The notes beneath the pieces are model-generated. The model did no database searches and was not told where the DNA came from. It saw only the letters and a list, made by a program, of their open reading frames with translations. A stretch of 56,886 nt of DNA. Origin: an uncultured Selenomonadales bacterium (lineage in GTDB: Bacteria > Bacillota > Negativicutes > Selenomonadales > Selenomonadaceae). Shown piece after piece: positions 1-56,886 of this stretch (its first letter is position 1; each line of letters starts with the position of its first letter). The stretch covers positions 1 to 56,886 of the forward strand of contig CAMUZU010000013.1 of NCBI GenBank assembly GCA_947165295.1, in the 5' to 3' direction. The position numbers and the translations under genes were made by a program.

Positions 1-164
1 CAAGCTTGCTTAATATACACCCGCTATAGCCCTTTGTCAATACCCTCGCAAAAAATTTTTTCAAGCCCATAAATCGCGCCGTGACGCCGTTTGTTCGACT
101 TTCGGACACTTGACGGCAAAAAAACTTCAAATTTTTTTCGCCCGTTGAGCAGAATTTTTTCGCC

Positions 165-1889
165 TCAAAGTGAGCTGAATTGGATGTTGTACAGGTTGCT
201 GTAGACGCCGCTGAGTTCCAAAAGTTCCTTGTGCGTGCCCGATTCGCAGACGCGTCCTTTGTCGATGACGAAAATTTTATCCGCCGCAAAAATCGTGCTT
301 AACCTGTGCGCGATAACAAAACTCGTGCGCCCGACCATCAAGTCATCAAGTGCGGCTTGAACAATCTTTTCGCTTTCGGTGTCGAGGGCGGAAGTCGCCT
401 CGTCGAGAATCAAAATCTGCGGATTCTTCAGCATTGCCCGCGCAATCGCCATGCGTTGACGTTGCCCGCCGCTCAAGTTCAGCCCGCGTTCGCCGATTTG
501 CGTTTGATAACCGTCGGGCAATTCGCGGATAAATTTGTCGGCGTTGGCAGCTTTTGCCGCCGCGATAACTTCGTCGTCGGTGGCGTCGAGTCGCCCGTAA
601 CGAATGTTTTCCATAACCGTCGTCGAGAACAGCAAAGTTTCCTGCGGCACGATACCAATCTGTTCGCGCAAGGAGTGGACAGTCACGTCGCGGATGTCGT
701 GCCCGTCGATTGTAATTGAGCCCGCCGACACGTCGTAGAAGCGCGGAATTAAATTCGCAATCGTCGACTTGCCCGCGCCGCTGGGTCCGACGAAAGCAAT
801 CATCTGCCCCGGCTCCACGTCGAAGCTGACATCCTCAAGCGCATTGTGCACGCCGTCGTAGCTGAACGTGACGCCCGTGACTTTGACGCGCCCTTGAACT
901 TTCGGCAAGTCAATCGCGTTCGGCTTGTCGTTGACGGTTTCGGGCAAGTCAAGCACGCCGAAGATTCGATCAATCGCCGCCATTGCCTTTTGAATTTTGC
1001 CGTAGATTCGCGACAGACGTTTGACGGGGTTTGCCAAGTTGACGGCGTAAGTCAAAAACGCGACGAGCGCGCCCGCCGACATGATACCGTTGACGACTTC
1101 ATAGCCGCCGAACCAAACGATAAACGTAACCGCAACCGCCGCGAGGAATTCGACCGTCGGGGTCAACAGGCTGGAAATTTTCACGTTGTCGATTGTCGCC
1201 TTGAAGTTCAATTCGTTTTCGGCGCGGAAGCGGTCAATCTCGTAATCTTCGCGCACGAACGACTTAACCACGCGGATTGACGAAATGCTTTCCTGCAACA
1301 GCGACGTAATGTCGGCGAGTTTCTCTTGAATCACACGACTTGTCGACTTGATTTTCTTGCCGAAGATTCGCATTGCCGAGCCGACAAGCGGAACGGTTAT
1401 GAGTGTCAACAGCGTCAACTTCCAGTCAAGGTAAAGCATCATGCCGATCGAGCCGATTAAAATCGCGCCTTCGGTGAACATGTCGATTAAGTTGTCGACC
1501 AGCGCGGATTGAATTGCGTTGACGTCGTTGGTCAGGAAGCTCATCGTTTCGCCCGTTTGATGTTTGTCGAAATAAGCCATGGGCATTCGCTGAAACTTGC
1601 GGAACATGACTTCGCGCACGTCGACGACGACGCGTTGACCGATGTACGAAACCAGATACGACTGCCAATAGTAAAAGAAGCCGCGGAAGGCGAACACGAC
1701 GACGATACTCACCGAAATGACGTTGAGCATTTCCATATCGCGTTCGGCAAGGACTTTGTCGATCATGTCTTTGATAATCCACGGCAAGTACAGGTTCGCG
1801 CCCGACGCCAAAATTATGCAGATTATCGCCAGAGCGAAAAGTCCGATGTACGGTTTGATGTAGGCTAAAAGCCGCGTGTAATTCTTCAT
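165..1889 (-). CDS. ABC exporter, MsbA-like permease/ATPase fusion
   Basis: This 574-residue half-transporter has an N-terminal six-helix membrane domain (about residues 1-300) and a C-terminal ATPase domain. The ATPase shows Walker A GPSGAGKST, the signature LSGGQRQR, Walker B ILILDEATSALD and the switch histidine in FVIAHRLST. Such proteins work as homodimers that flip or export lipids or drugs using ATP. Its place at the end of a run that includes lpxB suggests the lipid-A flippase role of MsbA, but drug-exporter paralogs look the same, so the substrate is inferred. Its ATG overlaps the stop of the preceding small gene by ATGA, so it is probably translated with it. Confidence 0.9.
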   Translation of the reverse strand: MKNYTRLLAYIKPYIGLFALAIICIILASGANLYLPWIIKDMIDKVLAERDMEMLNVISVSIVVVFAFRGFFYYWQSYLVSYIGQRVVVDVREVMFRKFQRMPMAYFDKHQTGETMSFLTNDVNAIQSALVDNLIDMFTEGAILIGSIGMMLYLDWKLTLLTLITVPLVGSAMRIFGKKIKSTSRVIQEKLADITSLLQESISSIRVVKSFVREDYEIDRFRAENELNFKATIDNVKISSLLTPTVEFLAAVAVTFIVWFGGYEVVNGIMSAGALVAFLTYAVNLANPVKRLSRIYGKIQKAMAAIDRIFGVLDLPETVNDKPNAIDLPKVQGRVKVTGVTFSYDGVHNALEDVSFDVEPGQMIAFVGPSGAGKSTIANLIPRFYDVSAGSITIDGHDIRDVTVHSLREQIGIVPQETLLFSTTVMENIRYGRLDATDDEVIAAAKAANADKFIRELPDGYQTQIGERGLNLSGGQRQRMAIARAMLKNPQILILDEATSALDTESEKIVQAALDDLMVGRTSFVIAHRLSTIFAADKIFVIDKGRVCESGTHKELLELSGVYSNLYNIQFSSL

Positions 1890-2125
1890 TTGGACAAAAA
1901 CGGCTTTTCCCAGTCGTCGGGGTAGCCGAAGTCTTTTGGGTCTTGGTCGTAGATGTCCAGCCGATTATAAATCGTGTCGAGCACTTCGTAAAAAGCCAGT
2001 TTGCGACCCTCGTTGAATTCGCACGGATCGGATTTTTCACGCTCAACTGACTCGTAAGCGTATTCCATGACGCTGCCGATTATGTATTTCATGACGGCTT
2101 TGTCCATGTTAATTGGTTCACTCAT
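1886..2125 (-). CDS. small hypothetical protein, 79 aa
   Basis: I do not recognise the family. The product is acidic and soluble, with no signal peptide or membrane helix, and is rich in Asp, Glu and Tyr. It is accepted as a gene because it is locked into the transcript by four-base overlaps on both sides (ATGA with the gene before and the exporter after) and has an AGAGG site about nine bases before ATG. Its position between lpxB and the exporter suggests it is co-expressed with envelope lipid genes, but nothing shows a functional link. Confidence 0.65.
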   Translation of the reverse strand: MSEPINMDKAVMKYIIGSVMEYAYESVEREKSDPCEFNEGRKLAFYEVLDTIYNRLDIYDQDPKDFGYPDDWEKPFLSK

Positions 2126-2391
2126 GGTTGTTCGCCTCTCTTTGCAAGTTCGTCGATTCGATATTGAATTGATTTTTCAAAGTTGCCAATTTCGTGTTGC
2201 CAATGCCAAAGAAGTCCTTCGCGTTGACCTTCGTCGTAAGAAGCCCATTCTTTGCAAAACTTGTCAGGATTTTCAATTTTCGCCAAGTGCAAGTTGATTT
2301 TCTTTTTCAGCGAACGGATACCTTTGCGAAGTTGGTTCGGCGTCTGATATTCCAAAGCGTCTTCCCCGAATAATTGTAAATCAAAGTTCAA
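2122..2391 (-). CDS. small hypothetical protein, 89 aa
   Basis: The family is unrecognised. The likely start is TTG, overlapping the lpxB stop as TTGA, with a GGAGG site nine bases upstream. The first residues, MNFDLQLFGE, resemble the N-termini of some phage structural proteins, but the rest (basic and helical, with a WHWQHEIGNFEKS stretch) gives no clear match. Nothing nearby is phage-like, so the resemblance may be chance. It is soluble, with no signal peptide. Confidence 0.6.
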   Translation of the reverse strand: MNFDLQLFGEDALEYQTPNQLRKGIRSLKKKINLHLAKIENPDKFCKEWASYDEGQREGLLWHWQHEIGNFEKSIQYRIDELAKRGEQP

Positions 2392-3527
2392 GCATTGTCA
2401 CCTCCCGCGACGGCAAGAATTTTTTTCGCGACACGTAACGCCGCTCCGTGACCGCCCAACTTCGCGCAGGCAAGTTTGAGCTTGTCGACGACACGTGTGC
2501 GATTTTCTTCGCCGCGGTAAAGCTTGAGGACTTCGGCGCAAATGTTTTCGGGCGTGACGGCGTCTTGTAAAAGTTCCGTCAAAATTCCGTCGCCCGCCAA
2601 GATGTTCGGCAAGCTGAAATATTTTATGTCGACCAAAAGTTTCCCGATGAAATAATTCAACGGAGCCATTTTGTACAGCACGACGCATGGCAAGTTCAGC
2701 AAGGCCGCTTCCAAAACGACGGTGCCCGAAGTCGCCATTGCCGCATCAGAAATGCTCATCAAGTCGTAACGGTGCGCCGCGTTGACCAAAGTCATTTCAA
2801 GCTGCGCGTCGGAAATTTTTTGCCGCAGTGAAAGTTCGTCGACGCCGTCCGCCACGGGCAAGAAAAATTTCGTCGGGCGAGTGAGTGCCAAAAGTTTCGC
2901 CGCGTCAAGCATCGGTTGCAACAAAAGTTTAAGTTCCTGTCGACGCGAGCCGGGCATCAACAAAATCACGTGTTCGGCTTGAGTGACGTTGAAAAATCTG
3001 CGCGCTTCGGTTTGCGACATTGACGGCTTGACCGTGTCGACCAGCGGGTTGCCGAGGAATGAAATCTTCGCGCCCGCCTGTTCGTAAACGGAAAGTTCAA
3101 ACGGAAATATCGCAACGAATTCGTCCGCAATCGCCGCGCAGGTTTTCGCACGACCTTTTCGCCACGCCCAAGCCGACGGCGGGATATACGACAAAATTTT
3201 GACGCCGAGCTTTTTGACGCGTTTGGCAAGCCGCCAGTTGAAGTCGGGGTAATCAATCAGTACCAGCAAGTCGGGACGTTCGGCGCGGATAATTTCCGTC
3301 AAATCGTCGAGCAGCCGCAGAATCCGCCGCAAGTTCATGACGACTTCGACGACGCCCATGACGTTGAAATCTTTGCAGTTGCGCACGAGCCGCACGCCTT
3401 GAGCCGCCATTAAATCCCCGCCGAAGCCGAGCAGTTCGGTTGACGGGGAAATTTTTTTGAGTTCGCGAGCCAGACTTGCGCCGTGCACGTCGCCCGACAC
3501 TTCGCCGGCAGAAAAAAATATTTTCAC
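2388..3527 (-). CDS. lpxB: lipid-A-disaccharide synthase
   Basis: LpxB joins UDP-2,3-diacylglucosamine and lipid X to form the lipid-A disaccharide at the inner membrane, releasing UDP. The product is 379 residues, normal for the family. It begins VKIFFSAGEVSGDVHGA and keeps family motifs such as GFGGD, PDLLVLIDYPDFNWRL, PPSAWAWRKGR and LLPGSRRQE. The frame is open farther upstream, but the GTG at 3527 is chosen because a GGAGG lies eight bases before it and family homology begins there. It heads a tight run with two small genes and the MsbA-like exporter. Its presence shows an outer membrane. Confidence 0.95.
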   Translation of the reverse strand: MKIFFSAGEVSGDVHGASLARELKKISPSTELLGFGGDLMAAQGVRLVRNCKDFNVMGVVEVVMNLRRILRLLDDLTEIIRAERPDLLVLIDYPDFNWRLAKRVKKLGVKILSYIPPSAWAWRKGRAKTCAAIADEFVAIFPFELSVYEQAGAKISFLGNPLVDTVKPSMSQTEARRFFNVTQAEHVILLMPGSRRQELKLLLQPMLDAAKLLALTRPTKFFLPVADGVDELSLRQKISDAQLEMTLVNAAHRYDLMSISDAAMATSGTVVLEAALLNLPCVVLYKMAPLNYFIGKLLVDIKYFSLPNILAGDGILTELLQDAVTPENICAEVLKLYRGEENRTRVVDKLKLACAKLGGHGAALRVAKKILAVAGGDNA

Positions 3528-3581
3528 GAGCAAAACCTCCGCACGGATTATATTTGTCGCCGAAACTTTTTTCAACGCACA

Positions 3582-3620
3582 AAAAAAAGACTCCCGACAG
3601 AAGCCGAGAGCCTTTTAAGG
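3582..3620 (-). terminator. rho-independent terminator after the TerD genes
   Basis: Read on the minus strand, a ten-pair stem (GGCTCTCGGC against GTCGGGAGTC, including G-U pairs) with a TTCT loop is followed by a run of eight T. It lies downstream of the gene ending at 3696 and upstream of lpxB, so it separates the two transcripts. Confidence 0.8.
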
Positions 3621-3695
3621 GACATGGGACAAGGGACATGGGACATGTTTGGCTGTAATTACTTGTCCCTTGTCCCTTACCACTTGTCCCTTAAA
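3615..3695. repeat. GGGACA heptamer-type repeats arranged as an inverted repeat
   Basis: The left arm carries several copies of GGGACAT/GGGACAA. After about 20 unrelated bases the right arm carries the complementary TTGTCCC and TGTCCCTT copies, so the tract can fold back on itself. The same short unit recurs inside murI at 50714-50747. Confidence 0.75.
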
Positions 3696-4847
3696 TCACA
3701 CGTTGACGCCGTAGTTTTTGCCGAGTGCCGCAAGTCCGCCGCTCCAGCCCGCGCCAATCGCGTTGAACTTCCACTCGCCTTTATTGCGATAAATCTCGCC
3801 GACGACAACCGCCGTTTCAATCGAGAAATCTTCGCCCAAGTCGTAGCGGATGATCTCCTTGCCCGTCATTTCGTCGACGACGCGAATGTACGCGTTTGAG
3901 ACTTGCCCGAACTTTTGCTTGCGGGCGTCCGCGTCGTAAATCGTGACGGTGAAGTCAATCTTGTCGACGTTGGCGGGCACGAGCGACAGGTCAACGCGAA
4001 TTTCTTCGTCGTCGCCTTCGCCTTCGCCGGTCAAGTTGTCGCCCATGTGTTCGACGGCACCGCTTTTGTGCTTGAGGTTGTTGTAGAAAACAAAATCGTC
4101 GTCGCTGTTGACTTTGCCGTTGGCACCGAGCAGGAACGCCGCCGCGTCGAGGTCAAAGTCAAAGCCGCCGTCGTATTTGTTGACGTCCCAGCCAAGCCCG
4201 ATGAGCAGTTTCTTCAAGCCGGGGTTGCCCTTCGTGAGGTCGACTTTCTGACCCTTCTGCAAACTGATAGCCATTGATGAACCTCTCCTTTTCGTTTTGG
4301 TGATATTTGGCGGAAGATTTCCCCGCGAATCGTCGGCGGAAAAATTTCCGTTTTCTTTGGCAGTGACGAAACTCAAAAATTCTTCGGCGGACTTGGCGTT
4401 AATCAGCGCGTCTTTGAAAGTTGCGTCGTCGAGCATTTTTTCAAGTTCGTAAGCAAGGTTGACGTGCCCGAAACTTCCGTCCATCGGGTAAGCGATTGTC
4501 ACGAACAGCCGCGCAGGATTGTTGGCAATGTCGTTCGACGGGAAATAAATTCCGTCGGGCACGGTGACAGCCGAAATGCCGGGCGACTTCACTCCGTCGC
4601 AGGTGACGGCAAAAATCACCACGCCTTTGACGAATCGCAACACCGTCCCATAACTTGTTGAATTTTTGAACGTGTCGGTGTTCGTGCGATTATATTCGTC
4701 GAAAAAAATTTCCGTGAAGTTTTCCTCGTCGCAGATGTTGCCGCCCGCGTTCATGAGTTCGCTGAGCCGCGACAAAACTTCGTCGTGGTCTTTGACGGCG
4801 GAATTGACTTCGACGCACGCGGTCTTCAACCAATAAGCAACGCTCAT
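3696..4847 (-). CDS. PTS EIIA-like domain fused to TerD domain
   Basis: The 383-residue frame has two parts. Residues about 1-165 resemble a PTS EIIA type-2 domain ([27 protein letters not shown], then [11 protein letters not shown]), but I see no histidine where the phosphorylated one is expected. Residues 192-383 are a complete TerD domain ([44 protein letters not shown]), a Ca2+-binding fold of tellurite and stress-response systems. The TerD part has its own ATG at 4274 preceded by an AGGAGAGG site, so it may also be made alone as a 192-residue protein, or the fusion may be a recent loss of a stop codon. The ATG at 4847 lies three bases after the stop of the previous gene. Confidence 0.8.
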
Positions 4848-4850
4848 GAT

Positions 4851-6092
4851 TTAATCCTTTCTGCCCGTCGTCCAACGCAAGCCCCAATCGAACGCACGAT
4901 CCATTTGCTCCGAGTCGTCGAAGAACTCAACAACTTTTTCGACGCTGAACGTCCCGCCGACATTTTCAAGCAGAGCAATCGCGCAGGTTCGCTTGCGTGA
5001 GCCGTATTCGTCCATGCGCACAATCAATTCGGGGCTGCCGGGGCAGTTGACGGTCACGACGCCTTTGGCTTCTTCCCAGTCGGCGGCACCTTCGTAAATG
5101 AACGTGTAAACCAAAATCCGACGAATCTTGTCGGCGAATTTGCCGTTGACGCGAATCGTTTCACCCGACGCAACCGCGCCCGTTCGGTCGTCGCCGTCAA
5201 GCGCAATGTACGGCGGATAATCCAGTTCGCCGAAATGGTTGCCGAGTGCTTGCACGCCGCCGATGTTGCCGTCTTTGAGTTCAAACAGACAGGCAAGGTC
5301 AAGGTCAATCGCACGGTTCGTGAAACGTCCGAAGAAACCGGACTTCTGCGGCGGTTGGCTCCAGTTCAGATTGATGACAATTTCGCCGAGCGTCGCGCCT
5401 TTCTTGACGAGGCTGACTTTCTGCCCCTTGCGCAGTTCAACTTTCTTCGGCTGAGGCGGCGGCTCTTCACGGCGAGTGTCGACACGGGCGGAACTTCCGT
5501 TGCGACCCATGTTGATGCCTTGCGAGCGGCGACTCGAACGGTTCGTGTCAACTTTCGGCTTCGGCGGTTCGGGCGGCGGAGCAGGTTGAACGTCGTTGAC
5601 TTCGATGCCAAAGTCGTTGCACAGGGCGGCAAGTCCACCGCTGAAACCCGCGCCCGTCGCGTTGAACTTCCAGCTGCCTTTGTAACGGTAGACTTCGCCG
5701 AGGACAATCGCGTTTTCGACGGTGAAATTTTCAAGAGGGAAAGTTGCAATCTCCGAACGCGTGCCGAAAATTTTCAACGCCGCGCCGCGAAGCATTCCGA
5801 AATTCTGTCGACGTTTGTCACCGTCGTAAATTGTCGCCGTCAACGAAATCTTCTCGACGTGCCGCGGAACTTTCGACAGGTCAATCTCCAACGCGTCGCC
5901 GTTCAAGATGACTGCGCCGGAATTGTGGCGTGCGTTGCCGTAGAAAACAAAATCTTCGTCGCCGGCAACTTTGCCGTTTGCACCCGTCAAAAAAGCCGCC
6001 GTGTCAATCTCAAGCGCGGTCGTCGGTCGCTCGAACTTGATAATCAGGTTGTTTTCGTTGAGCGGGATTTTCTGCCCCTTGCCGAGTTGCAT
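4851..6092 (-). CDS. TerD domain plus TerA-like domain protein
   Basis: This 413-residue two-domain protein has a TerD-type domain at residues 1-165 ([37 protein letters not shown]). A Pro- and Arg-rich linker follows (about 170-215), then a second divergent domain (KKVELRKGQKVSLVKKG through DRAFDWGLRW) resembling TerA of tellurium-resistance clusters. TerD-family domains bind Ca2+; their exact cellular task is unsettled. The first domain lacks the full [13 protein letters not shown] loop seen in the other TerD proteins here, so its metal binding may be weakened. It is directly followed by the EIIA-TerD gene. Confidence 0.85.
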   Translation of the reverse strand: MQLGKGQKIPLNENNLIIKFERPTTALEIDTAAFLTGANGKVAGDEDFVFYGNARHNSGAVILNGDALEIDLSKVPRHVEKISLTATIYDGDKRRQNFGMLRGAALKIFGTRSEIATFPLENFTVENAIVLGEVYRYKGSWKFNATGAGFSGGLAALCNDFGIEVNDVQPAPPPEPPKPKVDTNRSSRRSQGINMGRNGSSARVDTRREEPPPQPKKVELRKGQKVSLVKKGATLGEIVINLNWSQPPQKSGFFGRFTNRAIDLDLACLFELKDGNIGGVQALGNHFGELDYPPYIALDGDDRTGAVASGETIRVNGKFADKIRRILVYTFIYEGAADWEEAKGVVTVNCPGSPELIVRMDEYGSRKRTCAIALLENVGGTFSVEKVVEFFDDSEQMDRAFDWGLRWTTGRKD

Positions 6093-6096
6093 TGTC

Positions 6097-7095
6097 TCAC
6101 CCCCGATTTTTGTCGCGATAATAAGTCATGAACACAAACAAATTTGCAATCAACGCGGCGTGTCGACTTGCCGAAAATTCGCGGCGAACAATTTCGTACA
6201 GCTCACTGCGGCTCAACTTTTCGAGTGCGCCGAGCATTCCCGCGACTTGCATTTTAACAAAAAAATTCGTGACTTCAAAGCGGTAATTCGGATTTTGCGC
6301 GAAAAACTCCGTCGCGTCAATGAAATCGTCGAGATACTCCAAACCTTTGATCAGCGGGTCAAGCCAAAATTTCACTTCGTCGGCGGGCGACCGTTGAATT
6401 CGCGACCAAGACGTTTTTCGTTCGCGGTGGATGTAAAGAGGCGTCGACACGCGCAGGAATTTTTTCGCCGCGCAGGTGACTTTGAATGACCAAAGCACGT
6501 CTTCGGCGATTGTCACACGCGGGAAAAAAATTTTGTTCGCGACGAGCAAATCACGCCGCACGAATTTTGCCCACGGTGCCCAACCGTAAGCAGTCCGCAG
6601 AAATTTTTCGACGCGTTCGCCAATGTCGGCACTTTCAAACATCGGGCTTGCGACGGGCGCGGAATTTTTGTCCAACGCCGTGACGGTGAGATTCTGAAAA
6701 TTTTCGTCGCTCAAGTAACCGCATTCCGTGTAAACGACATCCGCGTCAAAATTTTCCGCCGTGTTCCAAAAAGTTTCCAGCGCGTTGTTGACGAGCAAGT
6801 CATCGTTGTCCGCAAAAAAAATATATTTGCCGTGCGAATTCTCAAGCCCGACATTTCGCGGCACGGAAGGATTTCCCGTGTTCGTCGGCAGTGAAATGAC
6901 TTTCAACCGCCCGTCACGTGCACGAAAACTTTCGGCGACGGTCAAGCTTTGGTCGGTCGAGGCGTCGTCGACAACGATAACTTCAAAATCCGTCAACGTT
7001 TGAAACAAAATTGATTCGAGGCAGTCGGGCAGATATTTTTCCGCGTTGAACACGGGAACAATCACCGACACTGCGGGCGAAAATTTTTCAGTCAC
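6097..7095 (-). CDS. family 2 glycosyltransferase
   Basis: GT-A fold transferase of 332 residues. The N-terminal domain begins SPAVSVIVPVFNAEKYLPDCLESIL and carries VIVVDDASTDQS (nucleotide binding) and FFADNDDLL (metal-binding DxD region). The C-terminal half has the YIHRERKTS and NPNYRFEVTNFFVK segments shared by all four paralogs here. It moves a sugar from a nucleotide donor to an unknown acceptor, probably a surface glycan. The GTG start overlaps the previous gene stop (GTGA), so this pair is coupled. Donor and acceptor cannot be read from the sequence. Confidence 0.88.
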   Translation of the reverse strand: MTEKFSPAVSVIVPVFNAEKYLPDCLESILFQTLTDFEVIVVDDASTDQSLTVAESFRARDGRLKVISLPTNTGNPSVPRNVGLENSHGKYIFFADNDDLLVNNALETFWNTAENFDADVVYTECGYLSDENFQNLTVTALDKNSAPVASPMFESADIGERVEKFLRTAYGWAPWAKFVRRDLLVANKIFFPRVTIAEDVLWSFKVTCAAKKFLRVSTPLYIHRERKTSWSRIQRSPADEVKFWLDPLIKGLEYLDDFIDATEFFAQNPNYRFEVTNFFVKMQVAGMLGALEKLSRSELYEIVRREFSASRHAALIANLFVFMTYYRDKNRG

Positions 7096-8102
7096 GTCAT
7101 CAGCTCGTTTCGATAAAGGTTGTTCATGACCAACAGATACGAAATCAGCGCGCTGCGGTCGCCGCCCGATTTTGAAAACTCGCGCAAGAAAACTTCATAA
7201 ACCGCCGCCGTGTCCATTGCTTTGAACGCTTCGGTCATGTGTGTGAAATGTATCGTCGCGAACAAATTGAGCACCTGCAGGCGCAGCGACGGATTTTCGT
7301 CGAAGAATTTAAAGCGGCTCATGAATTCGTTCAAGATGTCCACGCCGTCAATCAGCGGATTCGTCCAAAAAATTATTTCGTCTTCGGGCGAACGTTTGCG
7401 TCTTGTCATTGACGTTTGATGTTTACGCTGAACGTAAAGCGATGTCGGCACGCGCAAGAATTTCTTCGCCAAACAAACAAGCTCGAACGTCCAGATGACG
7501 TCTTCGGAAATTCGCATGCGCGGGAATTTTATTTCGTTGTCGACAAGCAGGTCGCGGCGAATGAACTTTGCCCACGGCGGCCACTTGTACCGAAGCGACA
7601 AAAAATTTTCCACGCGCCGTGAAAAGTCTTCGGGTTCAAAAGTCGGTTCTTCGACAATGTTATTCGCGTCCCATACCGCAACGTCAAGTTCGGGCGGAAT
7701 AATTTCTTCGCCGCACGTGAAGCCGCAATCGGGGTAAACAACCTGCGCGCCGAAAGTTTCGGCGAACGTGTAAAAAGTTTCAAGCGCATTGTCGACAACC
7801 AAATCGTCCGCGTCCGCAAAGAAAACGTATTTGCCGCACGACAAGTCAAGCCCGACGTTTCGCGGCACGGCACCTGAGCCGGTGTTTTCTGCGAGCGTGA
7901 CGACTTTAAGTCGCCCGCCGAAGCGTTCCAAAAAACTTTCGGCAACGATTAAGCTTTGGTCGGTCGAGCCGTCGTCGACAACGATAACTTCAAAATCCGT
8001 CAGTGTTTGAATCAAAATCGATTCGAGGCACACGGGCAGATATTTTTCCTCGTTGAACACGGGGACAATCACCGATACTGCGGGCGAAAATTTTTTGTTC
8101 AT
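7092..8102 (-). CDS. family 2 glycosyltransferase
   Basis: This close paralog of its downstream neighbour is 336 residues long. It starts MNKKFSPAVSVIVPVFNEEKYL and has VIVVDDGSTDQS and FFADADDLV motifs. The frame runs further upstream, but the ATG at 8102 is chosen because homology starts there, an AGGG site precedes it, and the previous gene ends only ten bases away. The repeated glycosyltransferase genes in this block suggest local duplication and diversification of a surface-glycan pathway. The substrate is unknown. Confidence 0.88.
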   Translation of the reverse strand: MNKKFSPAVSVIVPVFNEEKYLPVCLESILIQTLTDFEVIVVDDGSTDQSLIVAESFLERFGGRLKVVTLAENTGSGAVPRNVGLDLSCGKYVFFADADDLVVDNALETFYTFAETFGAQVVYPDCGFTCGEEIIPPELDVAVWDANNIVEEPTFEPEDFSRRVENFLSLRYKWPPWAKFIRRDLLVDNEIKFPRMRISEDVIWTFELVCLAKKFLRVPTSLYVQRKHQTSMTRRKRSPEDEIIFWTNPLIDGVDILNEFMSRFKFFDENPSLRLQVLNLFATIHFTHMTEAFKAMDTAAVYEVFLREFSKSGGDRSALISYLLVMNNLYRNELMT

Positions 8103-8112
8103 GACGGGCACC

Positions 8113-9168
8113 CTACTCTTTGGTGGCGCGCTTGATGTCCTGCCACATGTCGCGTGCCTGTTCAAAAAGTTTCGGGGCGGACGTGCGCAATGTCGATTTA
8201 TTCATAATCTTGCCGATCCACAGCGTCGCCTTGTCGTAATCGTTAAGCATGAAGTGAGTCGCGGCGCAAAGGTACATTGCCATTTCGAGCGTGATGCCGT
8301 TAATCGGCCAGCGTTCGTTGTCGAGCGCAACTGCGAAATCTTCGGCCGCCTGCTTCATGAATTCATGTTCGCGGTCGTGCAAACCTTCGCAACGGCACAA
8401 CCACGCCGCGTTTTGCTTGAGCATTGCTTGTCGGCCTTTGGATTGATCGGTCAGCTCCGAAAACAAAATCGCCAACTCGAAAAAGTTCAGCGCGTCTTCA
8501 ACCGTGCGGTCTTCAATGAACGGCAACGACATGTCGTTTTCTGTCAGGAATTCGCGCAGTATGCCTTTGGTTTTGTTCGGAATGGCGGACGAAAATTTTT
8601 TCTCCTCGGCGGCGAAACCGCAATGTTCGCAGGCAAAAATCGTGTACAGATACGGGTCGAAGTCCTTGTAATGCACGCAGTAATCCAAATCGCGCTTTTC
8701 GACGTTGAGGCGCATCTTCGGCTTGATGACGCGGAAAGATCTTTCGCAAATCGGGCAATGCTTGCTTGTGACGACGGTGAACTTTTTCACGGCGGGGCGT
8801 GCGGCTTCGGTTAATTGTGCGGCGACTTCGGCGGCAAGTCTTTCTTCTTCGACTTTGTGCACGTGTCCGCGCAGGAACTTGAGCTTGTCGGCGATTGACG
8901 AAAAACTTTGCGGCTCTTCCGGCTTTGACGGCGGAATTTTTGCCGGGTCGACAACGAGTTTCGGTGTCGACGGCGTCGATGTCGGCTGTGCAGACTGCGG
9001 CTGTTGTTGAGTTGCGACGGCGTTCGGGTACATGTGCTTGAGCTTGTCGCCTATCGACGTAAACTTCGGCGTCTCGACGACGGGTTTGCCGCCTTTCTTG
9101 ACGATCTCGAAAATTTCTTTGCAGATGTCGGGGTCGCGCAACAGTTGTAGCAGTTCGGCTTTGTTCAT
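8113..9168 (-). CDS. DUF2225 family zinc-ribbon-like protein
   Basis: The 351-residue product has a DUF2225-type core. A CPIC pair (HCPICERSFRV) and a CEHCGFAA pair probably bind zinc, followed by helical repeats ending in a tetratricopeptide-like region (AATHFMLNDYDKATLWIGKIM). The first about 110 residues are low complexity (Gln, Pro, Thr, Ser) and begin MNKAELLQLLRDPDICKEIFEIV, a segment echoed at the start of the GrpE-like protein at 35537. The ATG at 9168 is preferred over a GTG at 9177 that lies inside the GAGGTG ribosome site. Function is unknown. Confidence 0.8.
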   Translation of the reverse strand: MNKAELLQLLRDPDICKEIFEIVKKGGKPVVETPKFTSIGDKLKHMYPNAVATQQQPQSAQPTSTPSTPKLVVDPAKIPPSKPEEPQSFSSIADKLKFLRGHVHKVEEERLAAEVAAQLTEAARPAVKKFTVVTSKHCPICERSFRVIKPKMRLNVEKRDLDYCVHYKDFDPYLYTIFACEHCGFAAEEKKFSSAIPNKTKGILREFLTENDMSLPFIEDRTVEDALNFFELAILFSELTDQSKGRQAMLKQNAAWLCRCEGLHDREHEFMKQAAEDFAVALDNERWPINGITLEMAMYLCAATHFMLNDYDKATLWIGKIMNKSTLRTSAPKLFEQARDMWQDIKRATKE

Positions 9169-9187
9169 GTGTATCACCTCAATAAAA

Positions 9188-9232
9188 TTAGGATACTTCG
9201 ACGGAAAGTTTCTTCGCGCCGCCGAAATATCC
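9188..9232 (-). terminator. hairpin between glycosyltransferase pseudogene and DUF2225 gene
   Basis: On the minus strand AGGATA plus TTCGGCGG pairs with CCGTCGAA plus TATCCT around a short loop, followed by AATTTTATT. The stem is long but the T tract is imperfect, so it may be a terminator for the upstream transcript or a leader structure. Confidence 0.5.
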
Positions 9233-9251
9233 TGTCGACGAAAACATTTGT

Positions 9252-10225
9252 TCAGTGCATCAATTCATTGCGGTAAAAATTGTTCATGACCGGCAGGTAC
9301 GAAATCAGCGCGGGTTGCGAACTGCCCGCCGCTTTGAATTCGCGCAGAAAAATTTCGTAGACTTCTTCGGGCGACAAAGCTTTAAGTGCCTCCACCATGT
9401 GATTGAACTGTATTGTCACGAACAAGTTCAACACCTGCAGGCGCAACTCCGGCTTGTCGCTGAAGAATTCAAAGCGACTTATGAATTCGCTGAGACCTTC
9501 GACGCCGCCAAGCAACGGGTTCGTCCAGAAAATTATTTCGTCTTTGAGCGAACGGTTGCGCCGTGTCATCGATATTTCGTTCGTGCGTTGAACATAAAAC
9601 GGCGTCGGCACACGCAAAAAATTTTTTGCCAAATAGACAAGCTCAAATGTCTACAGGATGTCTTCGGAGATTCTCATGCGCGGGAACTTTATTTCGTTGT
9701 CGACAAGCAAGTCGCGGCGCGAAAACTTTGCTTCCCGGTGTCCAAGCGAGATTGGTTTAAGAAAAATTTCTAACGTGTTCGGAAAAATGTTCCGTTTCAA
9801 GCGTCAGCTCGTCGGGAATCGGGTTTATGCCAAACGTGATTGTGATTAATTTTTCCAAATCGACTTTTTCGTCGTAGAAAAAACATTTGTCCATGTAAAC
9901 AACATCTGCTTGATATTTTTCCGCCGCGTTGAAAAGTTCCTCAAGCGCGTTTTCGACAAGCAGGTCGTCGGCGTCGACGAAGTAAACGTATTTGCCTTGC
10001 GACAGGTCAAGCCCGACATTTCGCGGCACGGCACCGCTACCGGTGTTTTCGGGCAACGTGACAATTTTAAGTCGCCCGCCGAAACGTTCAAGAAAACTTT
10101 CGGCAATCGTCGCGCTTGAGTCGGTCGAGCAGTCGTCAACAACAATAACTTCAAAGTCCGCGAACGTTTCTTTGCGCGTTGAACACCGGGATAATCTCCG
10201 ACACCGCAGGCGAGAAGTTTTCCAC
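9252..10225 (-). pseudogene. broken family 2 glycosyltransferase
   Basis: This is a fourth copy of the local glycosyltransferase. It probably began at GTG 10225 (ENFSPAVSEIIPVFNAQ). After NAQ about 17 residues of the conserved N-terminus are missing and the frame shifts near 10175, resuming as FADFEVIVVDDCSTDSS. A second lesion around 9740-9765 shifts the frame again within the FIRRDLLVDNEI region. The codon for the conserved Trp in SEDVIWTFELV is now TAG at about 9653. The C-terminal part (VPTPFYVQRTNEIS to MNNFYRNELMH) remains recognisable. At least three independent lesions make an active product very unlikely. Confidence 0.85.
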
Positions 10226-10239
10226 GCCATCACCTCAAA

Positions 10240-10286
10240 AAAAATTTCGACGAAAGAATTCTTTCTTCCGCCGAAATGTCCTGTCG
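10240..10286 (-). terminator. terminator after the Ca2+ ATPase
   Basis: On the minus strand TTTCGGCG and AGAAAG pair with CTTTC and CGTCGAAA around AATT, followed directly by eight T. It lies just downstream of the ATPase stop at 10296. Confidence 0.7.
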
Positions 10287-10295
10287 AGAAAAATT

Positions 10296-12968
10296 TTACT
10301 TCGAGCCGCCGACAATCATCTTGCGCACAATGTCGACGGGGATAATCGTTGCCGCCATTGCGATAACGAACGTCCATTCGGTCATCGTCAAGCCGTAGCA
10401 ACGAAGAATCGCGCCGCCAAGGTAAGTCATTGCGACTTGCACGACGACAATCAACGCCATGACGCGCAGAAAGCCCGTGTTGCCGCCGATGTTGTCGAAC
10501 AGGTTGACGCGGTCGGTGCGTGCGTTGAACGCGTTGAACACCGCCATAAAGATGAAGAACGCGAAGTAACCCGTCAACACGTAAACGCTGTCGCCGCCGA
10601 AAGTGAAGTTGACGCCTTCGGGGTTCATGTCGCGGAAATGTTCACGCGAAAAGTCGGTGAGCAGGAAGACCAAGCCCATTGCGAAACTCCACAGCGAGCC
10701 CATGCCGATGGCCGAAGTCATGTACGGGCTGATAATCTTTTCGTCGCGACGTTTGGGCGCCTCGTCCATGTAACGATCGAGCGCGGGTTCGCCGCCGAAT
10801 GCAAGAGCCGCCAAAGTGTCCATGACCAGGTTGACCCAAAGTATCTGCGTTATCGACAGCGGGTTTTCCAAGCCGAGCAACGGGCACACAAACGAAATCA
10901 AAACCGCGCCGACGTTGATTGTCAGCTGGAAGATGATAAATTTGCGAATCGAGTTGAAGATTGTTCGGCCGTAGAGAATCGCCTTGCCGATTGACTTAAA
11001 GTTGTCGTCGAGGATGACAATTTCGCTGGCTTCTTTGGCGACTTCGGTGCCGCCGCCCATTGCAAAGCCGACGTCAGCTTTTTTGAGCGCGGGCGAATCG
11101 TTGACGCCGTCGCCCGTCATGCCGACAACCAAATTCAGTTCCTGCGCGAGGCGAACGAGACGACTTTTATCGGTCGGCAGAGCGCGGGCAATGACGCGAA
11201 TCTTCGGCAGAGCTTGTTTGACTTCGTCGTCGCTCATTGCGTTGAGTTCGGCACTGGTGATGACAATCGCGTCGTCAATCTCAATTAAGCCGGCTTCCTT
11301 CGCAATCGCCTGCGCGGTTTCCTTGCGGTCGCCGGTAATCATGACGACTTGCACGCCGGCGGAGTGAACTTGTTCAATCGCCTTAATCGCGTCGGGGCGA
11401 ACGTCGTCGCGAATGCCAGTGACGCCCACGAACGTCAAGCCTGTGTCGGGAATGTTGCCGTCGGTGACTTCGCCGTCGTAAGTGACAAGAGCAAGCGTGC
11501 GAATTGCGCGGTTTGCAAGTTCGTCAATCTTCGCGTTAATTTCCGCCGTCGAATCAAGCGGTTGTTTTTGACCGTTGCTGTCGTAATAGTACGTGCACTT
11601 GTCGAGCAAACGTTCGGGCGCGCCTTTGATAAGCCACAAGTTGTAATCGCCGCTGACTTTCGCCATCGAATATTTTTTCGCGCTGTCGAAAGGAACCGTG
11701 TCGCCGACAGTGACGTTGGGCGCGGTGTCCTTGCCGATTAAAAATCCGAGTAATGCGCGGTCGGTCATGTTGCCGCCGACAATTTTGTCGCCCGCAATGA
11801 CTGCACCGTTGTTGAAGCGAATCGACAGCGACACGAGCGATTGAAGTTTCGCGCCGAGCTTGTCGAATGTTTCGGTGAAATTCGCCGTGCCGTCAATGAA
11901 CGTGACGACTTCGAGCAAACCTTTGGTAATCGTGCCGGTCTTGTCGCTGAAGAGCAAGTTCAAGCTGCCCGCCGTTTCAATGCCGGAAATTTTGCGGACG
12001 AGGACGTTATCTTTAAGCATCTTGCCCATGTTCTGCGCGGAGACAATCGCAATCATCAGCGGTAAACCTTCGGGCACGGCCATGACGATAATTATCACGG
12101 CGAGCATGACGGCTTCGACGAGGCTGTTGACGACGTTCATCCAGTCGGAACAGTACGCCGCCATCAACGCGCCGTCGAAGTTGTTCTGGATAACAATTCG
12201 CTCAAACATGAACGCAACCGCAATCGCGACGCCGCCGATGTAACCGAACTTTGAAATTTGGTCGGCAAGGTCGCCGAGCTTCAACTTCAGCGGAGTGTCG
12301 CGGTCTTCGTCAACTTGCAATTCGCCCGCGATTTTGCCGTAAACCGTGTTGTCGCCCAAAGTAACCGTGCGCATGACTGCACTGCCGCCCGCGACAACTG
12401 CCGCACGGAAAACTTTGTGCGGGTTCAAAAAATCTGTACTTTGCGCGGCTTCGGAGTCGGCGGCTTCGTCGGGCGCGGGAATTTTGGTTTCTTCCTTCGC
12501 CTCGCCGTTGAGAATCGATTGGTCAACTTGAATCGAGCCGTCGATAATCACGCCGTCGGCGGGAATTTTGTCGCCCGTCTGCAACAGGACGCAGTCGCCC
12601 ATTGTGATATCGGTAATCGGAATTTCCGTGACGACGCCGTTGCGATAAACCTTGCACTTGATAAGCGACGCTTCGCCTTGCAGTTTTTGGAACGCGCTTT
12701 CGTTTTTGTATTCGGAGAACGTCGACACCAAAGTCGCAAGCAAAACCGCCATTGCAATGCCGACGGATTCGTACCACTCGGCTTTACCCATGAACGCGAA
12801 GAACACGTTCAAGCAAAGCGCAAAGATAAGAATTTTGATTATCGGGTCGTCGAAGTTGCCTTTGAGTTTGTCCCAGAAACCTTCGCGAGCCTGTTCGGTG
12901 ATTGAGTTGTCGCCGAATTTGGCTTTGGCCTCTTGGACTTGCGCGTCTGTCAAACCTGTGATTTTCAA
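10296..12968 (-). CDS. P-type Ca2+-transporting ATPase, PMCA type
   Basis: The 890-residue P2B-like cation pump has an N-terminal region (residues about 1-60), a transduction domain (TGDKIPADGVIIDG), M4 PEGLPL (calcium-site region), the phosphorylated Asp in SDKTGTITKG, the nucleotide site (IKGAPERLL) and the hinge MTGDGVNDSPALKKADVG. These pumps export Ca2+ from the cytoplasm at the cost of ATP. It starts with TTG overlapping the stop of the previous glycosyltransferase (TTGA), with GGGAGG upstream. It lies among four genes for Ca2+-binding TerD proteins, which supports a shared role in Ca2+ or envelope-stress handling; that link is inference. Confidence 0.93.
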   Translation of the reverse strand: MKITGLTDAQVQEAKAKFGDNSITEQAREGFWDKLKGNFDDPIIKILIFALCLNVFFAFMGKAEWYESVGIAMAVLLATLVSTFSEYKNESAFQKLQGEASLIKCKVYRNGVVTEIPITDITMGDCVLLQTGDKIPADGVIIDGSIQVDQSILNGEAKEETKIPAPDEAADSEAAQSTDFLNPHKVFRAAVVAGGSAVMRTVTLGDNTVYGKIAGELQVDEDRDTPLKLKLGDLADQISKFGYIGGVAIAVAFMFERIVIQNNFDGALMAAYCSDWMNVVNSLVEAVMLAVIIIVMAVPEGLPLMIAIVSAQNMGKMLKDNVLVRKISGIETAGSLNLLFSDKTGTITKGLLEVVTFIDGTANFTETFDKLGAKLQSLVSLSIRFNNGAVIAGDKIVGGNMTDRALLGFLIGKDTAPNVTVGDTVPFDSAKKYSMAKVSGDYNLWLIKGAPERLLDKCTYYYDSNGQKQPLDSTAEINAKIDELANRAIRTLALVTYDGEVTDGNIPDTGLTFVGVTGIRDDVRPDAIKAIEQVHSAGVQVVMITGDRKETAQAIAKEAGLIEIDDAIVITSAELNAMSDDEVKQALPKIRVIARALPTDKSRLVRLAQELNLVVGMTGDGVNDSPALKKADVGFAMGGGTEVAKEASEIVILDDNFKSIGKAILYGRTIFNSIRKFIIFQLTINVGAVLISFVCPLLGLENPLSITQILWVNLVMDTLAALAFGGEPALDRYMDEAPKRRDEKIISPYMTSAIGMGSLWSFAMGLVFLLTDFSREHFRDMNPEGVNFTFGGDSVYVLTGYFAFFIFMAVFNAFNARTDRVNLFDNIGGNTGFLRVMALIVVVQVAMTYLGGAILRCYGLTMTEWTFVIAMAATIIPVDIVRKMIVGGSK

Positions 12969-14002
12969 TTGGATACCTCCCGTGTGTCCGACGCGAACGG
13001 TTGCCGTGTCGAATCGAGTTTAAAAATATTCGCCGCGACGAAAAGATACGATGTCAACGCAACGTTGTCTTGCGGCCTGCGCGAAAAAACGTGCGTGCAA
13101 AAGAAGTCGTACACTTCGCCGGGGTCGTAGCCTTGATTGATGAAAGTTTCTTGTGCGAAGTTGTCGAGCCGTTCACGCATGAAAAAATCAATCAGCGCGA
13201 AACGATACTTCGGGTTGTCGACGAAAAACTTGTTGCCGCTCATGAAGTCATCTAAACTTTTGACGATCGTGGTCACGTTGTCGAAGAACTTCACAAGCCC
13301 TTCGTCGCGTCGCGAAATTGAATCTTCGTGCGCACGGTAATTGTAACTGACGAACGGCACGCGGACATAATTTTTCGCGGTGACCAAGCACTCGAACATG
13401 AACACGAAATCCTCGAAAGTCTTCGCGGCGGGGAACGTGATTTTGTTGTCGACGAGAAATTGTCGGCGGAAGAGCTTGCCCCACGCCTGCCACATGTATC
13501 TTTTGCGGGTGAAGTCCGTCACGCGTCGGCCGATGTCGAAAGTTTCAAGCGTCGGCGCGGTGACGAATTCGCCCGTCTGCATGCTCATGACTTCGGCTTG
13601 AAGTTGTCCGCCCGCGACGGTGAAGTCAACGTACTTTTCGGCGTGAACAACGTCGGCATTGAAACTTTCCGCGACGTTGAAAAAATCTTCCAGCGCGGTT
13701 TCGCTCAACAGGTCGTCGCTGTCGAGGAAGCAAACGTACTTGCCGCGTGCCGCCTCAAGCGCAAAATTTCTCGGAACGCCGGGACGACCGCTGTTCTTCG
13801 AGAGCGTCAACAAACTCAACCTGCCGCCGAATTCGGGCGAAAATTTTTGGACGACGGCACGACTTGAATCAGTCGAGCAATCGTCCGCAACGATAACTTC
13901 AAAATCTTGGAACGTCTGGTTAAGCACGCTTGTCAAACAGTCCGCGATAAAATCCTGCGCGTTGAACACGGCGACAATCACGGTAACTGCGGGATTGTTC
14001 AT
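12965..14002 (-). CDS. family 2 glycosyltransferase
   Basis: GT-A transferase of 345 residues. It starts MNNPAVTVIVAVFNAQDFI and carries VIVADDCSTDSS and CFLDSDDLLS, followed by the same C-terminal domain as the other local paralogs (YNYRAHEDSISRRDEGLVKFF, NPKYRFALIDFFMRE). A GGAGG site precedes the ATG by six bases. It is the most divergent intact paralog and is translationally coupled to the Ca2+ ATPase gene behind it. The sugar and acceptor are unknown. Confidence 0.88.
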   Translation of the reverse strand: MNNPAVTVIVAVFNAQDFIADCLTSVLNQTFQDFEVIVADDCSTDSSRAVVQKFSPEFGGRLSLLTLSKNSGRPGVPRNFALEAARGKYVCFLDSDDLLSETALEDFFNVAESFNADVVHAEKYVDFTVAGGQLQAEVMSMQTGEFVTAPTLETFDIGRRVTDFTRKRYMWQAWGKLFRRQFLVDNKITFPAAKTFEDFVFMFECLVTAKNYVRVPFVSYNYRAHEDSISRRDEGLVKFFDNVTTIVKSLDDFMSGNKFFVDNPKYRFALIDFFMRERLDNFAQETFINQGYDPGEVYDFFCTHVFSRRPQDNVALTSYLFVAANIFKLDSTRQPFASDTREVSN

Positions 14003-14014
14003 GTGACCTCCGAA

Positions 14015-14923
14015 TTACTTCCTGAGCACGTCGAGAATGTAACGTTCAGCCAAAAGCATGGCGAATTTCTGCGAACGGTCGGAAATGTCGAAGCGATAAT
14101 CTTCGTCGTTGATGTCGTTGTCCGAAATGACGCGAATGCCGATGAACGGAATGTTCACGTTGTGGCAAATTTGCGCAACGGCAACGGTCTCCATCTCCGA
14201 AGCGGTAATGCCGTATCTTTCGCGCAGGAAGTTGACGTAATCAACCCAACTCATCCACCAATCGGCGGAAGCAATCGTGCCCGTCACCGAGGTGAATTCG
14301 TGTGTCGAGTCGGCGGCAACTCTTTTGGCAAGTTCAAGCAAAGTTTTATCGGCGTAAAATTCACCGCGACGCTTGAAAGTTTCGTCGACACGGTCGTAAG
14401 CGAAAACGCCGCGCATTTCTTGAGCAGTGTAATCGACGCCCGCGCCCGCAGGTGACTGCTGTGTATAAATCGCGCTTGACGGAATGCTTTTCGCGCCAAT
14501 GACGATGTCGCCGACGTGAACCGCAGGGTCACTGCCGCCCGCCGTGCCTTGATTGATGACGGCAATCGGATTGAACTTCTCAATCGCAAGAATCGTCGAA
14601 GCCGCCGCGTTTGCCAAGCCTTGCTCCGTGCGCGAAATGACGATCGGGTAATTCCTGTACGTGCCCGCGATGAACAAGTAATTGTCGTAACGATAGACGA
14701 CGGGCTTTTTCAGCGAACGAACCAACGCGTCGGTTTCGATGTTCATTGCGCCTTGAATCAAAATCGGTCGCGGGCGGATTTTGTAATCGCGTTTGGCTTG
14801 CGGCAACGACTTGTAATACTCCTCGATGCTTGCGGTCAAAACGTCTTTGTCGCTCGCGTAAACCTGCGCGGGAAGTGTCGCCCACAGCAGAGCCGCAATC
14901 AGCAATGCAAAAAGTTTCTTCAT
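14015..14923 (-). CDS. secreted MTA/SAH nucleosidase-like protein (copy 1)
   Basis: The 302-residue member of the purine/uridine phosphorylase superfamily is close in pattern to 5'-methylthioadenosine/S-adenosylhomocysteine nucleosidase. A clear signal peptide (MKKLFALLIAALLWATLPAQVYAS) predicts export, which is unusual for an enzyme normally found in the cytoplasm. Family motifs are VINQGTAGG, the SEMETVAVAQIC segment with the substrate-contacting Met-Glu, and VISDND with the Asp that protonates the purine ring. Its ATG overlaps the stop of its upstream twin (ATGA). The natural substrate outside the cytoplasm is not evident. Confidence 0.85.
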   Translation of the reverse strand: MKKLFALLIAALLWATLPAQVYASDKDVLTASIEEYYKSLPQAKRDYKIRPRPILIQGAMNIETDALVRSLKKPVVYRYDNYLFIAGTYRNYPIVISRTEQGLANAAASTILAIEKFNPIAVINQGTAGGSDPAVHVGDIVIGAKSIPSSAIYTQQSPAGAGVDYTAQEMRGVFAYDRVDETFKRRGEFYADKTLLELAKRVAADSTHEFTSVTGTIASADWWMSWVDYVNFLRERYGITASEMETVAVAQICHNVNIPFIGIRVISDNDINDEDYRFDISDRSQKFAMLLAERYILDVLRK

Positions 14924-15831
14924 TTGGAAGCCCTCAAAATCTTGTTGATGTAATCCTCAACGACGAGCAAAACAAAGTTCTGCGCGACGGTCGCCGACTC
15001 AGCCGAAAAATCTTCGCCGGTCAACGCGCTGTTTGAAATGACGCGAATGCCGACGAACGGAATGCCCGCCGTGTGACAAATTTGCGCGACGGCACAGGTC
15101 TCCATCTCTTCGCAGGACGTGCCGTATTTTTCGTGCAGGAAGTTGATGTAATCGACGCAGTTCAGCCAAGAATCGCTCGTGCCGATTGTCCCTGAAACGA
15201 CATTGAAATTTTCGTGCGTGTTTGCGACGGCAAACGCCATGTTGAACAGCGTCGGGTCGGCGTGATATTCGCTGTAGCGTTCAAACTTGCCGCTTGCCTC
15301 GTCGAAAGAGTAAGCTCCGCGCATTTCCTGTTGCGTCAAGTCAATGCCCGAACCTGCGGGACTGTACGTCGTCTTGAACGAAGTAACTTCAATGCTGTGC
15401 GAACCGACGACGATATTGCCGACGTGCAAATTCGGGTCATGACTGCCCGCCGTGCCTTGATTGATGACTGCAACGGGGTTGAACTTGCGAATCGCCAAAG
15501 CAGTCGAAGCCGCCGCGTTTGCAAGACCAACTTCCGTGCGTGCGACGACGACGGGATAACCTTTGTACGTGCCCGCGACGAACAAGTAATTCAGCTCACG
15601 GTAAACGACGGGATTTTTCAGCGCGTGAATCAAAACGTCGGTTTCAATGTTCATTGCGCCTTGAATCAAAATCGGGCGTTGACGACTTTGGTAATCGCCT
15701 TCACCGTGCGGCAACGTCGAATAAAATTCTTCGATGCGTGCGGTCAAGGCATCTTCGTCGACGGCGTGAACCTGCGCGGGAAACGTCGTCCAAAGCAGAG
15801 CCGCAATCAACAGCGCGAAAAATTTTTTCAC
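14920..15831 (-). CDS. secreted MTA/SAH nucleosidase-like protein (copy 2)
   Basis: This tandem paralog has 303 residues and the same signal peptide type (MKKFFALLIAALLWTTFPAQVHAV) and the motifs VINQGTAGS and CEEMETCAVAQIC. Where copy 1 has VISDND this protein has VISNSA, so the expected catalytic Asp is replaced by Asn and activity or specificity may have changed. The GTG start lies just after the stop of the TerD gene, so TerD and both nucleosidase genes form one run. Duplication followed by divergence is the simplest history. Confidence 0.83.
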   Translation of the reverse strand: MKKFFALLIAALLWTTFPAQVHAVDEDALTARIEEFYSTLPHGEGDYQSRQRPILIQGAMNIETDVLIHALKNPVVYRELNYLFVAGTYKGYPVVVARTEVGLANAAASTALAIRKFNPVAVINQGTAGSHDPNLHVGNIVVGSHSIEVTSFKTTYSPAGSGIDLTQQEMRGAYSFDEASGKFERYSEYHADPTLFNMAFAVANTHENFNVVSGTIGTSDSWLNCVDYINFLHEKYGTSCEEMETCAVAQICHTAGIPFVGIRVISNSALTGEDFSAESATVAQNFVLLVVEDYINKILRASK

Positions 15832-15834
15832 GGC

Positions 15835-16443
15835 TTACTTGAACCTTGCGCTCAATTCGCTGAGGCCGGTGTCTTTCGTGCCCGTGCCGACAGCGTTAAA
15901 TTTCCACTCGCCGTTTCTGCGGTAGACTTCGCCGGCAATCATTGAAAGCATGTCGGTGTAATCGTCGCTCAAATTGAAGCGGCAAAGTTCCTCGCGACTG
16001 TCGGGGTCGATAATCCGAATGTACGCGTTCTTAATCATGCCGAAATGTTGCTTGCGGTCGACGGCCTGATAAATGTTGACGACGAAAATCAGCTTGTCGT
16101 ACTGGTCGGGCAATCTGTCCAAGTCGACGAAAATTTGTTCGTCGTCGCCTTCGCCGTCACCCGTCAAGTTGTCGCCCATGTGTTTGACCGCGCCGCTTCT
16201 GTGCTCAAGGTTGTTGAAGAAAACCAGATCGTCCTTGTCGACGAATTTGCCGCCTTGACACACGAAAACCGACGCGTCGCAGTCGATGTTGGCGGGCGAC
16301 GAGCTGAACAGGTTGCTGAAGAAACCGCCGCTTTTCTCTTTTTTGGCAGCGTCCCAGCCGAGACCGACCATGAGGCGCGAAAGTTTCTTGCCGTCGGACT
16401 TTTTGAGCGAAACCTTCTGACCTTTCTGCAGATTGACAGCCAT
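15835..16443 (-). CDS. TerD family protein
   Basis: The single TerD domain of 202 residues has MVGLGWDAAKKEKSGGFFSN, then DLVFFNNLEHRSGAVKHMG and the acidic Ca2+-site loop GDNLTGDGEGDDEQIFVDL. An insertion (FFSNLFSSSPANI) sits where other local TerD proteins read directly into DLDAAAF, and the Asp-rich strand is changed to DCDASVF, so this copy is divergent. An AAGGAG site precedes the ATG. It leads the run with the two nucleosidase-like genes. Confidence 0.88.
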   Translation of the reverse strand: MAVNLQKGQKVSLKKSDGKKLSRLMVGLGWDAAKKEKSGGFFSNLFSSSPANIDCDASVFVCQGGKFVDKDDLVFFNNLEHRSGAVKHMGDNLTGDGEGDDEQIFVDLDRLPDQYDKLIFVVNIYQAVDRKQHFGMIKNAYIRIIDPDSREELCRFNLSDDYTDMLSMIAGEVYRRNGEWKFNAVGTGTKDTGLSELSARFK

Positions 16444-16461
16444 GATGAAAATCTCCTTTCG

Positions 16462-16502
16462 TTAGCAAAAACGGTCGGCAGTCGTAAAACCGCCAACCGT
16501 CA
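16462..16502 (-). terminator. hairpin with T tract between two TerD genes
   Basis: On the minus strand AACGGT plus GGC pairs with GCC plus ACCGTT, followed by TTTTTGC. It could partly terminate transcription from the upstream TerD gene before the next TerD gene. Confidence 0.6.
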
Positions 16503-16525
16503 AATTTATTCGTGATTCGTTGATG

Positions 16526-17104
16526 TTACACGTTGACGCCGAAGTTTTTGCACAGCGCGGCAAGCCCGCCCGAAAAGCCGGAGCCAATCGCGTTGAACTT
16601 CCACTCGCCTTTGTTGCGATACAGTTCGCCGATAACGACGGCCGTTTCAATCGAGAAATCTTCGCCCAGGTCGTAGCGGATGAGTTCTTCTCCCGACGCC
16701 TTGTTGACGACGCGAATGAAAGCATTTTCAACTTGCCCGAAGTTCTGCTTGCGTTCTTCCGCCTCGTAAATCGTGACGGTGAAGTCAATTTTCTCGACGT
16801 TTTCGGGAACTTTGCTAAGGTCGATAACAATTTCTTCGTCGTCGCCTTCGCCCGCACCGGTCAAGTTGTCGCCGAGATGTTCGACGGAGCCGGAAGCGTG
16901 CTTGAGATTCTGGTAAAAGATGAAATCGTCGTCGCTGTTGACTTTGCCCGTGCCGTTGAGCAGGAACGCCGCCGCGTCCAGGTCGAATTCCGAGCCGCCG
17001 TCGTATTTGTTGGTGTCCCAGCCGAGCCCGATAAGAACTTCTTTCAAGCCGGGATTCGTCTTCGTGAGGTCAACTTTTTGCCCCTTCTTCAAACTGACTG
17101 CCAT
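16526..17104 (-). CDS. TerD family protein
   Basis: The canonical 192-residue TerD domain protein starts [19 protein letters not shown] and has [21 protein letters not shown] split over two strands, DDDFIFYQN, and the Ca2+ loop [19 protein letters not shown]. It is very similar to the TerD half of the fusion at 3696. The ATG at 17104 is preferred to an upstream in-frame ATG because GGAGG lies nine bases before it. It is the first gene after a good promoter and ends before a hairpin that may separate it from the rest of the run. Confidence 0.92.
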
Positions 17105-17151
17105 GAAGTAAAACCTCCCAAAAATTTTTCTGGCCGTTTCAAGCCGCACCT

Positions 17152-17180
17152 AATCTAGCACAACATGAAAATAATTTCAA
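17152..17180 (-). promoter_or_regulatory. sigma70-type promoter for the TerD gene
   Basis: The minus strand reads TTGAAA, a 17-base spacer, then TAGATT, about 48 bases upstream of the TerD ATG. Confidence 0.65.
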
Positions 17181-17197
17181 GTCACGCGCAGGACACA

Positions 17198-17545
17198 ATT
17201 TAACTTTCCGGCGTCAAGGCAATCAACCACGCTTGCGGACACGTCGAGGCGACGAAGTCAATTTCAAAGTGCGAAGTCAACTTTTCGGCGTCAAGGCAAT
17301 CAATCGCGCTTGCAGACATATCAAGCCGACGAATCAACTTCAACGTGCGAAGTCAACTTTCGGCGACAAGGCAATCAATCGCGCTTGCGGACACGTCGAG
17401 GCGACGAAGTCAATTTCAAAGTGCGAAGTCAACTTTTCGGCGTCAAGGCAATCAACCGCGCTTGCGAACACGTCGAGGCGACGAAGTCAATTTCAAAGTG
17501 CGAAGTCAACTTTTCGGCGTCAAGGCAATCAATCGCGCAGGCAAG
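17198..17545. repeat. 75-77 bp tandem repeats copied from the 3' end of the cyclase gene
   Basis: About four and a half copies of a 75-77 bp unit are present, with GCTTGC landmarks at 17231, 17308, 17383 and 17460. The final copy merges into the last codons of the cyclase gene (GLPARLIALTPKS), so the array is a tandem expansion of that gene end into its downstream region. The reading frame is not kept from copy to copy. The 400-bp stretch to the next gene holds no other feature apart from the TerD promoter. Confidence 0.85.
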
Positions 17546-18255
17546 CCCGTTGCACCGACGATGTTCGGCCACGTGACGATTAACACCGCGCCTGCGGAAG
17601 CAACTTTGTCAAGATTCGTCATGACTTCAACCTGAAGTTTGCCTTTCGACAGCAGGTAACGTTCGCAAGCCAAATCGCCCGACTTTGCCGCCTCAGCCGA
17701 AGCGTCCGTGTCCAAAGTTTCGTGACCGTTGGCGGCGGCGTTTCGCGTTTCGTAAATGTATTTGAGCGCGTCGAGTGACCAGCCGGGGAAATTTTCGCTG
17801 CCGTCGTCGGCAATGCCCGAAATCGCGTTCATGTCCGGCCAATGTTTTGACCAGCCGCTGTAAAGCGCAACGAACGCGCCGTCGGGAATTTCGCCGTAAA
17901 CTTTTTCGTAGTCGATGATGTCTTGAGCCGTCGCCGCGTAATGAACGTCCGCCGCAACTTTTTTCGTGATGTCGACGACGCACAGCGGATAAATCATGTT
18001 CGCCGCGCCGTAAGCGTCCGACAACGCGCCGCCTTTGACGAAGTGACCGGGAAAGTCGACGTGCGTGCCGAACTGTCCGGGGAACTTGAACGTTTGAATC
18101 AGGCAGTCGAGCATCGGGTTGCCCCAATCGAAACAGGTCTTGCCGAGTTCAACGGAGCCTGCGGGAATGCCCGACCAATACGGACTTGTGTTGTCGAGCG
18201 GGTGAGTCAAGTCGACGACTTCAAAGCTTTTGAGTTGGTTGAAGAACTTCCACAT
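17506..18255 (-). CDS. cyclase-family metal-dependent hydrolase
   Basis: The 249-residue protein has the hallmark of the cyclase/kynurenine formamidase-like family, the metal-binding HxxxDxxxH arrangement in FGTHVDFPGHF, preceded by VVDLTHPLDNTSPYW. These enzymes hydrolyse amide or ester bonds with a divalent metal; the substrate here is not predictable and no tryptophan genes are near. The ATG at 18255 has GGAGG eight bases upstream; earlier in-frame starts are weaker. Its 3' end seeds the tandem repeats downstream. It is divergent to the yhdT/panF genes. Confidence 0.82.
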   Translation of the reverse strand: MWKFFNQLKSFEVVDLTHPLDNTSPYWSGIPAGSVELGKTCFDWGNPMLDCLIQTFKFPGQFGTHVDFPGHFVKGGALSDAYGAANMIYPLCVVDITKKVAADVHYAATAQDIIDYEKVYGEIPDGAFVALYSGWSKHWPDMNAISGIADDGSENFPGWSLDALKYIYETRNAAANGHETLDTDASAEAAKSGDLACERYLLSKGKLQVEVMTNLDKVASAGAVLIVTWPNIVGATGLPARLIALTPKS

Positions 18256-18346
18256 AACGAAACCTCCTGCTGAAGATTCTTTGAAGATTGACGCGGGAAG
18301 TTTCGCGGCGACGAAAATTTTTCCTGCCGTGCACGCGAAAGTTTGT

Positions 18347-18375
18347 TTGACAGCGCGGCGGCGACAATATACAAT
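18347..18375 (+). promoter_or_regulatory. sigma70-type promoter for the yhdT-panF pair
   Basis: TTGACA, a 17-base spacer and TACAAT lie 60 bases upstream of the YhdT-type start codon, a near-consensus match. Confidence 0.75.
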
Positions 18376-18435
18376 TCGGCGCGAAAATTGAGCTTGTACT
18401 TCCGAACGCGGGAGACGAGACTTGGAGGCTTTGTC

Positions 18436-18711
18436 ATGGATAAACATAATTGTGCGTTCAACGACGCGCAAAAGTTCAGCTTGGTCAAACGCGAGGCAAT
18501 TTACACGGGTCTTGCTTTGGTCGGGCTGATTATTTTTTGGCTTGTCGCGGGCTTCGGCACCTCAGCCGTCGACGTGAAGATCTTTCACCTGCCGCTTTGG
18601 GCTGTGCTCGGCACCGTCGGCGTGTGGCTGGCCGGAATTGCAATCGCCGCGCTGTTGAGCCGAAAACTTTTCACCGACATGGACTTGGGAGGCGACGACG
18701 ATGAACGGTAA
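18436..18711 (+). CDS. YhdT/DUF997 family membrane protein
   Basis: The 91-residue protein has two predicted membrane helices (YTGLALVGLIIFWLVAGFG and WAVLGTVGVWLAGIAIAALL) and an acidic tail. Proteins of this family are typically encoded directly before a sodium:pantothenate symporter, as here: its stop lies inside the start of panF (11-base overlap), so the two are surely co-translated. Its role is probably accessory to the transporter but is not established. The ATG at 18436 has a GGAGG site; an upstream in-frame ATG lies before the promoter and is rejected. Confidence 0.85.
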   Translation: MDKHNCAFNDAQKFSLVKREAIYTGLALVGLIIFWLVAGFGTSAVDVKIFHLPLWAVLGTVGVWLAGIAIAALLSRKLFTDMDLGGDDDER

Positions 18712-20173
18712 TTTGTCCGCGCTGTTGCCACTGCTTTTGTTTATGGCGGTCATGGTCGCGATAAGTGTTTACGTCCGCAATCGTCAAGCGGGCAAAAATT
18801 TCGTAAGCAGTTACTTCGTCGGCAACCGACAACTCGGCGGCTTCGTCCTGGCAATGACGACGGTCGCGACGTACAGCTCCGTTTCAAGTTTCGTCGGCGG
18901 TCCCGGCATGGCGTATCAAGTCGGCTTCGGCTGGATTTATATGGCGGTCGTGCAAGTCACGGCGATTTTCCTTGTGCTTGGCATTTTCGGTAAGCGTGTC
19001 GCTCTGCTTGCCCGAAAGTTAAATGCGGTCACCGTCGTTGACATTATCCGTGCGCGTTTTCAATCGGACTTGCTTGCGGCAATCGCGGCGTTCGTTATCG
19101 TGCTGTTTTTCTGCGGGACAATGACGGCTCAATTCGTCGGCGGCGCAAAACTTTTCGCGGCGGTCACGGGTTACAGCTACGAAGCGGGCTTGATTCTCTT
19201 CGGCTTGACGGTCGTAATTTATACGTCAATCGGCGGCTTTCGTGCGGTCGCGTTGACGGACACTTGTTGCGCGCTGATTATGATGGTCGGAATCGTCCTG
19301 CTGTTGCATTACGTCTTGCAAGCGGGCGGCGGTTACGAAAACATCATGACGACGCTTGAGGCGAACAATCCCGAACTGTTCGAGCCGTTCAGCTTCGGGA
19401 ACATGCCGTGGACGATTTATTTTACGCAATGGCTGCTTGTCGGCATTTGCACAATCGCCTTGCCGCAGTCGGTCGTTCGCGGAATCAGTTATAAAAACAC
19501 GCAGGGACTTCATCAGGCAATGCTTATCGGCACGGTCGTGGTCGGCTTCATGAACATCGGCATTAATTTCACGGGCATTTTGGCGCACGGAGTTTTGACG
19601 GGCACGGCGGCGGATTATGGCGGCGTCGACAATATTATCCCGACGACGATTGTCAAAGCAATGCCTGCCGAATTGGTCGGGCTTGCGATTATCGGCCCGC
19701 TTGCAGCGTCAATCTCGACAATTTCGGGACTGTTAATCGTCGCGTCAAGCGCAATCGTCAAGGACGTTTATTTACATTGGGCGGACAAGAATCAGCGCAT
19801 CGTCACTCCCGCACGGGTCAAATTTCTTTCAATGGCAACGACGGCATTAATCGGCGCGGCAGTTTTCGTCATTGCGCTCACGCCGCCGAGTTTGATTTGG
19901 TTGATAAACATGTTTGCGTTCGGCGGGCTGGAGACGGCTTTTTTCTGGACGCTGTTGCTTGGGCTGTTTTGGAAACGTGCGAACAAGTTGGGCGCGCTTT
20001 TGTCAATGACGGGCGGGACAATCGTCTACTGCGCGACGCAGGCGGCGGGCTTCAAATTCATGAACTTGCACCAGATAACAATCGGGATAACGTGTTCGCT
20101 GATTTTGTTTTTAATCGGCTCGTACCTGGGCAAACGCACCGACGACGCGACGTTGAAAGTTTTCTTCCCGTGA
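18701..20173 (+). CDS. panF: sodium/pantothenate symporter
   Basis: The 490-residue sodium:solute symporter has about 13 hydrophobic helices. Family features include VAMTTVATYSSVSSFVGGPG-like helix 2 residues (AMTTVATYSSVSSFVGGPG) and AIIGPLAASISTISGLLIVASS, the region of the Na+ site. With a YhdT-type gene directly upstream the best call is PanF, which imports pantothenate, the precursor of coenzyme A, using the Na+ gradient. A GGAGG site within the previous gene serves its ATG. A two-way terminator follows. Confidence 0.87.
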   Translation: MNGNLSALLPLLLFMAVMVAISVYVRNRQAGKNFVSSYFVGNRQLGGFVLAMTTVATYSSVSSFVGGPGMAYQVGFGWIYMAVVQVTAIFLVLGIFGKRVALLARKLNAVTVVDIIRARFQSDLLAAIAAFVIVLFFCGTMTAQFVGGAKLFAAVTGYSYEAGLILFGLTVVIYTSIGGFRAVALTDTCCALIMMVGIVLLLHYVLQAGGGYENIMTTLEANNPELFEPFSFGNMPWTIYFTQWLLVGICTIALPQSVVRGISYKNTQGLHQAMLIGTVVVGFMNIGINFTGILAHGVLTGTAADYGGVDNIIPTTIVKAMPAELVGLAIIGPLAASISTISGLLIVASSAIVKDVYLHWADKNQRIVTPARVKFLSMATTALIGAAVFVIALTPPSLIWLINMFAFGGLETAFFWTLLLGLFWKRANKLGALLSMTGGTIVYCATQAAGFKFMNLHQITIGITCSLILFLIGSYLGKRTDDATLKVFFP

Positions 20174-20175
20174 CG

Positions 20176-20208
20176 AAAAAAGACCGCCTCATTCGAGACA
20201 GTCTTTTA
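20176..20208. terminator. bidirectional terminator between panF and the radical SAM gene
   Basis: GACCGCCTC pairs with GAGACAGTC around ATTC, with A runs on the left and T on the right, so it can stop transcription from both converging genes. Confidence 0.8.
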
Positions 20209-20973
20209 AGTTTGCGTGCCGGCTTTGATGTGGCAGTTGATATTTCGCGCCTTGCAGAAGTTGACGACTTCGGCGGCGCAGGCGTTGTAAAAAGCTTTGT
20301 GCGCCGTGAAGGCGGAAACTTCCTTCGAGTAGTTGAACCTGCCGAAGATGATTTTGTCGACGAAACTCACCGCGTCCAAAACGTCCGAAAGTTTCTGTTC
20401 AATCAAGTTCGGCGTCGGGTAAGGTTCCATGCTGACCCACGTTTTACAGCCGCGTTCGTGAAGGCGTTTCAACGCTTGAATTCGGTCGGCGTAAGGCGCG
20501 GCGTGCGGTTCGTAGCGTGCCCGAAAATCTTCACTGAGCGACACGAGCGTTATGCCGTATTCGTTCGCCTTCGACAGGTCGGCAAGTTCAATCGGCAAAA
20601 CGCCTTTCGTCAAAACCGTGCATTTAATGCCTGCGTCGTTGAACTTGCGAATCGCCTTCAAACTCAGGTCGCAAATTTCGTCGACGCCGTACATGAACGG
20701 GTCGGTCGAAAAGCACAGGTGCACGGACTTGATTTTGTCTTTGAGGCGCGGAATTTCGCGGTCAAGCAATTCAAGTGTGTTGCTGACGATTTTCGGTTCA
20801 ATCCACTCGTCGTAGGTTTTGACTTGCCCGAAGCGTTTCTTCATCAAAAACGCGTAGCAGGGATATTTGCAACCGTGCGAACAGCCCAGCGCGTGATTCA
20901 TTGTGTAATCGCCGTATTCGACGCCGGTCTTGTACAGCATGGACTTGCGGGTTATGTATTCCAAACGTTTCAC
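20206..20973 (-). CDS. radical SAM protein, SplB/COG1533-like, partner of TcmP
   Basis: The 255-residue protein contains the three-cysteine cluster motif CSHGCKYPCYAF, a CX3CX3C variant of the [4Fe-4S] motif of radical SAM enzymes, followed by LCFSTDPFMYG and TVLTKG motifs typical of the spore-photoproduct-lyase-like branch. A TcmP-type gene ends three bases before it, and such pairs recur in bacteria, hence the pairing with TcmP. The chemistry is unknown. The start may be GTG at 20973 or TTG at 20964, the latter better spaced from GAGG. Confidence 0.8.
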   Translation of the reverse strand: MKRLEYITRKSMLYKTGVEYGDYTMNHALGCSHGCKYPCYAFLMKKRFGQVKTYDEWIEPKIVSNTLELLDREIPRLKDKIKSVHLCFSTDPFMYGVDEICDLSLKAIRKFNDAGIKCTVLTKGVLPIELADLSKANEYGITLVSLSEDFRARYEPHAAPYADRIQALKRLHERGCKTWVSMEPYPTPNLIEQKLSDVLDAVSFVDKIIFGRFNYSKEVSAFTAHKAFYNACAAEVVNFCKARNINCHIKAGTQT

Positions 20974-20975
20974 CT

Positions 20976-21935
20976 CTAAACGAAATCGACCGTGCTGACA
21001 TGGATTTTACAACGCCCCGTCAACTTCAACGCGTCTTTTATGTCGGACTTGTAAAGAAGCGTCGGGAAAATCGGGTGTTCGTCAAGGAGCTTGTAAATTT
21101 CCGCAAACGGAACGGCTTTTTGACCTTTGAAGTTGTCGACGATGTAATCCGCAATGTCGCTGACGAAGTAGCACAGCTTGTCTTCGGGCGGCTTGGCGAA
21201 AGGCAAGTACATTTGCTTATCTTCGCGAGCATTTTGGTTGGAGGACTGTCCGCCGAAAGTTTTCCACGCGGCGGTTTTGAATTTCTTGAAACCCTCTATG
21301 TTTTTCGTAAAGAAAACGAGGTCGTAAATCAAGGCGTTTGTCTTTATGAAGAACGGCACCGTCGCCACGTAATATTTCCGATTCAAATTTCGGCACAAAT
21401 CTTCAATGATGTTTTGCAAGCGTCGTTCGTAATCTTTTCGGTCGCCTGCGGATTCGGCCAGTTCGTCAAACGGCGTCAAGTAAGTTCGTTCGTACTTGTC
21501 GATTGTTTCGGGATTCTTTGCGGACTTCAATGCTCTGACGGTGTCGGAAACCATGTGATTGAGTATGAATTCGCCCCAACCGCGAAAATACGGTTCGATA
21601 GCCGTCCAATCTATTGCCGCCGTGTACGGGTCATAAAACAGCAGGTAATGCACTCCGTTGCGCTGACGTAAAATCGGCCACAAACTTTTGAGTCGGTCGT
21701 TGCCGTCGCCGATGCTTGAACGAATTTGGAAATTGTTCGTTTGTGGAGGTAACCGCTCCTGAAGCTCCGCAATTTTTTCGGAGTCGCTGTCGTTGAAATA
21801 CAACGTGGCTTTTTGATTCGGGTGACTCGGCATAATGTCCGCGATAATTTTTGCGACGCGAATCGGCGTGCCGTATACACGTTTGCCGTCGTCGTCTTCG
21901 TAAAGCCCGTTGTTGCACATGCAGTCAATGAACAC
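20976..21935 (-). CDS. three-Cys-motif partner protein TcmP, N-terminus missing
   Basis: The sequence from LVFIDCMCNNGLYEDDDG (the methyltransferase-like glycine motif, usually preceded by about 50 residues in this family) to the end fits TcmP, with LLFYDPYTAAIDW and a winged-helix-like C-terminus (VPFAEIYKLLDEHP). No normal start lies upstream: the frame runs on into the opposite strand of htrA without a ribosome site, so the first about 50 residues appear lost. The GTG at 21935 and ATG at 21920 are only possible starts. It may be a decaying gene. It is paired with the radical SAM gene. Confidence 0.65.
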   Translation of the reverse strand: MFIDCMCNNGLYEDDDGKRVYGTPIRVAKIIADIMPSHPNQKATLYFNDSDSEKIAELQERLPPQTNNFQIRSSIGDGNDRLKSLWPILRQRNGVHYLLFYDPYTAAIDWTAIEPYFRGWGEFILNHMVSDTVRALKSAKNPETIDKYERTYLTPFDELAESAGDRKDYERRLQNIIEDLCRNLNRKYYVATVPFFIKTNALIYDLVFFTKNIEGFKKFKTAAWKTFGGQSSNQNAREDKQMYLPFAKPPEDKLCYFVSDIADYIVDNFKGQKAVPFAEIYKLLDEHPIFPTLLYKSDIKDALKLTGRCKIHVSTVDFV

Positions 21936-22020
21936 CAGTTCCCGACATGAAAGTTTGCCGCGTTGAGTGCAAACATCGACGGCAATGCAAATTTGCCCGC
22001 GCCCGTCAACGAAACTTGAA

Positions 22021-22049
22021 TTGACAATCGGCGGCGCAAAAACTACAAT
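22021..22049 (+). promoter_or_regulatory. sigma70-type promoter for htrA
   Basis: TTGACA, a 17-base spacer and TACAAT, a near-consensus promoter. Transcription would begin almost at the GGAGG ribosome site at 22056-22060, giving a very short leader. The promoter lies where the missing 5' end of the tcmP gene should be. Confidence 0.75.
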
Positions 22050-22070
22050 GACTGCGGAGGTGCTTTGAGC

Positions 22071-23228
22071 ATGAAGTCGAAAAGTTTGGCGAAGATAATT
22101 TGCGCGGCGGCGGTGACTGCTGCGTTGACTTTTAGCGGTTGCAGTGTGGTCGGTCTTAACGGCGACAATGCATCCGACGGTGAAGATAAATCCGTTGCGA
22201 CGGGCGAAAAAACTGCGGCGATAACTCAAAACGTCACGGAGGCGGCCGTCAACAAACCCGAAAGCAACGCGAAAATTTCTGACGCACGCAACACACCCGC
22301 CGTTCGGGTGGCGCGAACTGTCGGCCCCGCAGTCGTCGGCATAACGAACAAAGCCGTTGCCCGCGACATGTTTAACCGCACATTCGAAACCGAAGGCGTC
22401 GGCTCCGGCGTCATCTTCCAAAGCGACGGTTACATCATCACGAACAACCACGTCATTGCCGGCGCGAAAGAAATTATCGTTTCGCTGTCGGACGGCAATT
22501 CCATAACGGGCAAATTAATCGGCACGGACGAAATGACCGACATTGCAGTCGTCAAAGTCGACGCGAAAGATCTTCCGACTGCCACGCTCGGCAATTCGGA
22601 TGAAGTCGTCGTCGGCGAACCCGCAATCGCTATCGGCAACCCCATGGGGCTGGAGTTTCAAGGCTCGGTGACCGTCGGCGTTATCAGCGCGTTGAATCGC
22701 ACGCTTGACTTAAACGACAAACGCGTCAAACTTTTCCAGACGGACGCGGCGATAAGTCCCGGCAATTCGGGCGGCGCACTTGTCAACGCGGACGGCGAAG
22801 TTATCGGAATCAACAGCGCGAAACTTGCAACCAACGGCGTCGAAGGCATGGGCTTTGCAATTCCGATTAACACCGTCAAGACAATTGTCAAGGAGCTCAT
22901 GGACAAAGGTTACGTTGCCCGCCCGTATCTCGGCGTGACGATTTTCGACAAGCCGACGGCAGCTCGTTACGGCTATCAACTTACGCTTGAAAAAGGCGTG
23001 TTCGTCTTCCAAGTCGCGCTTGATTCGCCCGCAGGTCGCGCAGGTTTCCAACGCGGCGACATCATTTTGAGCATTGACGGCACGGAAGTCAATTCGGTTA
23101 CCGACGTTCGCGACGCGGTGACTTCGCACAAAGTCGGCGACAAAGTCAAAGTTCTGCTTGACCGCGAAGGCACGCAGGAGACCATTGAAGTCACGCTCGA
23201 CGAAATGCCGCAGCCGTCGAATCAGTGA
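22071..23228 (+). CDS. htrA: HtrA/DegP-like serine protease, lipoprotein
   Basis: S1C family protease of 385 residues. A signal peptide ends in a lipobox-like FSGC, so it is probably anchored to the outer face of the inner membrane. The catalytic triad is visible as His in ITNNHVIAG, Asp in MTDIAVVKVD and Ser in PGNSGGALVN. One PDZ domain follows (RPYLGVTIF to KVKVLLDREG). It degrades or holds misfolded envelope proteins. The ATG at 22071 is chosen, though a TTG at 22065 is also possible. It overlaps rlmH by four bases; the htrA-rlmH order is common in Firmicutes. Confidence 0.92.
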   Translation: MKSKSLAKIICAAAVTAALTFSGCSVVGLNGDNASDGEDKSVATGEKTAAITQNVTEAAVNKPESNAKISDARNTPAVRVARTVGPAVVGITNKAVARDMFNRTFETEGVGSGVIFQSDGYIITNNHVIAGAKEIIVSLSDGNSITGKLIGTDEMTDIAVVKVDAKDLPTATLGNSDEVVVGEPAIAIGNPMGLEFQGSVTVGVISALNRTLDLNDKRVKLFQTDAAISPGNSGGALVNADGEVIGINSAKLATNGVEGMGFAIPINTVKTIVKELMDKGYVARPYLGVTIFDKPTAARYGYQLTLEKGVFVFQVALDSPAGRAGFQRGDIILSIDGTEVNSVTDVRDAVTSHKVGDKVKVLLDREGTQETIEVTLDEMPQPSNQ

Positions 23229-23668
23229 AGATAACTTTGATCGTCGTCGGCCGGCTCAAGGAAAAGTTTTTGGTTGACGGCGTCGCGGAATATCTCAAAC
23301 GCCTGCGCAAGTTCGCAACCGTCGAAGTCCGCGAAGTTTCCGAATGCCGCACGCTCGACGAAGAGGCGCAAAAACTTCTGTCGCTCGTCCCGCAAGGCTC
23401 GTGGCTGTGTGTGCTGGACGTGGCGGGTCGGCAGTTGACAAGCGAAGACTTCGCCGCAAAAATTTCCGCGCTGACATTAAACGGCACAAGCAACTTGACC
23501 TTCGCAATCGGCGGGGCATTCGGGCTCGGCGACGAACTCAAACGTGCGGCGGACTTTCGATTAAGCCTGTCGCAGATGACGTTGACGCATCAAATGACGC
23601 GGCTCGTCCTCGTCGAACAAATTTATCGCGCATTCAAAATCAACAGACACGAACCGTATCATTGGTAA
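23225..23668 (+). CDS. rlmH: 23S rRNA pseudouridine-1915 N3-methyltransferase
   Basis: The 147-residue SPOUT-fold enzyme methylates pseudouridine 1915 of 23S rRNA in assembled 70S ribosomes, using SAM. It starts KITLIVVGRLKEKF and has the knot region motifs FAIGGAFGLGDEL and LSLSQMTLTHQMTRLVLVEQIYRAFKI, ending in HEPYHW as usual. The start is a GTG overlapping the htrA stop (GTGA), with no strong ribosome site of its own, so it depends on coupling. Confidence 0.95.
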   Translation: MKITLIVVGRLKEKFLVDGVAEYLKRLRKFATVEVREVSECRTLDEEAQKLLSLVPQGSWLCVLDVAGRQLTSEDFAAKISALTLNGTSNLTFAIGGAFGLGDELKRAADFRLSLSQMTLTHQMTRLVLVEQIYRAFKINRHEPYHW

Positions 23669-23673
23669 CTTTC

Positions 23674-23707
23674 GGGAGCAGAAATTTTTTCCGCTCCCAA
23701 ATTTTTT
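23674..23707 (+). terminator. terminator after rlmH
   Basis: GGGAGC and GAAA pair with TTTC and GCTCCC, followed by AAATTTTTT, immediately after the rlmH stop. Confidence 0.7.
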
Positions 23708-23720
23708 GGAGGGACGACGC

Positions 23721-24920
23721 ATGACCGAACAAAAATCGCCGTTCGACTTTCACTCGAAGCACGAACTTGCGGCGAACTTTTCGCTCGACGAACTTTTGAC
23801 TTTGACGCGGCAACGGAACCTGCAGGAGTGGCTTGCCGTGAATTTTTACGCGGGCGAAGCACGCAAAGTTTCAGCCGCACTCAACGACGAACTCGACGAC
23901 GCGCAGTTGAAGTTGTTGCTGTGCAAAGTTTTCGACTTGCCGCTCGAAAGTTTGTCGCCCGCCGACGTGAAAGAAATTTCTTCGCTCGTCGACAAGAATC
24001 ACCGCCGCGAACTTTTTGTTGAACAAATTCCCGGCGACGACAGAAAAATTTTCTTCGCCGAAACGCAGGGCGAACTCGTCAAGGCTCTCGACGCGGACGC
24101 GCAGTTGATTTATCTTTGCGGCGGCGAATTCCGAATTCCCCTGCACAGAGGCGGCGTGACGTATGTCGGCTGCGACAACGCGCTTGTCGACCTTGACGCG
24201 GAAGTTGACGTTGACCTTGACGCGTGCGAAATTGTTCTGCGGGACGTGCAGGTTTATCTTCACCACGCGATTAATCTGCGCGCCGAAAAATCCGCGAACG
24301 TCAAAGTTATCGACGGCTCACGGACGACGCTCGGCGAACATCCGATGCTCAAAGAAATTTTCGACATCCTGCGCGGCCGCAAAGCTTTCGAGTCGCCCGC
24401 ATACTTCACGGCGCGTGCGGAAAATCGTCGCGGTGTCGCGGTCGGCGTCGCTCTGCTTGACGAAAAGAATTTCGACTTCGACGCGGAGCAATTCAACTTC
24501 AGCCCGCGTTGGGACTTCGAGTATATTTCCGTGCTGAAAGACTTTGCGGCGAGGAAAATTTTTTTCGCGACGATTTGTCCCGCCGACGCCGAACGACTTT
24601 ACGACAACGAACGCAAGTTGCAGATCTTTGCGGACTTCACGGCTCGCGACGGCAAGTTGACGATTGCGGCTTTGTACTTCGACACGAAAACTTTAGGGCG
24701 AATTGCGATTACCGTGCGCGATAAATTTTACGTCGGCAGTTCGTCAATGTCGGAACTCGGCTACGGGCTTGACATTATCACCGCTTACGACAACAATTCG
24801 TCGGCGGATAAAACTTGGTGGGATTTCGTCGACGAACGGCGCAATGACAACAATCCGTCGGCGACAATTAAAAATTTGTCGGGCTTACTCGGCGAATTGC
24901 TCAAGAGGCTCAATCGATGA
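23721..24920 (+). CDS. hypothetical protein, 399 aa
   Basis: I do not recognise this family. The protein is soluble and acidic, without signal peptide or membrane helix. It has a middle stretch of alternating short strands (DLDAEVDVDLDACEIVLRDVQ) that could form a beta structure, and a C-terminal half with RWDFEYISVLKDFAARKIFF and KFYVGSSSMSELGYGLDI. A GGAGG site lies before the ATG at 23721. It overlaps the next gene by four bases (ATGA), so both probably act in one process. Confidence 0.7.
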   Translation: MTEQKSPFDFHSKHELAANFSLDELLTLTRQRNLQEWLAVNFYAGEARKVSAALNDELDDAQLKLLLCKVFDLPLESLSPADVKEISSLVDKNHRRELFVEQIPGDDRKIFFAETQGELVKALDADAQLIYLCGGEFRIPLHRGGVTYVGCDNALVDLDAEVDVDLDACEIVLRDVQVYLHHAINLRAEKSANVKVIDGSRTTLGEHPMLKEIFDILRGRKAFESPAYFTARAENRRGVAVGVALLDEKNFDFDAEQFNFSPRWDFEYISVLKDFAARKIFFATICPADAERLYDNERKLQIFADFTARDGKLTIAALYFDTKTLGRIAITVRDKFYVGSSSMSELGYGLDIITAYDNNSSADKTWWDFVDERRNDNNPSATIKNLSGLLGELLKRLNR

Positions 24921-25765
24921 GGGCGTTTCACACGTTGCGGACGCGGCGGGCGGACTTCAAGCTTTACGACTTTGAAATTTTCACGCTGATACTTTCCGCG
25001 CTGGAGTGGCGGCGACACAACGGCGAAATTTTTCTGTACACGGACACAGCGGGCAAACGTTTCTTCGACGCGGCGGGACTGTCGCAACTTTGGGACGGCG
25101 TCGACACGTCGCTTGACGAAATGGAGCGGCTCAACATCGACGAAAATATTTTTTGGGCGGGCGCTAAAATTTTTGCGCTGTCGAAGCAACCGTTGCCGTG
25201 CGTGATGATCGATTTAGATTTCGTCGTGTGGCGGCCGCTTTACCTTAAGCCGAACGATTCAAGCGTCACGGTCATTCACCGCGAAAGTCGCGACCTGCCG
25301 TGTTATCCCGACGAAAATTATTTTCGGCTCAAAAACTTTTCGTTGCCGCGTGAATTGGATTGGACGCTTGACCCGTGCAATGCGGCATTGGTTTATTTCG
25401 GCGATAAAAATTTCGTGCGGCGTTACGTCGAATTCGCGTTCGAGTTCATGCGTGCGGCGAATCCGTTGCCCGAACAGCGCGGCTGGGATTTGTTGCCGTA
25501 CATGGTTTTCATCGAACAGCGGTGGATGGCAATGTGCGCCAAACTTTGCGGCGTCGAGCTGAAAACTTTTTCCGACCTGCCCGCGTTGTTCGGCGGCGAA
25601 CAGAAGACTTTCACGCACGTTTGGGGTTACAAAAAATTTTTCCGCGAAAACTCGGCGGCGGCTGAAAAATTTTGTCGCGACTGTGCGGGACGAATTGCTC
25701 ACGACTTCCCGCGTCAAGCAAAAAAGTTTGCGCAACTTGCGGCGACGGGAAAATATTTCAGCTGA
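24917..25765 (+). CDS. putative glycosyltransferase-like protein
   Basis: The 282-residue protein has an N-terminal pattern of nucleotide-sugar transferases: an early strand-helix unit (EIFTLILSALEWRRHNGEIFLYTD), then a DxD-type motif in VMIDLDFVVWRPL, and further on NAALVYFGD. This suggests a GT-A fold enzyme that acts on a surface or capsular glycan, similar to families annotated DUF6734; I hold the family name only loosely. It is coupled to the preceding unknown gene. Its last 35 codons are duplicated downstream. Confidence 0.6.
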   Translation: MRAFHTLRTRRADFKLYDFEIFTLILSALEWRRHNGEIFLYTDTAGKRFFDAAGLSQLWDGVDTSLDEMERLNIDENIFWAGAKIFALSKQPLPCVMIDLDFVVWRPLYLKPNDSSVTVIHRESRDLPCYPDENYFRLKNFSLPRELDWTLDPCNAALVYFGDKNFVRRYVEFAFEFMRAANPLPEQRGWDLLPYMVFIEQRWMAMCAKLCGVELKTFSDLPALFGGEQKTFTHVWGYKKFFRENSAAAEKFCRDCAGRIAHDFPRQAKKFAQLAATGKYFS

Positions 25766-25897
25766 ACCGACACGCACACGCGTTTGAACACGGCTGAAAA
25801 ATTCTGTCGCGACTGTGCGGGACGAATTGCTCACGACTTCCCGCGTCAAGCAGAAAAGTTCGCGCAACTTGCGGCGACGGGAAAATATTTCGATTGA
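25661..25897 (+). repeat. 132-bp duplication of a gene 3' end
   Basis: The last about 105 bases of the glycosyltransferase-like gene (from GCTGAAAAAT at 25661 to the stop) recur at 25793-25897, again ending in a stop codon. The offset is 132 bases, a multiple of three. Differences are few, so the event is fairly recent. Confidence 0.85.
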
Positions 25898-25921
25898 ATC
25901 ATCTGTAACGGAGGAACTGCT

Positions 25922-26842
25922 ATGGCGATTTTCAAACTCAAGCCCGCCTGCAAAGATTACGTTTGGGGCGGCCGTCGCCTCGTCGACGAATTCGGCATTG
26001 ACGGCGGCGACATTTGTGCGGAAGCCTGGATGTTGTCCGCGCACCCCGACGGCGTTTCGACGATTGTCAACGGCGAATTCGCGGGCAAAACTCTTGCCGA
26101 CGTGCTAAAAGCTCAACCCGAACTTTCGGGCGCGAACAGCCGACACTTTGAAGAATTCCCGCTGCTGATTAAGTTTATCGACGCGAAACAAAATCTGTCC
26201 GTGCAAGTTCACCCGCCCGACGATTACGCTTTGGCGCATGAAGGTCAGCTCGGCAAAAACGAAATGTGGTACATTATCGACGCGGAGCCGAACGCGCAAC
26301 TTTACTGTGGCTTCAATCGAACAATCACCCGCGACGAATTCGCCGCCCGAATCAAGGACAATTCGCTCGTCGAAGTTTTGAACGCCGCTTCCGTTCGTCG
26401 GGGCGACGTGTTTTACATTCCCGCCGGCACGATTCACGCTGTCGGCGCGGGCATTTTGCTTGCAGAAATTCAGCAAAGCTCGAACGTCAGTTACCGCGTC
26501 TTCGATTACGGCAGGAACCGCCCGTTGCACATTGCGCAGGCTCTCGACGTGACGAATTTGACGCCTTCGGACGAACGCGGCAAAAGTTATCCTCATGCGG
26601 CGGCTTGCGAAGATTTTATCGTCGACAAGCTCGACCTCGACGGGAAATTTCTTTCGCGTGCGCAAGGCTCAATCGGCGACGAAACTTTTCTGAGTGTGCT
26701 GATTCTCGACGGTGACGGCGAAATTTCTTGCGGCGGCGAAACTCTTCGTTACCGCAAGGGCGATTCGTTCTTCGTGACGGCGGGCGCGGGCGACTGGGAA
26801 ATTCGCGGCCGATGCGACGCGCTGTTGACCACGGTGCCTTGA
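25922..26842 (+). CDS. manA: mannose-6-phosphate isomerase, class I
   Basis: The 306-residue cupin-type isomerase interconverts fructose-6-phosphate and mannose-6-phosphate with Zn2+, feeding GDP-mannose for glycans. It starts MAIFKLKPACKDYVWGG. The metal site is seen in LSVQVHPPDDYA (QxHP) with GKNEMWYI, plus IPAGTIHAVGAG. It has the short form length typical of Firmicutes. A GGAGG site precedes its ATG. It fits with the neighbouring glycosyltransferase-like gene. Confidence 0.93.
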   Translation: MAIFKLKPACKDYVWGGRRLVDEFGIDGGDICAEAWMLSAHPDGVSTIVNGEFAGKTLADVLKAQPELSGANSRHFEEFPLLIKFIDAKQNLSVQVHPPDDYALAHEGQLGKNEMWYIIDAEPNAQLYCGFNRTITRDEFAARIKDNSLVEVLNAASVRRGDVFYIPAGTIHAVGAGILLAEIQQSSNVSYRVFDYGRNRPLHIAQALDVTNLTPSDERGKSYPHAAACEDFIVDKLDLDGKFLSRAQGSIGDETFLSVLILDGDGEISCGGETLRYRKGDSFFVTAGAGDWEIRGRCDALLTTVP

Positions 26843-26846
26843 CCGC

Positions 26847-27518
26847 ATGTCGAAAGTTTTTGACGCGTATCAACACGTCGGCGACTTGGCGAAATTTTAC
26901 GATGAGATGATGACGAATTCGGGCGTGCTCGGAAGTTTGGCGTTGAAATTTTTTTGGGGACTGAACTCGTCGGCTTACGAAAAATTTTTGACTCAAGCGT
27001 TCGCGGGTCTGCCGAAAAATTTCAGCGGGCGACTGCTTGAAGTTCCCGTGGGCACGGGCGTTTTGTCGCTACCGATTTATCGTGAACTCGACGGCGCGGA
27101 AATTTTCTGCGTCGACCTGTCGGACAAAATGCTTGACGCGGCGAAACTTCGGGCGGCTCAACTGAACCTGCGCGGCGTGACGTTCATTCAAGGCGACGTG
27201 ACAAACCTGCCGTTCGCGAACGAAACTTTCGACTTGGTTTTGTCGGTCAACGGCTTCCACGTGTTCCCCGACAAAATTTCCGCGCACAATGAAGTTCGGC
27301 GAGTCTTGAAACGCGGCGGAACTTTTTGCGGCTCGGTTTACGTCGCGGGACAAAATCGTCGCACGGATCTGTTCGTCAAGAAGTTTTGCGAACGCCACGG
27401 ATTTTTTTCGCCGCCGTATGAAACGCTTGCAAGTCTGAAAAAATTTCTGCGTGAACGTTACGGCCGCGTCGAAGTCACCAACGTCGAATCGTTCGCGGGC
27501 TTCGTCTGCGTCAAATAA
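26847..27518 (+). CDS. class I SAM-dependent methyltransferase
   Basis: The 223-residue Rossmann-fold methyltransferase has motif I LLEVPVGTGVLSL, then EIFCVDLSDKML (acidic residue binding the SAM ribose), FIQGDVTNLPFANETFDLVLSV, and a late GFVCVK strand. It resembles UbiE/small-molecule methyltransferases. The acceptor is unknown. It begins five bases after manA, so it is likely co-transcribed, but no clear ribosome site of its own is visible. Confidence 0.85.
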   Translation: MSKVFDAYQHVGDLAKFYDEMMTNSGVLGSLALKFFWGLNSSAYEKFLTQAFAGLPKNFSGRLLEVPVGTGVLSLPIYRELDGAEIFCVDLSDKMLDAAKLRAAQLNLRGVTFIQGDVTNLPFANETFDLVLSVNGFHVFPDKISAHNEVRRVLKRGGTFCGSVYVAGQNRRTDLFVKKFCERHGFFSPPYETLASLKKFLRERYGRVEVTNVESFAGFVCVK

Positions 27519-27538
27519 TTTCTCGGAGGTTGATAAAT

Positions 27539-28222
27539 ATGGCGACATCTGCCGACGATTTCGATTGCGGCGTCGTGATTCGGCATTACGGCGGCCGTGA
27601 AAGCGTCGTTGAAATTCCTGCGGAAATTAACGGTCTGCCCGTCGTCGAAATTGGCGAAGAGGCATTCAAAGGCTGCGGGACGTTGACGGAAGTTCACGTG
27701 CCCGACGGCGTGACGCGAATCAATTACGCGGCCTTCAGCATGTGCACGAACCTGAAAAAAGTTTTCCTGCCCGATACCGTGACGAAAATTTGTGCCCGCG
27801 CTTTCATGTGTTGCCGCAACCTGCGCGAAATTAATTTCCCTGCCGCGTTGAAGAAAATTTCTCTGTCCGCGTTCGTTGACTGTTTTTCTTTGCGAACCGT
27901 TCAACTGCCCGAATCGCTCGTTGAGATTGACGATTACGGTTTCGCCGGTTGCAAAAATCTGCGCGAAGTTTTTATCCCCGACGGCGTGGAAAAGCTCGGC
28001 ACGTGGGCGTTCGCGGAGTGCGAAAACTTACATGGGATGAATTTGCCCGCGTCGCTTCTTGTGCTCGGTGACGAAATTTTTTTCGACACGCACAAGGTCA
28101 AAAATCTTTACGTGCCCGAACACCTGCTCGAATACGAAAACGATTTTGAGTACGATCTTGCCTGCGACATCGAAAGACTTATCGCCGACCTGCCCGAAGG
28201 TTGCAAAGTTCATTACACGTGA
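27539..28222 (+). CDS. BspA-type leucine-rich repeat protein
   Basis: The 227-residue protein is made almost wholly of LRR_5-type repeats of about 23 residues, for example VVEIGEEAFKGCGTLTEVHV, RINYAAFSMCTNLKKVFL, KICARAFMCCRNLREINF and EIDDYGFAGCKNLREVFI. Such domains mediate protein binding. There is no signal peptide, so unlike many BspA proteins it may stay in the cytoplasm. The ATG at 27539 is used since GGAGG lies nine bases upstream. A terminator follows. Confidence 0.88.
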   Translation: MATSADDFDCGVVIRHYGGRESVVEIPAEINGLPVVEIGEEAFKGCGTLTEVHVPDGVTRINYAAFSMCTNLKKVFLPDTVTKICARAFMCCRNLREINFPAALKKISLSAFVDCFSLRTVQLPESLVEIDDYGFAGCKNLREVFIPDGVEKLGTWAFAECENLHGMNLPASLLVLGDEIFFDTHKVKNLYVPEHLLEYENDFEYDLACDIERLIADLPEGCKVHYT

Positions 28223-28233
28223 ATTATCACCGT

Positions 28234-28267
28234 AAAAAAAATCCCGCCGATTGTCGACGGGGTTTTT
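28234..28267. terminator. bidirectional terminator between converging genes
   Basis: CCCGCCGA pairs with TCGACGGG (one mismatch) between an A8 run and a T6 run, serving the LRR gene and the converging DUF1537 gene. Confidence 0.8.
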
Positions 28268-29656
28268 TCAGTTGAGCAACTCGACGATTTTTCGGAGCGT
28301 GTCGACCGCGCCGACGTTGCCGGGAAAAATTACGTAACTCATGCCGGGGAACTTGCTTTCGTCGCCGATTTTCCACACGGGAACGCCGGGCGCGACTTGT
28401 CCCGCGACGACAGCTTTCTTGACGGCGAGACCTTTGGTGCCCGTGTCGGCCGACGTGATTCCGCCTTTCGCGATTAAAAACTTCGGGCGCACGTTCAGCT
28501 TGCGGACAATGCTCGTGAGCGCGTCGGAAATATTCACGGACAGCCGAAGATTTTTTTCAGCGTCGCCGACGTCCAAAACTTTTCGGCTGGTGTAAATCGT
28601 CGTCGTTACACCGCGTGAAATGTTTTCTTCGGCGCGACGGACAATTTTTTCGACGGCGTTCAAGTTCGTAACGTCAAACTCGACGAAGGCGACCGACGGA
28701 ATTTTTTTCAGCTCGGCAAGTTGCGCGGTAGTTTTGGCGACGTGCGACCCGACGACAATCAATCCGCCGTTGTGATTCGTTTTGTCGACAAGTTCGGCAC
28801 GCGTCAAAAAATTTTTGTCCGCCACGGAGCCGATAATTTTCGGGAACGCCGCCGCCGTCCTGAACAGAAAATTTTTCCCCGCCGCGAAACTTTTCAGCAG
28901 AGCAAGCGTGAAGACTTCCACGTCGCAATAATCTGCCGCGTTGACAATGACTTTGCCGAAGTTGCGAACGTCATTGAGCCGCGAAGAAATCTCGTCGATA
29001 TGTCCGCCGCGAAGTTCGTCAAGTTCAATGCACGTGACGGATTCTTTCGCGAACGCGCCGCAAGTTTTCTCCGCGACGTAAGCCGCAAGATTCGAGTTCG
29101 TGTAACCGAAAGTTTTATCGCGTGCAAATTCGGTTTCGCCCGCAGGCACGAGAAAATTTTCTTCGCGAACATAATGCACGTCGCCGACGGTGAAGCGGCC
29201 GCCCTCCTTGAAGAACGGAATCAGAATTTCGCCGTCGACCGCGTGTCCGTGAGCCTCCAAAACTTCGCGCAACGTTTGAGTTTCGAGCGGGTAATGTCCG
29301 CGCAACGTCGAATCACTGCGACTGATAATGATGAAGTCCTTGCCGAAAGTTTTTGCCGCCGCGTAAATTCGTTCGGCGATTTTTTTGTGTTCGTCGCGAG
29401 TTTGTTGAGCGGAAAACGCCCGCGAATTCGTCAGCACGAAGAACATCGGATTTTCTTCGGCGAAACCTTCGGCGAGACTTTCGACGCTCCAGTCCGTGAA
29501 AACCGAAATGCCGTTGACTGTCTGAACGCCGGTCGGGTCGTCATCGAGCACGACAATCTTTCGACGGAAATTTTTCAGAGCCGCCGCAAGTTCGTCGCGC
29601 ATGTCGACGGCGGGCGGAATTTTGTCGAACAGCTCCGACATCAAAACTTTTGACAT
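28268..29656 (-). CDS. four-carbon acid sugar kinase family protein (DUF1537)
   Basis: The 462-residue OtnK/DtnK-type kinase has N-terminal substrate domain motifs VVLDDDPTGVQTV and SRSDSTLRGHYPLE, and a C-terminal nucleotide domain with VVGSHVAKTTAQL and LIAKGGITSADT. Known members phosphorylate 3-oxo or four-carbon sugar acids (threonate, erythronate) as part of catabolic operons. Here no dehydrogenase or aldolase partner is adjacent, so the substrate is open. It is preceded by a three-hairpin element and a GGAGG site. Confidence 0.9.
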   Translation of the reverse strand: MSKVLMSELFDKIPPAVDMRDELAAALKNFRRKIVVLDDDPTGVQTVNGISVFTDWSVESLAEGFAEENPMFFVLTNSRAFSAQQTRDEHKKIAERIYAAAKTFGKDFIIISRSDSTLRGHYPLETQTLREVLEAHGHAVDGEILIPFFKEGGRFTVGDVHYVREENFLVPAGETEFARDKTFGYTNSNLAAYVAEKTCGAFAKESVTCIELDELRGGHIDEISSRLNDVRNFGKVIVNAADYCDVEVFTLALLKSFAAGKNFLFRTAAAFPKIIGSVADKNFLTRAELVDKTNHNGGLIVVGSHVAKTTAQLAELKKIPSVAFVEFDVTNLNAVEKIVRRAEENISRGVTTTIYTSRKVLDVGDAEKNLRLSVNISDALTSIVRKLNVRPKFLIAKGGITSADTGTKGLAVKKAVVAGQVAPGVPVWKIGDESKFPGMSYVIFPGNVGAVDTLRKIVELLN

Positions 29657-29704
29657 GATTCAAACCTCCGTTACAAAACGTCGGCAACAAACGCGAACGT
29701 CAAT

Positions 29705-29812
29705 CCGGCCGTCATGGATGACGGCCGCAATCGCCTGTCGCATGACGCAGGATGCGTCATAGCAGGCGCGGCTTTCTTTGGTTACTTTCTTTCCACGCGG
29801 AAAGAAAGTAAC
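29705..29812 (-). repeat. three-hairpin intergenic element, copy A
   Basis: In the direction of the downstream DUF1537 gene, three consecutive hairpins occur: 29812-29781 (14-pair stem GTTACTTTCTTTCC/GGAAAGAAAGTAAC), 29768-29732 (outer CGCCTG/CAGGCG, inner ATGACGCA/TGCGTCAT) and 29726-29707 (GGCCGTCAT/ATGACGGCC). The gene start is 50 bases further on. Three related copies lie at 40825, 43906 and 44957. Confidence 0.85.
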
Positions 29813-29819
29813 ACACACG

Positions 29820-30629
29820 TCACAAAACGTCGGCGAAGTGCGGCCGCAACTTTTTGAAACACCACGCGCCGATAAACATCACCGCGCCCGTCAACGCCCA
29901 AAAGTAAATCGTCTGGTACTGGTGTTGCCAAAACCATTCGTTGTAAATGAAACTTTGGCGGTAACCTTCGACCAGATAATACGCGGGATTGAGCTTCAGG
30001 AAAAATTGAAACTGTTCGGGCACCATGTTTAAGTTCCAGAAAATCGGCGTGCCCCAAAAGCCGAACTGCAAAATCATGCCGACGAATTGTCCCACGTCGC
30101 GCAGAAAAACCGTCAGCGAACTTGTCAACCAACTCAAGCCCAGCACGAGGCACATCATCGCGAAGAAGTAATAAATTATCTGCAGGTTGTAAATCGACAC
30201 GCTGTAGCCGTAAATCGCGAACATTGCGAACAGCACGCCGACAAAAAAAATGTGCACGACAAGCGCGGACATGATTTTGACAATCGGCAACAGCTCCACG
30301 CGGAAAACAATTTTCTTGACGAGGAACGCGCTTTCGATAACCGAATTCGTCGAACTTTGGATGCTGTCGCTCAAGAAAAACCACGGGAACATTCCGCACA
30401 CGAGCCACAGAATAAACGGGAAGTCGTTGACAGGCATTGCTTTGAAGCCGACTTGGAAGACGAACCAGAAAATCAGCACGGTGACCGTCGGCTGTATGAA
30501 CGCCCATAAAATGCCCAGGTACGAGCCGAGATAACGCTGTCGGAAGTCGCGCTTGGTCATCTGCCACAAAAGTTTTCGGTTGGCGACGATGTTGCGAATC
30601 AGCCCGAGCAATGCGCGCAATGGTTTCAT
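29820..30629 (-). CDS. ABC-2 type permease for polysaccharide export (TagG/KpsM-like)
   Basis: The 269-residue protein has six predicted membrane helices and begins MKPLRALLGLIRNIVANRKLLWQMTKRDFRQRYLGSYLGILWAFIQPT, split over the typical cytoplasmic amphipathic segment and first helix. Such permeases export lipid-linked glycans with an ATPase of the TagH/KpsT type, but none is encoded beside it; the partner must be elsewhere. The ATG at 30629 is chosen because AAGGAG precedes it and because a promoter covers the longer frame. Confidence 0.88.
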   Translation of the reverse strand: MKPLRALLGLIRNIVANRKLLWQMTKRDFRQRYLGSYLGILWAFIQPTVTVLIFWFVFQVGFKAMPVNDFPFILWLVCGMFPWFFLSDSIQSSTNSVIESAFLVKKIVFRVELLPIVKIMSALVVHIFFVGVLFAMFAIYGYSVSIYNLQIIYYFFAMMCLVLGLSWLTSSLTVFLRDVGQFVGMILQFGFWGTPIFWNLNMVPEQFQFFLKLNPAYYLVEGYRQSFIYNEWFWQHQYQTIYFWALTGAVMFIGAWCFKKLRPHFADVL

Positions 30630-30661
30630 AAACGTTTCTCCTTGCGATTTGTTTTGCGGCA

Positions 30662-30690
30662 ATGATATAAAATCGTCGCGGCAATGTAAA
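30662..30690 (-). promoter_or_regulatory. sigma70-type promoter for the ABC-2 permease
   Basis: The minus strand reads TTTACA, a 17-base spacer and TATCAT, ending 33 bases before the chosen ATG. Confidence 0.7.
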
Positions 30691-30728
30691 CGAAAATTTT
30701 TCAAGCCGCGTCGTCGTGCCGAATTGTT

Positions 30729-30757
30729 TTGCCAACGCACGCGACAGTTGCTATAAT
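30729..30757 (+). promoter_or_regulatory. sigma70-type promoter for proS
   Basis: TTGCCA, a 17-base spacer and TATAAT, 31 bases before the proS ATG. The leader is too short for a T-box riboswitch. Confidence 0.75.
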
Positions 30758-30788
30758 GGCGGAAATTTTTTTCGAGGTGAACTTGTTA

Positions 30789-32504
30789 ATGAGAGCAACT
30801 CAACTTTACATGCCGACACTGCGCGAGTCGCCCGCAGAAGCCGAACTTGTCAGTCACAAGCTGATGTATCGCGCAGGTTTGATTCGCAAGGCTGCCGGCG
30901 GATTGTATTCGTACCTGCCGCTGGGTTGGCGCACGATGAAAAAAATCATGCAAATCATTCGCGAAGAGATGGACGCCAAGGGCGGTCAAGAACTCATGAT
31001 GCCAATCGTTCAGCCCGCCGAAATGTGGAAAGAGTCCGGACGTTGGGCGGTTTACGGCGATGAAATGATGCGCCTGAAAGACCGCCACGGACGCGAATTC
31101 GCACTCGGTCCCACGCATGAAGAGATGATAACCACGCTGATTCGCGACGAAGTCCGCTCGTATAAGCAACTGCCGTTCATGCCGTACCAAATTCAAAACA
31201 AGTACCGCGACGAAATTCGCCCGCGTTTCGGCTTGATGAGAAGTCGCGAATTCGTCATGAAAGACTTGTATTCGTTCGACCGCGACGTTGCCGGCATGAA
31301 CGTTTCTTACGACAAGATGTACGACGCTTACAGCCGAATCTTCACGCGTTGCGGCTTGAAGTTCCGCGCCGTCGAGGCGGACAACGGTGCAATCGGCGGC
31401 GGACATTCGCACGAATTCACCGTGCTTGCTCCCAGCGGCGAATCGTCAATTGCTTACTGCGAAGCCTGCAACTTTGCCGCAAGCGACGAGAAGGCCGAAC
31501 TCAAATTGATTCACACGGAAGCCGAAGAACTTCGCCCGCTTGAAAAAGTTTCCACGCCCGATTGTCACACGATTGAAGCCGTCAAAAACTTCCTCAACGT
31601 GCCGATTGAAAAGACGATTAAGGCCGTTGCCTTCATGGACGACGACGAACGCTTGATTGTCGCCTTCGTGCGCGGCGACCACGACGTCAACGAAATTAAA
31701 GTGCTCAACGCGGTTGACGGCGCGAATCATCTTTACATGGCGAGCGAACAGTTAATCGAAGCGGCGAATTCACACGCGGGTTTCATGAGCCCGATCGGTT
31801 TGAAGGACACGGCGATTGTTGTCGTCGACCAAAGTGTTATGCAGATGTCAAACGCCGTCGCCGGTGCCAACGAAGTTGACGCGCATTTTATCAACGTCAC
31901 GCCGCGCAGAGACTTTGACGCACGGAAAATTGTCGTCGCCGATATCCGCATGGTTCGCGAAGGTGACCCGTGTCCTCACTGCGGCAAACCTCTCAAGATG
32001 ACTCGCGGTATTGAAGTCGGGCAAGTCTTCACGCTCGGCAAAAAATATTCCGAAGCCTTGCACGCGACTTTCCTTGACGAAGACGGCAAAGAAAAATTCT
32101 TCGAGATGGGCTGCTACGGTATCGGCGTCGGGCGCACGATGGCGGCGGCGATTGAACAGTTCAACGACGCGGACGGCATCATCTGGCCGCGTGCGATTGC
32201 CCCGTTTGAAGTTGTCGTCGTGCCCGTCAACGCAAAGGACGACGCTCAACTTGCCTGCGCGGAAAAAATTTACGACGAACTCAAAGCGGCGGGCGTCGAC
32301 GTTTTGCTTGACGACAGGCGCGAACGTGCGGGCGTCAAGTTCAAAGACTGCGACTTGATTGGTTATCCGTTGCGCGTGACTGTCAGCCCGAAAACTTTGG
32401 CGGGTGAGCCTGTCGAAGTCAAAGTTCGTCGCAGCGGCGAATTCGTGCACTTCGACCGCAGTGAACTCGTCACGAAAATTTCTGCGCTGTTGAAAACACT
32501 GTAA
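30789..32504 (+). CDS. proS: prolyl-tRNA synthetase, bacterial type
   Basis: The 571-residue class II synthetase attaches proline to tRNA-Pro using ATP. The catalytic core has RAAGLIRKAAGGLYSYLPLG-like motif 1 (AGLIRKAAGGLYSYLPLG), motif 2 FRDEIRPRFGLMRSREF-like residues (YRDEIRPRFGLMRSREFVMKD) and motif 3 GCYGIGVGRTMAA. An editing insertion domain lies between motifs 2 and 3 (about residues 220-400), and an anticodon-binding domain follows. ATG at 30789 follows a GAGGTG site; the 20-residue longer frame overlaps the promoter. Confidence 0.96.
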   Translation: MRATQLYMPTLRESPAEAELVSHKLMYRAGLIRKAAGGLYSYLPLGWRTMKKIMQIIREEMDAKGGQELMMPIVQPAEMWKESGRWAVYGDEMMRLKDRHGREFALGPTHEEMITTLIRDEVRSYKQLPFMPYQIQNKYRDEIRPRFGLMRSREFVMKDLYSFDRDVAGMNVSYDKMYDAYSRIFTRCGLKFRAVEADNGAIGGGHSHEFTVLAPSGESSIAYCEACNFAASDEKAELKLIHTEAEELRPLEKVSTPDCHTIEAVKNFLNVPIEKTIKAVAFMDDDERLIVAFVRGDHDVNEIKVLNAVDGANHLYMASEQLIEAANSHAGFMSPIGLKDTAIVVVDQSVMQMSNAVAGANEVDAHFINVTPRRDFDARKIVVADIRMVREGDPCPHCGKPLKMTRGIEVGQVFTLGKKYSEALHATFLDEDGKEKFFEMGCYGIGVGRTMAAAIEQFNDADGIIWPRAIAPFEVVVVPVNAKDDAQLACAEKIYDELKAAGVDVLLDDRRERAGVKFKDCDLIGYPLRVTVSPKTLAGEPVEVKVRRSGEFVHFDRSELVTKISALLKTL

Positions 32505-32531
32505 CCGGTCACACTTAACGCGAAACGAAGA

Positions 32532-33246
32532 ATGTCGCCGTTGGCTTATCAAGCCGCAAAAACCACAAAAATAGTGTACGACTACGCTACTACAGACCAA
32601 GAAAAAGAAGGCCGCGAACTTGGAATAGCGACCGCCGCTAAGGTTTATGCGCCCGTGTTTGACGGTTTGGAGAGCCAACTGAAAAAAATCTCCGCCGAAA
32701 AAAAAAAACGAACAGTCCAACTTTGAAACTCAAGCTAAATTTCTCACGGAACAGTGCGCATATTACGAACGCGAGACCGCCGCTTACAAAAGAAAAATCG
32801 AGACCATTAGACGCGAACACGGCAATGAACAGGGCGTTATAGGCGTTCTTGCCGCTCTTGCTACAATTGGCGGCGCGTCAATCGGGGACGGTGCCATGCT
32901 CGGTGCAAATGCTGCGCGTGCTTTCAGTTCCACTGTTGCCGGTGCGGGTCTTTCTTGGCTTGCTTTGCCCGCCGCAGTCGTCACTTACATTCTTGAAAGT
33001 GAAATGAACGACAAACGCGAACGTTTTTGCAAGGAAGAATTTGAAAAGCAAGCTCTCGTGTGGCTGGAGAAAATTGAAAGTTGCAAAGCAGAGATTTCGG
33101 ATCTGATGAAAAGCTTGAAGTTTCTTAAACACAACAACACCTATAAAATCAAAGAACTCAAAGCTGAGGTTGACGACGCGCTTCAAGAATATTGCGGAGC
33201 CATGTCGGATTACAAAATGCTGAATTTAGTGGTGAAGCAACAATGA
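32532..33246 (+). pseudogene. coiled-coil/hydrophobic protein gene split at an A11 tract
   Basis: Frame 1 encodes MSPLAYQAAKTTKIVYDYATT up to SAEKKKRTVQL and stops. The next frame takes over at a run of 11 A (32698-32708) and continues as NEQSNFETQAKFLTEQ to the stop at 33246. With ten A the two parts join into a 237-residue protein with coiled-coil segments around a Gly/Ala-rich hydrophobic region (VIGVLAALATIGGASIG and LALPAAVVTYILES). Transcriptional slippage or phase variation at the tract could restore the product, so it may not be dead. The family is unknown. Its end overlaps the next gene by ATGA. Confidence 0.65.
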
Positions 33247-34343
33247 GCCGGCTTGACAAAATGAACGCGATTATCGCCGAACAGCGGGCAGAGCACGAAG
33301 CTTTCTGCCGCAAAGCGCAAAAAACTTCCGATCGCATTGAACGACTGATAAAATTCGCCGAAGACACGCCCGCTTACCTGCAAGCACTCAACGACGAGTT
33401 CGAGAACAAAACTTCGCTCAACGACACGGAAGTTTCGATAATGTTCTTTACCGTCGGCTTGCAAATTCTGCGTCAACATTACCTGACGAAATTTGTGGAA
33501 CGCGTCGACGACCAAACCGGCGGCAAAAGTGATCCGTTTCACGGCGGCGAATATTCGGGCAGGCAACATCAATATTACAATCCGACTTTGAACGAAATCA
33601 TAAACAATCCCGTGCCATTCGACGCGAACATCGGCGCGAACGGTGCGTTGTCGGGCGGCGGACACATGGGTCACCGCGTGACGGCGATTGGGCATGACCC
33701 GTTGCTCGGCTTGATTTTCGGGACGGCGAACATTGCAACTTCCACGCTCACGACGAAAGATTTTGTTTCCTACCACATAAAATCGGACGGCAAGCGCGAC
33801 GTTTTTGCCGAACGTGCGTCGACAGCTTTGGTCTTGCAGAAAACTGCGGGAAAACTTTTCGACGGCGCGGACGGTTTCAAAAAAGTAGGTGTTTCATTCG
33901 CCAGAGAACTTGCTCACCTTCGCTCGGACGTACACACAAAGAACAGCTTGCCGTTGCCCGTGATAAGCGTCATCGATTCAAAGTTCGCGGCGGAGCTTGC
34001 GTCTTACGGCTTGGACTTCGCCAATGTTTTGACGATCTCAGGTCAAGTTGCAATGGCGCGGCTTATTAACAGTCTCGTCGCAATGTACCACTTCTGCTTT
34101 TACGACGGCAGCATTCCGAAGGATTTGTACGCGGTCAAGACGAAAAAAATCATCTGCTACTCGAACGCAATTGCAAGTGGCGTTAATCTCGCCGAAGTCG
34201 GCTTGACAAGAAATTTCAAGTTGCTTGACATCGGCGGGATTGCGAACACGATTTTTGAAGTGGTGACAAACGTCAAGTTTATAAAGAAAGTCAAACGCGA
34301 TTTCATATTCGGCACTTACGATGCAGCATTGGCGGCTTTATAA
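33243..34343 (+). CDS. hypothetical protein, 366 aa
   Basis: I cannot assign a family. Features are an N-terminal helical, probably coiled-coil region (residues 1-100), then a conserved-looking core GHRVTAIGHDPLLGLIFGTANIATSTLTT, and a C-terminal region with moderately hydrophobic helices (FANVLTISGQVAMARLINSLVAMYHFCFYD). There is no signal peptide. It is coupled by ATGA to the split gene before it, so the two form a unit lying between proS and thiD. An accessory or defence-like role is possible, but nothing in the sequence proves it. Confidence 0.65.
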   Translation: MSRLDKMNAIIAEQRAEHEAFCRKAQKTSDRIERLIKFAEDTPAYLQALNDEFENKTSLNDTEVSIMFFTVGLQILRQHYLTKFVERVDDQTGGKSDPFHGGEYSGRQHQYYNPTLNEIINNPVPFDANIGANGALSGGGHMGHRVTAIGHDPLLGLIFGTANIATSTLTTKDFVSYHIKSDGKRDVFAERASTALVLQKTAGKLFDGADGFKKVGVSFARELAHLRSDVHTKNSLPLPVISVIDSKFAAELASYGLDFANVLTISGQVAMARLINSLVAMYHFCFYDGSIPKDLYAVKTKKIICYSNAIASGVNLAEVGLTRNFKLLDIGGIANTIFEVVTNVKFIKKVKRDFIFGTYDAALAAL

Positions 34344-34370
34344 TTGAACACAGCTTTGACAATCGCCGGA
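34344..34370 (+). repeat. remnant copy of the thiD 5' end
   Basis: Directly after the stop of the unknown gene, TTG AAC ACA GCT TTG ACA ATC... encodes MNTALTIAG, the usual ThiD start, then diverges. The functional thiD repeats TALTIAG 82 bases later in another frame, so the 5' end of thiD is partly duplicated. Confidence 0.6.
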
Positions 34371-34428
34371 CAACGTGACGTTACATCCAATTTGTGCAGG
34401 CGAAAAAATTTCAAAGGAGTGACGCAAA

Positions 34429-35229
34429 ATTTTTACGGCATTGACAATCGCGGGCTCGGACTCGTCGGGCGGCGCAGGCATTCAGGCGGACTTGAAAACT
34501 TTTCTGGCGAACGGCGTTTACGGCATGAGCGCGATAACCGCTTTGACCGCTCAAAACACTTGCGGCGTGCGAAGCGTGCTCAACTCGACGGCAGACTTTT
34601 TGGGCGAACAACTCGACGCGATTTTTGAAGACATCTTCCCCGACGCAGTGAAAATCGGCATGGTTTCTTCCGCGACGCTGATTGAAGTCATTGCCGACAA
34701 ACTCAACCGTCACTGCGCGAAAAACATTGTCGTCGACCCCGTCATGGTTGCCACGTCGGGCGCACGGCTGATTGACGCTGACGCCGTTCAATCGCTCGAA
34801 GAAAGACTTTTCCCTCTGGCGACGATAATCACGCCGAACATCCCCGAACTTGAAGTTATCGCCCGCGAAAAAATTTCGTCGCCGCGTGACATGGAACGTG
34901 CCGCGCAGAAAATTTTCGACCGCTACGGAATTGCGGTGCTTGCCAAGGGCGGTCACGGTCAAAACGACGCAAACGACTTGCTCGTTCATGCCGACGGACA
35001 AATTTGGTTTTACGGCCGACGAATCGACACGACCAACACGCACGGCACGGGTTGCACGCTCAGTTCGGCAATCGCCGCGAATCTTGCCAAGGGACGCGAC
35101 CTGAAAACTTCCGTCGAACGTGCGAAAACTTACTTGACGTGCGCGCTGTCGACGGGCTTGAATCTCGGCAACGGTTCGGGGCCACTCGACCACGGATTTA
35201 ATCTTCGCGGCGTCGACTTCATCGACTGA
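34429..35229 (+). CDS. thiD: hydroxymethylpyrimidine/phosphomethylpyrimidine kinase
   Basis: The 266-residue ribokinase-family enzyme phosphorylates HMP and HMP-phosphate in thiamine synthesis. Motifs are TALTIAGSDSSGGAGIQADL, VVDPVMVATSG, AVLAKGGHG and the anion hole NTHGTGCTLSSA. The best start is a rare ATT at 34429: it is nine bases after AGGAG and gives the normal family N-terminus. The nearest standard start, TTG at 34441, is 21 bases from that site and would trim four residues. Its last 48 codons are duplicated downstream. No other thi gene is in the window. Confidence 0.9.
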   Translation: MFTALTIAGSDSSGGAGIQADLKTFLANGVYGMSAITALTAQNTCGVRSVLNSTADFLGEQLDAIFEDIFPDAVKIGMVSSATLIEVIADKLNRHCAKNIVVDPVMVATSGARLIDADAVQSLEERLFPLATIITPNIPELEVIAREKISSPRDMERAAQKIFDRYGIAVLAKGGHGQNDANDLLVHADGQIWFYGRRIDTTNTHGTGCTLSSAIAANLAKGRDLKTSVERAKTYLTCALSTGLNLGNGSGPLDHGFNLRGVDFID

Positions 35230-35405
35230 AAAATTTTCCTCGACGGTGCGGGCAAATGTCTCGCCAAGGGACGCGACTTGAAATCCGCCGTCGAACGTGC
35301 GAAAACTTACTTGACGTGCGCGCTGTCGACGGGCTTGAATCTCGGCAACGGTTCGGGGCCACTCGACCACGGATTTAATCTTCGCGGCGTCGACTTCATC
35401 GACTG
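35086..35405 (+). repeat. 177-bp duplication of the thiD 3' end
   Basis: The end of thiD from GCCAAGGGACGCGAC (35086) to its stop recurs at 35263-35405 with only a few changes, including the stop codon. The offset of 177 bases is a multiple of three. The terminator follows the second copy only. Confidence 0.9.
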
Positions 35406-35441
35406 AAAAAATTCCTCGACCAAGCGTCGGGGATTTTTTGT
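35405..35441 (+). terminator. terminator after the duplicated thiD end
   Basis: TCCTCGAC pairs with GTCGGGGA around CAAGC, with A6 before and T6 after. Confidence 0.8.
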
Positions 35442-35485
35442 TGAAGGAATTGTTTCGGCGGCGACGAATCAATCCGCACGAACGA

Positions 35486-35514
35486 TTGACGGAAATTTTA
35501 CGTAAGTTTTATTT
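35486..35514 (+). promoter_or_regulatory. probable promoter for the GrpE-like/Hsp70-like operon
   Basis: TTGACG, a 17-base spacer and TTATTT lie about 22 bases before the ATG of the GrpE-like gene; the -10 match is moderate. Confidence 0.5.
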
Positions 35515-35536
35515 TGTTGTCTGTGAGGTGAAGTTC

Positions 35537-36364
35537 ATGACCAAACACGAATTGATTTGCTTGCTTGACGACCCCGACGTTCGCGAAAAAATTTTGTCCG
35601 TCGTCAACAAGCGCGAAACTCTGACGACGTCGCAAAACTTTTTTCGTGCGGATGACGACGCTCGCCGACTCAAAGACCAGTTGCGTGCCCGTGACGCAGA
35701 AATTTCTTCCGCGACACGACGGGCGAACGATGCCGAATCGCAACTTGCAACTCTGCGCGGCGAAATTCTTCAGCTGAAAAATTCTCTGTCGCAGGCACGG
35801 CAACAGACAACTCAACTTCAGTGCGAAGCCGCCGACGCCGACCGTCGCGCAGAAAATTATCGTCGGCAACTCAACGACGCGAACGAAAAAATTTCGCAGC
35901 TCGAATCTTCCGTTGACAATCTCAACGCGCAACTCAAACAAGGCTTTGCTCGCGGGCGGGAGCTGTTTGAAAAATATCGCCAAGTCAATGCCCACGCACG
36001 TCAACTGCTGAGCACGGGCGTTTTCGTCCGCGACGATTTCACGTCGTTTATCTGCGGCGGCGCGCAGTCCGAATCGCTCGAAAAAATTTGGGACGTCTTG
36101 AAAGGTTGCGTCCTCAACGGTCAACGCCAAGACGCCGAAATTCTGTGGCAGGTCTTCGAGTATTGTTTGGAGCTGGTCAATTCGTCGCGTGCGCAGGCGG
36201 GTTTCTCGGTTCTGCCCGTCAAAGTCGGCGACCGCTTCGACGCGGACATCCACAGCGAAGGTCTCAACAGCCGCGCCCAAGGCAAAATTTCCGTCGTGTG
36301 CCTGCCCGGCTTCCGCAACGACTACAACGGCCGTGTCGTCCGCAAAAGCATCGTTCAGGTTTAA
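35537..36364 (+). CDS. GrpE-like coiled-coil protein
   Basis: The 275-residue protein starts MTKHELICLLDDPDVREKIL. A long coiled coil covers about residues 45-140 (RLKDQLRARDAEISS to VDNLNAQLKQ). The C-terminus, VKVGDRFDADIHSEGLNS then GKISVVCLPGFR and GRVVRKSIVQV, resembles the beta-domain of GrpE, the nucleotide-exchange factor of Hsp70 chaperones. It lies 18 bases before an Hsp70-like gene, so it probably serves that protein. It is longer and more divergent than housekeeping GrpE. The ATG at 35537 follows a GAGGTG site. Confidence 0.75.
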   Translation: MTKHELICLLDDPDVREKILSVVNKRETLTTSQNFFRADDDARRLKDQLRARDAEISSATRRANDAESQLATLRGEILQLKNSLSQARQQTTQLQCEAADADRRAENYRRQLNDANEKISQLESSVDNLNAQLKQGFARGRELFEKYRQVNAHARQLLSTGVFVRDDFTSFICGGAQSESLEKIWDVLKGCVLNGQRQDAEILWQVFEYCLELVNSSRAQAGFSVLPVKVGDRFDADIHSEGLNSRAQGKISVVCLPGFRNDYNGRVVRKSIVQV

Positions 36365-36382
36365 TCGAAAGGAGTTGATCTT

Positions 36383-39379
36383 ATGGAAAACGTTTTGCCG
36401 AAAAATCGTCCGTCGCGCCGCGAATCCGTGCGGGTCAGCCGCCTGCAGTTCGACCACATCTTCACCGACGCCGCCGCCGCAAAGGGCGAACAAATTGCCC
36501 GCGACCTCGCCGCGCTCAAAGACGACATTGCGCCCGCCTGCGACAAAACTTTCGTCATGATGAAGAACAAGCAAGTTTGGTTCGACAGGAACAACGCTGC
36601 GCTCTTCCCGAAGTTCGACAAGTTTTCGTTGCCGAAGTTTCGCACGAGTGGTGAGCCGTCGCGGGGCTACAACGTCAACTTTGAAGGCTTTTCGTTCGTC
36701 GCAATGACCGTCACCGAATGCCAACGAAGTTTCACTACGGGCAAAGGCAATCCGTATTTGCAGAGCAACAACACCTTTCGACACTTCCCGATACGAGCGA
36801 ACGAGATTTTGACGGACGACTGTCACACGTTCGTTAGTTCAGACGGCGTCTACACATACAGCTATAATGAGAGCAACCACATGGTTAGTTGTTACGAAAA
36901 TGGCGAATACGACGGCGGCTTTTGCGGCTTCTCCGATGTCACGCTCGTGCCGATTCACAGACTGCGCGGGAAAAACGCGGCGGCAATGAGTTACTTCGAT
37001 TCGTTCTTCACGTGGATACAGCTCGGTCTCGTCCCCGAAGGTCTCAAGCCGAAGCACGAACGGCTTTTCGAGAATTTCATACGCGATTATTCCAAAATCG
37101 AAGAGTACGTGTCCTTCGACGACGCAAAGAACATTGTCTTCGACGGCGACCGCTTTAAAGACGACGTGCTTGCGGGGCGGTTCACCGAAAAAGTTTTCGA
37201 TTACGACTTCAACATTGCCGAAACGCTCGATTGCGTCATGAGCGGGCAACGCAAGTACACCGGCTCCGTCGCCGCGCTGAAACGTGAACTGCTTGACTGT
37301 GACCACAAACGCGCCGACCTTGAGCCGTACGACGAACGACTGTTGACCGACGTCAATCGCGGGCACTGGGAACTTTTCGAGAACGCGCCCGAAGGTACCG
37401 CCGAAGTTCAGTTGCCCGAAGGCGAAATGCTCGTTGCCCGACCGCCGCAGCTTGACGTTTGTCTCAACGGCATTGTCGCGATTGACTTCGGCACGAAAAG
37501 CACGATTGTCGTTTGCCGCGACGGTGAACCGCGAATGTTGCGCGTCGGCAAGGGCGACTACTCCAAAGCCCCGACACCCGCGGACTTCGAGAACCCGACG
37601 GCGATTCACCTGCGCGACGTGGAAAAGTTTTTGACGGCGTATCGTGCACGCGACGGGCGGCCGTTCACCGAATGGAATCAAGTGACCGTGTCACACCAGG
37701 CGGCAAATGCCATCTTCGCGGAAAACGTCGGCAGTTCCGTGTACAATTCGGTTTTCAGCGAACTCAAGCAGTGGGCGAAAGACGAGCAAAGTTATCCCGT
37801 GCTGAAAGACTTGCAAGGCTTCACGCAGGAGATCAAGCCGTACCTGTCGACGCAGACAATTGACGCGGGCGACTTCGATCCGATTGAACTTTACGCGTAT
37901 TACCTCGGCTTGTACATCAACAACATGCACGGGAAAATTTATTTGGACTACATCTTGTCGTACCCCGTCAACTACCGCAAAGACATTCGCGAACGCATTC
38001 GCAAAAGTTTCGAGTGCGGCTTGAAGAAATCGTTGCCGCCCGCGCTTTTGAGCGACGAAGACATCATGAAACGTTTCCGCGTGTACTTGGGCGCAAGCGA
38101 GCCCGCCGCGTATGCAATCAGCGCGCTTGAAGGTTTCGGCTTGGAACCGACCGACGACGACGAAAAAGTTGCTTACGGCGTGTTCGACTTCGGCGGCGGC
38201 ACCACGGATTTTGACTTCGGCATTGAGACCGTCCCCGAAAAACGCACGCGCAATTTCATCATCGAGCAATTCGGCTTCAACGGCGACTTGACACTCGGCG
38301 GCGAAAACATTTTGGAGTTGCTGGCTTACGAAGTGTACAAGGACAACATTGACGTCATGCGTCGCGAAAAAATTCCGTTCGCCTTGCCTGCGGACTGCGA
38401 AGTTTTTGCGGGCGCGGAAACTCTGGTGACCACGACCAAAGGCGCGGCGGCTCACATGAACACGCGCAAGTTGTCCGAAGCTCTCCGCCCGATTTGGGAG
38501 AACACCGCCGACCGCACGAAGTTGACCGAAGCGCCGCTTGACATCGTTTTGTTTTCGAGCGAGCAGAAAGACGGCGGCAATTACACCGTCGGCGTGAACT
38601 TGAAAATCGACGCGGACAAGCTCAACCGTTGCATCGAGGAGCGAATTCGCGTCGGCGTCGTGAATTTTTTCCAGTCGCTCAAAAGCGCGTTCAAAGGCCG
38701 CGAAGTTTACCCCGTGCACATTTTCCTTGCGGGCAATTCGTGTCGCTCACCCGTCGTGAAGAAGTTGTTCGACGAATTCATTGCCAACGAAGCCGCCGAC
38801 AAGTTTGTACTGCACATGCCGCTTGGCGAAGAAAATTTTGCCGCCGTCGCGAAAGTTACCGACGAAGAAAATCTTGCTGCTGACGTTCCCGACGAAATTC
38901 ACGCGCAGACTTTCGACGCCAATTTGGACAGACGGCGCACGGGCAAAACCGGCGTGGCATTCGGACTGCTCAGGTGTCGACGCGGCGGCAAGGACGTTAA
39001 AATCGTCAACAAGAACGTCGACGCGGGCGGCGAAATGATTTTCCCGTACTTTTTGGGCGACGCGGGCGCGGACGGCAACACTTTCACCGTGCAAATCGGG
39101 CGCGATGTCGGTTACGGGCAGTGGGTTTACTTCACCGTCGCCGACGAGCCCGAATTTGAAATTTATTACACGACGGCTCCGCGCTCACTGCAAAATAAAA
39201 TGCCCGTCGCGCAGGTGTCAATGGTGCATTGCGTGTTCGACGAGGACACGGCGAGCGACGACGACGACTGCGGCGTTTACGTCCGAAAAGTTTCACCGAA
39301 CGAAATTGAATACGCCGTCGGTACCGCAGAAGACTTCGCAGGTGAATTCGGCGGCAAGATTTATCGTCAAAAGCTGTGA
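36383..39379 (+). CDS. large Hsp70-like ATPase with N-terminal extension
   Basis: The product is 998 residues. An extension of about 355 residues of unknown fold precedes an actin/Hsp70-type ATPase domain: phosphate-1 GIVAIDFGTKSTIVVC, a loop with ILSYPVNYRKDIRERI, phosphate-2 YGVFDFGGGTTDFDFG, and the adenosine motif HIFLAGNSCRSPVVKKL. The normal DnaK substrate-binding domain is replaced by a shorter C-terminal region (KIVNKNVDAGGEMIF to the end). Such proteins act as ATP-driven clamps; the client is unknown. It follows the GrpE-like gene with GGAG upstream of the ATG, and a terminator closes the two-gene operon. Confidence 0.85.
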   Translation: MENVLPKNRPSRRESVRVSRLQFDHIFTDAAAAKGEQIARDLAALKDDIAPACDKTFVMMKNKQVWFDRNNAALFPKFDKFSLPKFRTSGEPSRGYNVNFEGFSFVAMTVTECQRSFTTGKGNPYLQSNNTFRHFPIRANEILTDDCHTFVSSDGVYTYSYNESNHMVSCYENGEYDGGFCGFSDVTLVPIHRLRGKNAAAMSYFDSFFTWIQLGLVPEGLKPKHERLFENFIRDYSKIEEYVSFDDAKNIVFDGDRFKDDVLAGRFTEKVFDYDFNIAETLDCVMSGQRKYTGSVAALKRELLDCDHKRADLEPYDERLLTDVNRGHWELFENAPEGTAEVQLPEGEMLVARPPQLDVCLNGIVAIDFGTKSTIVVCRDGEPRMLRVGKGDYSKAPTPADFENPTAIHLRDVEKFLTAYRARDGRPFTEWNQVTVSHQAANAIFAENVGSSVYNSVFSELKQWAKDEQSYPVLKDLQGFTQEIKPYLSTQTIDAGDFDPIELYAYYLGLYINNMHGKIYLDYILSYPVNYRKDIRERIRKSFECGLKKSLPPALLSDEDIMKRFRVYLGASEPAAYAISALEGFGLEPTDDDEKVAYGVFDFGGGTTDFDFGIETVPEKRTRNFIIEQFGFNGDLTLGGENILELLAYEVYKDNIDVMRREKIPFALPADCEVFAGAETLVTTTKGAAAHMNTRKLSEALRPIWENTADRTKLTEAPLDIVLFSSEQKDGGNYTVGVNLKIDADKLNRCIEERIRVGVVNFFQSLKSAFKGREVYPVHIFLAGNSCRSPVVKKLFDEFIANEAADKFVLHMPLGEENFAAVAKVTDEENLAADVPDEIHAQTFDANLDRRRTGKTGVAFGLLRCRRGGKDVKIVNKNVDAGGEMIFPYFLGDAGADGNTFTVQIGRDVGYGQWVYFTVADEPEFEIYYTTAPRSLQNKMPVAQVSMVHCVFDEDTASDDDDCGVYVRKVSPNEIEYAVGTAEDFAGEFGGKIYRQKL

Positions 39380-39383
39380 CTGC

Positions 39384-39422
39384 AAAAAAAAATCACCGCC
39401 CGATACGTCGAGCGGTTTTTTT
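39384..39422. terminator. bidirectional terminator after the Hsp70-like gene
   Basis: ACCGCCCGA pairs with TCGAGCGGT around a four-base loop, flanked by A9 and T7; it also serves the converging BofA gene. Confidence 0.85.
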
Positions 39423-39434
39423 GTGCGACAAACG

Positions 39435-39686
39435 TCATTTAAAGTAGTGCAGGTAAATCAAAAGCCCAATCAGTCCCGGCACGCCGAGCACGCCGACAAT
39501 CAGCGCGTGAACGAACGTAATTTTTATCGCGACAAGCCCCGTCAAGTTCACGAGGTAAAGAATTGCCGCGCCGACCAAGCTGTTCCACACAATCTTGAAC
39601 GGCAGCTCAATCATGAACTTCAAGACGAGAATTATCACGACACCGATAATCAAGCCTCCTGCAACTTTAATCAAATCAATGTCCAT
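39435..39686 (-). CDS. BofA family membrane protein
   Basis: The 83-residue protein has two or three hydrophobic helices. It matches the pattern of the pro-sigma-K processing inhibitor BofA: an internal Asn and Gly-rich helix (IVWNSLVGAAILYLVNLTG) and the C-terminal VHALIVGVLGVPGLIGLLIYL. In Bacillus BofA restrains the SpoIVFB protease during sporulation. Whether this organism sporulates cannot be told here, and BofA-like proteins also exist in non-sporulating Firmicutes. Confidence 0.8.
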   Translation of the reverse strand: MDIDLIKVAGGLIIGVVIILVLKFMIELPFKIVWNSLVGAAILYLVNLTGLVAIKITFVHALIVGVLGVPGLIGLLIYLHYFK

Positions 39687-39703
39687 AAATAAACCTCCAA
39701 AAC

Positions 39704-40795
39704 TCAGCGGACGGAAATCGTCAGCGTGTTGTAAGTGATCGACTGCAAAGTTAAATCCGTCGTCGTCAAAGCCTGCAATTCATTGAAGAGCGTCTGCGGT
39801 GAACCGCCGTATTGCACGCTGAAGACCGCTTTGCCGCCTTCGTAACTCGACAGGTTGACGTTCTTGACGCGGTTGACTTGACCGAGCGCGCTTTGCACGA
39901 GATTGACCTTGCTGAAGTCCGCCGCGTAAACGACTACCTCGACGCCTTGACGCGAAGTGTACATGCCGGTTATCTGCTCAACGAGATATTCGCCCATGAG
40001 TTGACCTGCCGCCGCCAAAGCTTTCTTCGACGCGACAGCCTGCGAATTGTCGTAAGCGGAACCGTACTTGCCGTCAGCCGCGATAATCTGTCCCGTGCGC
40101 ACGACAAACATTTTCGCTTCGACGCGGGCGCGACAAGCCTGCATGTTCGTGCGCTGGTTGCCGGGCAGCCATTGACCGGGGTCGCCGACACCTTCGCTGA
40201 ACGCTTCGCCGACAATCATAATGTCCGCGCCGAACTGTTGAGCCGCCTGCGTCATCTGCGCGGCGTTCATGTTGAGCGGATTGGCGACGTTGAGCCGAGT
40301 GCCAACTTCCGTGACGTTCGAGAATCCCGCGTTGATTAACGCCTTGACAATGGCGGTTTCGCCTGCGGGGTCGGGCACGCGATATTGAATGTGACTTTCG
40401 GGCACGTACACGGCAATTTTCGGGTTGCGCAGTTGCACGTTGATAATGCCCAGCCGCGTCAATTCGTTCATGAGTTTGGAATTCGGCTCCGTGTCAACCG
40501 TCGCATTAATCGTCACGCGCCAGCCGCCCGAAGTTTGTTCGCGGGCAACGACGCTGTAATCGGTGACGAATCCGCGTGACTGCGTGTAAATTTGGTCGCG
40601 AATCAACATTGAGTTTTGCACGAGCGTTTCCGAATCAACCAGCACGCCCAAAGTGTTTTCGACCGCCATGCGAAGTGCGTCGTTCTCCGCCTCCGAAGGC
40701 GTCATGCCCGTGCCCGTGACGGTTACGGACTTCGCAAAAGCCGTCGCCGACAAAATCAAAAGCAACGACAAAATCACTGCCGCGAATCGTTTCAT
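39704..40795 (-). CDS. secreted LPP20/FlgT-N-like protein
   Basis: The 363-residue protein has a signal peptide (MKRFAAVILSLLLILSATAFA). The mature N-terminus (VTVTGTGMTPSEAENDALRMAVENTLG) matches the LPP20/flagellar FlgT N-terminal type domain, followed by a Rossmann-like domain (NPKIAVYVPESHI to MIVGEAF) like those of CsgG-type periplasmic proteins. It is probably exported to the periplasm or outer membrane. The ATG at 40795 has GGAGG upstream, and the longer frame would run through the three-hairpin element. It lies next to a CsgG-like gene, so the two may work together. Confidence 0.75.
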   Translation of the reverse strand: MKRFAAVILSLLLILSATAFAKSVTVTGTGMTPSEAENDALRMAVENTLGVLVDSETLVQNSMLIRDQIYTQSRGFVTDYSVVAREQTSGGWRVTINATVDTEPNSKLMNELTRLGIINVQLRNPKIAVYVPESHIQYRVPDPAGETAIVKALINAGFSNVTEVGTRLNVANPLNMNAAQMTQAAQQFGADIMIVGEAFSEGVGDPGQWLPGNQRTNMQACRARVEAKMFVVRTGQIIAADGKYGSAYDNSQAVASKKALAAAGQLMGEYLVEQITGMYTSRQGVEVVVYAADFSKVNLVQSALGQVNRVKNVNLSSYEGGKAVFSVQYGGSPQTLFNELQALTTTDLTLQSITYNTLTISVR

Positions 40796-40824
40796 GATGC
40801 AACCTCCAATCGCAACGAAATTCC

Positions 40825-40926
40825 GGCCGACAGGACGTCGGCCGCCGCCCGGCGTACGACGCGTGATGCGTCGTTCGTCGGGCTGTTTTCTTTTGCTACT
40901 TTTCTTTTGCGCCAAAAGAAAAGTAG
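40825..40926 (-). repeat. three-hairpin intergenic element, copy B
   Basis: Read toward the LPP20-like gene: hairpin 40926-40896 (CTACTTTTCTTTTG/CAAAAGAAAAGTAG), hairpin 40883-40847 (GCCCG/CGGGC outer, ACGACGC/GCGTCGT inner), hairpin 40843-40825 (GGCCGAC/GTCGGCC). The ATG is 29 bases on, and the intervening CGTTGCGATTGGAGGTTGC is nearly the same as in copy D. Confidence 0.85.
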
Positions 40927-40934
40927 ATTAACCG

Positions 40935-41798
40935 TCAACTGCGCTTGACGATGTCGCCTTTGTGAATTTCGCCCGACTGCTTCTTGCAGACCGCGTAATC
41001 GGCGTTGACTTCGACGACTTTAATCTTGCCGACGTTGGTTTGCTTGACAGCGACGACTTTGCCGTTGACGACAACGGGCGCGCCTTCGCGGGCAACAATC
41101 AGCACTTCGCCGCGACGCAGACCGTCAGCCGAACCGCGGTCAATGTAAACGTCTTCGCCCGAAATTTCGGCAATGCGTGCGCGGAACGGATTGACCGTGT
41201 CAAGTTCGCGCAAGAAATGTTCGGCAGCAGACTTGCAGGCGGCGTTCAAAGCTTCGACTTGAGTCGCGCCGCTTTTCGAGCCTTCGATTGTTTTGGCGAT
41301 GATAATTTCGCCCGTGGTGTTGTCGACGAAACGAATCTCCAGCTCAACCTTGCTTTTGAACTTGTGGACGTAATTGCCGGCCGCAGTGCCCAAGTCGCCC
41401 AGCCCGAACAAGCTTGAAACTTGCGACACGGTGTTTGCGGTCGGGTTGTTGCCGACGACAGCCATTGTGAGCTTGCCGACGAGCATGTAATCCGCGCCCG
41501 CAAGTTTGTTCAACTCCGCAATTTTGTTCGGGTCGCCCGCGATGTTTTGAAAGCCTTGCTCCTTCATGATTTTTTCCAGCTGCGTGCGTTCGACGACCGT
41601 GTAATTGCCGCTTGAGTGAATGGCAACGAGCAACTGCTCCGTCATAATCTCCGCGATGCGCTGATCGCTGTAACCCGAAACGTTTTCCAACGGCATGACC
41701 GCGATTGTTTTCTTAGCCGCCTCACAAAAGTTGAGCGTACACAAAAGCACCGCCGCCACCGTCGCGACAAAAATCTTTCCGACGAATTTAACTGACAT
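40935..41798 (-). CDS. CsgG-like secreted protein
   Basis: The 287-residue protein has a signal peptide (VGKIFVATVAAVLLCTLNFCEA) and a CsgG-type domain: KKTIAVMPLENVSGYSDQRIAEIMTEQL, VVERTQLEKIMKEQGF and LAGADYMLVGKL. CsgG is the outer-membrane export channel for curli, but many relatives are simple periplasmic proteins and this one may not form a pore. A C-terminal region (VYIDRGSADGLRRGEVLIV) adds a small beta domain. The ATG at 41798 follows GGGAGG. A promoter is seen upstream. Confidence 0.8.
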   Translation of the reverse strand: MSVKFVGKIFVATVAAVLLCTLNFCEAAKKTIAVMPLENVSGYSDQRIAEIMTEQLLVAIHSSGNYTVVERTQLEKIMKEQGFQNIAGDPNKIAELNKLAGADYMLVGKLTMAVVGNNPTANTVSQVSSLFGLGDLGTAAGNYVHKFKSKVELEIRFVDNTTGEIIIAKTIEGSKSGATQVEALNAACKSAAEHFLRELDTVNPFRARIAEISGEDVYIDRGSADGLRRGEVLIVAREGAPVVVNGKVVAVKQTNVGKIKVVEVNADYAVCKKQSGEIHKGDIVKRS

Positions 41799-41826
41799 GA
41801 CAAACGCCTCCCGACAAATTTTTTTC

Positions 41827-41855
41827 AATATACCAAACGGGATTTAAAATCGCAA
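41827..41855 (-). promoter_or_regulatory. sigma70-type promoter for the CsgG-like gene
   Basis: The minus strand reads TTGCGA, a 17-base spacer and TATATT, ending 29 bases before the ATG. Confidence 0.7.
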
Positions 41856-41872
41856 TAGAATTTCCGCGCAAA

Positions 41873-41898
41873 CAAAAAATCCGACGCAAGGTCGGATG
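41873..41898 (-). terminator. terminator after the DeoR-type regulator
   Basis: The minus strand reads ATCCGAC, a CTTGC loop, GTCGGAT, then a T run; it lies just past the regulator stop. Confidence 0.8.
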
Positions 41899-41906
41899 TG
41901 TCGACT

Positions 41907-42677
41907 TCAGTCCGCCGAAATGATTTTGACGCCCAACTTTTGAGCCGCGTGCGTAAGGTCGTCGGACAACTTCGAGTCGGTGATAATGCCGCTGACTTTT
42001 TCGAGCGTCGCGAAACTGTACGTACTCTCCACGCCGATTTTGCGCGACTCGGCGATAATGTAATTCGTCTTGCACAGGTCAAGAACTTTGGCTTTGTGCA
42101 GGCCGCTTTCGGTGTTGCGCGACGTGAGCGAATTGCGTTTGATGTCCACGCCGTAGAGCCCGATAAACGCGACGTCGGGTCGGAAACTTGACATGAACTG
42201 CATGTTGAGCCCGTCGACAAAACCGTCGCGACTGCGGTTGATCTGTCCGCCCGCGAAAAATAAATTTATCTTCGGGTTGCGCGCAAGCATGACAACAACG
42301 TCAATCATGTTCGTGAGGATTTTGTACGGCGTGTCGGTTCGCTCCAAAATTTCAGCGATGGCAATGTTTATCGTCGAGATGTCCAGGAAAATCAAATCTT
42401 GCGGCTGCATGAGCTTGACGGCTGCGGCGGCGATTTTGCGCTTTGCCTCCACGTCGGAAATGCGTCGACGGTGCGCTTCGGTCATCTGAAGTTTTTCCGC
42501 AATGGTCACCGCGCCGCCGTACGTGCGTTTGAGTTTGCCGTCGAGTTCGAGCGAGCTGAGGTCTTTGCGGATTGAATCTTCCGTGACGCCGAAAATCTCC
42601 GCGAGTTCCTTGACGAGGACTTTACCGTCGCGGTTGAGCATTTCGAGAATCTTGGCTTGCCGTTCTTCCATAAACAT
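41907..42677 (-). CDS. DeoR/GlpR family transcription regulator
   Basis: The 256-residue repressor has an N-terminal winged helix-turn-helix (RQAKILEMLNRDGKVLVKEL and GVTEDSIRKDLSSLELDGKLKRTYGGA) and a C-terminal sugar-phosphate sensing domain (DLIFLDISTINIAIAEIL, LFFAGGQINRSRDGFVDG). Members typically repress sugar-use genes and are released by a phosphorylated sugar. No sugar operon is adjacent; the divergent gene belongs to methionine synthase, so its targets are probably elsewhere. The ATG at 42677 follows AAAGGTGA. Confidence 0.88.
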   Translation of the reverse strand: MFMEERQAKILEMLNRDGKVLVKELAEIFGVTEDSIRKDLSSLELDGKLKRTYGGAVTIAEKLQMTEAHRRRISDVEAKRKIAAAAVKLMQPQDLIFLDISTINIAIAEILERTDTPYKILTNMIDVVVMLARNPKINLFFAGGQINRSRDGFVDGLNMQFMSSFRPDVAFIGLYGVDIKRNSLTSRNTESGLHKAKVLDLCKTNYIIAESRKIGVESTYSFATLEKVSGIITDSKLSDDLTHAAQKLGVKIISAD

Positions 42678-42754
42678 TGTGTTCACCTTTATTGCAGTTA
42701 TTGTTATGACTTGCGCGCAGTATATCACGTTTCGGCGGCTCCGCAAAGAAGTTT

Positions 42755-42783
42755 TTGCCCGCGTGACGCTTTTGGTGTAAGAT
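42755..42783 (+). promoter_or_regulatory. sigma70-type promoter for the MetH activation-domain gene
   Basis: TTGCCC, a 17-base spacer and TAAGAT lie 27 bases before the TTG start. Confidence 0.6.
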
Positions 42784-42810
42784 GTGCGCATTCGGAAGGA
42801 GGCGAACGCG

Positions 42811-43485
42811 TTGGCGATTTACAACGCACGAATTGTTCAAGTCGACGCGGCGGAAACGAGACGTTACGCGGGACTGCGCAAGGCTCAACACTTCGGCGAA
42901 CAAAACATCCGCGACGCCTGCGCCGAAGCTCTGTTGCTGATTGACGTCGGCGGCGTGTGGGAACTTTACGATTACGACTGCGCAAATCATGTCGTGGCAA
43001 GTCAAGTGCCCTTTACAATCGCGGGCAATTCGATTATAAAACACCTCGACGGCTGCGAACGCGTCATTTGCATGGCGGCGACGGTCGGGCTTGACATTGA
43101 GCGCGAAGTTACCCGCAAGTTCGAGCGCGGCGAATATCTGTCGTCAATTCTTTTGGATGCGGCGGCGACTGCGGCAGTCGAACAGGTTGCCGACGAGATG
43201 GAAAAGCATTTCGCGTTGACGTTCGCCCGCGATGGTTTCAAGTTGCGTTGGCGGTTCAGCCCCGGTTACGGCGACTGGGCTTTGACCGAGCAAGCGAAAC
43301 TTTTCACGGCGGCGGGTGCGGAACGAATCGGCTTGACTTTGACGTCGGCGATGATGTTGGAGCCGCGCAAGTCAATCACCGCGATAATCGGGCTTGAACG
43401 CGTCACGGCAAGTCAACCGTCACAAACGTCGAAAAAATCCTGCGCGACTTGCAACCGCGTCGATTGTCCGTCGCGTAAATTTTAA
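42811..43485 (+). CDS. stand-alone methionine synthase activation-domain protein
   Basis: The 224-residue protein matches the C-terminal SAM-binding activation domain of cobalamin-dependent methionine synthase. That domain helps re-methylate oxidised B12 using SAM and a reductant. Visible motifs are RWRFSPGYGDWALTEQ and LTSAMMLEPRKSITAIIGL, ending in CATCNRVDCPSRKF with three cysteines. In many anaerobic Firmicutes this domain is a separate gene, as here. The TTG start lies eight bases after AAGGAGG. Its last 54 codons or so are copied twice more downstream. Confidence 0.88.
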   Translation: MAIYNARIVQVDAAETRRYAGLRKAQHFGEQNIRDACAEALLLIDVGGVWELYDYDCANHVVASQVPFTIAGNSIIKHLDGCERVICMAATVGLDIEREVTRKFERGEYLSSILLDAAATAAVEQVADEMEKHFALTFARDGFKLRWRFSPGYGDWALTEQAKLFTAAGAERIGLTLTSAMMLEPRKSITAIIGLERVTASQPSQTSKKSCATCNRVDCPSRKF

Positions 43486-43899
43486 TTGCGCTTGACGGTT
43501 GCGGCGTGTTGACTGCGAATCGGCTTGACTTTGACGTCGGCGATGATGTTGGAGCCGCGCAAGTCAATCACCGCGATAATCGGGCTTGAACGCGTCACGG
43601 CAAGTCAACCGTCACAAACGTCGAAAAAATCCTGCGCGACTTGCAACCGCGTCGATTGTCCGTCGCGTAAATTTTAATTGCGCTTGACGGTTGCGGCGTG
43701 TTGACTGCGAATCGGCTTGACTTTGACGTCGGCGATGATGTTGGAGCCGCGCAAGTCAATCACGGCGATAATCGGGCTTGAACGCGTCACGGCAAGTCAA
43801 TCGTCGCAAGCGTCAAAAAAATTCTGCGCGAACTGTGACTGCGTCGATTGTCCGTCGCGTAAATTTTAATTGCGCTTGACGATTGCGACTGTTGTTTGC
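43324..43899 (+). repeat. 192-bp tandem repeat, three copies of a gene 3' end
   Basis: Copies begin at 43324 (inside the MetH activation-domain gene), 43516 and 43708. Each carries the gene end including its stop codon plus about 30 bases of spacer. Copies 1 and 2 are almost identical and copy 3 has drifted slightly. Together with copy C of the three-hairpin element this fills the 556 bases without a gene between 43486 and 44041. Confidence 0.92.
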
Positions 43900-43905
43900 G
43901 TGAAT

Positions 43906-44008
43906 CTACTTTCTTTGACCGAGCAAAGAAAGTAGCAAAGAAACTCGCGCCTGCTGTGATACGTCCTGTATCACGCGCAGGCGACGCGACCGTCGTCCGT
44001 GACGGCCG
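43906..44008 (+). repeat. three-hairpin intergenic element, copy C
   Basis: Hairpin 43906-43935 (CTACTTTCTTTG/CAAAGAAAGTAG), hairpin 43948-43983 (CGCCTGC/GCAGGCG outer, TGATAC/GTATCA inner), and hairpin about 43990-44005 (CCGTC/GACGG, the weakest of the set). The map start follows 33 bases later. Confidence 0.8.
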
Positions 44009-44041
44009 GTTTACCTTCGCTTTCACGTCGAGGATTTAATC

Positions 44042-44947
44042 ATGCTGAAGTTTTTCAAGGAGATGTTGCGAAACATGAAACGAAACGACCCGTGTTGGTG
44101 CGGCAGCGGCAAGAAGTACAAAAAATGTCACGAGGACTTCGACGCACGAATTGACGAAATTAAATTTCTCAAGGCGCGCAACCAGGTTCGTCCTCCGAAA
44201 CGGCTTATCAACAACGCGGCGGACATTGAAGGCATCAAGCGGGCGGCGGTCATTAACACCGGTGCGCTTGACTTGATGAACGAGCTTGTCCGCGAAGGCG
44301 TCGACACGTTGACGTTAAACGACGCGGCGCACGAATTCATAACGAGTCACGGCGGACATCCGAGTTGTCTTGGCTTCGAGGGCTTCCCGAAAAGCATTTG
44401 CATTTCCGTCAACAACGTCGTGTGCCACGGCATTCCGTCGCGCAAAGAAATTCTCAAGTCGGGCGACATCTTGAACATTGACATTACCACGGACTTGGAC
44501 GGCTACTTTGCGGACGCGTCGCGCATGTACACCGTCGGCGAAGTTTCGGCGGAGGCTCAACGCTTGATTGACACGACGCGGGAGATTATGGAAGTTGGCA
44601 TTGCTGCTGCCAAACCTTGGCATTTCGTCGGCGACATTGGCGCGGCCTGCGGACAGCTTGCACACGCGAACGGTTATTCGGTCGTCACGGACTTGGGCGG
44701 CCACGGCGTCGGCAAGAAGTTTCACCTGGAGCCGTTCGTCAGCCACGATTGTCGCGCCGAAACGGGCATGTTGCTTGTCCCCGGCATTGTGTTGACCGTC
44801 GAGCCGATGATTAACGCGGGCAGGCGCGAAGTCACCGTTGACGACAAAGACAACTGGACTGTTCGCACGGCGGACGGCTCACTTTCCGCGCAGTGGGAGA
44901 AGACGATTTTAATCACCGACACCGGCGCGGAAGTTCTCGCAAGCTGA
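44042..44947 (+). CDS. map: methionine aminopeptidase type I with SEC-C motif
   Basis: The 301-residue enzyme removes the initiator methionine from new proteins. A SEC-C zinc motif (DPCWCGSGKKYKKCH) at residues about 17-31 probably targets it to the ribosome. The pita-bread catalytic domain shows the metal ligands in LNIDITTDLDGYFADASR (two Asp), GHGVGKKFH (His), TVEPMI and the final Glu near SAQWEKTILIT. An apparent internal start before MKRNDPCW is possible. A three-hairpin element precedes it. Confidence 0.94.
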   Translation: MLKFFKEMLRNMKRNDPCWCGSGKKYKKCHEDFDARIDEIKFLKARNQVRPPKRLINNAADIEGIKRAAVINTGALDLMNELVREGVDTLTLNDAAHEFITSHGGHPSCLGFEGFPKSICISVNNVVCHGIPSRKEILKSGDILNIDITTDLDGYFADASRMYTVGEVSAEAQRLIDTTREIMEVGIAAAKPWHFVGDIGAACGQLAHANGYSVVTDLGGHGVGKKFHLEPFVSHDCRAETGMLLVPGIVLTVEPMINAGRREVTVDDKDNWTVRTADGSLSAQWEKTILITDTGAEVLAS

Positions 44948-44956
44948 GTGTCCGGT

Positions 44957-45062
44957 GTTACTTTTCTTTGGCAGCAAAGAAAAGTAACCAAAAGAAACTG
45001 CGCCCGCTACGATACATCCTGTATCGTGCGACGGGCGAAAGCGGCCGTCATCCATGACGGCC
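44957..45062 (+). repeat. three-hairpin intergenic element, copy D
   Basis: Hairpin 44957-44988 (GTTACTTTTCTTTG/CAAAGAAAAGTAAC), hairpin 45001-45037 (CGCCCG/CGGGCG outer, ACGATACA/TGTATCGT inner), hairpin 45043-45062 (GGCCGTCAT/ATGACGGCC with the loop CC). The queC ATG is 29 bases on; GTTGCGATTGGAGGT between them is shared with copy B. Confidence 0.88.
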
Positions 45063-45091
45063 GGGTTACCGTTGCGATTGGAGGTCGCGTC

Positions 45092-45778
45092 ATGATTAAA
45101 GCTTTGGTACTTTCAAGCGGCGGCATTGATTCGACGACGTGTCTTGCGTTGGCTGTCGACAAGTTCGGCGCGGACAACGTCGCAACGCTGTCGATTTTTT
45201 ACGGGCAACGTCACTCGCTTGAACTTGAGGCCGCCCGCAACGTCGCGAAGTTCTACAACGTCGCGCATTACGAACTTGACGCCTCGGAAGTCTTTCGCAA
45301 TTCGGATTCGGCTCTGTTGGACGCGTCGACTGCTCCGCTTGAAAAAAGTTCTTACGCCGCGCAGATTCAAAAAAATAATTCGCCGCGTGTGTCGACTTAC
45401 GTTCCGTTTCGCAACGGGTTGATGATTTCGATGGCGGCAAGTTTCGCGGACGCTTTGGGCGACGACATTGAACTTTTCGTAGGCGTGCACAGCGACGACG
45501 CGGCGGGCTCGGCTTACGCGGACTGTCGACCTGATTTTATCGCGGCAATGAACGCGGCGGTTTCAATCGGCACTTACGGCAAGATTCATATCAACGCGCC
45601 GTTTGTCGACAAGACGAAAGCCGAAGTCGTCAAAGCCGGGCTTGCTCTCGACGCGCCGTATCACTTGACCCGAAGTTGTTACGAACGCGGCGAAAAACCT
45701 TGCGGACGTTGCGCCACCTGCATTGACCGTGCGAAAGCTTTTGAACTTAACGGCGTTGCTGACCCTGCTTTGACTTGA
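45092..45778 (+). CDS. queC: 7-cyano-7-deazaguanine synthase
   Basis: The 228-residue enzyme makes preQ0 from 7-carboxy-7-deazaguanine, ammonia and ATP, a step toward queuosine in tRNA. The PP-loop is [31 protein letters not shown] and the C-terminal zinc cysteines ([15 protein letters not shown]) match the family. No other que genes are in the window. The ATG at 45092 is preceded by GGAGG from the three-hairpin leader; the frame also runs back through that leader, but family homology starts at MIKALVL. Confidence 0.95.
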
Positions 45779-45803
45779 CGCGGAAAATTTCTTGTGTTAA
45801 ACT
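45775..45803 (+). promoter_or_regulatory. sigma70-type promoter for rpsO
   Basis: TTGACG, a 17-base spacer and TAAACT; the -35 box overlaps the queC stop codon. It leaves a leader of about 80 bases. Confidence 0.7.
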
Positions 45804-45818
45804 GCGTCAACTTCAACC

Positions 45819-45858
45819 TCGGCGCGGTTCTGCGACACTGCGACGCGAACTTTGCCGA
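45819..45858 (+). promoter_or_regulatory. possible structured S15 leader
   Basis: In the rpsO leader TCGGC pairs with GCCGA and an inner GTTC/GAAC and GCG/CGC stem forms. S15 often represses its own mRNA by binding such leaders, but I cannot match a known S15 leader class. Confidence 0.35.
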
Positions 45859-45891
45859 CGGAAATACTTTCTACGCAGGAGGACTTCACAC

Positions 45892-46158
45892 ATGTTGGAC
45901 AAACAAGCAAAGCAGGAGATCATGGAGAAATTCGCCGTGCACGAAGGCGACACCGGTTCGCCCGAAGTGCAAATCGCGCTGTTGACGGCTCGCATCTCTT
46001 ACTTGACCGAACACCTCAAGCAACACAAAAAAGATCATCATTCGCGCCGCGGCCTGCTCAAAATGGTCGGACACCGTCGCCGCCTGTTGAGCTACCTGAG
46101 CAAAAAGGACATCAACCGCTACCGCGAAATCTTGGCGCAACTGAATCTGCGCAAATAA
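45892..46158 (+). CDS. rpsO: 30S ribosomal protein S15
   Basis: The 88-residue primary 16S rRNA-binding protein of the small-subunit platform. The sequence is canonical: [27 protein letters not shown] region, then [27 protein letters not shown] and [13 protein letters not shown] perfect AGGAGG site precedes the ATG. It is transcribed alone between its promoter and terminator. Confidence 0.98.
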
Positions 46159-46173
46159 TTTCACACGCACGCA

Positions 46174-46212
46174 AACGAACGGGTCGGGCATTGACGCTCG
46201 GCTCGTTTTTGG
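46174..46212 (+). terminator. terminator after rpsO
   Basis: AACGGGTCGGGC pairs fully (with G-U pairs) with GCTCGGCTCGTT around a six-base loop, followed by TTTTTGGTTT. Confidence 0.8.
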
Positions 46213-46241
46213 TTTGACGGCAAGAAAATATCTTTTCAATC

Positions 46242-46270
46242 TTGCGTTTCGCCGCGAAGCAAGTTATAAT
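46242..46270 (+). promoter_or_regulatory. promoter upstream of the CRISPR array
   Basis: TTGCGT, a 17-base spacer and TATAAT lie about 230 bases before the first repeat, in the presumed leader. No convincing gene lies between, so it may drive the pre-crRNA. The remaining leader (46271-46501) holds nothing else I can name. Confidence 0.55.
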
Positions 46271-46501
46271 GCCGGCAATTTCAAGTTGCAAAATGGAAAG
46301 TGTTTCAGGCTTATGCAGTGACGCCGTTTGAGCCAAACATTTTCCAAAACGAAAGGAGCGCGCCAACTCAACAAAAACACTGCTTTTACCAAAGTGAATT
46401 GCCAATTTTTTAGGAGAACGCAATCGAACAGCGGGCTTTTTCAAAACACTTTCCGAAAGCTCGAAATTCGTGGCGTTGCGAAGCCCTCGGCAAGGGCTAC
46501 T

Positions 46502-47134
46502 GTCGCGCATGCCTCCATACCGTTTACGGTTTTGAAACACGTGTTTTGGCGGCGCGGAACGCGGCAGGCGTCGTCGTCGCGCATGCCTCCATACCGTTTA
46601 CGGTTTTGAAACCCGAGCCACCAGCTTCACGCAGAGCTTTAATCTGCTCCAGTCGCGCATGCCTCCATACCGTTTACGGTTTTGAAACTTTTCGACAGCC
46701 GTTGTCCGATGCGCGCTTCGAGAGCGTGTCGCGCATGCCTCCATACCGTTTACGGTTTTGAAACAATGCCAAAAGAATTTCGCCATCGATTTTCTGTTCT
46801 AGTCGCGCATGCCTCCATACCGTTTACGGTTTTGAAACAAATTTGAATACGCGCGCCGTATCCCTGCTTTTGATGTCGCGCATGCCTCCATACCGTTTAC
46901 GGTTTTGAAACAGGTTTTGAAACCTTCGACGACGGTCGAAAAACCCTGCTCGTCGCGCATGCCTCCATACCGTTTACGGTTTTGAAACCCGGTATCCGCA
47001 GATATCCCGGACTGTGATGTAAGTGTCGCGCATGCCTCCATACCGTTTACGGTTTTGAAACTTCGCCGTCACGCTCGGACCAAGCGTCACCATTGCAGTC
47101 GCGCATGCCTCCATACCGTTTACGGTCTTCAAGG
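46502..47134 (+). CRISPR. CRISPR array, 8 intact repeats plus a degenerate ninth, 8 spacers, no cas genes
   Basis: The 37-base repeat runs from GTCGCGCATGCCTCC to GGTTTTGAAAC, with an internal ACCGT/ACGGT palindrome. Repeats start at 46502, 46576, 46652, 46728, 46802, 46875, 46952, 47025 and 47098. Spacers are 36-40 bases. The repeat at 47098 is degenerate in its last 10 bases, and a still more worn copy lies at about 47168-47195, marking the leader-distal end, so the leader is on the left. A repeat ending GAAAC is typical of class 1 (type I or III) systems. No cas gene is in the window, so it relies on genes elsewhere or is a relic. Confidence 0.95.
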
Positions 47135-47195
47135 CGACATGGTTCGCCAAATGCTACACAAAGTAAACTCCATACCGCTTGCGGTCTTGTGAGCA

Positions 47196-47233
47196 AAAAA
47201 ATTCCCGTCGAAATTACTCGGCGGGGTTTTTTG
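47196..47233 (+). terminator. terminator after the CRISPR array
   Basis: CCCGTCGA pairs with TCGGCGGG, with A7 before and T6 after. It would end the pre-crRNA transcript. Confidence 0.75.
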
Positions 47234-47327
47234 TTGCTGAAAAATTTTTGAAAGCCCGCAGACACGGCGCAAGTTTCGTGATAGAATATCCGCGTTTTAA
47301 GCATCACACCACGGAGGTGAACTTTTT

Positions 47328-48707
47328 TTGCAGAACAAAACGAAGGCGACGGCGACACTTGCGGGCAGCGCGCTTTTGGCGGTTTCGACGTTGCCGGAAA
47401 TTTCTCCGCTGAAATTTATTTTGACGGGCGCGGGCGGCTCGTTCACGTTGGGACTTTTGAATCACGGCTTTTTGGCGGCGACAATCGGCGGCATGGCGGA
47501 CTGGTTCGGCGTCACGGCACTTTTCCGCAAACCGCTGGGCATCGGCTTCCACACGGAAATTCTGCGTCGCAATCGTGCGCGAATCATGGACGCGATTGTC
47601 GAATTCGTCGGCACCGATCTGCTCAACACCGAAAACATCATGCAGACCGTTCGCGACGAAAACACCGCGCAACTTTTGATTGACTACTTTGAACGCAACA
47701 ACGGCCGTGCGAAGACGAAAGCAATGGTTCGCGACGTCATGAGTGAACTTTTCGGCACGCTCGACACGCAGAAAATTTCTTCCGCCGTCGCCCCGATACT
47801 CGAAAACGAAATCAAAAATCTCGACGCGCAAAAATTCTTCGACGCCGTGTTAAAGGTCGTCACAAGCGACAAACACAGCCGCAAGATTTTAATCGCGCTG
47901 TTCGACACGGGGCACAAAATCATTCAAAGCCGCCACATGCAGGAAGAAATCCTCAAGAAAATTACGCAACTTCGCGAGGCTTACGAAGGCGATTCGGCGG
48001 GACGTGCGCTTGTGCTGTCAAGCATGGGTTTGACCGACGAAAAAATTTTGACGATACTCAACGAGACCGTCGAACAGAAAATCTCCGACGCCGAAAAAAT
48101 TCTTGGCGCGACGGGCATGGTCGAAAGCTCCACCGCAAACGCCGCAAACGAAATGATTCGCACGTTCGGCGGATTTATTCAAAATGCGGCAGGTTCGCTA
48201 AACACGAAAAAATTTCTCGACGACGTCAAGAACATGTTCCTGCAGAAGTTCGATTCGGCGTCCTTCGTCAAGACGTGGCTCGATGTCAACGTCAAAGGCG
48301 AAACCGATCCGAAGATTCTCGAAAAGATTCGTCGTCAACAGGCGGCAAACCCCGGCGCAATGGTCGTCGAAGTCGAACGCAAAGAGGTCGTTTGGAAAGC
48401 CGCCGTCGATTATCTCGTCGACGCGAAGATTGACGAATTCATCAACAGCACGGCGCAACAGCAACGCTTCGACAAGCTCATCAAAGATTTTATTGCCGGC
48501 CTGCTTGACGAATATCGCGGGCAAATTCCGCTCATGATTCGCGAACGGCTCGACAAGTTCAGCGACGACGAGTTGACCGAATTTGTCGAAGGGCACGTTG
48601 CCGACGATTTGCAGATGATTCGTATCAACGGCTCGGTTTGCGGCGCGCTTGTCGGCATGTTTCTGTTCGTCGTGTCGCAACTTATCGAACACTTCGTTGC
48701 ACGCTGA
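47328..48707 (+). CDS. DUF445 family membrane-associated protein
   Basis: The 459-residue protein has hydrophobic segments at both ends (TLAGSALLAVSTLPEI; VCGALVGMFLFVVSQLIEHFV). The family hallmark GGMADWFGVTALFRKPLGIGFHTEIL lies near the N-terminus, and a long helical middle follows. DUF445 proteins are conserved inner-membrane proteins of unknown function. The start is TTG, with GGAGGTGA ten bases upstream. A second DUF445 gene follows 16 bases later. Confidence 0.88.
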   Translation: MQNKTKATATLAGSALLAVSTLPEISPLKFILTGAGGSFTLGLLNHGFLAATIGGMADWFGVTALFRKPLGIGFHTEILRRNRARIMDAIVEFVGTDLLNTENIMQTVRDENTAQLLIDYFERNNGRAKTKAMVRDVMSELFGTLDTQKISSAVAPILENEIKNLDAQKFFDAVLKVVTSDKHSRKILIALFDTGHKIIQSRHMQEEILKKITQLREAYEGDSAGRALVLSSMGLTDEKILTILNETVEQKISDAEKILGATGMVESSTANAANEMIRTFGGFIQNAAGSLNTKKFLDDVKNMFLQKFDSASFVKTWLDVNVKGETDPKILEKIRRQQAANPGAMVVEVERKEVVWKAAVDYLVDAKIDEFINSTAQQQRFDKLIKDFIAGLLDEYRGQIPLMIRERLDKFSDDELTEFVEGHVADDLQMIRINGSVCGALVGMFLFVVSQLIEHFVAR

Positions 48708-48723
48708 AAGGTCGTGAAAACTT

Positions 48724-50052
48724 TTGAACAGATGGAACACTGCGGACACGACGTTACTTTGTGCCGCGCTGTTTTTTTTGGCGGCCGTCGGCTTCAAAAT
48801 CGTGTTCCCCGAAAATATCATTGCGGAAGGTTTTTTGTTCGTGACGGAGGCGGCTCTCGTCGGCGGAATTGCGGACTGGTTCGCCGTCACCGCGCTGTTC
48901 AAAAAGCCGCTCGGCTTCCCGTTCCACACAGCGATTTTGCCGCGCCGTCGCAAAGACTTCGTCAAAGCGTCGGTCATGATGGTTCAGCAGGAATTCTTTT
49001 CGCGTCGGACGATCTTCAAGAAAATCAGCGACTTTAAGCTGTTGCCGAAAATTGTTGACTTCCTTGCCCGCGACACAACCCGCAAGCTCGTCGTCGGCGA
49101 ACTGTTTAACGTCGTGAAAAAATTCGTCGCCGCGCAAAACAAAGAAACTCGCTCGAAGGCAATCGCCAATGAACTGCGTCGAATTCTGCGCGACTTGCCC
49201 GCCGAAAGACTTATCAACGACTTTGGCTCGAAACTCCGCAAGGGCGACAAAGACCGCGAAATTTTTATTTCAATCGTCAAGGCAATGCGCCGCACGGCAG
49301 CCAAGCCCGAAACGTGCGACAGGTTGCAGGCGATTCTCGAAGAGTACGCCGAAGAAAAAACCCGCGACATGGGCGGATTCTCGATGCTTATGGCGGGACT
49401 TGCTCAGATGCTCGACCTTGTCAACTTTGAAGAGGCGGCACGTATCATGCAAGTTCAACTGCTTAAACTTTTGGACGAACTTGCCGCCGATTCGCAACTG
49501 CACCGCCGCACGCTCAACGAATGCCGCGAAAAAATTTCCGAACTCAGCGACACGCCCGAATTTAAAGACCTGGTCGAACGAATTCAAATTGACGCCGCAA
49601 ACGCCATGCCGCTCGAAGAGGCAATCGAACTTGCGCTGATTCACCTTGAAAACCAAATTGCGACGGTTGACTTCGACGAAACACTTGCGAAGGCTCAAGC
49701 GTCGAAAACTCTCAAGCTCGGCTCGAAAAATCTCGGCGTCCTGCTGGTCAACATTTTCAACGACGAATACGACAACTTCATTCGACTTCTGCGCGAAGAC
49801 ACGACCGCGAAGCTTGCCGTTGAAAAATTCGTCGACGAACTCACCGCACGTTCCGCCCTGCACGCACAGCCGCTCGTCGGTACCGTCGCCAAAAGCGCAC
49901 TCGACCGCTTGACCGAAGAGCAACTCAACAATCTCGTTTATGACAAGGCGGAGCAGGACTTCATTTGGATTCGCTTGAACGGCTCGATTGTCGGAAGTGT
50001 CGTCGGGCTTGCGATTTTCGTTGCGATTAAAGCTGCGGGGTTAAGCGTATGA
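48724..50052 (+). CDS. DUF445 family membrane-associated protein
   Basis: The paralog has 442 residues with the same layout: an N-terminal helix (LLCAALFFLAAVGFKIVF), the hallmark GGIADWFAVTALFKKPLGFPFHTAIL, a helical middle and a C-terminal helix (IVGSVVGLAIFVAIKAAG). The likely start is TTG at 48724 after AAAGG. The stop overlaps murI by four bases. Function is unknown; the pair probably acts together at the membrane. Confidence 0.87.
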   Translation: MNRWNTADTTLLCAALFFLAAVGFKIVFPENIIAEGFLFVTEAALVGGIADWFAVTALFKKPLGFPFHTAILPRRRKDFVKASVMMVQQEFFSRRTIFKKISDFKLLPKIVDFLARDTTRKLVVGELFNVVKKFVAAQNKETRSKAIANELRRILRDLPAERLINDFGSKLRKGDKDREIFISIVKAMRRTAAKPETCDRLQAILEEYAEEKTRDMGGFSMLMAGLAQMLDLVNFEEAARIMQVQLLKLLDELAADSQLHRRTLNECREKISELSDTPEFKDLVERIQIDAANAMPLEEAIELALIHLENQIATVDFDETLAKAQASKTLKLGSKNLGVLLVNIFNDEYDNFIRLLREDTTAKLAVEKFVDELTARSALHAQPLVGTVAKSALDRLTEEQLNNLVYDKAEQDFIWIRLNGSIVGSVVGLAIFVAIKAAGLSV

Positions 50053-50837
50053 AATTGGCGTTCTTTGATTCGGGTATCGGCGGACTTAGCGTCCTGCACC
50101 ACGCGGCGAAACTTTTGCCGAACGAAGAATTCATTTTCTTTGCGGACGAAGACCACGTACCTTACGGCACAAAGTCGCGGGCGGAAGTCTTGCACTTCGT
50201 CGACGACGCGTTTAAATTTTTGACGGCGCAAGACGTGTCGGCAATCGTCGTGGCGTGCAACACCGCAACATCCGTCGCCGTGCGCGACATGCGGAAAAAA
50301 TATTCGCTGCCGATAATCGGCATGGAGCCCGCGTTGAAAGTCGCGCTCGACACGTTCCCCGGCAGAAAAGTTTTGGTCGCGGCGACGGCGATAACCGTCA
50401 CGGGCGAAAAAATCCGTCGGTTAATCGAACGACTTCACGCGCAGGAATTCACACAGCTCAAAGCTTTGTCGGAGCTTGTCACCTTCGCGGAGCGGCAGGA
50501 ATTCAATTCGCCGAACGTCGAAAATTATTTGCGGGCGGAACTTGCGAACGTGGACTTCGCGCAGTTTTCATCGCTGGTACTCGGTTGCACGCATTTTAAT
50601 TACTTCAAAGACACGTTGCGAAAAATTTTGCCGCCGCACGTGCGAATTCTTGACGGCAACGCGGGCACCGTCAACGAATTAATCAGGCGGACGGGCTTGC
50701 AACCTGCCACAAAACTTGTCCCGTGTCCCGTGTCCCTTGTCCCTTACTATTCGGGACGGCTCGTCACGGACGCGGCGGAATTGGAGCGGCTGAAAACTTT
50801 TCTGCGGCGGCTCGACGAAATGGAGGCTTTGACATGA
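50049..50837 (+). CDS. murI: glutamate racemase
   Basis: The 262-residue enzyme makes D-glutamate for peptidoglycan. It starts MKLAFFDSGIGGLSVL, and the two catalytic cysteines lie in VVACNTATS and LGCTHFNYF. Near the C-terminus the coding sequence contains in-frame GTGTCCC/TTGTCCC repeats (50714-50747, read as LVPCPVSLVPYY), the same short repeat as at 3615-3695; it seems tolerated at the edge of the fold. It overlaps both neighbours by four bases. Confidence 0.95.
   Translation: MKLAFFDSGIGGLSVLHHAAKLLPNEEFIFFADEDHVPYGTKSRAEVLHFVDDAFKFLTAQDVSAIVVACNTATSVAVRDMRKKYSLPIIGMEPALKVALDTFPGRKVLVAATAITVTGEKIRRLIERLHAQEFTQLKALSELVTFAERQEFNSPNVENYLRAELANVDFAQFSSLVLGCTHFNYFKDTLRKILPPHVRILDGNAGTVNELIRRTGLQPATKLVPCPVSLVPYYSGRLVTDAAELERLKTFLRRLDEMEALT
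50714..50747 (+). repeat. GTGTCCC/TTGTCCC heptamer repeats inside murI
   Basis: Four to five copies of a seven-base unit interrupt the murI coding region without breaking the frame. It is the complement of the GGGACA units at 3615-3695. Confidence 0.75.
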
Positions 50838-51496
50838 AAATTTATCGTGCGGCGATTTTCGACATGGACGGCACGTTGACCGACACGCTCGACGATTTAC
50901 ACATAAGCGTTAATGAAATGCTTGCGCACTTCGGTTACCCGACGCGCACGCTTGACGAAGTTCGACGCTTCGTCGGCAACGGCGCACGCAAGTTAATGAT
51001 TCGCGCTTTGCCCGCCGACAAAAATTCCGACGCGGAAGTTGACTCGGCTTTGGCGGTTTACAACGAATGTTACGCCCGTCATTGCACCGACAAAGTCAAA
51101 CCTTACGCGGGCATCATGGACTTGTTGACGACGCTTGCCGACAAAAAAATTCCGCTGGGCATTTGCACGAACAAACAGCACTTCGCGGCGGTGGAGATTG
51201 CCGACAAGATTCTTGCGCCCGTCAAATTCGCTCAAGTCAGTGGCGATGAACCCGGTCAACCGCGAAAGCCCGACCCGACGCGTCCGCTTGCCGTGATGAA
51301 AAGTTGCGGCGTCAAACCCGAAGACGTGGCTTATTTCGGTGACACGGCAGTTGACATGGAGACCGCCCGCAACGCGAATTTTCTTGCCGTCGGCGTGACG
51401 TGGGGTTTTCGCCCGCGCAGTGAACTTGAATCAAGCGGCGCACAAATTATCGTCGACAATCCCGCAGAAATTTTGACGCGAATCAACTTCGGCTGA
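50834..51496 (+). CDS. HAD-family phosphatase, phosphoglycolate phosphatase-like
   Basis: The 220-residue HAD hydrolase has motif I FDMDGTLTDT (nucleophile Asp), motif II LGICTNK, motif III Lys in QPRKPDP and motif IV AYFGDTAVDMETA. Gph-type enzymes remove 2-phosphoglycolate formed during DNA repair, but related HADs act on other phosphates. The ATG overlaps the murI stop (ATGA), with TGGAGG upstream. It ends the DUF445-murI operon before a terminator. Confidence 0.87.
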   Translation: MKIYRAAIFDMDGTLTDTLDDLHISVNEMLAHFGYPTRTLDEVRRFVGNGARKLMIRALPADKNSDAEVDSALAVYNECYARHCTDKVKPYAGIMDLLTTLADKKIPLGICTNKQHFAAVEIADKILAPVKFAQVSGDEPGQPRKPDPTRPLAVMKSCGVKPEDVAYFGDTAVDMETARNANFLAVGVTWGFRPRSELESSGAQIIVDNPAEILTRINFG

Positions 51497-51506
51497 ACTT
51501 CACGCA

Positions 51507-51548
51507 CAAAAAAATCCCCCGACGTTTTGTCGAGGGATAATTTTTTTG
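51507..51548. terminator. bidirectional terminator between the phosphatase gene and the RTX-like gene
   Basis: ATCCCCCGAC pairs with GTCGAGGGAT (one mismatch) around GTTTT, with A7 on the left and T7 on the right. Confidence 0.85.
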
Positions 51549-51562
51549 TCGCAAGTGAAATG

Positions 51563-54500
51563 TCAGGTCGTCTTGTAAGTGTCTGCGCTGAAGGTTGCGG
51601 CTGCTTCGGCAGAAAGCGTCGAGGCAAGATTCGCGGTGACAAGATTCGTGCCGTAATCGAGTTCGACAACCGCGTAACTGCCGCTTCTGTCGTTGATGAT
51701 TTTCGTCATGTCGGCTGTCTTCGTCTTGGATGTGACGAGGTCGCCGTCGTCGAACCAGTAAAGCGTGCTGTTCGCCTTGATGACGAAATCGCCTTCGAGG
51801 TCTTCAATCGTGACGGAGCCGCCGTCGGTCATTGTGAACTTGAGGTCGCCTTGGTCAACGGAAATGTCGCTGATGAGTTTGCCCGTCGAAACTTTGAGCT
51901 TGTCGTCGTTGTACGTGAAGTCCGCGATAACGTCTTTGCCGTCGCCTTTCGCGTAAGTGAAGACGTCCGCGCCCTTGCCGCCCGTGAGCGTGGTCTTGTA
52001 CGCGCCGCCCGTCAAAGTTTCGTCGCCCGTCGTGCCTTGAAGCGTCAAAGTCTTCGTGACAGCCGAGCCGTCGACTTGTCCGCCCGTCGAAGCCGTGAAC
52101 TTGCCGCTGTACGTCGAAAGCAGTTTGACTTCGTCGTCGCTGAAGTAAATCGCGTTCTTGCCGAAGGAAGTTTGCTTTTCGTCAATGACAATCGTGCCGT
52201 AAGTCGCGGCGTCCGCCTTGGTGAAGTCGTCGCTCTTGATGACGATTTTGCTTGTCGAAGCATTGTCACTGTTCGCGACGGTCAAAGTCAACGTGCCGTT
52301 CTTGCTTGAAGGCGAATAAGCCGAGCCGACAATCGACAAGTCTTCGCCGAGTTTAATCGAATCGCCCGACATGTAACCGTTAATCGTCGTGGTGCCCGTG
52401 ATTTTGTCGTGGATGAAGATGTCCGCGCCGTTGCCGCCGATCAAAACGTCCGTGCCCGCTTTGCCGTCGAGCGTGTTGCCCGCGTCGTTTGCGGTCAAGG
52501 TGTTGGCAAGCGTGTTGCCCGTAAGTTTAATCGCAGTGTCGCCCAAAGCCGTAACGGTTTTGACTTTGTCGCCCGTAACGAATTCACTGCCGCCCGTGAC
52601 TGAAACTTTCGTGCCCGTGGTGTCGGTCAACGTGTGTTCGCCGAGGTAAACGGTCGAGCTGACGGTTTTGTTATTGACCGTGCCCGTGAGCTGAACTTTC
52701 GTGTCGGATTCAAGGTCGCTGATTGTCAACGTGTTGCCTTCGCCGAAAGTAAGCGCAGTTTCCGTTACGTCGGTTATCGCAAGCGCGCCGTGATTGATTT
52801 TGCCTCTGGTCGTGTCGAATTTGGTAATCGTGACGTTGCCGCCCGTGTAAGTGATTTGTCTGACCTTATCCGTAGCTGCGTAAGTGCCGACGTCCGCCGC
52901 GAGCGTGACGGCTGTTGCCGCAGCCCTGTCCGCCGTGACGCCCGTTTGAGGATAAGCGCGTGCGGTGAACTGCCCGGCTTTGTTGGCGTCGTCGTGGAGC
53001 GTGATGAGTTTGTTCGCCGCGTCTTTGAGGACGATTTTGCCTTCGCCGACGGTGAGCGTAACGTCGCCGCTTTGGTCGTTGACCGCAAATTTCGCGACGG
53101 AGCCTTTGACGCTGATTTTGTCGCCCGCCGCGTAATTTTCAATTGTCATTGTGCCCGTGCCGTCGAAGGTGTAAACCGTCCTGCCTGCCGCGCCCGTGAA
53201 AGTTTGAGCCTTCGAGCCGCCCGCGAGTGTCACGGCGTTTTTGACGTTGGATGCGTCGACAGTCGAAGCGTCGCCCGCGTAAGTCTTCGTGCCGTTAAAC
53301 AGCTGAATTCCGCCTTCGGTGACAATGCCCGCTTCCGTCAACGTCGCCGAATCATTATGCGCGTCGACAAGGTTAATCGAAGTCGTGTTGCCTTTGAACG
53401 TCAACGAGCCTTTGCCGACGGTCACAACGGTTTTCGAGCCGCTGAACTTCGCCGCAGTGATTGAGCTGATGTCGGTGACTTGAACTTTGTCGGTGTCGTC
53501 GAGGTTGTTGACTGTGTCGTTGCCCGCCGAGTAAACGAAAGTGTCCGCGCCTTCCGTGCCGACGAAAACATTGTTCTTCGCGTTGCCCGTGAGTTTGACA
53601 GCGTCCGAAGCCGAACCGTCGAGCGTGACAAGATTTTTCCAATCGTCGGTCGAAGCGTCGAAAGCGGTTGCCGAAGCTTGAAGCGTGACGCCGTTGCCGT
53701 GCGACGTGAAGTCTTTGTTGTACGTCCAAAGTTGATTCGAGCCGTCTTTGACGGTGATTGACTTGTCCGCCGCGCCCGTGAGCGTGACGACATTTTTCGC
53801 CGCGTTGAGAGTAAAGACAACGTCCGTGTCGCCGAAAGCCGCCGACTTAATCGAGAAGTTTTTGGTAAGCTTGAGCGTGTCTTCCGCCGCGTAATCGGTG
53901 ATTGTGTCTTCGCCGCCGTTGTAAACGAAAGTGTCCGCGCCTGCGCCGCCCGTGAATTCATCCGCCGCTGTCGTTCCGCCCGTCAAGGTGTCGTTGCCGC
54001 TGCCGCCTTTGAGCGTGTTGCCCAAATTGTTGCCGACGAGATTAAGGTTGCGCGTTGCGGTCGACGCGTCGATTTGCGTAACGTCGTTGACTTTGGAAAT
54101 GTTTTGACCCGCGCCTTTGAAGTTTTGGTCGAGCGTGACTTTGCCGTCTTCGCTGACCGCGCCGTTGTCAATGTACGTGCGAACTGTTTCATTTTCGCCG
54201 TCAACGAAAGTCAAAGCTTTGTTCTTCGCGCCGTTGACTGTAAGCGTGCGTTCGTCGTCGAAAGTCAACACGAGGTTTGAGCCGCTGAACTTGAAACTTG
54301 TCGGTGTCGCGTCGAGAGAAATTTTATCCGCGCCGTTGGTGCCCGACGTGCTGTAATCGGTGATGACCGCGTTGCCCGCCGTCGAGTAAACAAAGACGTC
54401 GTCGCCCTTGCCGCCGTTGAGTGTGTCGGTGCCCGCCGTGGCTTTGAGCGTGTCGTTGCCCTTGTCGCCGAGGAGTTTGTCGTTGCCCGTGCCGCCCGTC

Positions 54501-56886
54501 AAGCTGTTGTCGAGCGCGTTGCCCGTGATGTTGACGCCCGCAGTGTTCGAGCCGTCGACGTTTTGAATCGGAGCTTTGACCGTGTAAGTTTTCGTCGAAG
54601 CAGGCAACGTGACAGTTAAACCGTCGTCCGAAGTTTGACCGTCCTTCGAGTAATACGAATCAACTTCGCCGTTCGTGAGCGTGACGACTTTGTCCGCCGC
54701 GTTGAGCAGGTTGACCGTCTTGCCGCCGTCGAAAGTGAGCACGAGATTTTTGCCGTTGACTTTGATGTCGGGAATGCCCGCGTCCGCGCCGACGGAAATC
54801 TTATCGGAGCCGACGCCGTAATCGGTGATTGTGATTTTTTCGCCCGCGACGAAGATGTCCGCGCCGTCGCCGCCCGTCAACGTGATGTTCGCGTTCGAGC
54901 CGGCAAGCGTGTCGTTTTTGTCGCCGCCGACAATCGAGTTGACTTTGTCGCCGCCGGAGATGTAAACGGTGTTCGCGTTGCCCGACGCAGAAATTTTCGT
55001 GACGGTGTCCGCCAAAAGATTTTCGGTTATTTCGATGGCGTCTTCGGTCGTCGAAACCGTTGCGGTCGTCGAATTCGCGTCATAAGCAACTTTGACGGTC
55101 TTGTAACCTTCGGCAAGGTCGGAGGTCGTCGCGCTTGTCGGTACGGCGAAAATTTTCTGCGCGTCGTCGAATTTAATTTGATCGGTCGAAGTCACGCCGC
55201 TGACGGTAATGAGTTTCGTGCCTTCGTTTCCTTCAGCAGGTGCCGCGACGTAAAAGTAACCGTCCGAAGCAGAGTTCCAACCTTTTGCGACAAGGACGTT
55301 GTCGACGACAAGCAAAGTCGCGCCGGCTTTAATCGCGCTGTTTGCGAAGGTGCCGCCTTCGATTGTGATTTTGTCGAGCGCGCCCAAAGTCAAAGCGTCG
55401 TCGTTAATCGTGATTTCGCCGATTGTGCCGTTTTTGACCGTGAGACTGCCTTTGAATTCGTTGCCGCCCTGGTTCCACGTGTTGAAGTTAATCGCGCCGA
55501 TTGTGCCCGTCGTGTTGATTGTGACTTGCGCGCCTGCCGGGTAATATTTGTTCGCAAAAGACACGTCGAAAGCATAACCGCCCTCCTTGGCGATAATTGA
55601 CGTGTTGCCCGTGACGTTGATCATGCCGTTATTGTTCGACGAGGTGTAAGGAGCCGTGCCAACCAATTCCGAGCCGTCGAGCGTCATGTTTTCGAGCGTG
55701 AGGTTTGAATAATTCTGCACGAGCATTTTTGCGACAGACGAAGTGATTTTGCCGTTCTTGAACGTGATGGTCGAGTCTTTGAGCAGTTGGAAAGCCTGCG
55801 TTTCCGTGCCCGTTGAGCCTACGGTCGTCCCGTCAACGTCGTAAGTGTGTCCGTTAAAGTCAAGCGTGAAGTTTTTGCCCGACGCAACTTTAACGCCGTC
55901 GCCCCTCGCGTCTTGGCGCAACGTAACTGTCCCGTTTTCAGTGACAGCGTTGACGGCAGCTTGAAGCGTCGAGAAATATTTGTCGCCGATTTTGGCAACG
56001 CAATTCGCAACGGCCGAAGTCGCGTCCGCTTCGTTCGTGAAGTATTTGGTTTCGCCGTCGATTGTGACAGCATTCAAATCTTTGACAGCAGAGGCCGCGT
56101 CCGCCGCGTTCGTGAAGTATTTGGTCACGCCGTCGATTGTGACAGCATTCAAATCTTTGACAGCAGAGGCCGCGTCCGCCGCGTTCGTGAAGTATTTGGT
56201 CACGCCGTCGACGGTGACAGCGGTCTTGCCTGCAACGGCGGCTTGCATTTTCTCTTCGGTCGAGTAATAGCTGACTTCGTCGTCAATCGTCGCGGCAAAG
56301 GCGTTGTCGCGTGCGGCTTGCATTTTCTCTTCGGTCGAGTAATAGCTGACTTCGTCGTCAATCGTCGCGGCAAAGGCGTTGTCGCGTGCGGCTTGAGCTT
56401 TCTCGTCGGTCGAGTAATAGCTGACTTCGCCGTCAATTTCAACGGTCGTGCACGTTTCAAGCGTTGCCTGCCGTTTCGCTTCGGTCGAGTAGTTTCGAGT
56501 TTCGCCGTCGATAACCGCAGTGAACTTGTAATTTTTGATTGCCGATGTCCGCTTCGTTTCGGTTGAGTAATAATACAGCTTATCGTCACGATAAGCTTTG
56601 AGCAGCGTGCCTTCGACGGTCGCCCACTTGTCGGCGGTGTAGTAAACTGTTGCGCCGTCAAGCGAAATTTTGGTGAGCGTGTCTTTGACGGTCGCCCAAG
56701 CGTCGGCAGTGTAGTAAACGTTCGAGTTGTCGTCGACGGTGTATTTCGTGTACTTGCCATTTGATGCCGCCGTATTCAACTTTGGAGTCGTGGTGAAATA
56801 AACTGGTTCGTCGTTGAAGAGAGCTTTAACAAGCGTGCCTTCGACGGTCGCCCACTTGTCGGCGGTGTAGTAAACCGTTTTGCCGT
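51563..56886 (-). CDS. very large repetitive RTX-like surface/secreted protein (5' end outside window)
   Basis: The frame is open to the window edge, so at least 1,773 residues are present and the start is missing. From the left of the protein there is a block of about 25-residue repeats (YYSTEEKMQAARDNAFAATI, KYFTNAADAASAVKDLNAVT, YYTADKWATVEGTLLKA), then a beta-helix-like region with Gly, Asn and Thr (KNFTLDFNGHTYDVDG). A long tail follows with hemolysin-type Ca2+-binding units such as GGSGNDTLTGG, GGDGADIFVAG and GGKGADVFTYAKGDG. It has the composition of giant adhesins secreted by type I systems; no secretion genes are in view. The stop is at 51563. Confidence 0.8.
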   Translation of the reverse strand, partial: GKTVYYTADKWATVEGTLVKALFNDEPVYFTTTPKLNTAASNGKYTKYTVDDNSNVYYTADAWATVKDTLTKISLDGATVYYTADKWATVEGTLLKAYRDDKLYYYSTETKRTSAIKNYKFTAVIDGETRNYSTEAKRQATLETCTTVEIDGEVSYYSTDEKAQAARDNAFAATIDDEVSYYSTEEKMQAARDNAFAATIDDEVSYYSTEEKMQAAVAGKTAVTVDGVTKYFTNAADAASAVKDLNAVTIDGVTKYFTNAADAASAVKDLNAVTIDGETKYFTNEADATSAVANCVAKIGDKYFSTLQAAVNAVTENGTVTLRQDARGDGVKVASGKNFTLDFNGHTYDVDGTTVGSTGTETQAFQLLKDSTITFKNGKITSSVAKMLVQNYSNLTLENMTLDGSELVGTAPYTSSNNNGMINVTGNTSIIAKEGGYAFDVSFANKYYPAGAQVTINTTGTIGAINFNTWNQGGNEFKGSLTVKNGTIGEITINDDALTLGALDKITIEGGTFANSAIKAGATLLVVDNVLVAKGWNSASDGYFYVAAPAEGNEGTKLITVSGVTSTDQIKFDDAQKIFAVPTSATTSDLAEGYKTVKVAYDANSTTATVSTTEDAIEITENLLADTVTKISASGNANTVYISGGDKVNSIVGGDKNDTLAGSNANITLTGGDGADIFVAGEKITITDYGVGSDKISVGADAGIPDIKVNGKNLVLTFDGGKTVNLLNAADKVVTLTNGEVDSYYSKDGQTSDDGLTVTLPASTKTYTVKAPIQNVDGSNTAGVNITGNALDNSLTGGTGNDKLLGDKGNDTLKATAGTDTLNGGKGDDVFVYSTAGNAVITDYSTSGTNGADKISLDATPTSFKFSGSNLVLTFDDERTLTVNGAKNKALTFVDGENETVRTYIDNGAVSEDGKVTLDQNFKGAGQNISKVNDVTQIDASTATRNLNLVGNNLGNTLKGGSGNDTLTGGTTAADEFTGGAGADTFVYNGGEDTITDYAAEDTLKLTKNFSIKSAAFGDTDVVFTLNAAKNVVTLTGAADKSITVKDGSNQLWTYNKDFTSHGNGVTLQASATAFDASTDDWKNLVTLDGSASDAVKLTGNAKNNVFVGTEGADTFVYSAGNDTVNNLDDTDKVQVTDISSITAAKFSGSKTVVTVGKGSLTFKGNTTSINLVDAHNDSATLTEAGIVTEGGIQLFNGTKTYAGDASTVDASNVKNAVTLAGGSKAQTFTGAAGRTVYTFDGTGTMTIENYAAGDKISVKGSVAKFAVNDQSGDVTLTVGEGKIVLKDAANKLITLHDDANKAGQFTARAYPQTGVTADRAAATAVTLAADVGTYAATDKVRQITYTGGNVTITKFDTTRGKINHGALAITDVTETALTFGEGNTLTISDLESDTKVQLTGTVNNKTVSSTVYLGEHTLTDTTGTKVSVTGGSEFVTGDKVKTVTALGDTAIKLTGNTLANTLTANDAGNTLDGKAGTDVLIGGNGADIFIHDKITGTTTINGYMSGDSIKLGEDLSIVGSAYSPSSKNGTLTLTVANSDNASTSKIVIKSDDFTKADAATYGTIVIDEKQTSFGKNAIYFSDDEVKLLSTYSGKFTASTGGQVDGSAVTKTLTLQGTTGDETLTGGAYKTTLTGGKGADVFTYAKGDGKDVIADFTYNDDKLKVSTGKLISDISVDQGDLKFTMTDGGSVTIEDLEGDFVIKANSTLYWFDDGDLVTSKTKTADMTKIINDRSGSYAVVELDYGTNLVTANLASTLSAEAAATFSADTYKTT
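56000..56886 (-). repeat. 75-bp coding repeats (25 residues) in the RTX-like gene
   Basis: Near-identical 75-bp units recur, for example AGTATTTGGT at 56041, 56116 and 56191, and two identical units around 56235-56400. More diverged units continue to the right edge, encoding YYST/YFTN/YYTA-type 25-residue repeats. Near-identity of adjacent units points to recent expansion by recombination. Confidence 0.85.

Follow-up and report, generated by a model that had tools for sequence, protein, structure and literature searches.

Four stretches of about 110 nt, each folding into three hairpins, precede the start codons of four mutually unrelated genes in a 56,886-nt stretch of contig CAMUZU010000013.1 (GCA_947165295.1, an uncultured Selenomonadales bacterium), hereafter the window. 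Are these elements switches of the genes that follow them, or copies of a repeat that spreads by itself? The preliminary description offered a mobile 5'-UTR cassette, a structured RNA regulator and a REP/MITE-like element; our analysis supports only the third option. The four look-alikes are copies of a short repeat dispersed through the bacterium's own genome. Since its 5' core is also present in many distant bacteria, the repeat appears to be related to the known triplex repeats, a kinship so far unrecognised, and not to be a gene switch. The window copies and their parts are as follows, with the evidence in brackets.

29701..29812, minus strand: copy A, whole element (CM R1, 130.0 bits)
29772..29779, minus strand: copy A, third strand AAAGAAAG (fold; class II geometry)
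40819..40927, minus strand: copy B, whole element (CM R1, 78.3 bits)
40886..40894, minus strand: copy B, third strand AAAAGAAAA (fold; class II geometry)
43905..44013, plus strand: copy C, whole element (CM R1, 95.7 bits)
43937..43943, plus strand: copy C, third strand AAAGAAA (fold; class II geometry)
43944..43947, plus strand: copy C, S2 side CTCG after the third strand (pairs with loop CGAG, 43920-43923)
44957..45068, plus strand: copy D, whole element (CM R1, 133.3 bits)
44957..44988, plus strand: copy D, stem S1, GTTAC + TTTTCTTT, loop GGCAGC, AAAGAAAA + GTAAC (fold, covariation)
44971..44974, plus strand: copy D, 5' side of S2, GCAG inside the S1 loop (pairs with 44998-45001; covariation over copies and taxa)
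44990..44997, plus strand: copy D, third strand AAAAGAAA (mirrors the purine arm and complements the pyrimidine arm in parallel)
44998..45001, plus strand: copy D, 3' side of S2, CTGC directly after the third strand (covariation over copies and taxa)
45001..45037, plus strand: copy D, hairpin 2 (fold; two-sided change in 13/16 pairs)
45042..45063, plus strand: copy D, hairpin 3 of the GGCCGTCAT/ATGACGGCC type (fold; two-sided change in 6/9 pairs)

Model matches confirm the four places first noticed, with three hairpins in each copy. Folding z scores run from -5.8 to -7.9 against dinucleotide shuffles, and for each of the four copies none of 200 shuffles folded as well. Stem S1 measures 13-14 bp, with GTTAC/GTAAC at its base in most copies and CTAC/GTAG in some. 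The start codons, placed by eye at 29656 (A), 40795 (B), 44042 (C) and 45092 (D), lie about 29-48 nt past the elements, in keeping with the 29-50 bases originally given, and copies B and D do have a common sequence through the Shine-Dalgarno site. Such placement ahead of start codons, combined with a stable, covarying structure, would suit a riboswitch or other cis-regulatory 5'-UTR RNA acting on the downstream gene. Against this, the downstream genes are unrelated, as had been stated, and the window gave no match to Rfam 15 at the gathering threshold. Copy D produced sub-threshold matches only, and a known Rfam family was rejected.

The upstream side of the copies had drawn no comment before. 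Three of the four (A, B and D) begin 9-11 nt past the stop codon of the upstream gene: the TAC of the core of copy A lies 9 nt past the end of an ABC2_membrane gene, and copy B lies 9 nt past the stop of a CsgG/LpoB-like gene. Copy C is followed by a Peptidase_M24/SEC-C gene, read as map, and copy D sits between map and queC. In 12 of 29 relative loci a glutaredoxin-like gene comes after map, and in 10 of these 12 the element is missing there.

Further copies, which the preliminary description had proposed to look for, number at least 150 in the bacterium's own genome, an assembly that is 80% complete; all 150 scored candidates matched the model, the weakest with an E value of 4.6e-18. On the stretches of the genome that were analysed, 73 of them passed a strict pattern. 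Placement could be read for 64; of the 9 left out, 4 lay within a called gene and the rest had no neighbour on their stretch. Genes were called with a purpose-made hexamer script, not a standard caller, and start codons are the less certain calls. Contrary to the idea that the elements mark start codons, a stop codon is adjacent in 46 of the 64 and a start codon in 7. The single orientation to the downstream gene seen in the window also fails genome-wide, the two agreeing in only 27/64 cases; sense-only placements (20) are about as frequent as antisense-only ones (23, p 0.76). An apparent bias toward the upstream gene (43/64, p 0.008) arose because convergent sites had been counted as 'same'; with those excluded, ++ sites number 22 and -- sites 16, and we rejected the bias. 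Orientation to genes is therefore largely random, an outcome that the preliminary description had itself named as speaking against its proposal. These counts largely refute a 5'-UTR regulator, and the element is moreover missing at matched sites of a relative (see below); we regard this explanation as highly improbable.

The stems vary with matching changes on both sides, as the four copies had indicated. Across 72 distinct copies drawn from the at least 150 in the genome, two-sided change affects 29 of 38 stem pairs, and 368 two-sided cells compare with 96.2 in shuffles, a count reached in 0 of 500; this shuffle test was used in place of R-scape. Only 11 cells changed on one side, and a further 42 are unpaired. 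The excess of two-sided change and the rarity of G.T intermediates would also fit neutral palindromes, in which template switching corrects quasi-palindromes and so maintains perfect hairpins even if nothing selects for them. That process yields reverse complements, however, and therefore cannot make the mirror-image third strand that follows the arm in this element; it would also leave the spread over phyla unexplained. We consider this origin unlikely. The earlier view of a selected structure finds support, and DNA fits at least as well as RNA because of the mirror third strand and because G.U pairs show no clear excess outside one fixed column pair: G.T (G.U) exceeds A.C by 69 to 10 overall, but 56 of the 69 come from that column pair, and setting it aside leaves 13 versus 10. 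A fixed T.G pair in hairpin 2, present in 56/72 copies, would suit RNA.

In all four window copies, hairpin 1 is followed by a purine strand that mirrors its purine arm, a feature absent from the preliminary description. This is the geometry of a class II intrastrand triplex, defined for ITxF (PMC4666352) as a pyrimidine stem, a loop of 1-6, a purine stem, a loop of 1-6 and a third stem antiparallel to the purine stem, with stems of 6-15 and one mismatch allowed from 7 up. The four copies follow these rules with stems of 8-10 and one mismatch. Of 200 random 60-mers from the window, 2 do so at a stem of at least 8, and copies B and C read on the other strand also match class II, though more weakly (stems 8 and 7, one mismatch). 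Among hairpins with a third strand, the mirror rule holds in 68/73 of the own genome, 34/41 of congeners and 18/20 of other taxa, the last count leaving out copies found by a fixed pattern. A larger count of 128/138 in other taxa is largely circular, 109 of its copies having come from a search pattern in which the third strand is already specified. Left out of the three mirror-rule counts were hairpins that lack a third strand (75/148 in the own genome, 40/81 in congeners, 84/104 rows in other taxa); by eye most of these are the same hairpins read on the other strand, but a few are genuine copies that lack it. Where the arm is asymmetric (3,4), the third strand is the mirror at 96 places and the alternative at 0 in the same 30 genomes, which were chosen as carriers of the core; the 96 places come from 8 genomes, 63 of them from the own genome (G000) and G220. 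A third-strand G matches a G-C pair, as it does in the DNA purine motif. Judged from sequence, hairpin 1 and its third strand appear built for the predicted three-stranded fold.

The segment after the third strand pairs with the loop of hairpin 1, giving a predicted pseudoknot that had likewise gone unremarked. Over 107 distinct combinations with loops of at least 5, this pairing averages 3.46 bp, compared with a mean of 2.00 and a maximum of 2.38 in 5000 shuffles, which ignore relatedness. Pairing amounts to no more than 2 bp in 24 of the 65 loop/flank combinations with loops of at least 6, and in the 28 short-loop combinations it does not exceed the shuffled level (1.75 versus 1.56). In other taxa, loop pairing and orientation were taken over all 103 loci. 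Arm and third strand change length together over distant taxa and the loop pairing is compensatory, which provides evolutionary evidence of selection on the three-stranded fold.

Could the selected molecule instead be RNA? An RNA-level 3'-UTR element would form an H-type pseudoknot, with an A-rich strand lying along the S1 minor groove, and its three hairpins would protect or define mRNA 3' ends. S1, the loop half of S2, the A-rich strand along S1 and the S2 partner indeed resemble H-type RNA pseudoknots with a triplex, and a minor-groove A-strand triplex within a pseudoknot is a known RNA architecture, as described for NAD+-II. The covarying loop pairing fits this reading, as do 14 of the 22 ++ copies, which overlap the sense stop codon or begin no more than about 20 nt from it. 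In other taxa, ten copies begin exactly 2 nt past the sense stop (Lentisphaerae, clostridial and Firmicutes records), and 36 ++ against 23 -- sites (p 0.12) show a possible lean to sense orientation; the exact spacing and the ++ excess could indicate an RNA role there. Yet in the own genome antisense placements are as frequent as sense ones, and of 12 convergent copies that do not lie at the sense stop, 10 have the sense terminator ahead of the element. Unlike H-type RNA pseudoknots, the core follows a base-specific mirror rule, with G over G-C as in the DNA purine motif, and has no fixed gene orientation. An S1 of 13-14 bp is also longer than is usual for such RNAs. The lack of a clear G.U excess outside the single column pair speaks against this reading too. 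We therefore hold the 3'-UTR reading to be possible but doubtful.

Because the element is missing at 15/15 matched sites of the relative G016, we conclude that it moves. All 73 strict copies were tried, both flanks were found for 15 in 0.67 Mb of G016, and the gaps were rescanned with 0 cores; for copies B and C, too, the matched G016 sites lack the element. Among 18 congeners, copies per genome range from 0 to at least 100. The core is present in records titled Proteobacteria, Desulfobacterales, Nitrospirae, Lentisphaerae, Clostridia, Bacteroidetes and Hydrogenedentota and on one IMG/VR contig; phage records and E. coli genomes gave no match. The element resembles MITEs in being short, non-coding and missing from matched sites, and in occurring as inverted pairs in Methylomonas, Burkholderia seminalis and Pasteurella multocida, but single copies in the own genome have no terminal inverted repeats, and a 6-bp flanking duplication is clear, by eye, at only 1/15 insertions.

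REPs are known for their copy number, their placement at gene 3' ends and their presence or absence between relatives. The element shares these habits and hairpins with REP/BIME/REPIN sequences of the GTAG type, and some copies have CTAC/GTAG at the base of the stem, which would fit. It might be a REP/REPIN that depends on a RAYT (Y1) transposase for its movement, or else resemble attC and be mobilised by an integron integrase. However, in REPs with a RAYT the GTAG tag ends a palindrome of 20-40 bp, whereas the present element is about 110 nt long and three-part, with a triplex core. The Y1 transposase (PF01797, RAYT) was found neither in the own genome, at its 80% completeness, nor in the carriers G006, G010, G015, G016, G201, G204, G210, G220 and G224; among 21 genomes it matched in 9 (8 over cut-off) and was not found in 12. 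The integron integrase (TIGR02249) exceeded its cut-off in 1/13 genomes, the own genome not among them, and its weak matches, in 10/13 genomes and all 14 controls, are of a general recombinase type. Both RAYT or IS200 and the integron integrase were rejected as mobilisers, and we consider movement by either very unlikely.

Triplex repeats like BoxC were recognised in bacteria decades ago. As described by Holder et al. 2015 (PMC4666352), BoxC/PIT/TM_ECO repeats share with our core the class II order (pyrimidine arm, loop, purine arm, loop, third purine arm) and a dispersed, intergenic distribution without strand bias that varies between relatives. That paper reports no mobile element with the repeat, again a likeness, and found neither what moves such repeats nor a triplex that forms stably inside cells. 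Their consensus is G/C-rich (CCCTCNCCC..GGGNGAGGG..GGGNGAGGG), whereas the core here is A/T-rich. In addition, the present core has a further Watson-Crick stem beneath its predicted triplex and a 3' flank that pairs with the loop (the word 'pseudoknot' is missing from the main text of PMC4666352), and the own-genome element carries two further hairpins. The consensus CCCTCNCCCN3-6GGGNGAGGGN3GGGNGAGGG occurs 0 times in the window and 0 times in the own genome, so TM_ECO membership was rejected; it is present in G203 and G225, 2 of 10 tested genomes carrying the A/T-rich core. A literature search by sequence words and topics returned nothing on this core, which may have an uncommented entry in the ITxF database.

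Taken together, we favour, as somewhat probable, a mobile, non-autonomous REP/MITE-like repeat selected to fold as single-stranded DNA. Its 5' core would be an intrastrand triplex of class II (purine motif), rich in A/T and closed off by a pseudoknot, in the order pyrimidine arm, loop, purine arm, third purine strand and loop-pairing segment, the third strand running antiparallel to the purine arm; two G/C-rich hairpins would complete the element in the own genome. It would spread by inserting copies between genes, in either orientation and for the most part next to stop codons. The selected form is presumably the folded single strand, exposed at replication or transfer, and a putative enzyme recognising it would be the mover. 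Neighbouring genes probably for the most part tolerate the element in their 3' flanks, with mRNA ends perhaps shaped incidentally. More tentatively, such elements may be pan-bacterial mobile DNA modules whose signal is a pseudoknot-locked ssDNA triplex, with a putative enzyme placing copies beside stops and lineages adding hairpins of their own. Congeners hold many copies or none, so their comparison bears on the mover. With co-varying arms and variable congeners at hand, the cellular relevance and the mover of such triplexes become testable questions.

The element found four times in the window proved real as first described, with copies of about 110 nt at:

29701-29812, minus strand, copy A
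40819-40927, minus strand, copy B
43905-44013, plus strand, copy C
44957-45068, plus strand, copy D

Their folding energies lie 5.8-7.9 s.d. below those of dinucleotide shuffles (z-scores -5.8 to -7.9), and none of the 200 shuffles per copy folded equally well. A covariance model built from 30 copies of the window's own genome scores them at 78-133 bits; the remaining window matches (≤25.6 bits) are these same hairpins read from the other strand. That draft genome (G000; 2.49 Mb, 110 contigs, 80% complete) contains at least 150 copies. This number is a floor, because 150 of 2600 candidates from a first look were scored and every one matched (weakest E 4.6e-18). Paired sequence changes in the stems, proposed from the four copies, hold across 72 distinct own-genome copies from the searched stretches: 29 of 38 pairs change on both sides, and 98.4% of stem cells are paired. 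Two-sided changes occupy 368 cells versus 96.2 in shuffles (0/500 reach that value), and shifting the partner by 1–3 columns leaves only 13 to 34. The alignment leans towards structure because it was fitted to the covariance model.

The window also contains other repeats. Three 192-nt tandem repeats, 90–100% alike, precede copy C and cover the end of an ORF (43309-43884). A CRISPR-like array at 46493-47134 comprises nine repeat copies spaced 73-77 nt apart with differing intervening sequence, and has no Rfam match at the gathering threshold. A very long minus-strand ORF (51563-56779, 1738 aa) carries several 75-nt repeats towards its start.

Absent from the preliminary description is a second purine run located 3' of hairpin 1. 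The core of copy D reads, in order, pyrimidine arm TTTTCTTT, loop GGCAGC, purine arm AAAGAAAA, lower stem GTAAC, C, AAAAGAAA and CTGC; the run AAAAGAAA repeats the purine arm AAAGAAAA in mirror image. Judged from sequence, this is the arrangement of an intrastrand triplex of the purine motif (class II), and the published class II search rules are satisfied by all four window copies and, more weakly, by the opposite strands of copies B and C. Arm and run vary together: T3-C-T3 occurs with A3-G-A3, T4-C-T3 with A4-G-A3, T3-C-T4 with A3-G-A4 and T4-C-T4 with A4-G-A4. Among copies having a third strand (hairpins lacking one were set aside), the mirror rule is obeyed by 68/73 own copies, 34/41 from congeners and 18/20 from other taxa. 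Across 30 carrier genomes, the T3-C-T4 arm is followed by its mirror run at 96 places in eight genomes (27 in G000, 36 in the congener G220) and by a non-mirror run at none.

The loop of hairpin 1 can pair with the bases directly 3' of the third strand, giving a predicted pseudoknot. In other taxa, loop and flank co-vary as GCTTCGCC with GGCGA, GCACGCGC with GCGCG, GTTTGGGC with GCCCA and GCTGGTGC with GCACC. Over 107 distinct loop/flank combinations from all taxa (loops ≥5), the mean helix is 3.46 bp versus 2.00 for shuffled partners (maximum 2.38 in 5000), and 61 combinations form helices of ≥4 bp versus 11.0 in shuffles, which ignore relatedness in both comparisons. A smaller loop/flank set agrees. 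Within a fixed-pattern set, 24 of 65 combinations with loops ≥6 pair by ≤2 bp, and 28 short-loop combinations, many of them clostridial and with the third strand kept, have no pairing excess (1.75 versus 1.56 shuffled).

Among the class II intrastrand triplexes described by Holder et al. 2015 (PMC4666352), the principal repeat is TM_ECO (BoxC, PIT), which is G/C-rich and intergenic, counts 3610 copies in 262 proteobacterial genomes, and has neither strand bias nor a known mover. Its sequence is absent from the window and from the own genome; it accompanies the present core in 2/10 genomes, G203 (16 places) and G225 (7), a Desulfobacterales and a Methylomonas genome, both with an A/T-rich core. 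The two families share geometry and habits, whereas the sequence, extra stem, pseudoknot and added hairpins set the present one apart. The present family is therefore a variant of the class II triplex repeat kind. Searches of the open-access literature found no paper on the present core.

Distribution of the core is patchy. A pattern for one arm type matched at least 103 stretches in named species genomes (84,980), and all 103 were taken as loci. Record titles, many of them metagenome bins, include Stenotrophomonas, Xanthomonas, Stutzerimonas, Burkholderia, Paraburkholderia, Cupriavidus, Aggregatibacter, Actinobacillus, Methylomonas, Desulfobacterales, Desulfuromonadales, Nitrospirae, Lentisphaerae, Clostridia, Bacteroidetes, Hydrogenedentota, Selenomonas ruminantium and Quinella. 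A relaxed pattern matches 29/29 genomes chosen as carriers (reversed-pattern control, 0), and in a sample of 149 genomes from across the window's phylum, the own genome alone has the strict pattern. Covariance-model counts range from 0 to 100 among 18 congeners; 1/12 class-mates outside the genus has matches. Six element places in G188, a member of the window's genus, match G220 (genome of locus L135) within a few bases; from this agreement of coordinates, Quinella sp. 2Q5 appears to belong to the genus. The core is also present on 17 plasmid records from Burkholderia, Paraburkholderia and Pasteurella, and none was found in phage records. It also lies on one 4.6-kb IMG/VR contig of putative viral status (L090 324-365).

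Sequences flanking 73 own copies were sought in 0.67 Mb of the relative G016 (flank identity 75-88%): 46 copies gave some match and 15 matched on both sides. The element is absent from all 15 matched sites, where intergenic DNA is often almost nil and rescanned gaps yielded no cores. At the map–queC site, a small glutaredoxin-like gene (identified by a Pfam match of the G016 copy) lies 3' of map in 12 of 29 relative loci. By eye, ten of these have no element between the two genes, and in G015 and G199 a copy of different build sits at that spot. In the window (44947-45092), this gene is missing after map and copy D occupies its place. Other congeners (L250, L229, L230) show, by eye, differently built core copies directly after map; the map gene end thus received elements more than once. 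Tandem copies occur in C46 at 213-bp spacing, with three such at L007 1497-2034. Methylomonas, Burkholderia seminalis and Pasteurella multocida carry copies in inverted pairs, 0.3-1.4 kb apart. In B. seminalis (L121 1000-1800), two inverted cores sit within long inverted repeats, by eye together a palindrome of ~0.8 kb. A Methylomonas inverted pair flanks a DUF5677-family ORF (L315 1502-2949), and others lie at L299 and L323; Methylomonas pairs are possible cargo units. Y1 transposases were found neither in the own genome (80% complete) nor in 12/21 genomes, and an integron integrase exceeded the cut-off in only 1/13.

Placement does not fit the start-codon cassette of uniform orientation proposed initially. 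With our own gene caller, 64/73 own copies were usable: 46 adjoin a stop codon (within ~20 nt or overlapping; 5' end only 20, 3' end only 23, both ends 3) and 7 a start codon. Neighbours are ++ at 22, -- at 16, convergent at 21 and divergent at 5. The element thus tracks the 3' ends of genes in either orientation and is not a start-codon cassette. In 10 of the 12 convergent copies that do not lie at the sense stop, the sense terminator precedes the element. The common tail CGTTGCGATTGGAGGT of copies B and D, beyond hairpin 3 (40795-40819, 45063-45092), includes the Shine-Dalgarno site, and because related tails recur at some other copies, the element may carry a ribosome site of its own. In other taxa (84/109 usable), neighbours are ++ 36, -- 23 (p 0.12), convergent 19 and divergent 6; the first 80 loci alone gave ++ 24, -- 22. 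Ten of these copies begin exactly 2 nt past a sense stop codon and another begins 1 nt past one; they come from Lentisphaerae, clostridial and Firmicutes records, and several share a bin. Above all in these taxa, the core may instead act as RNA, in a pseudoknot with a strand in the minor groove.

The three stems contain 69 G.T and 10 A.C mismatches, one column pair holding 56 of the G.T; the remaining 13 versus 10 give no clear sign of RNA-type G.U tolerance. Purine-motif triplexes cannot form in RNA, according to PMC4666352. These two points and the mixed orientation favour selection on a folded, single-stranded DNA form. When exposed as a single strand during replication or transfer, the DNA would likely fold into the triplex-pseudoknot, which an enzyme would probably recognise, copying or inserting the element; insertions would then likely persist where harm is smallest, beside stop codons.
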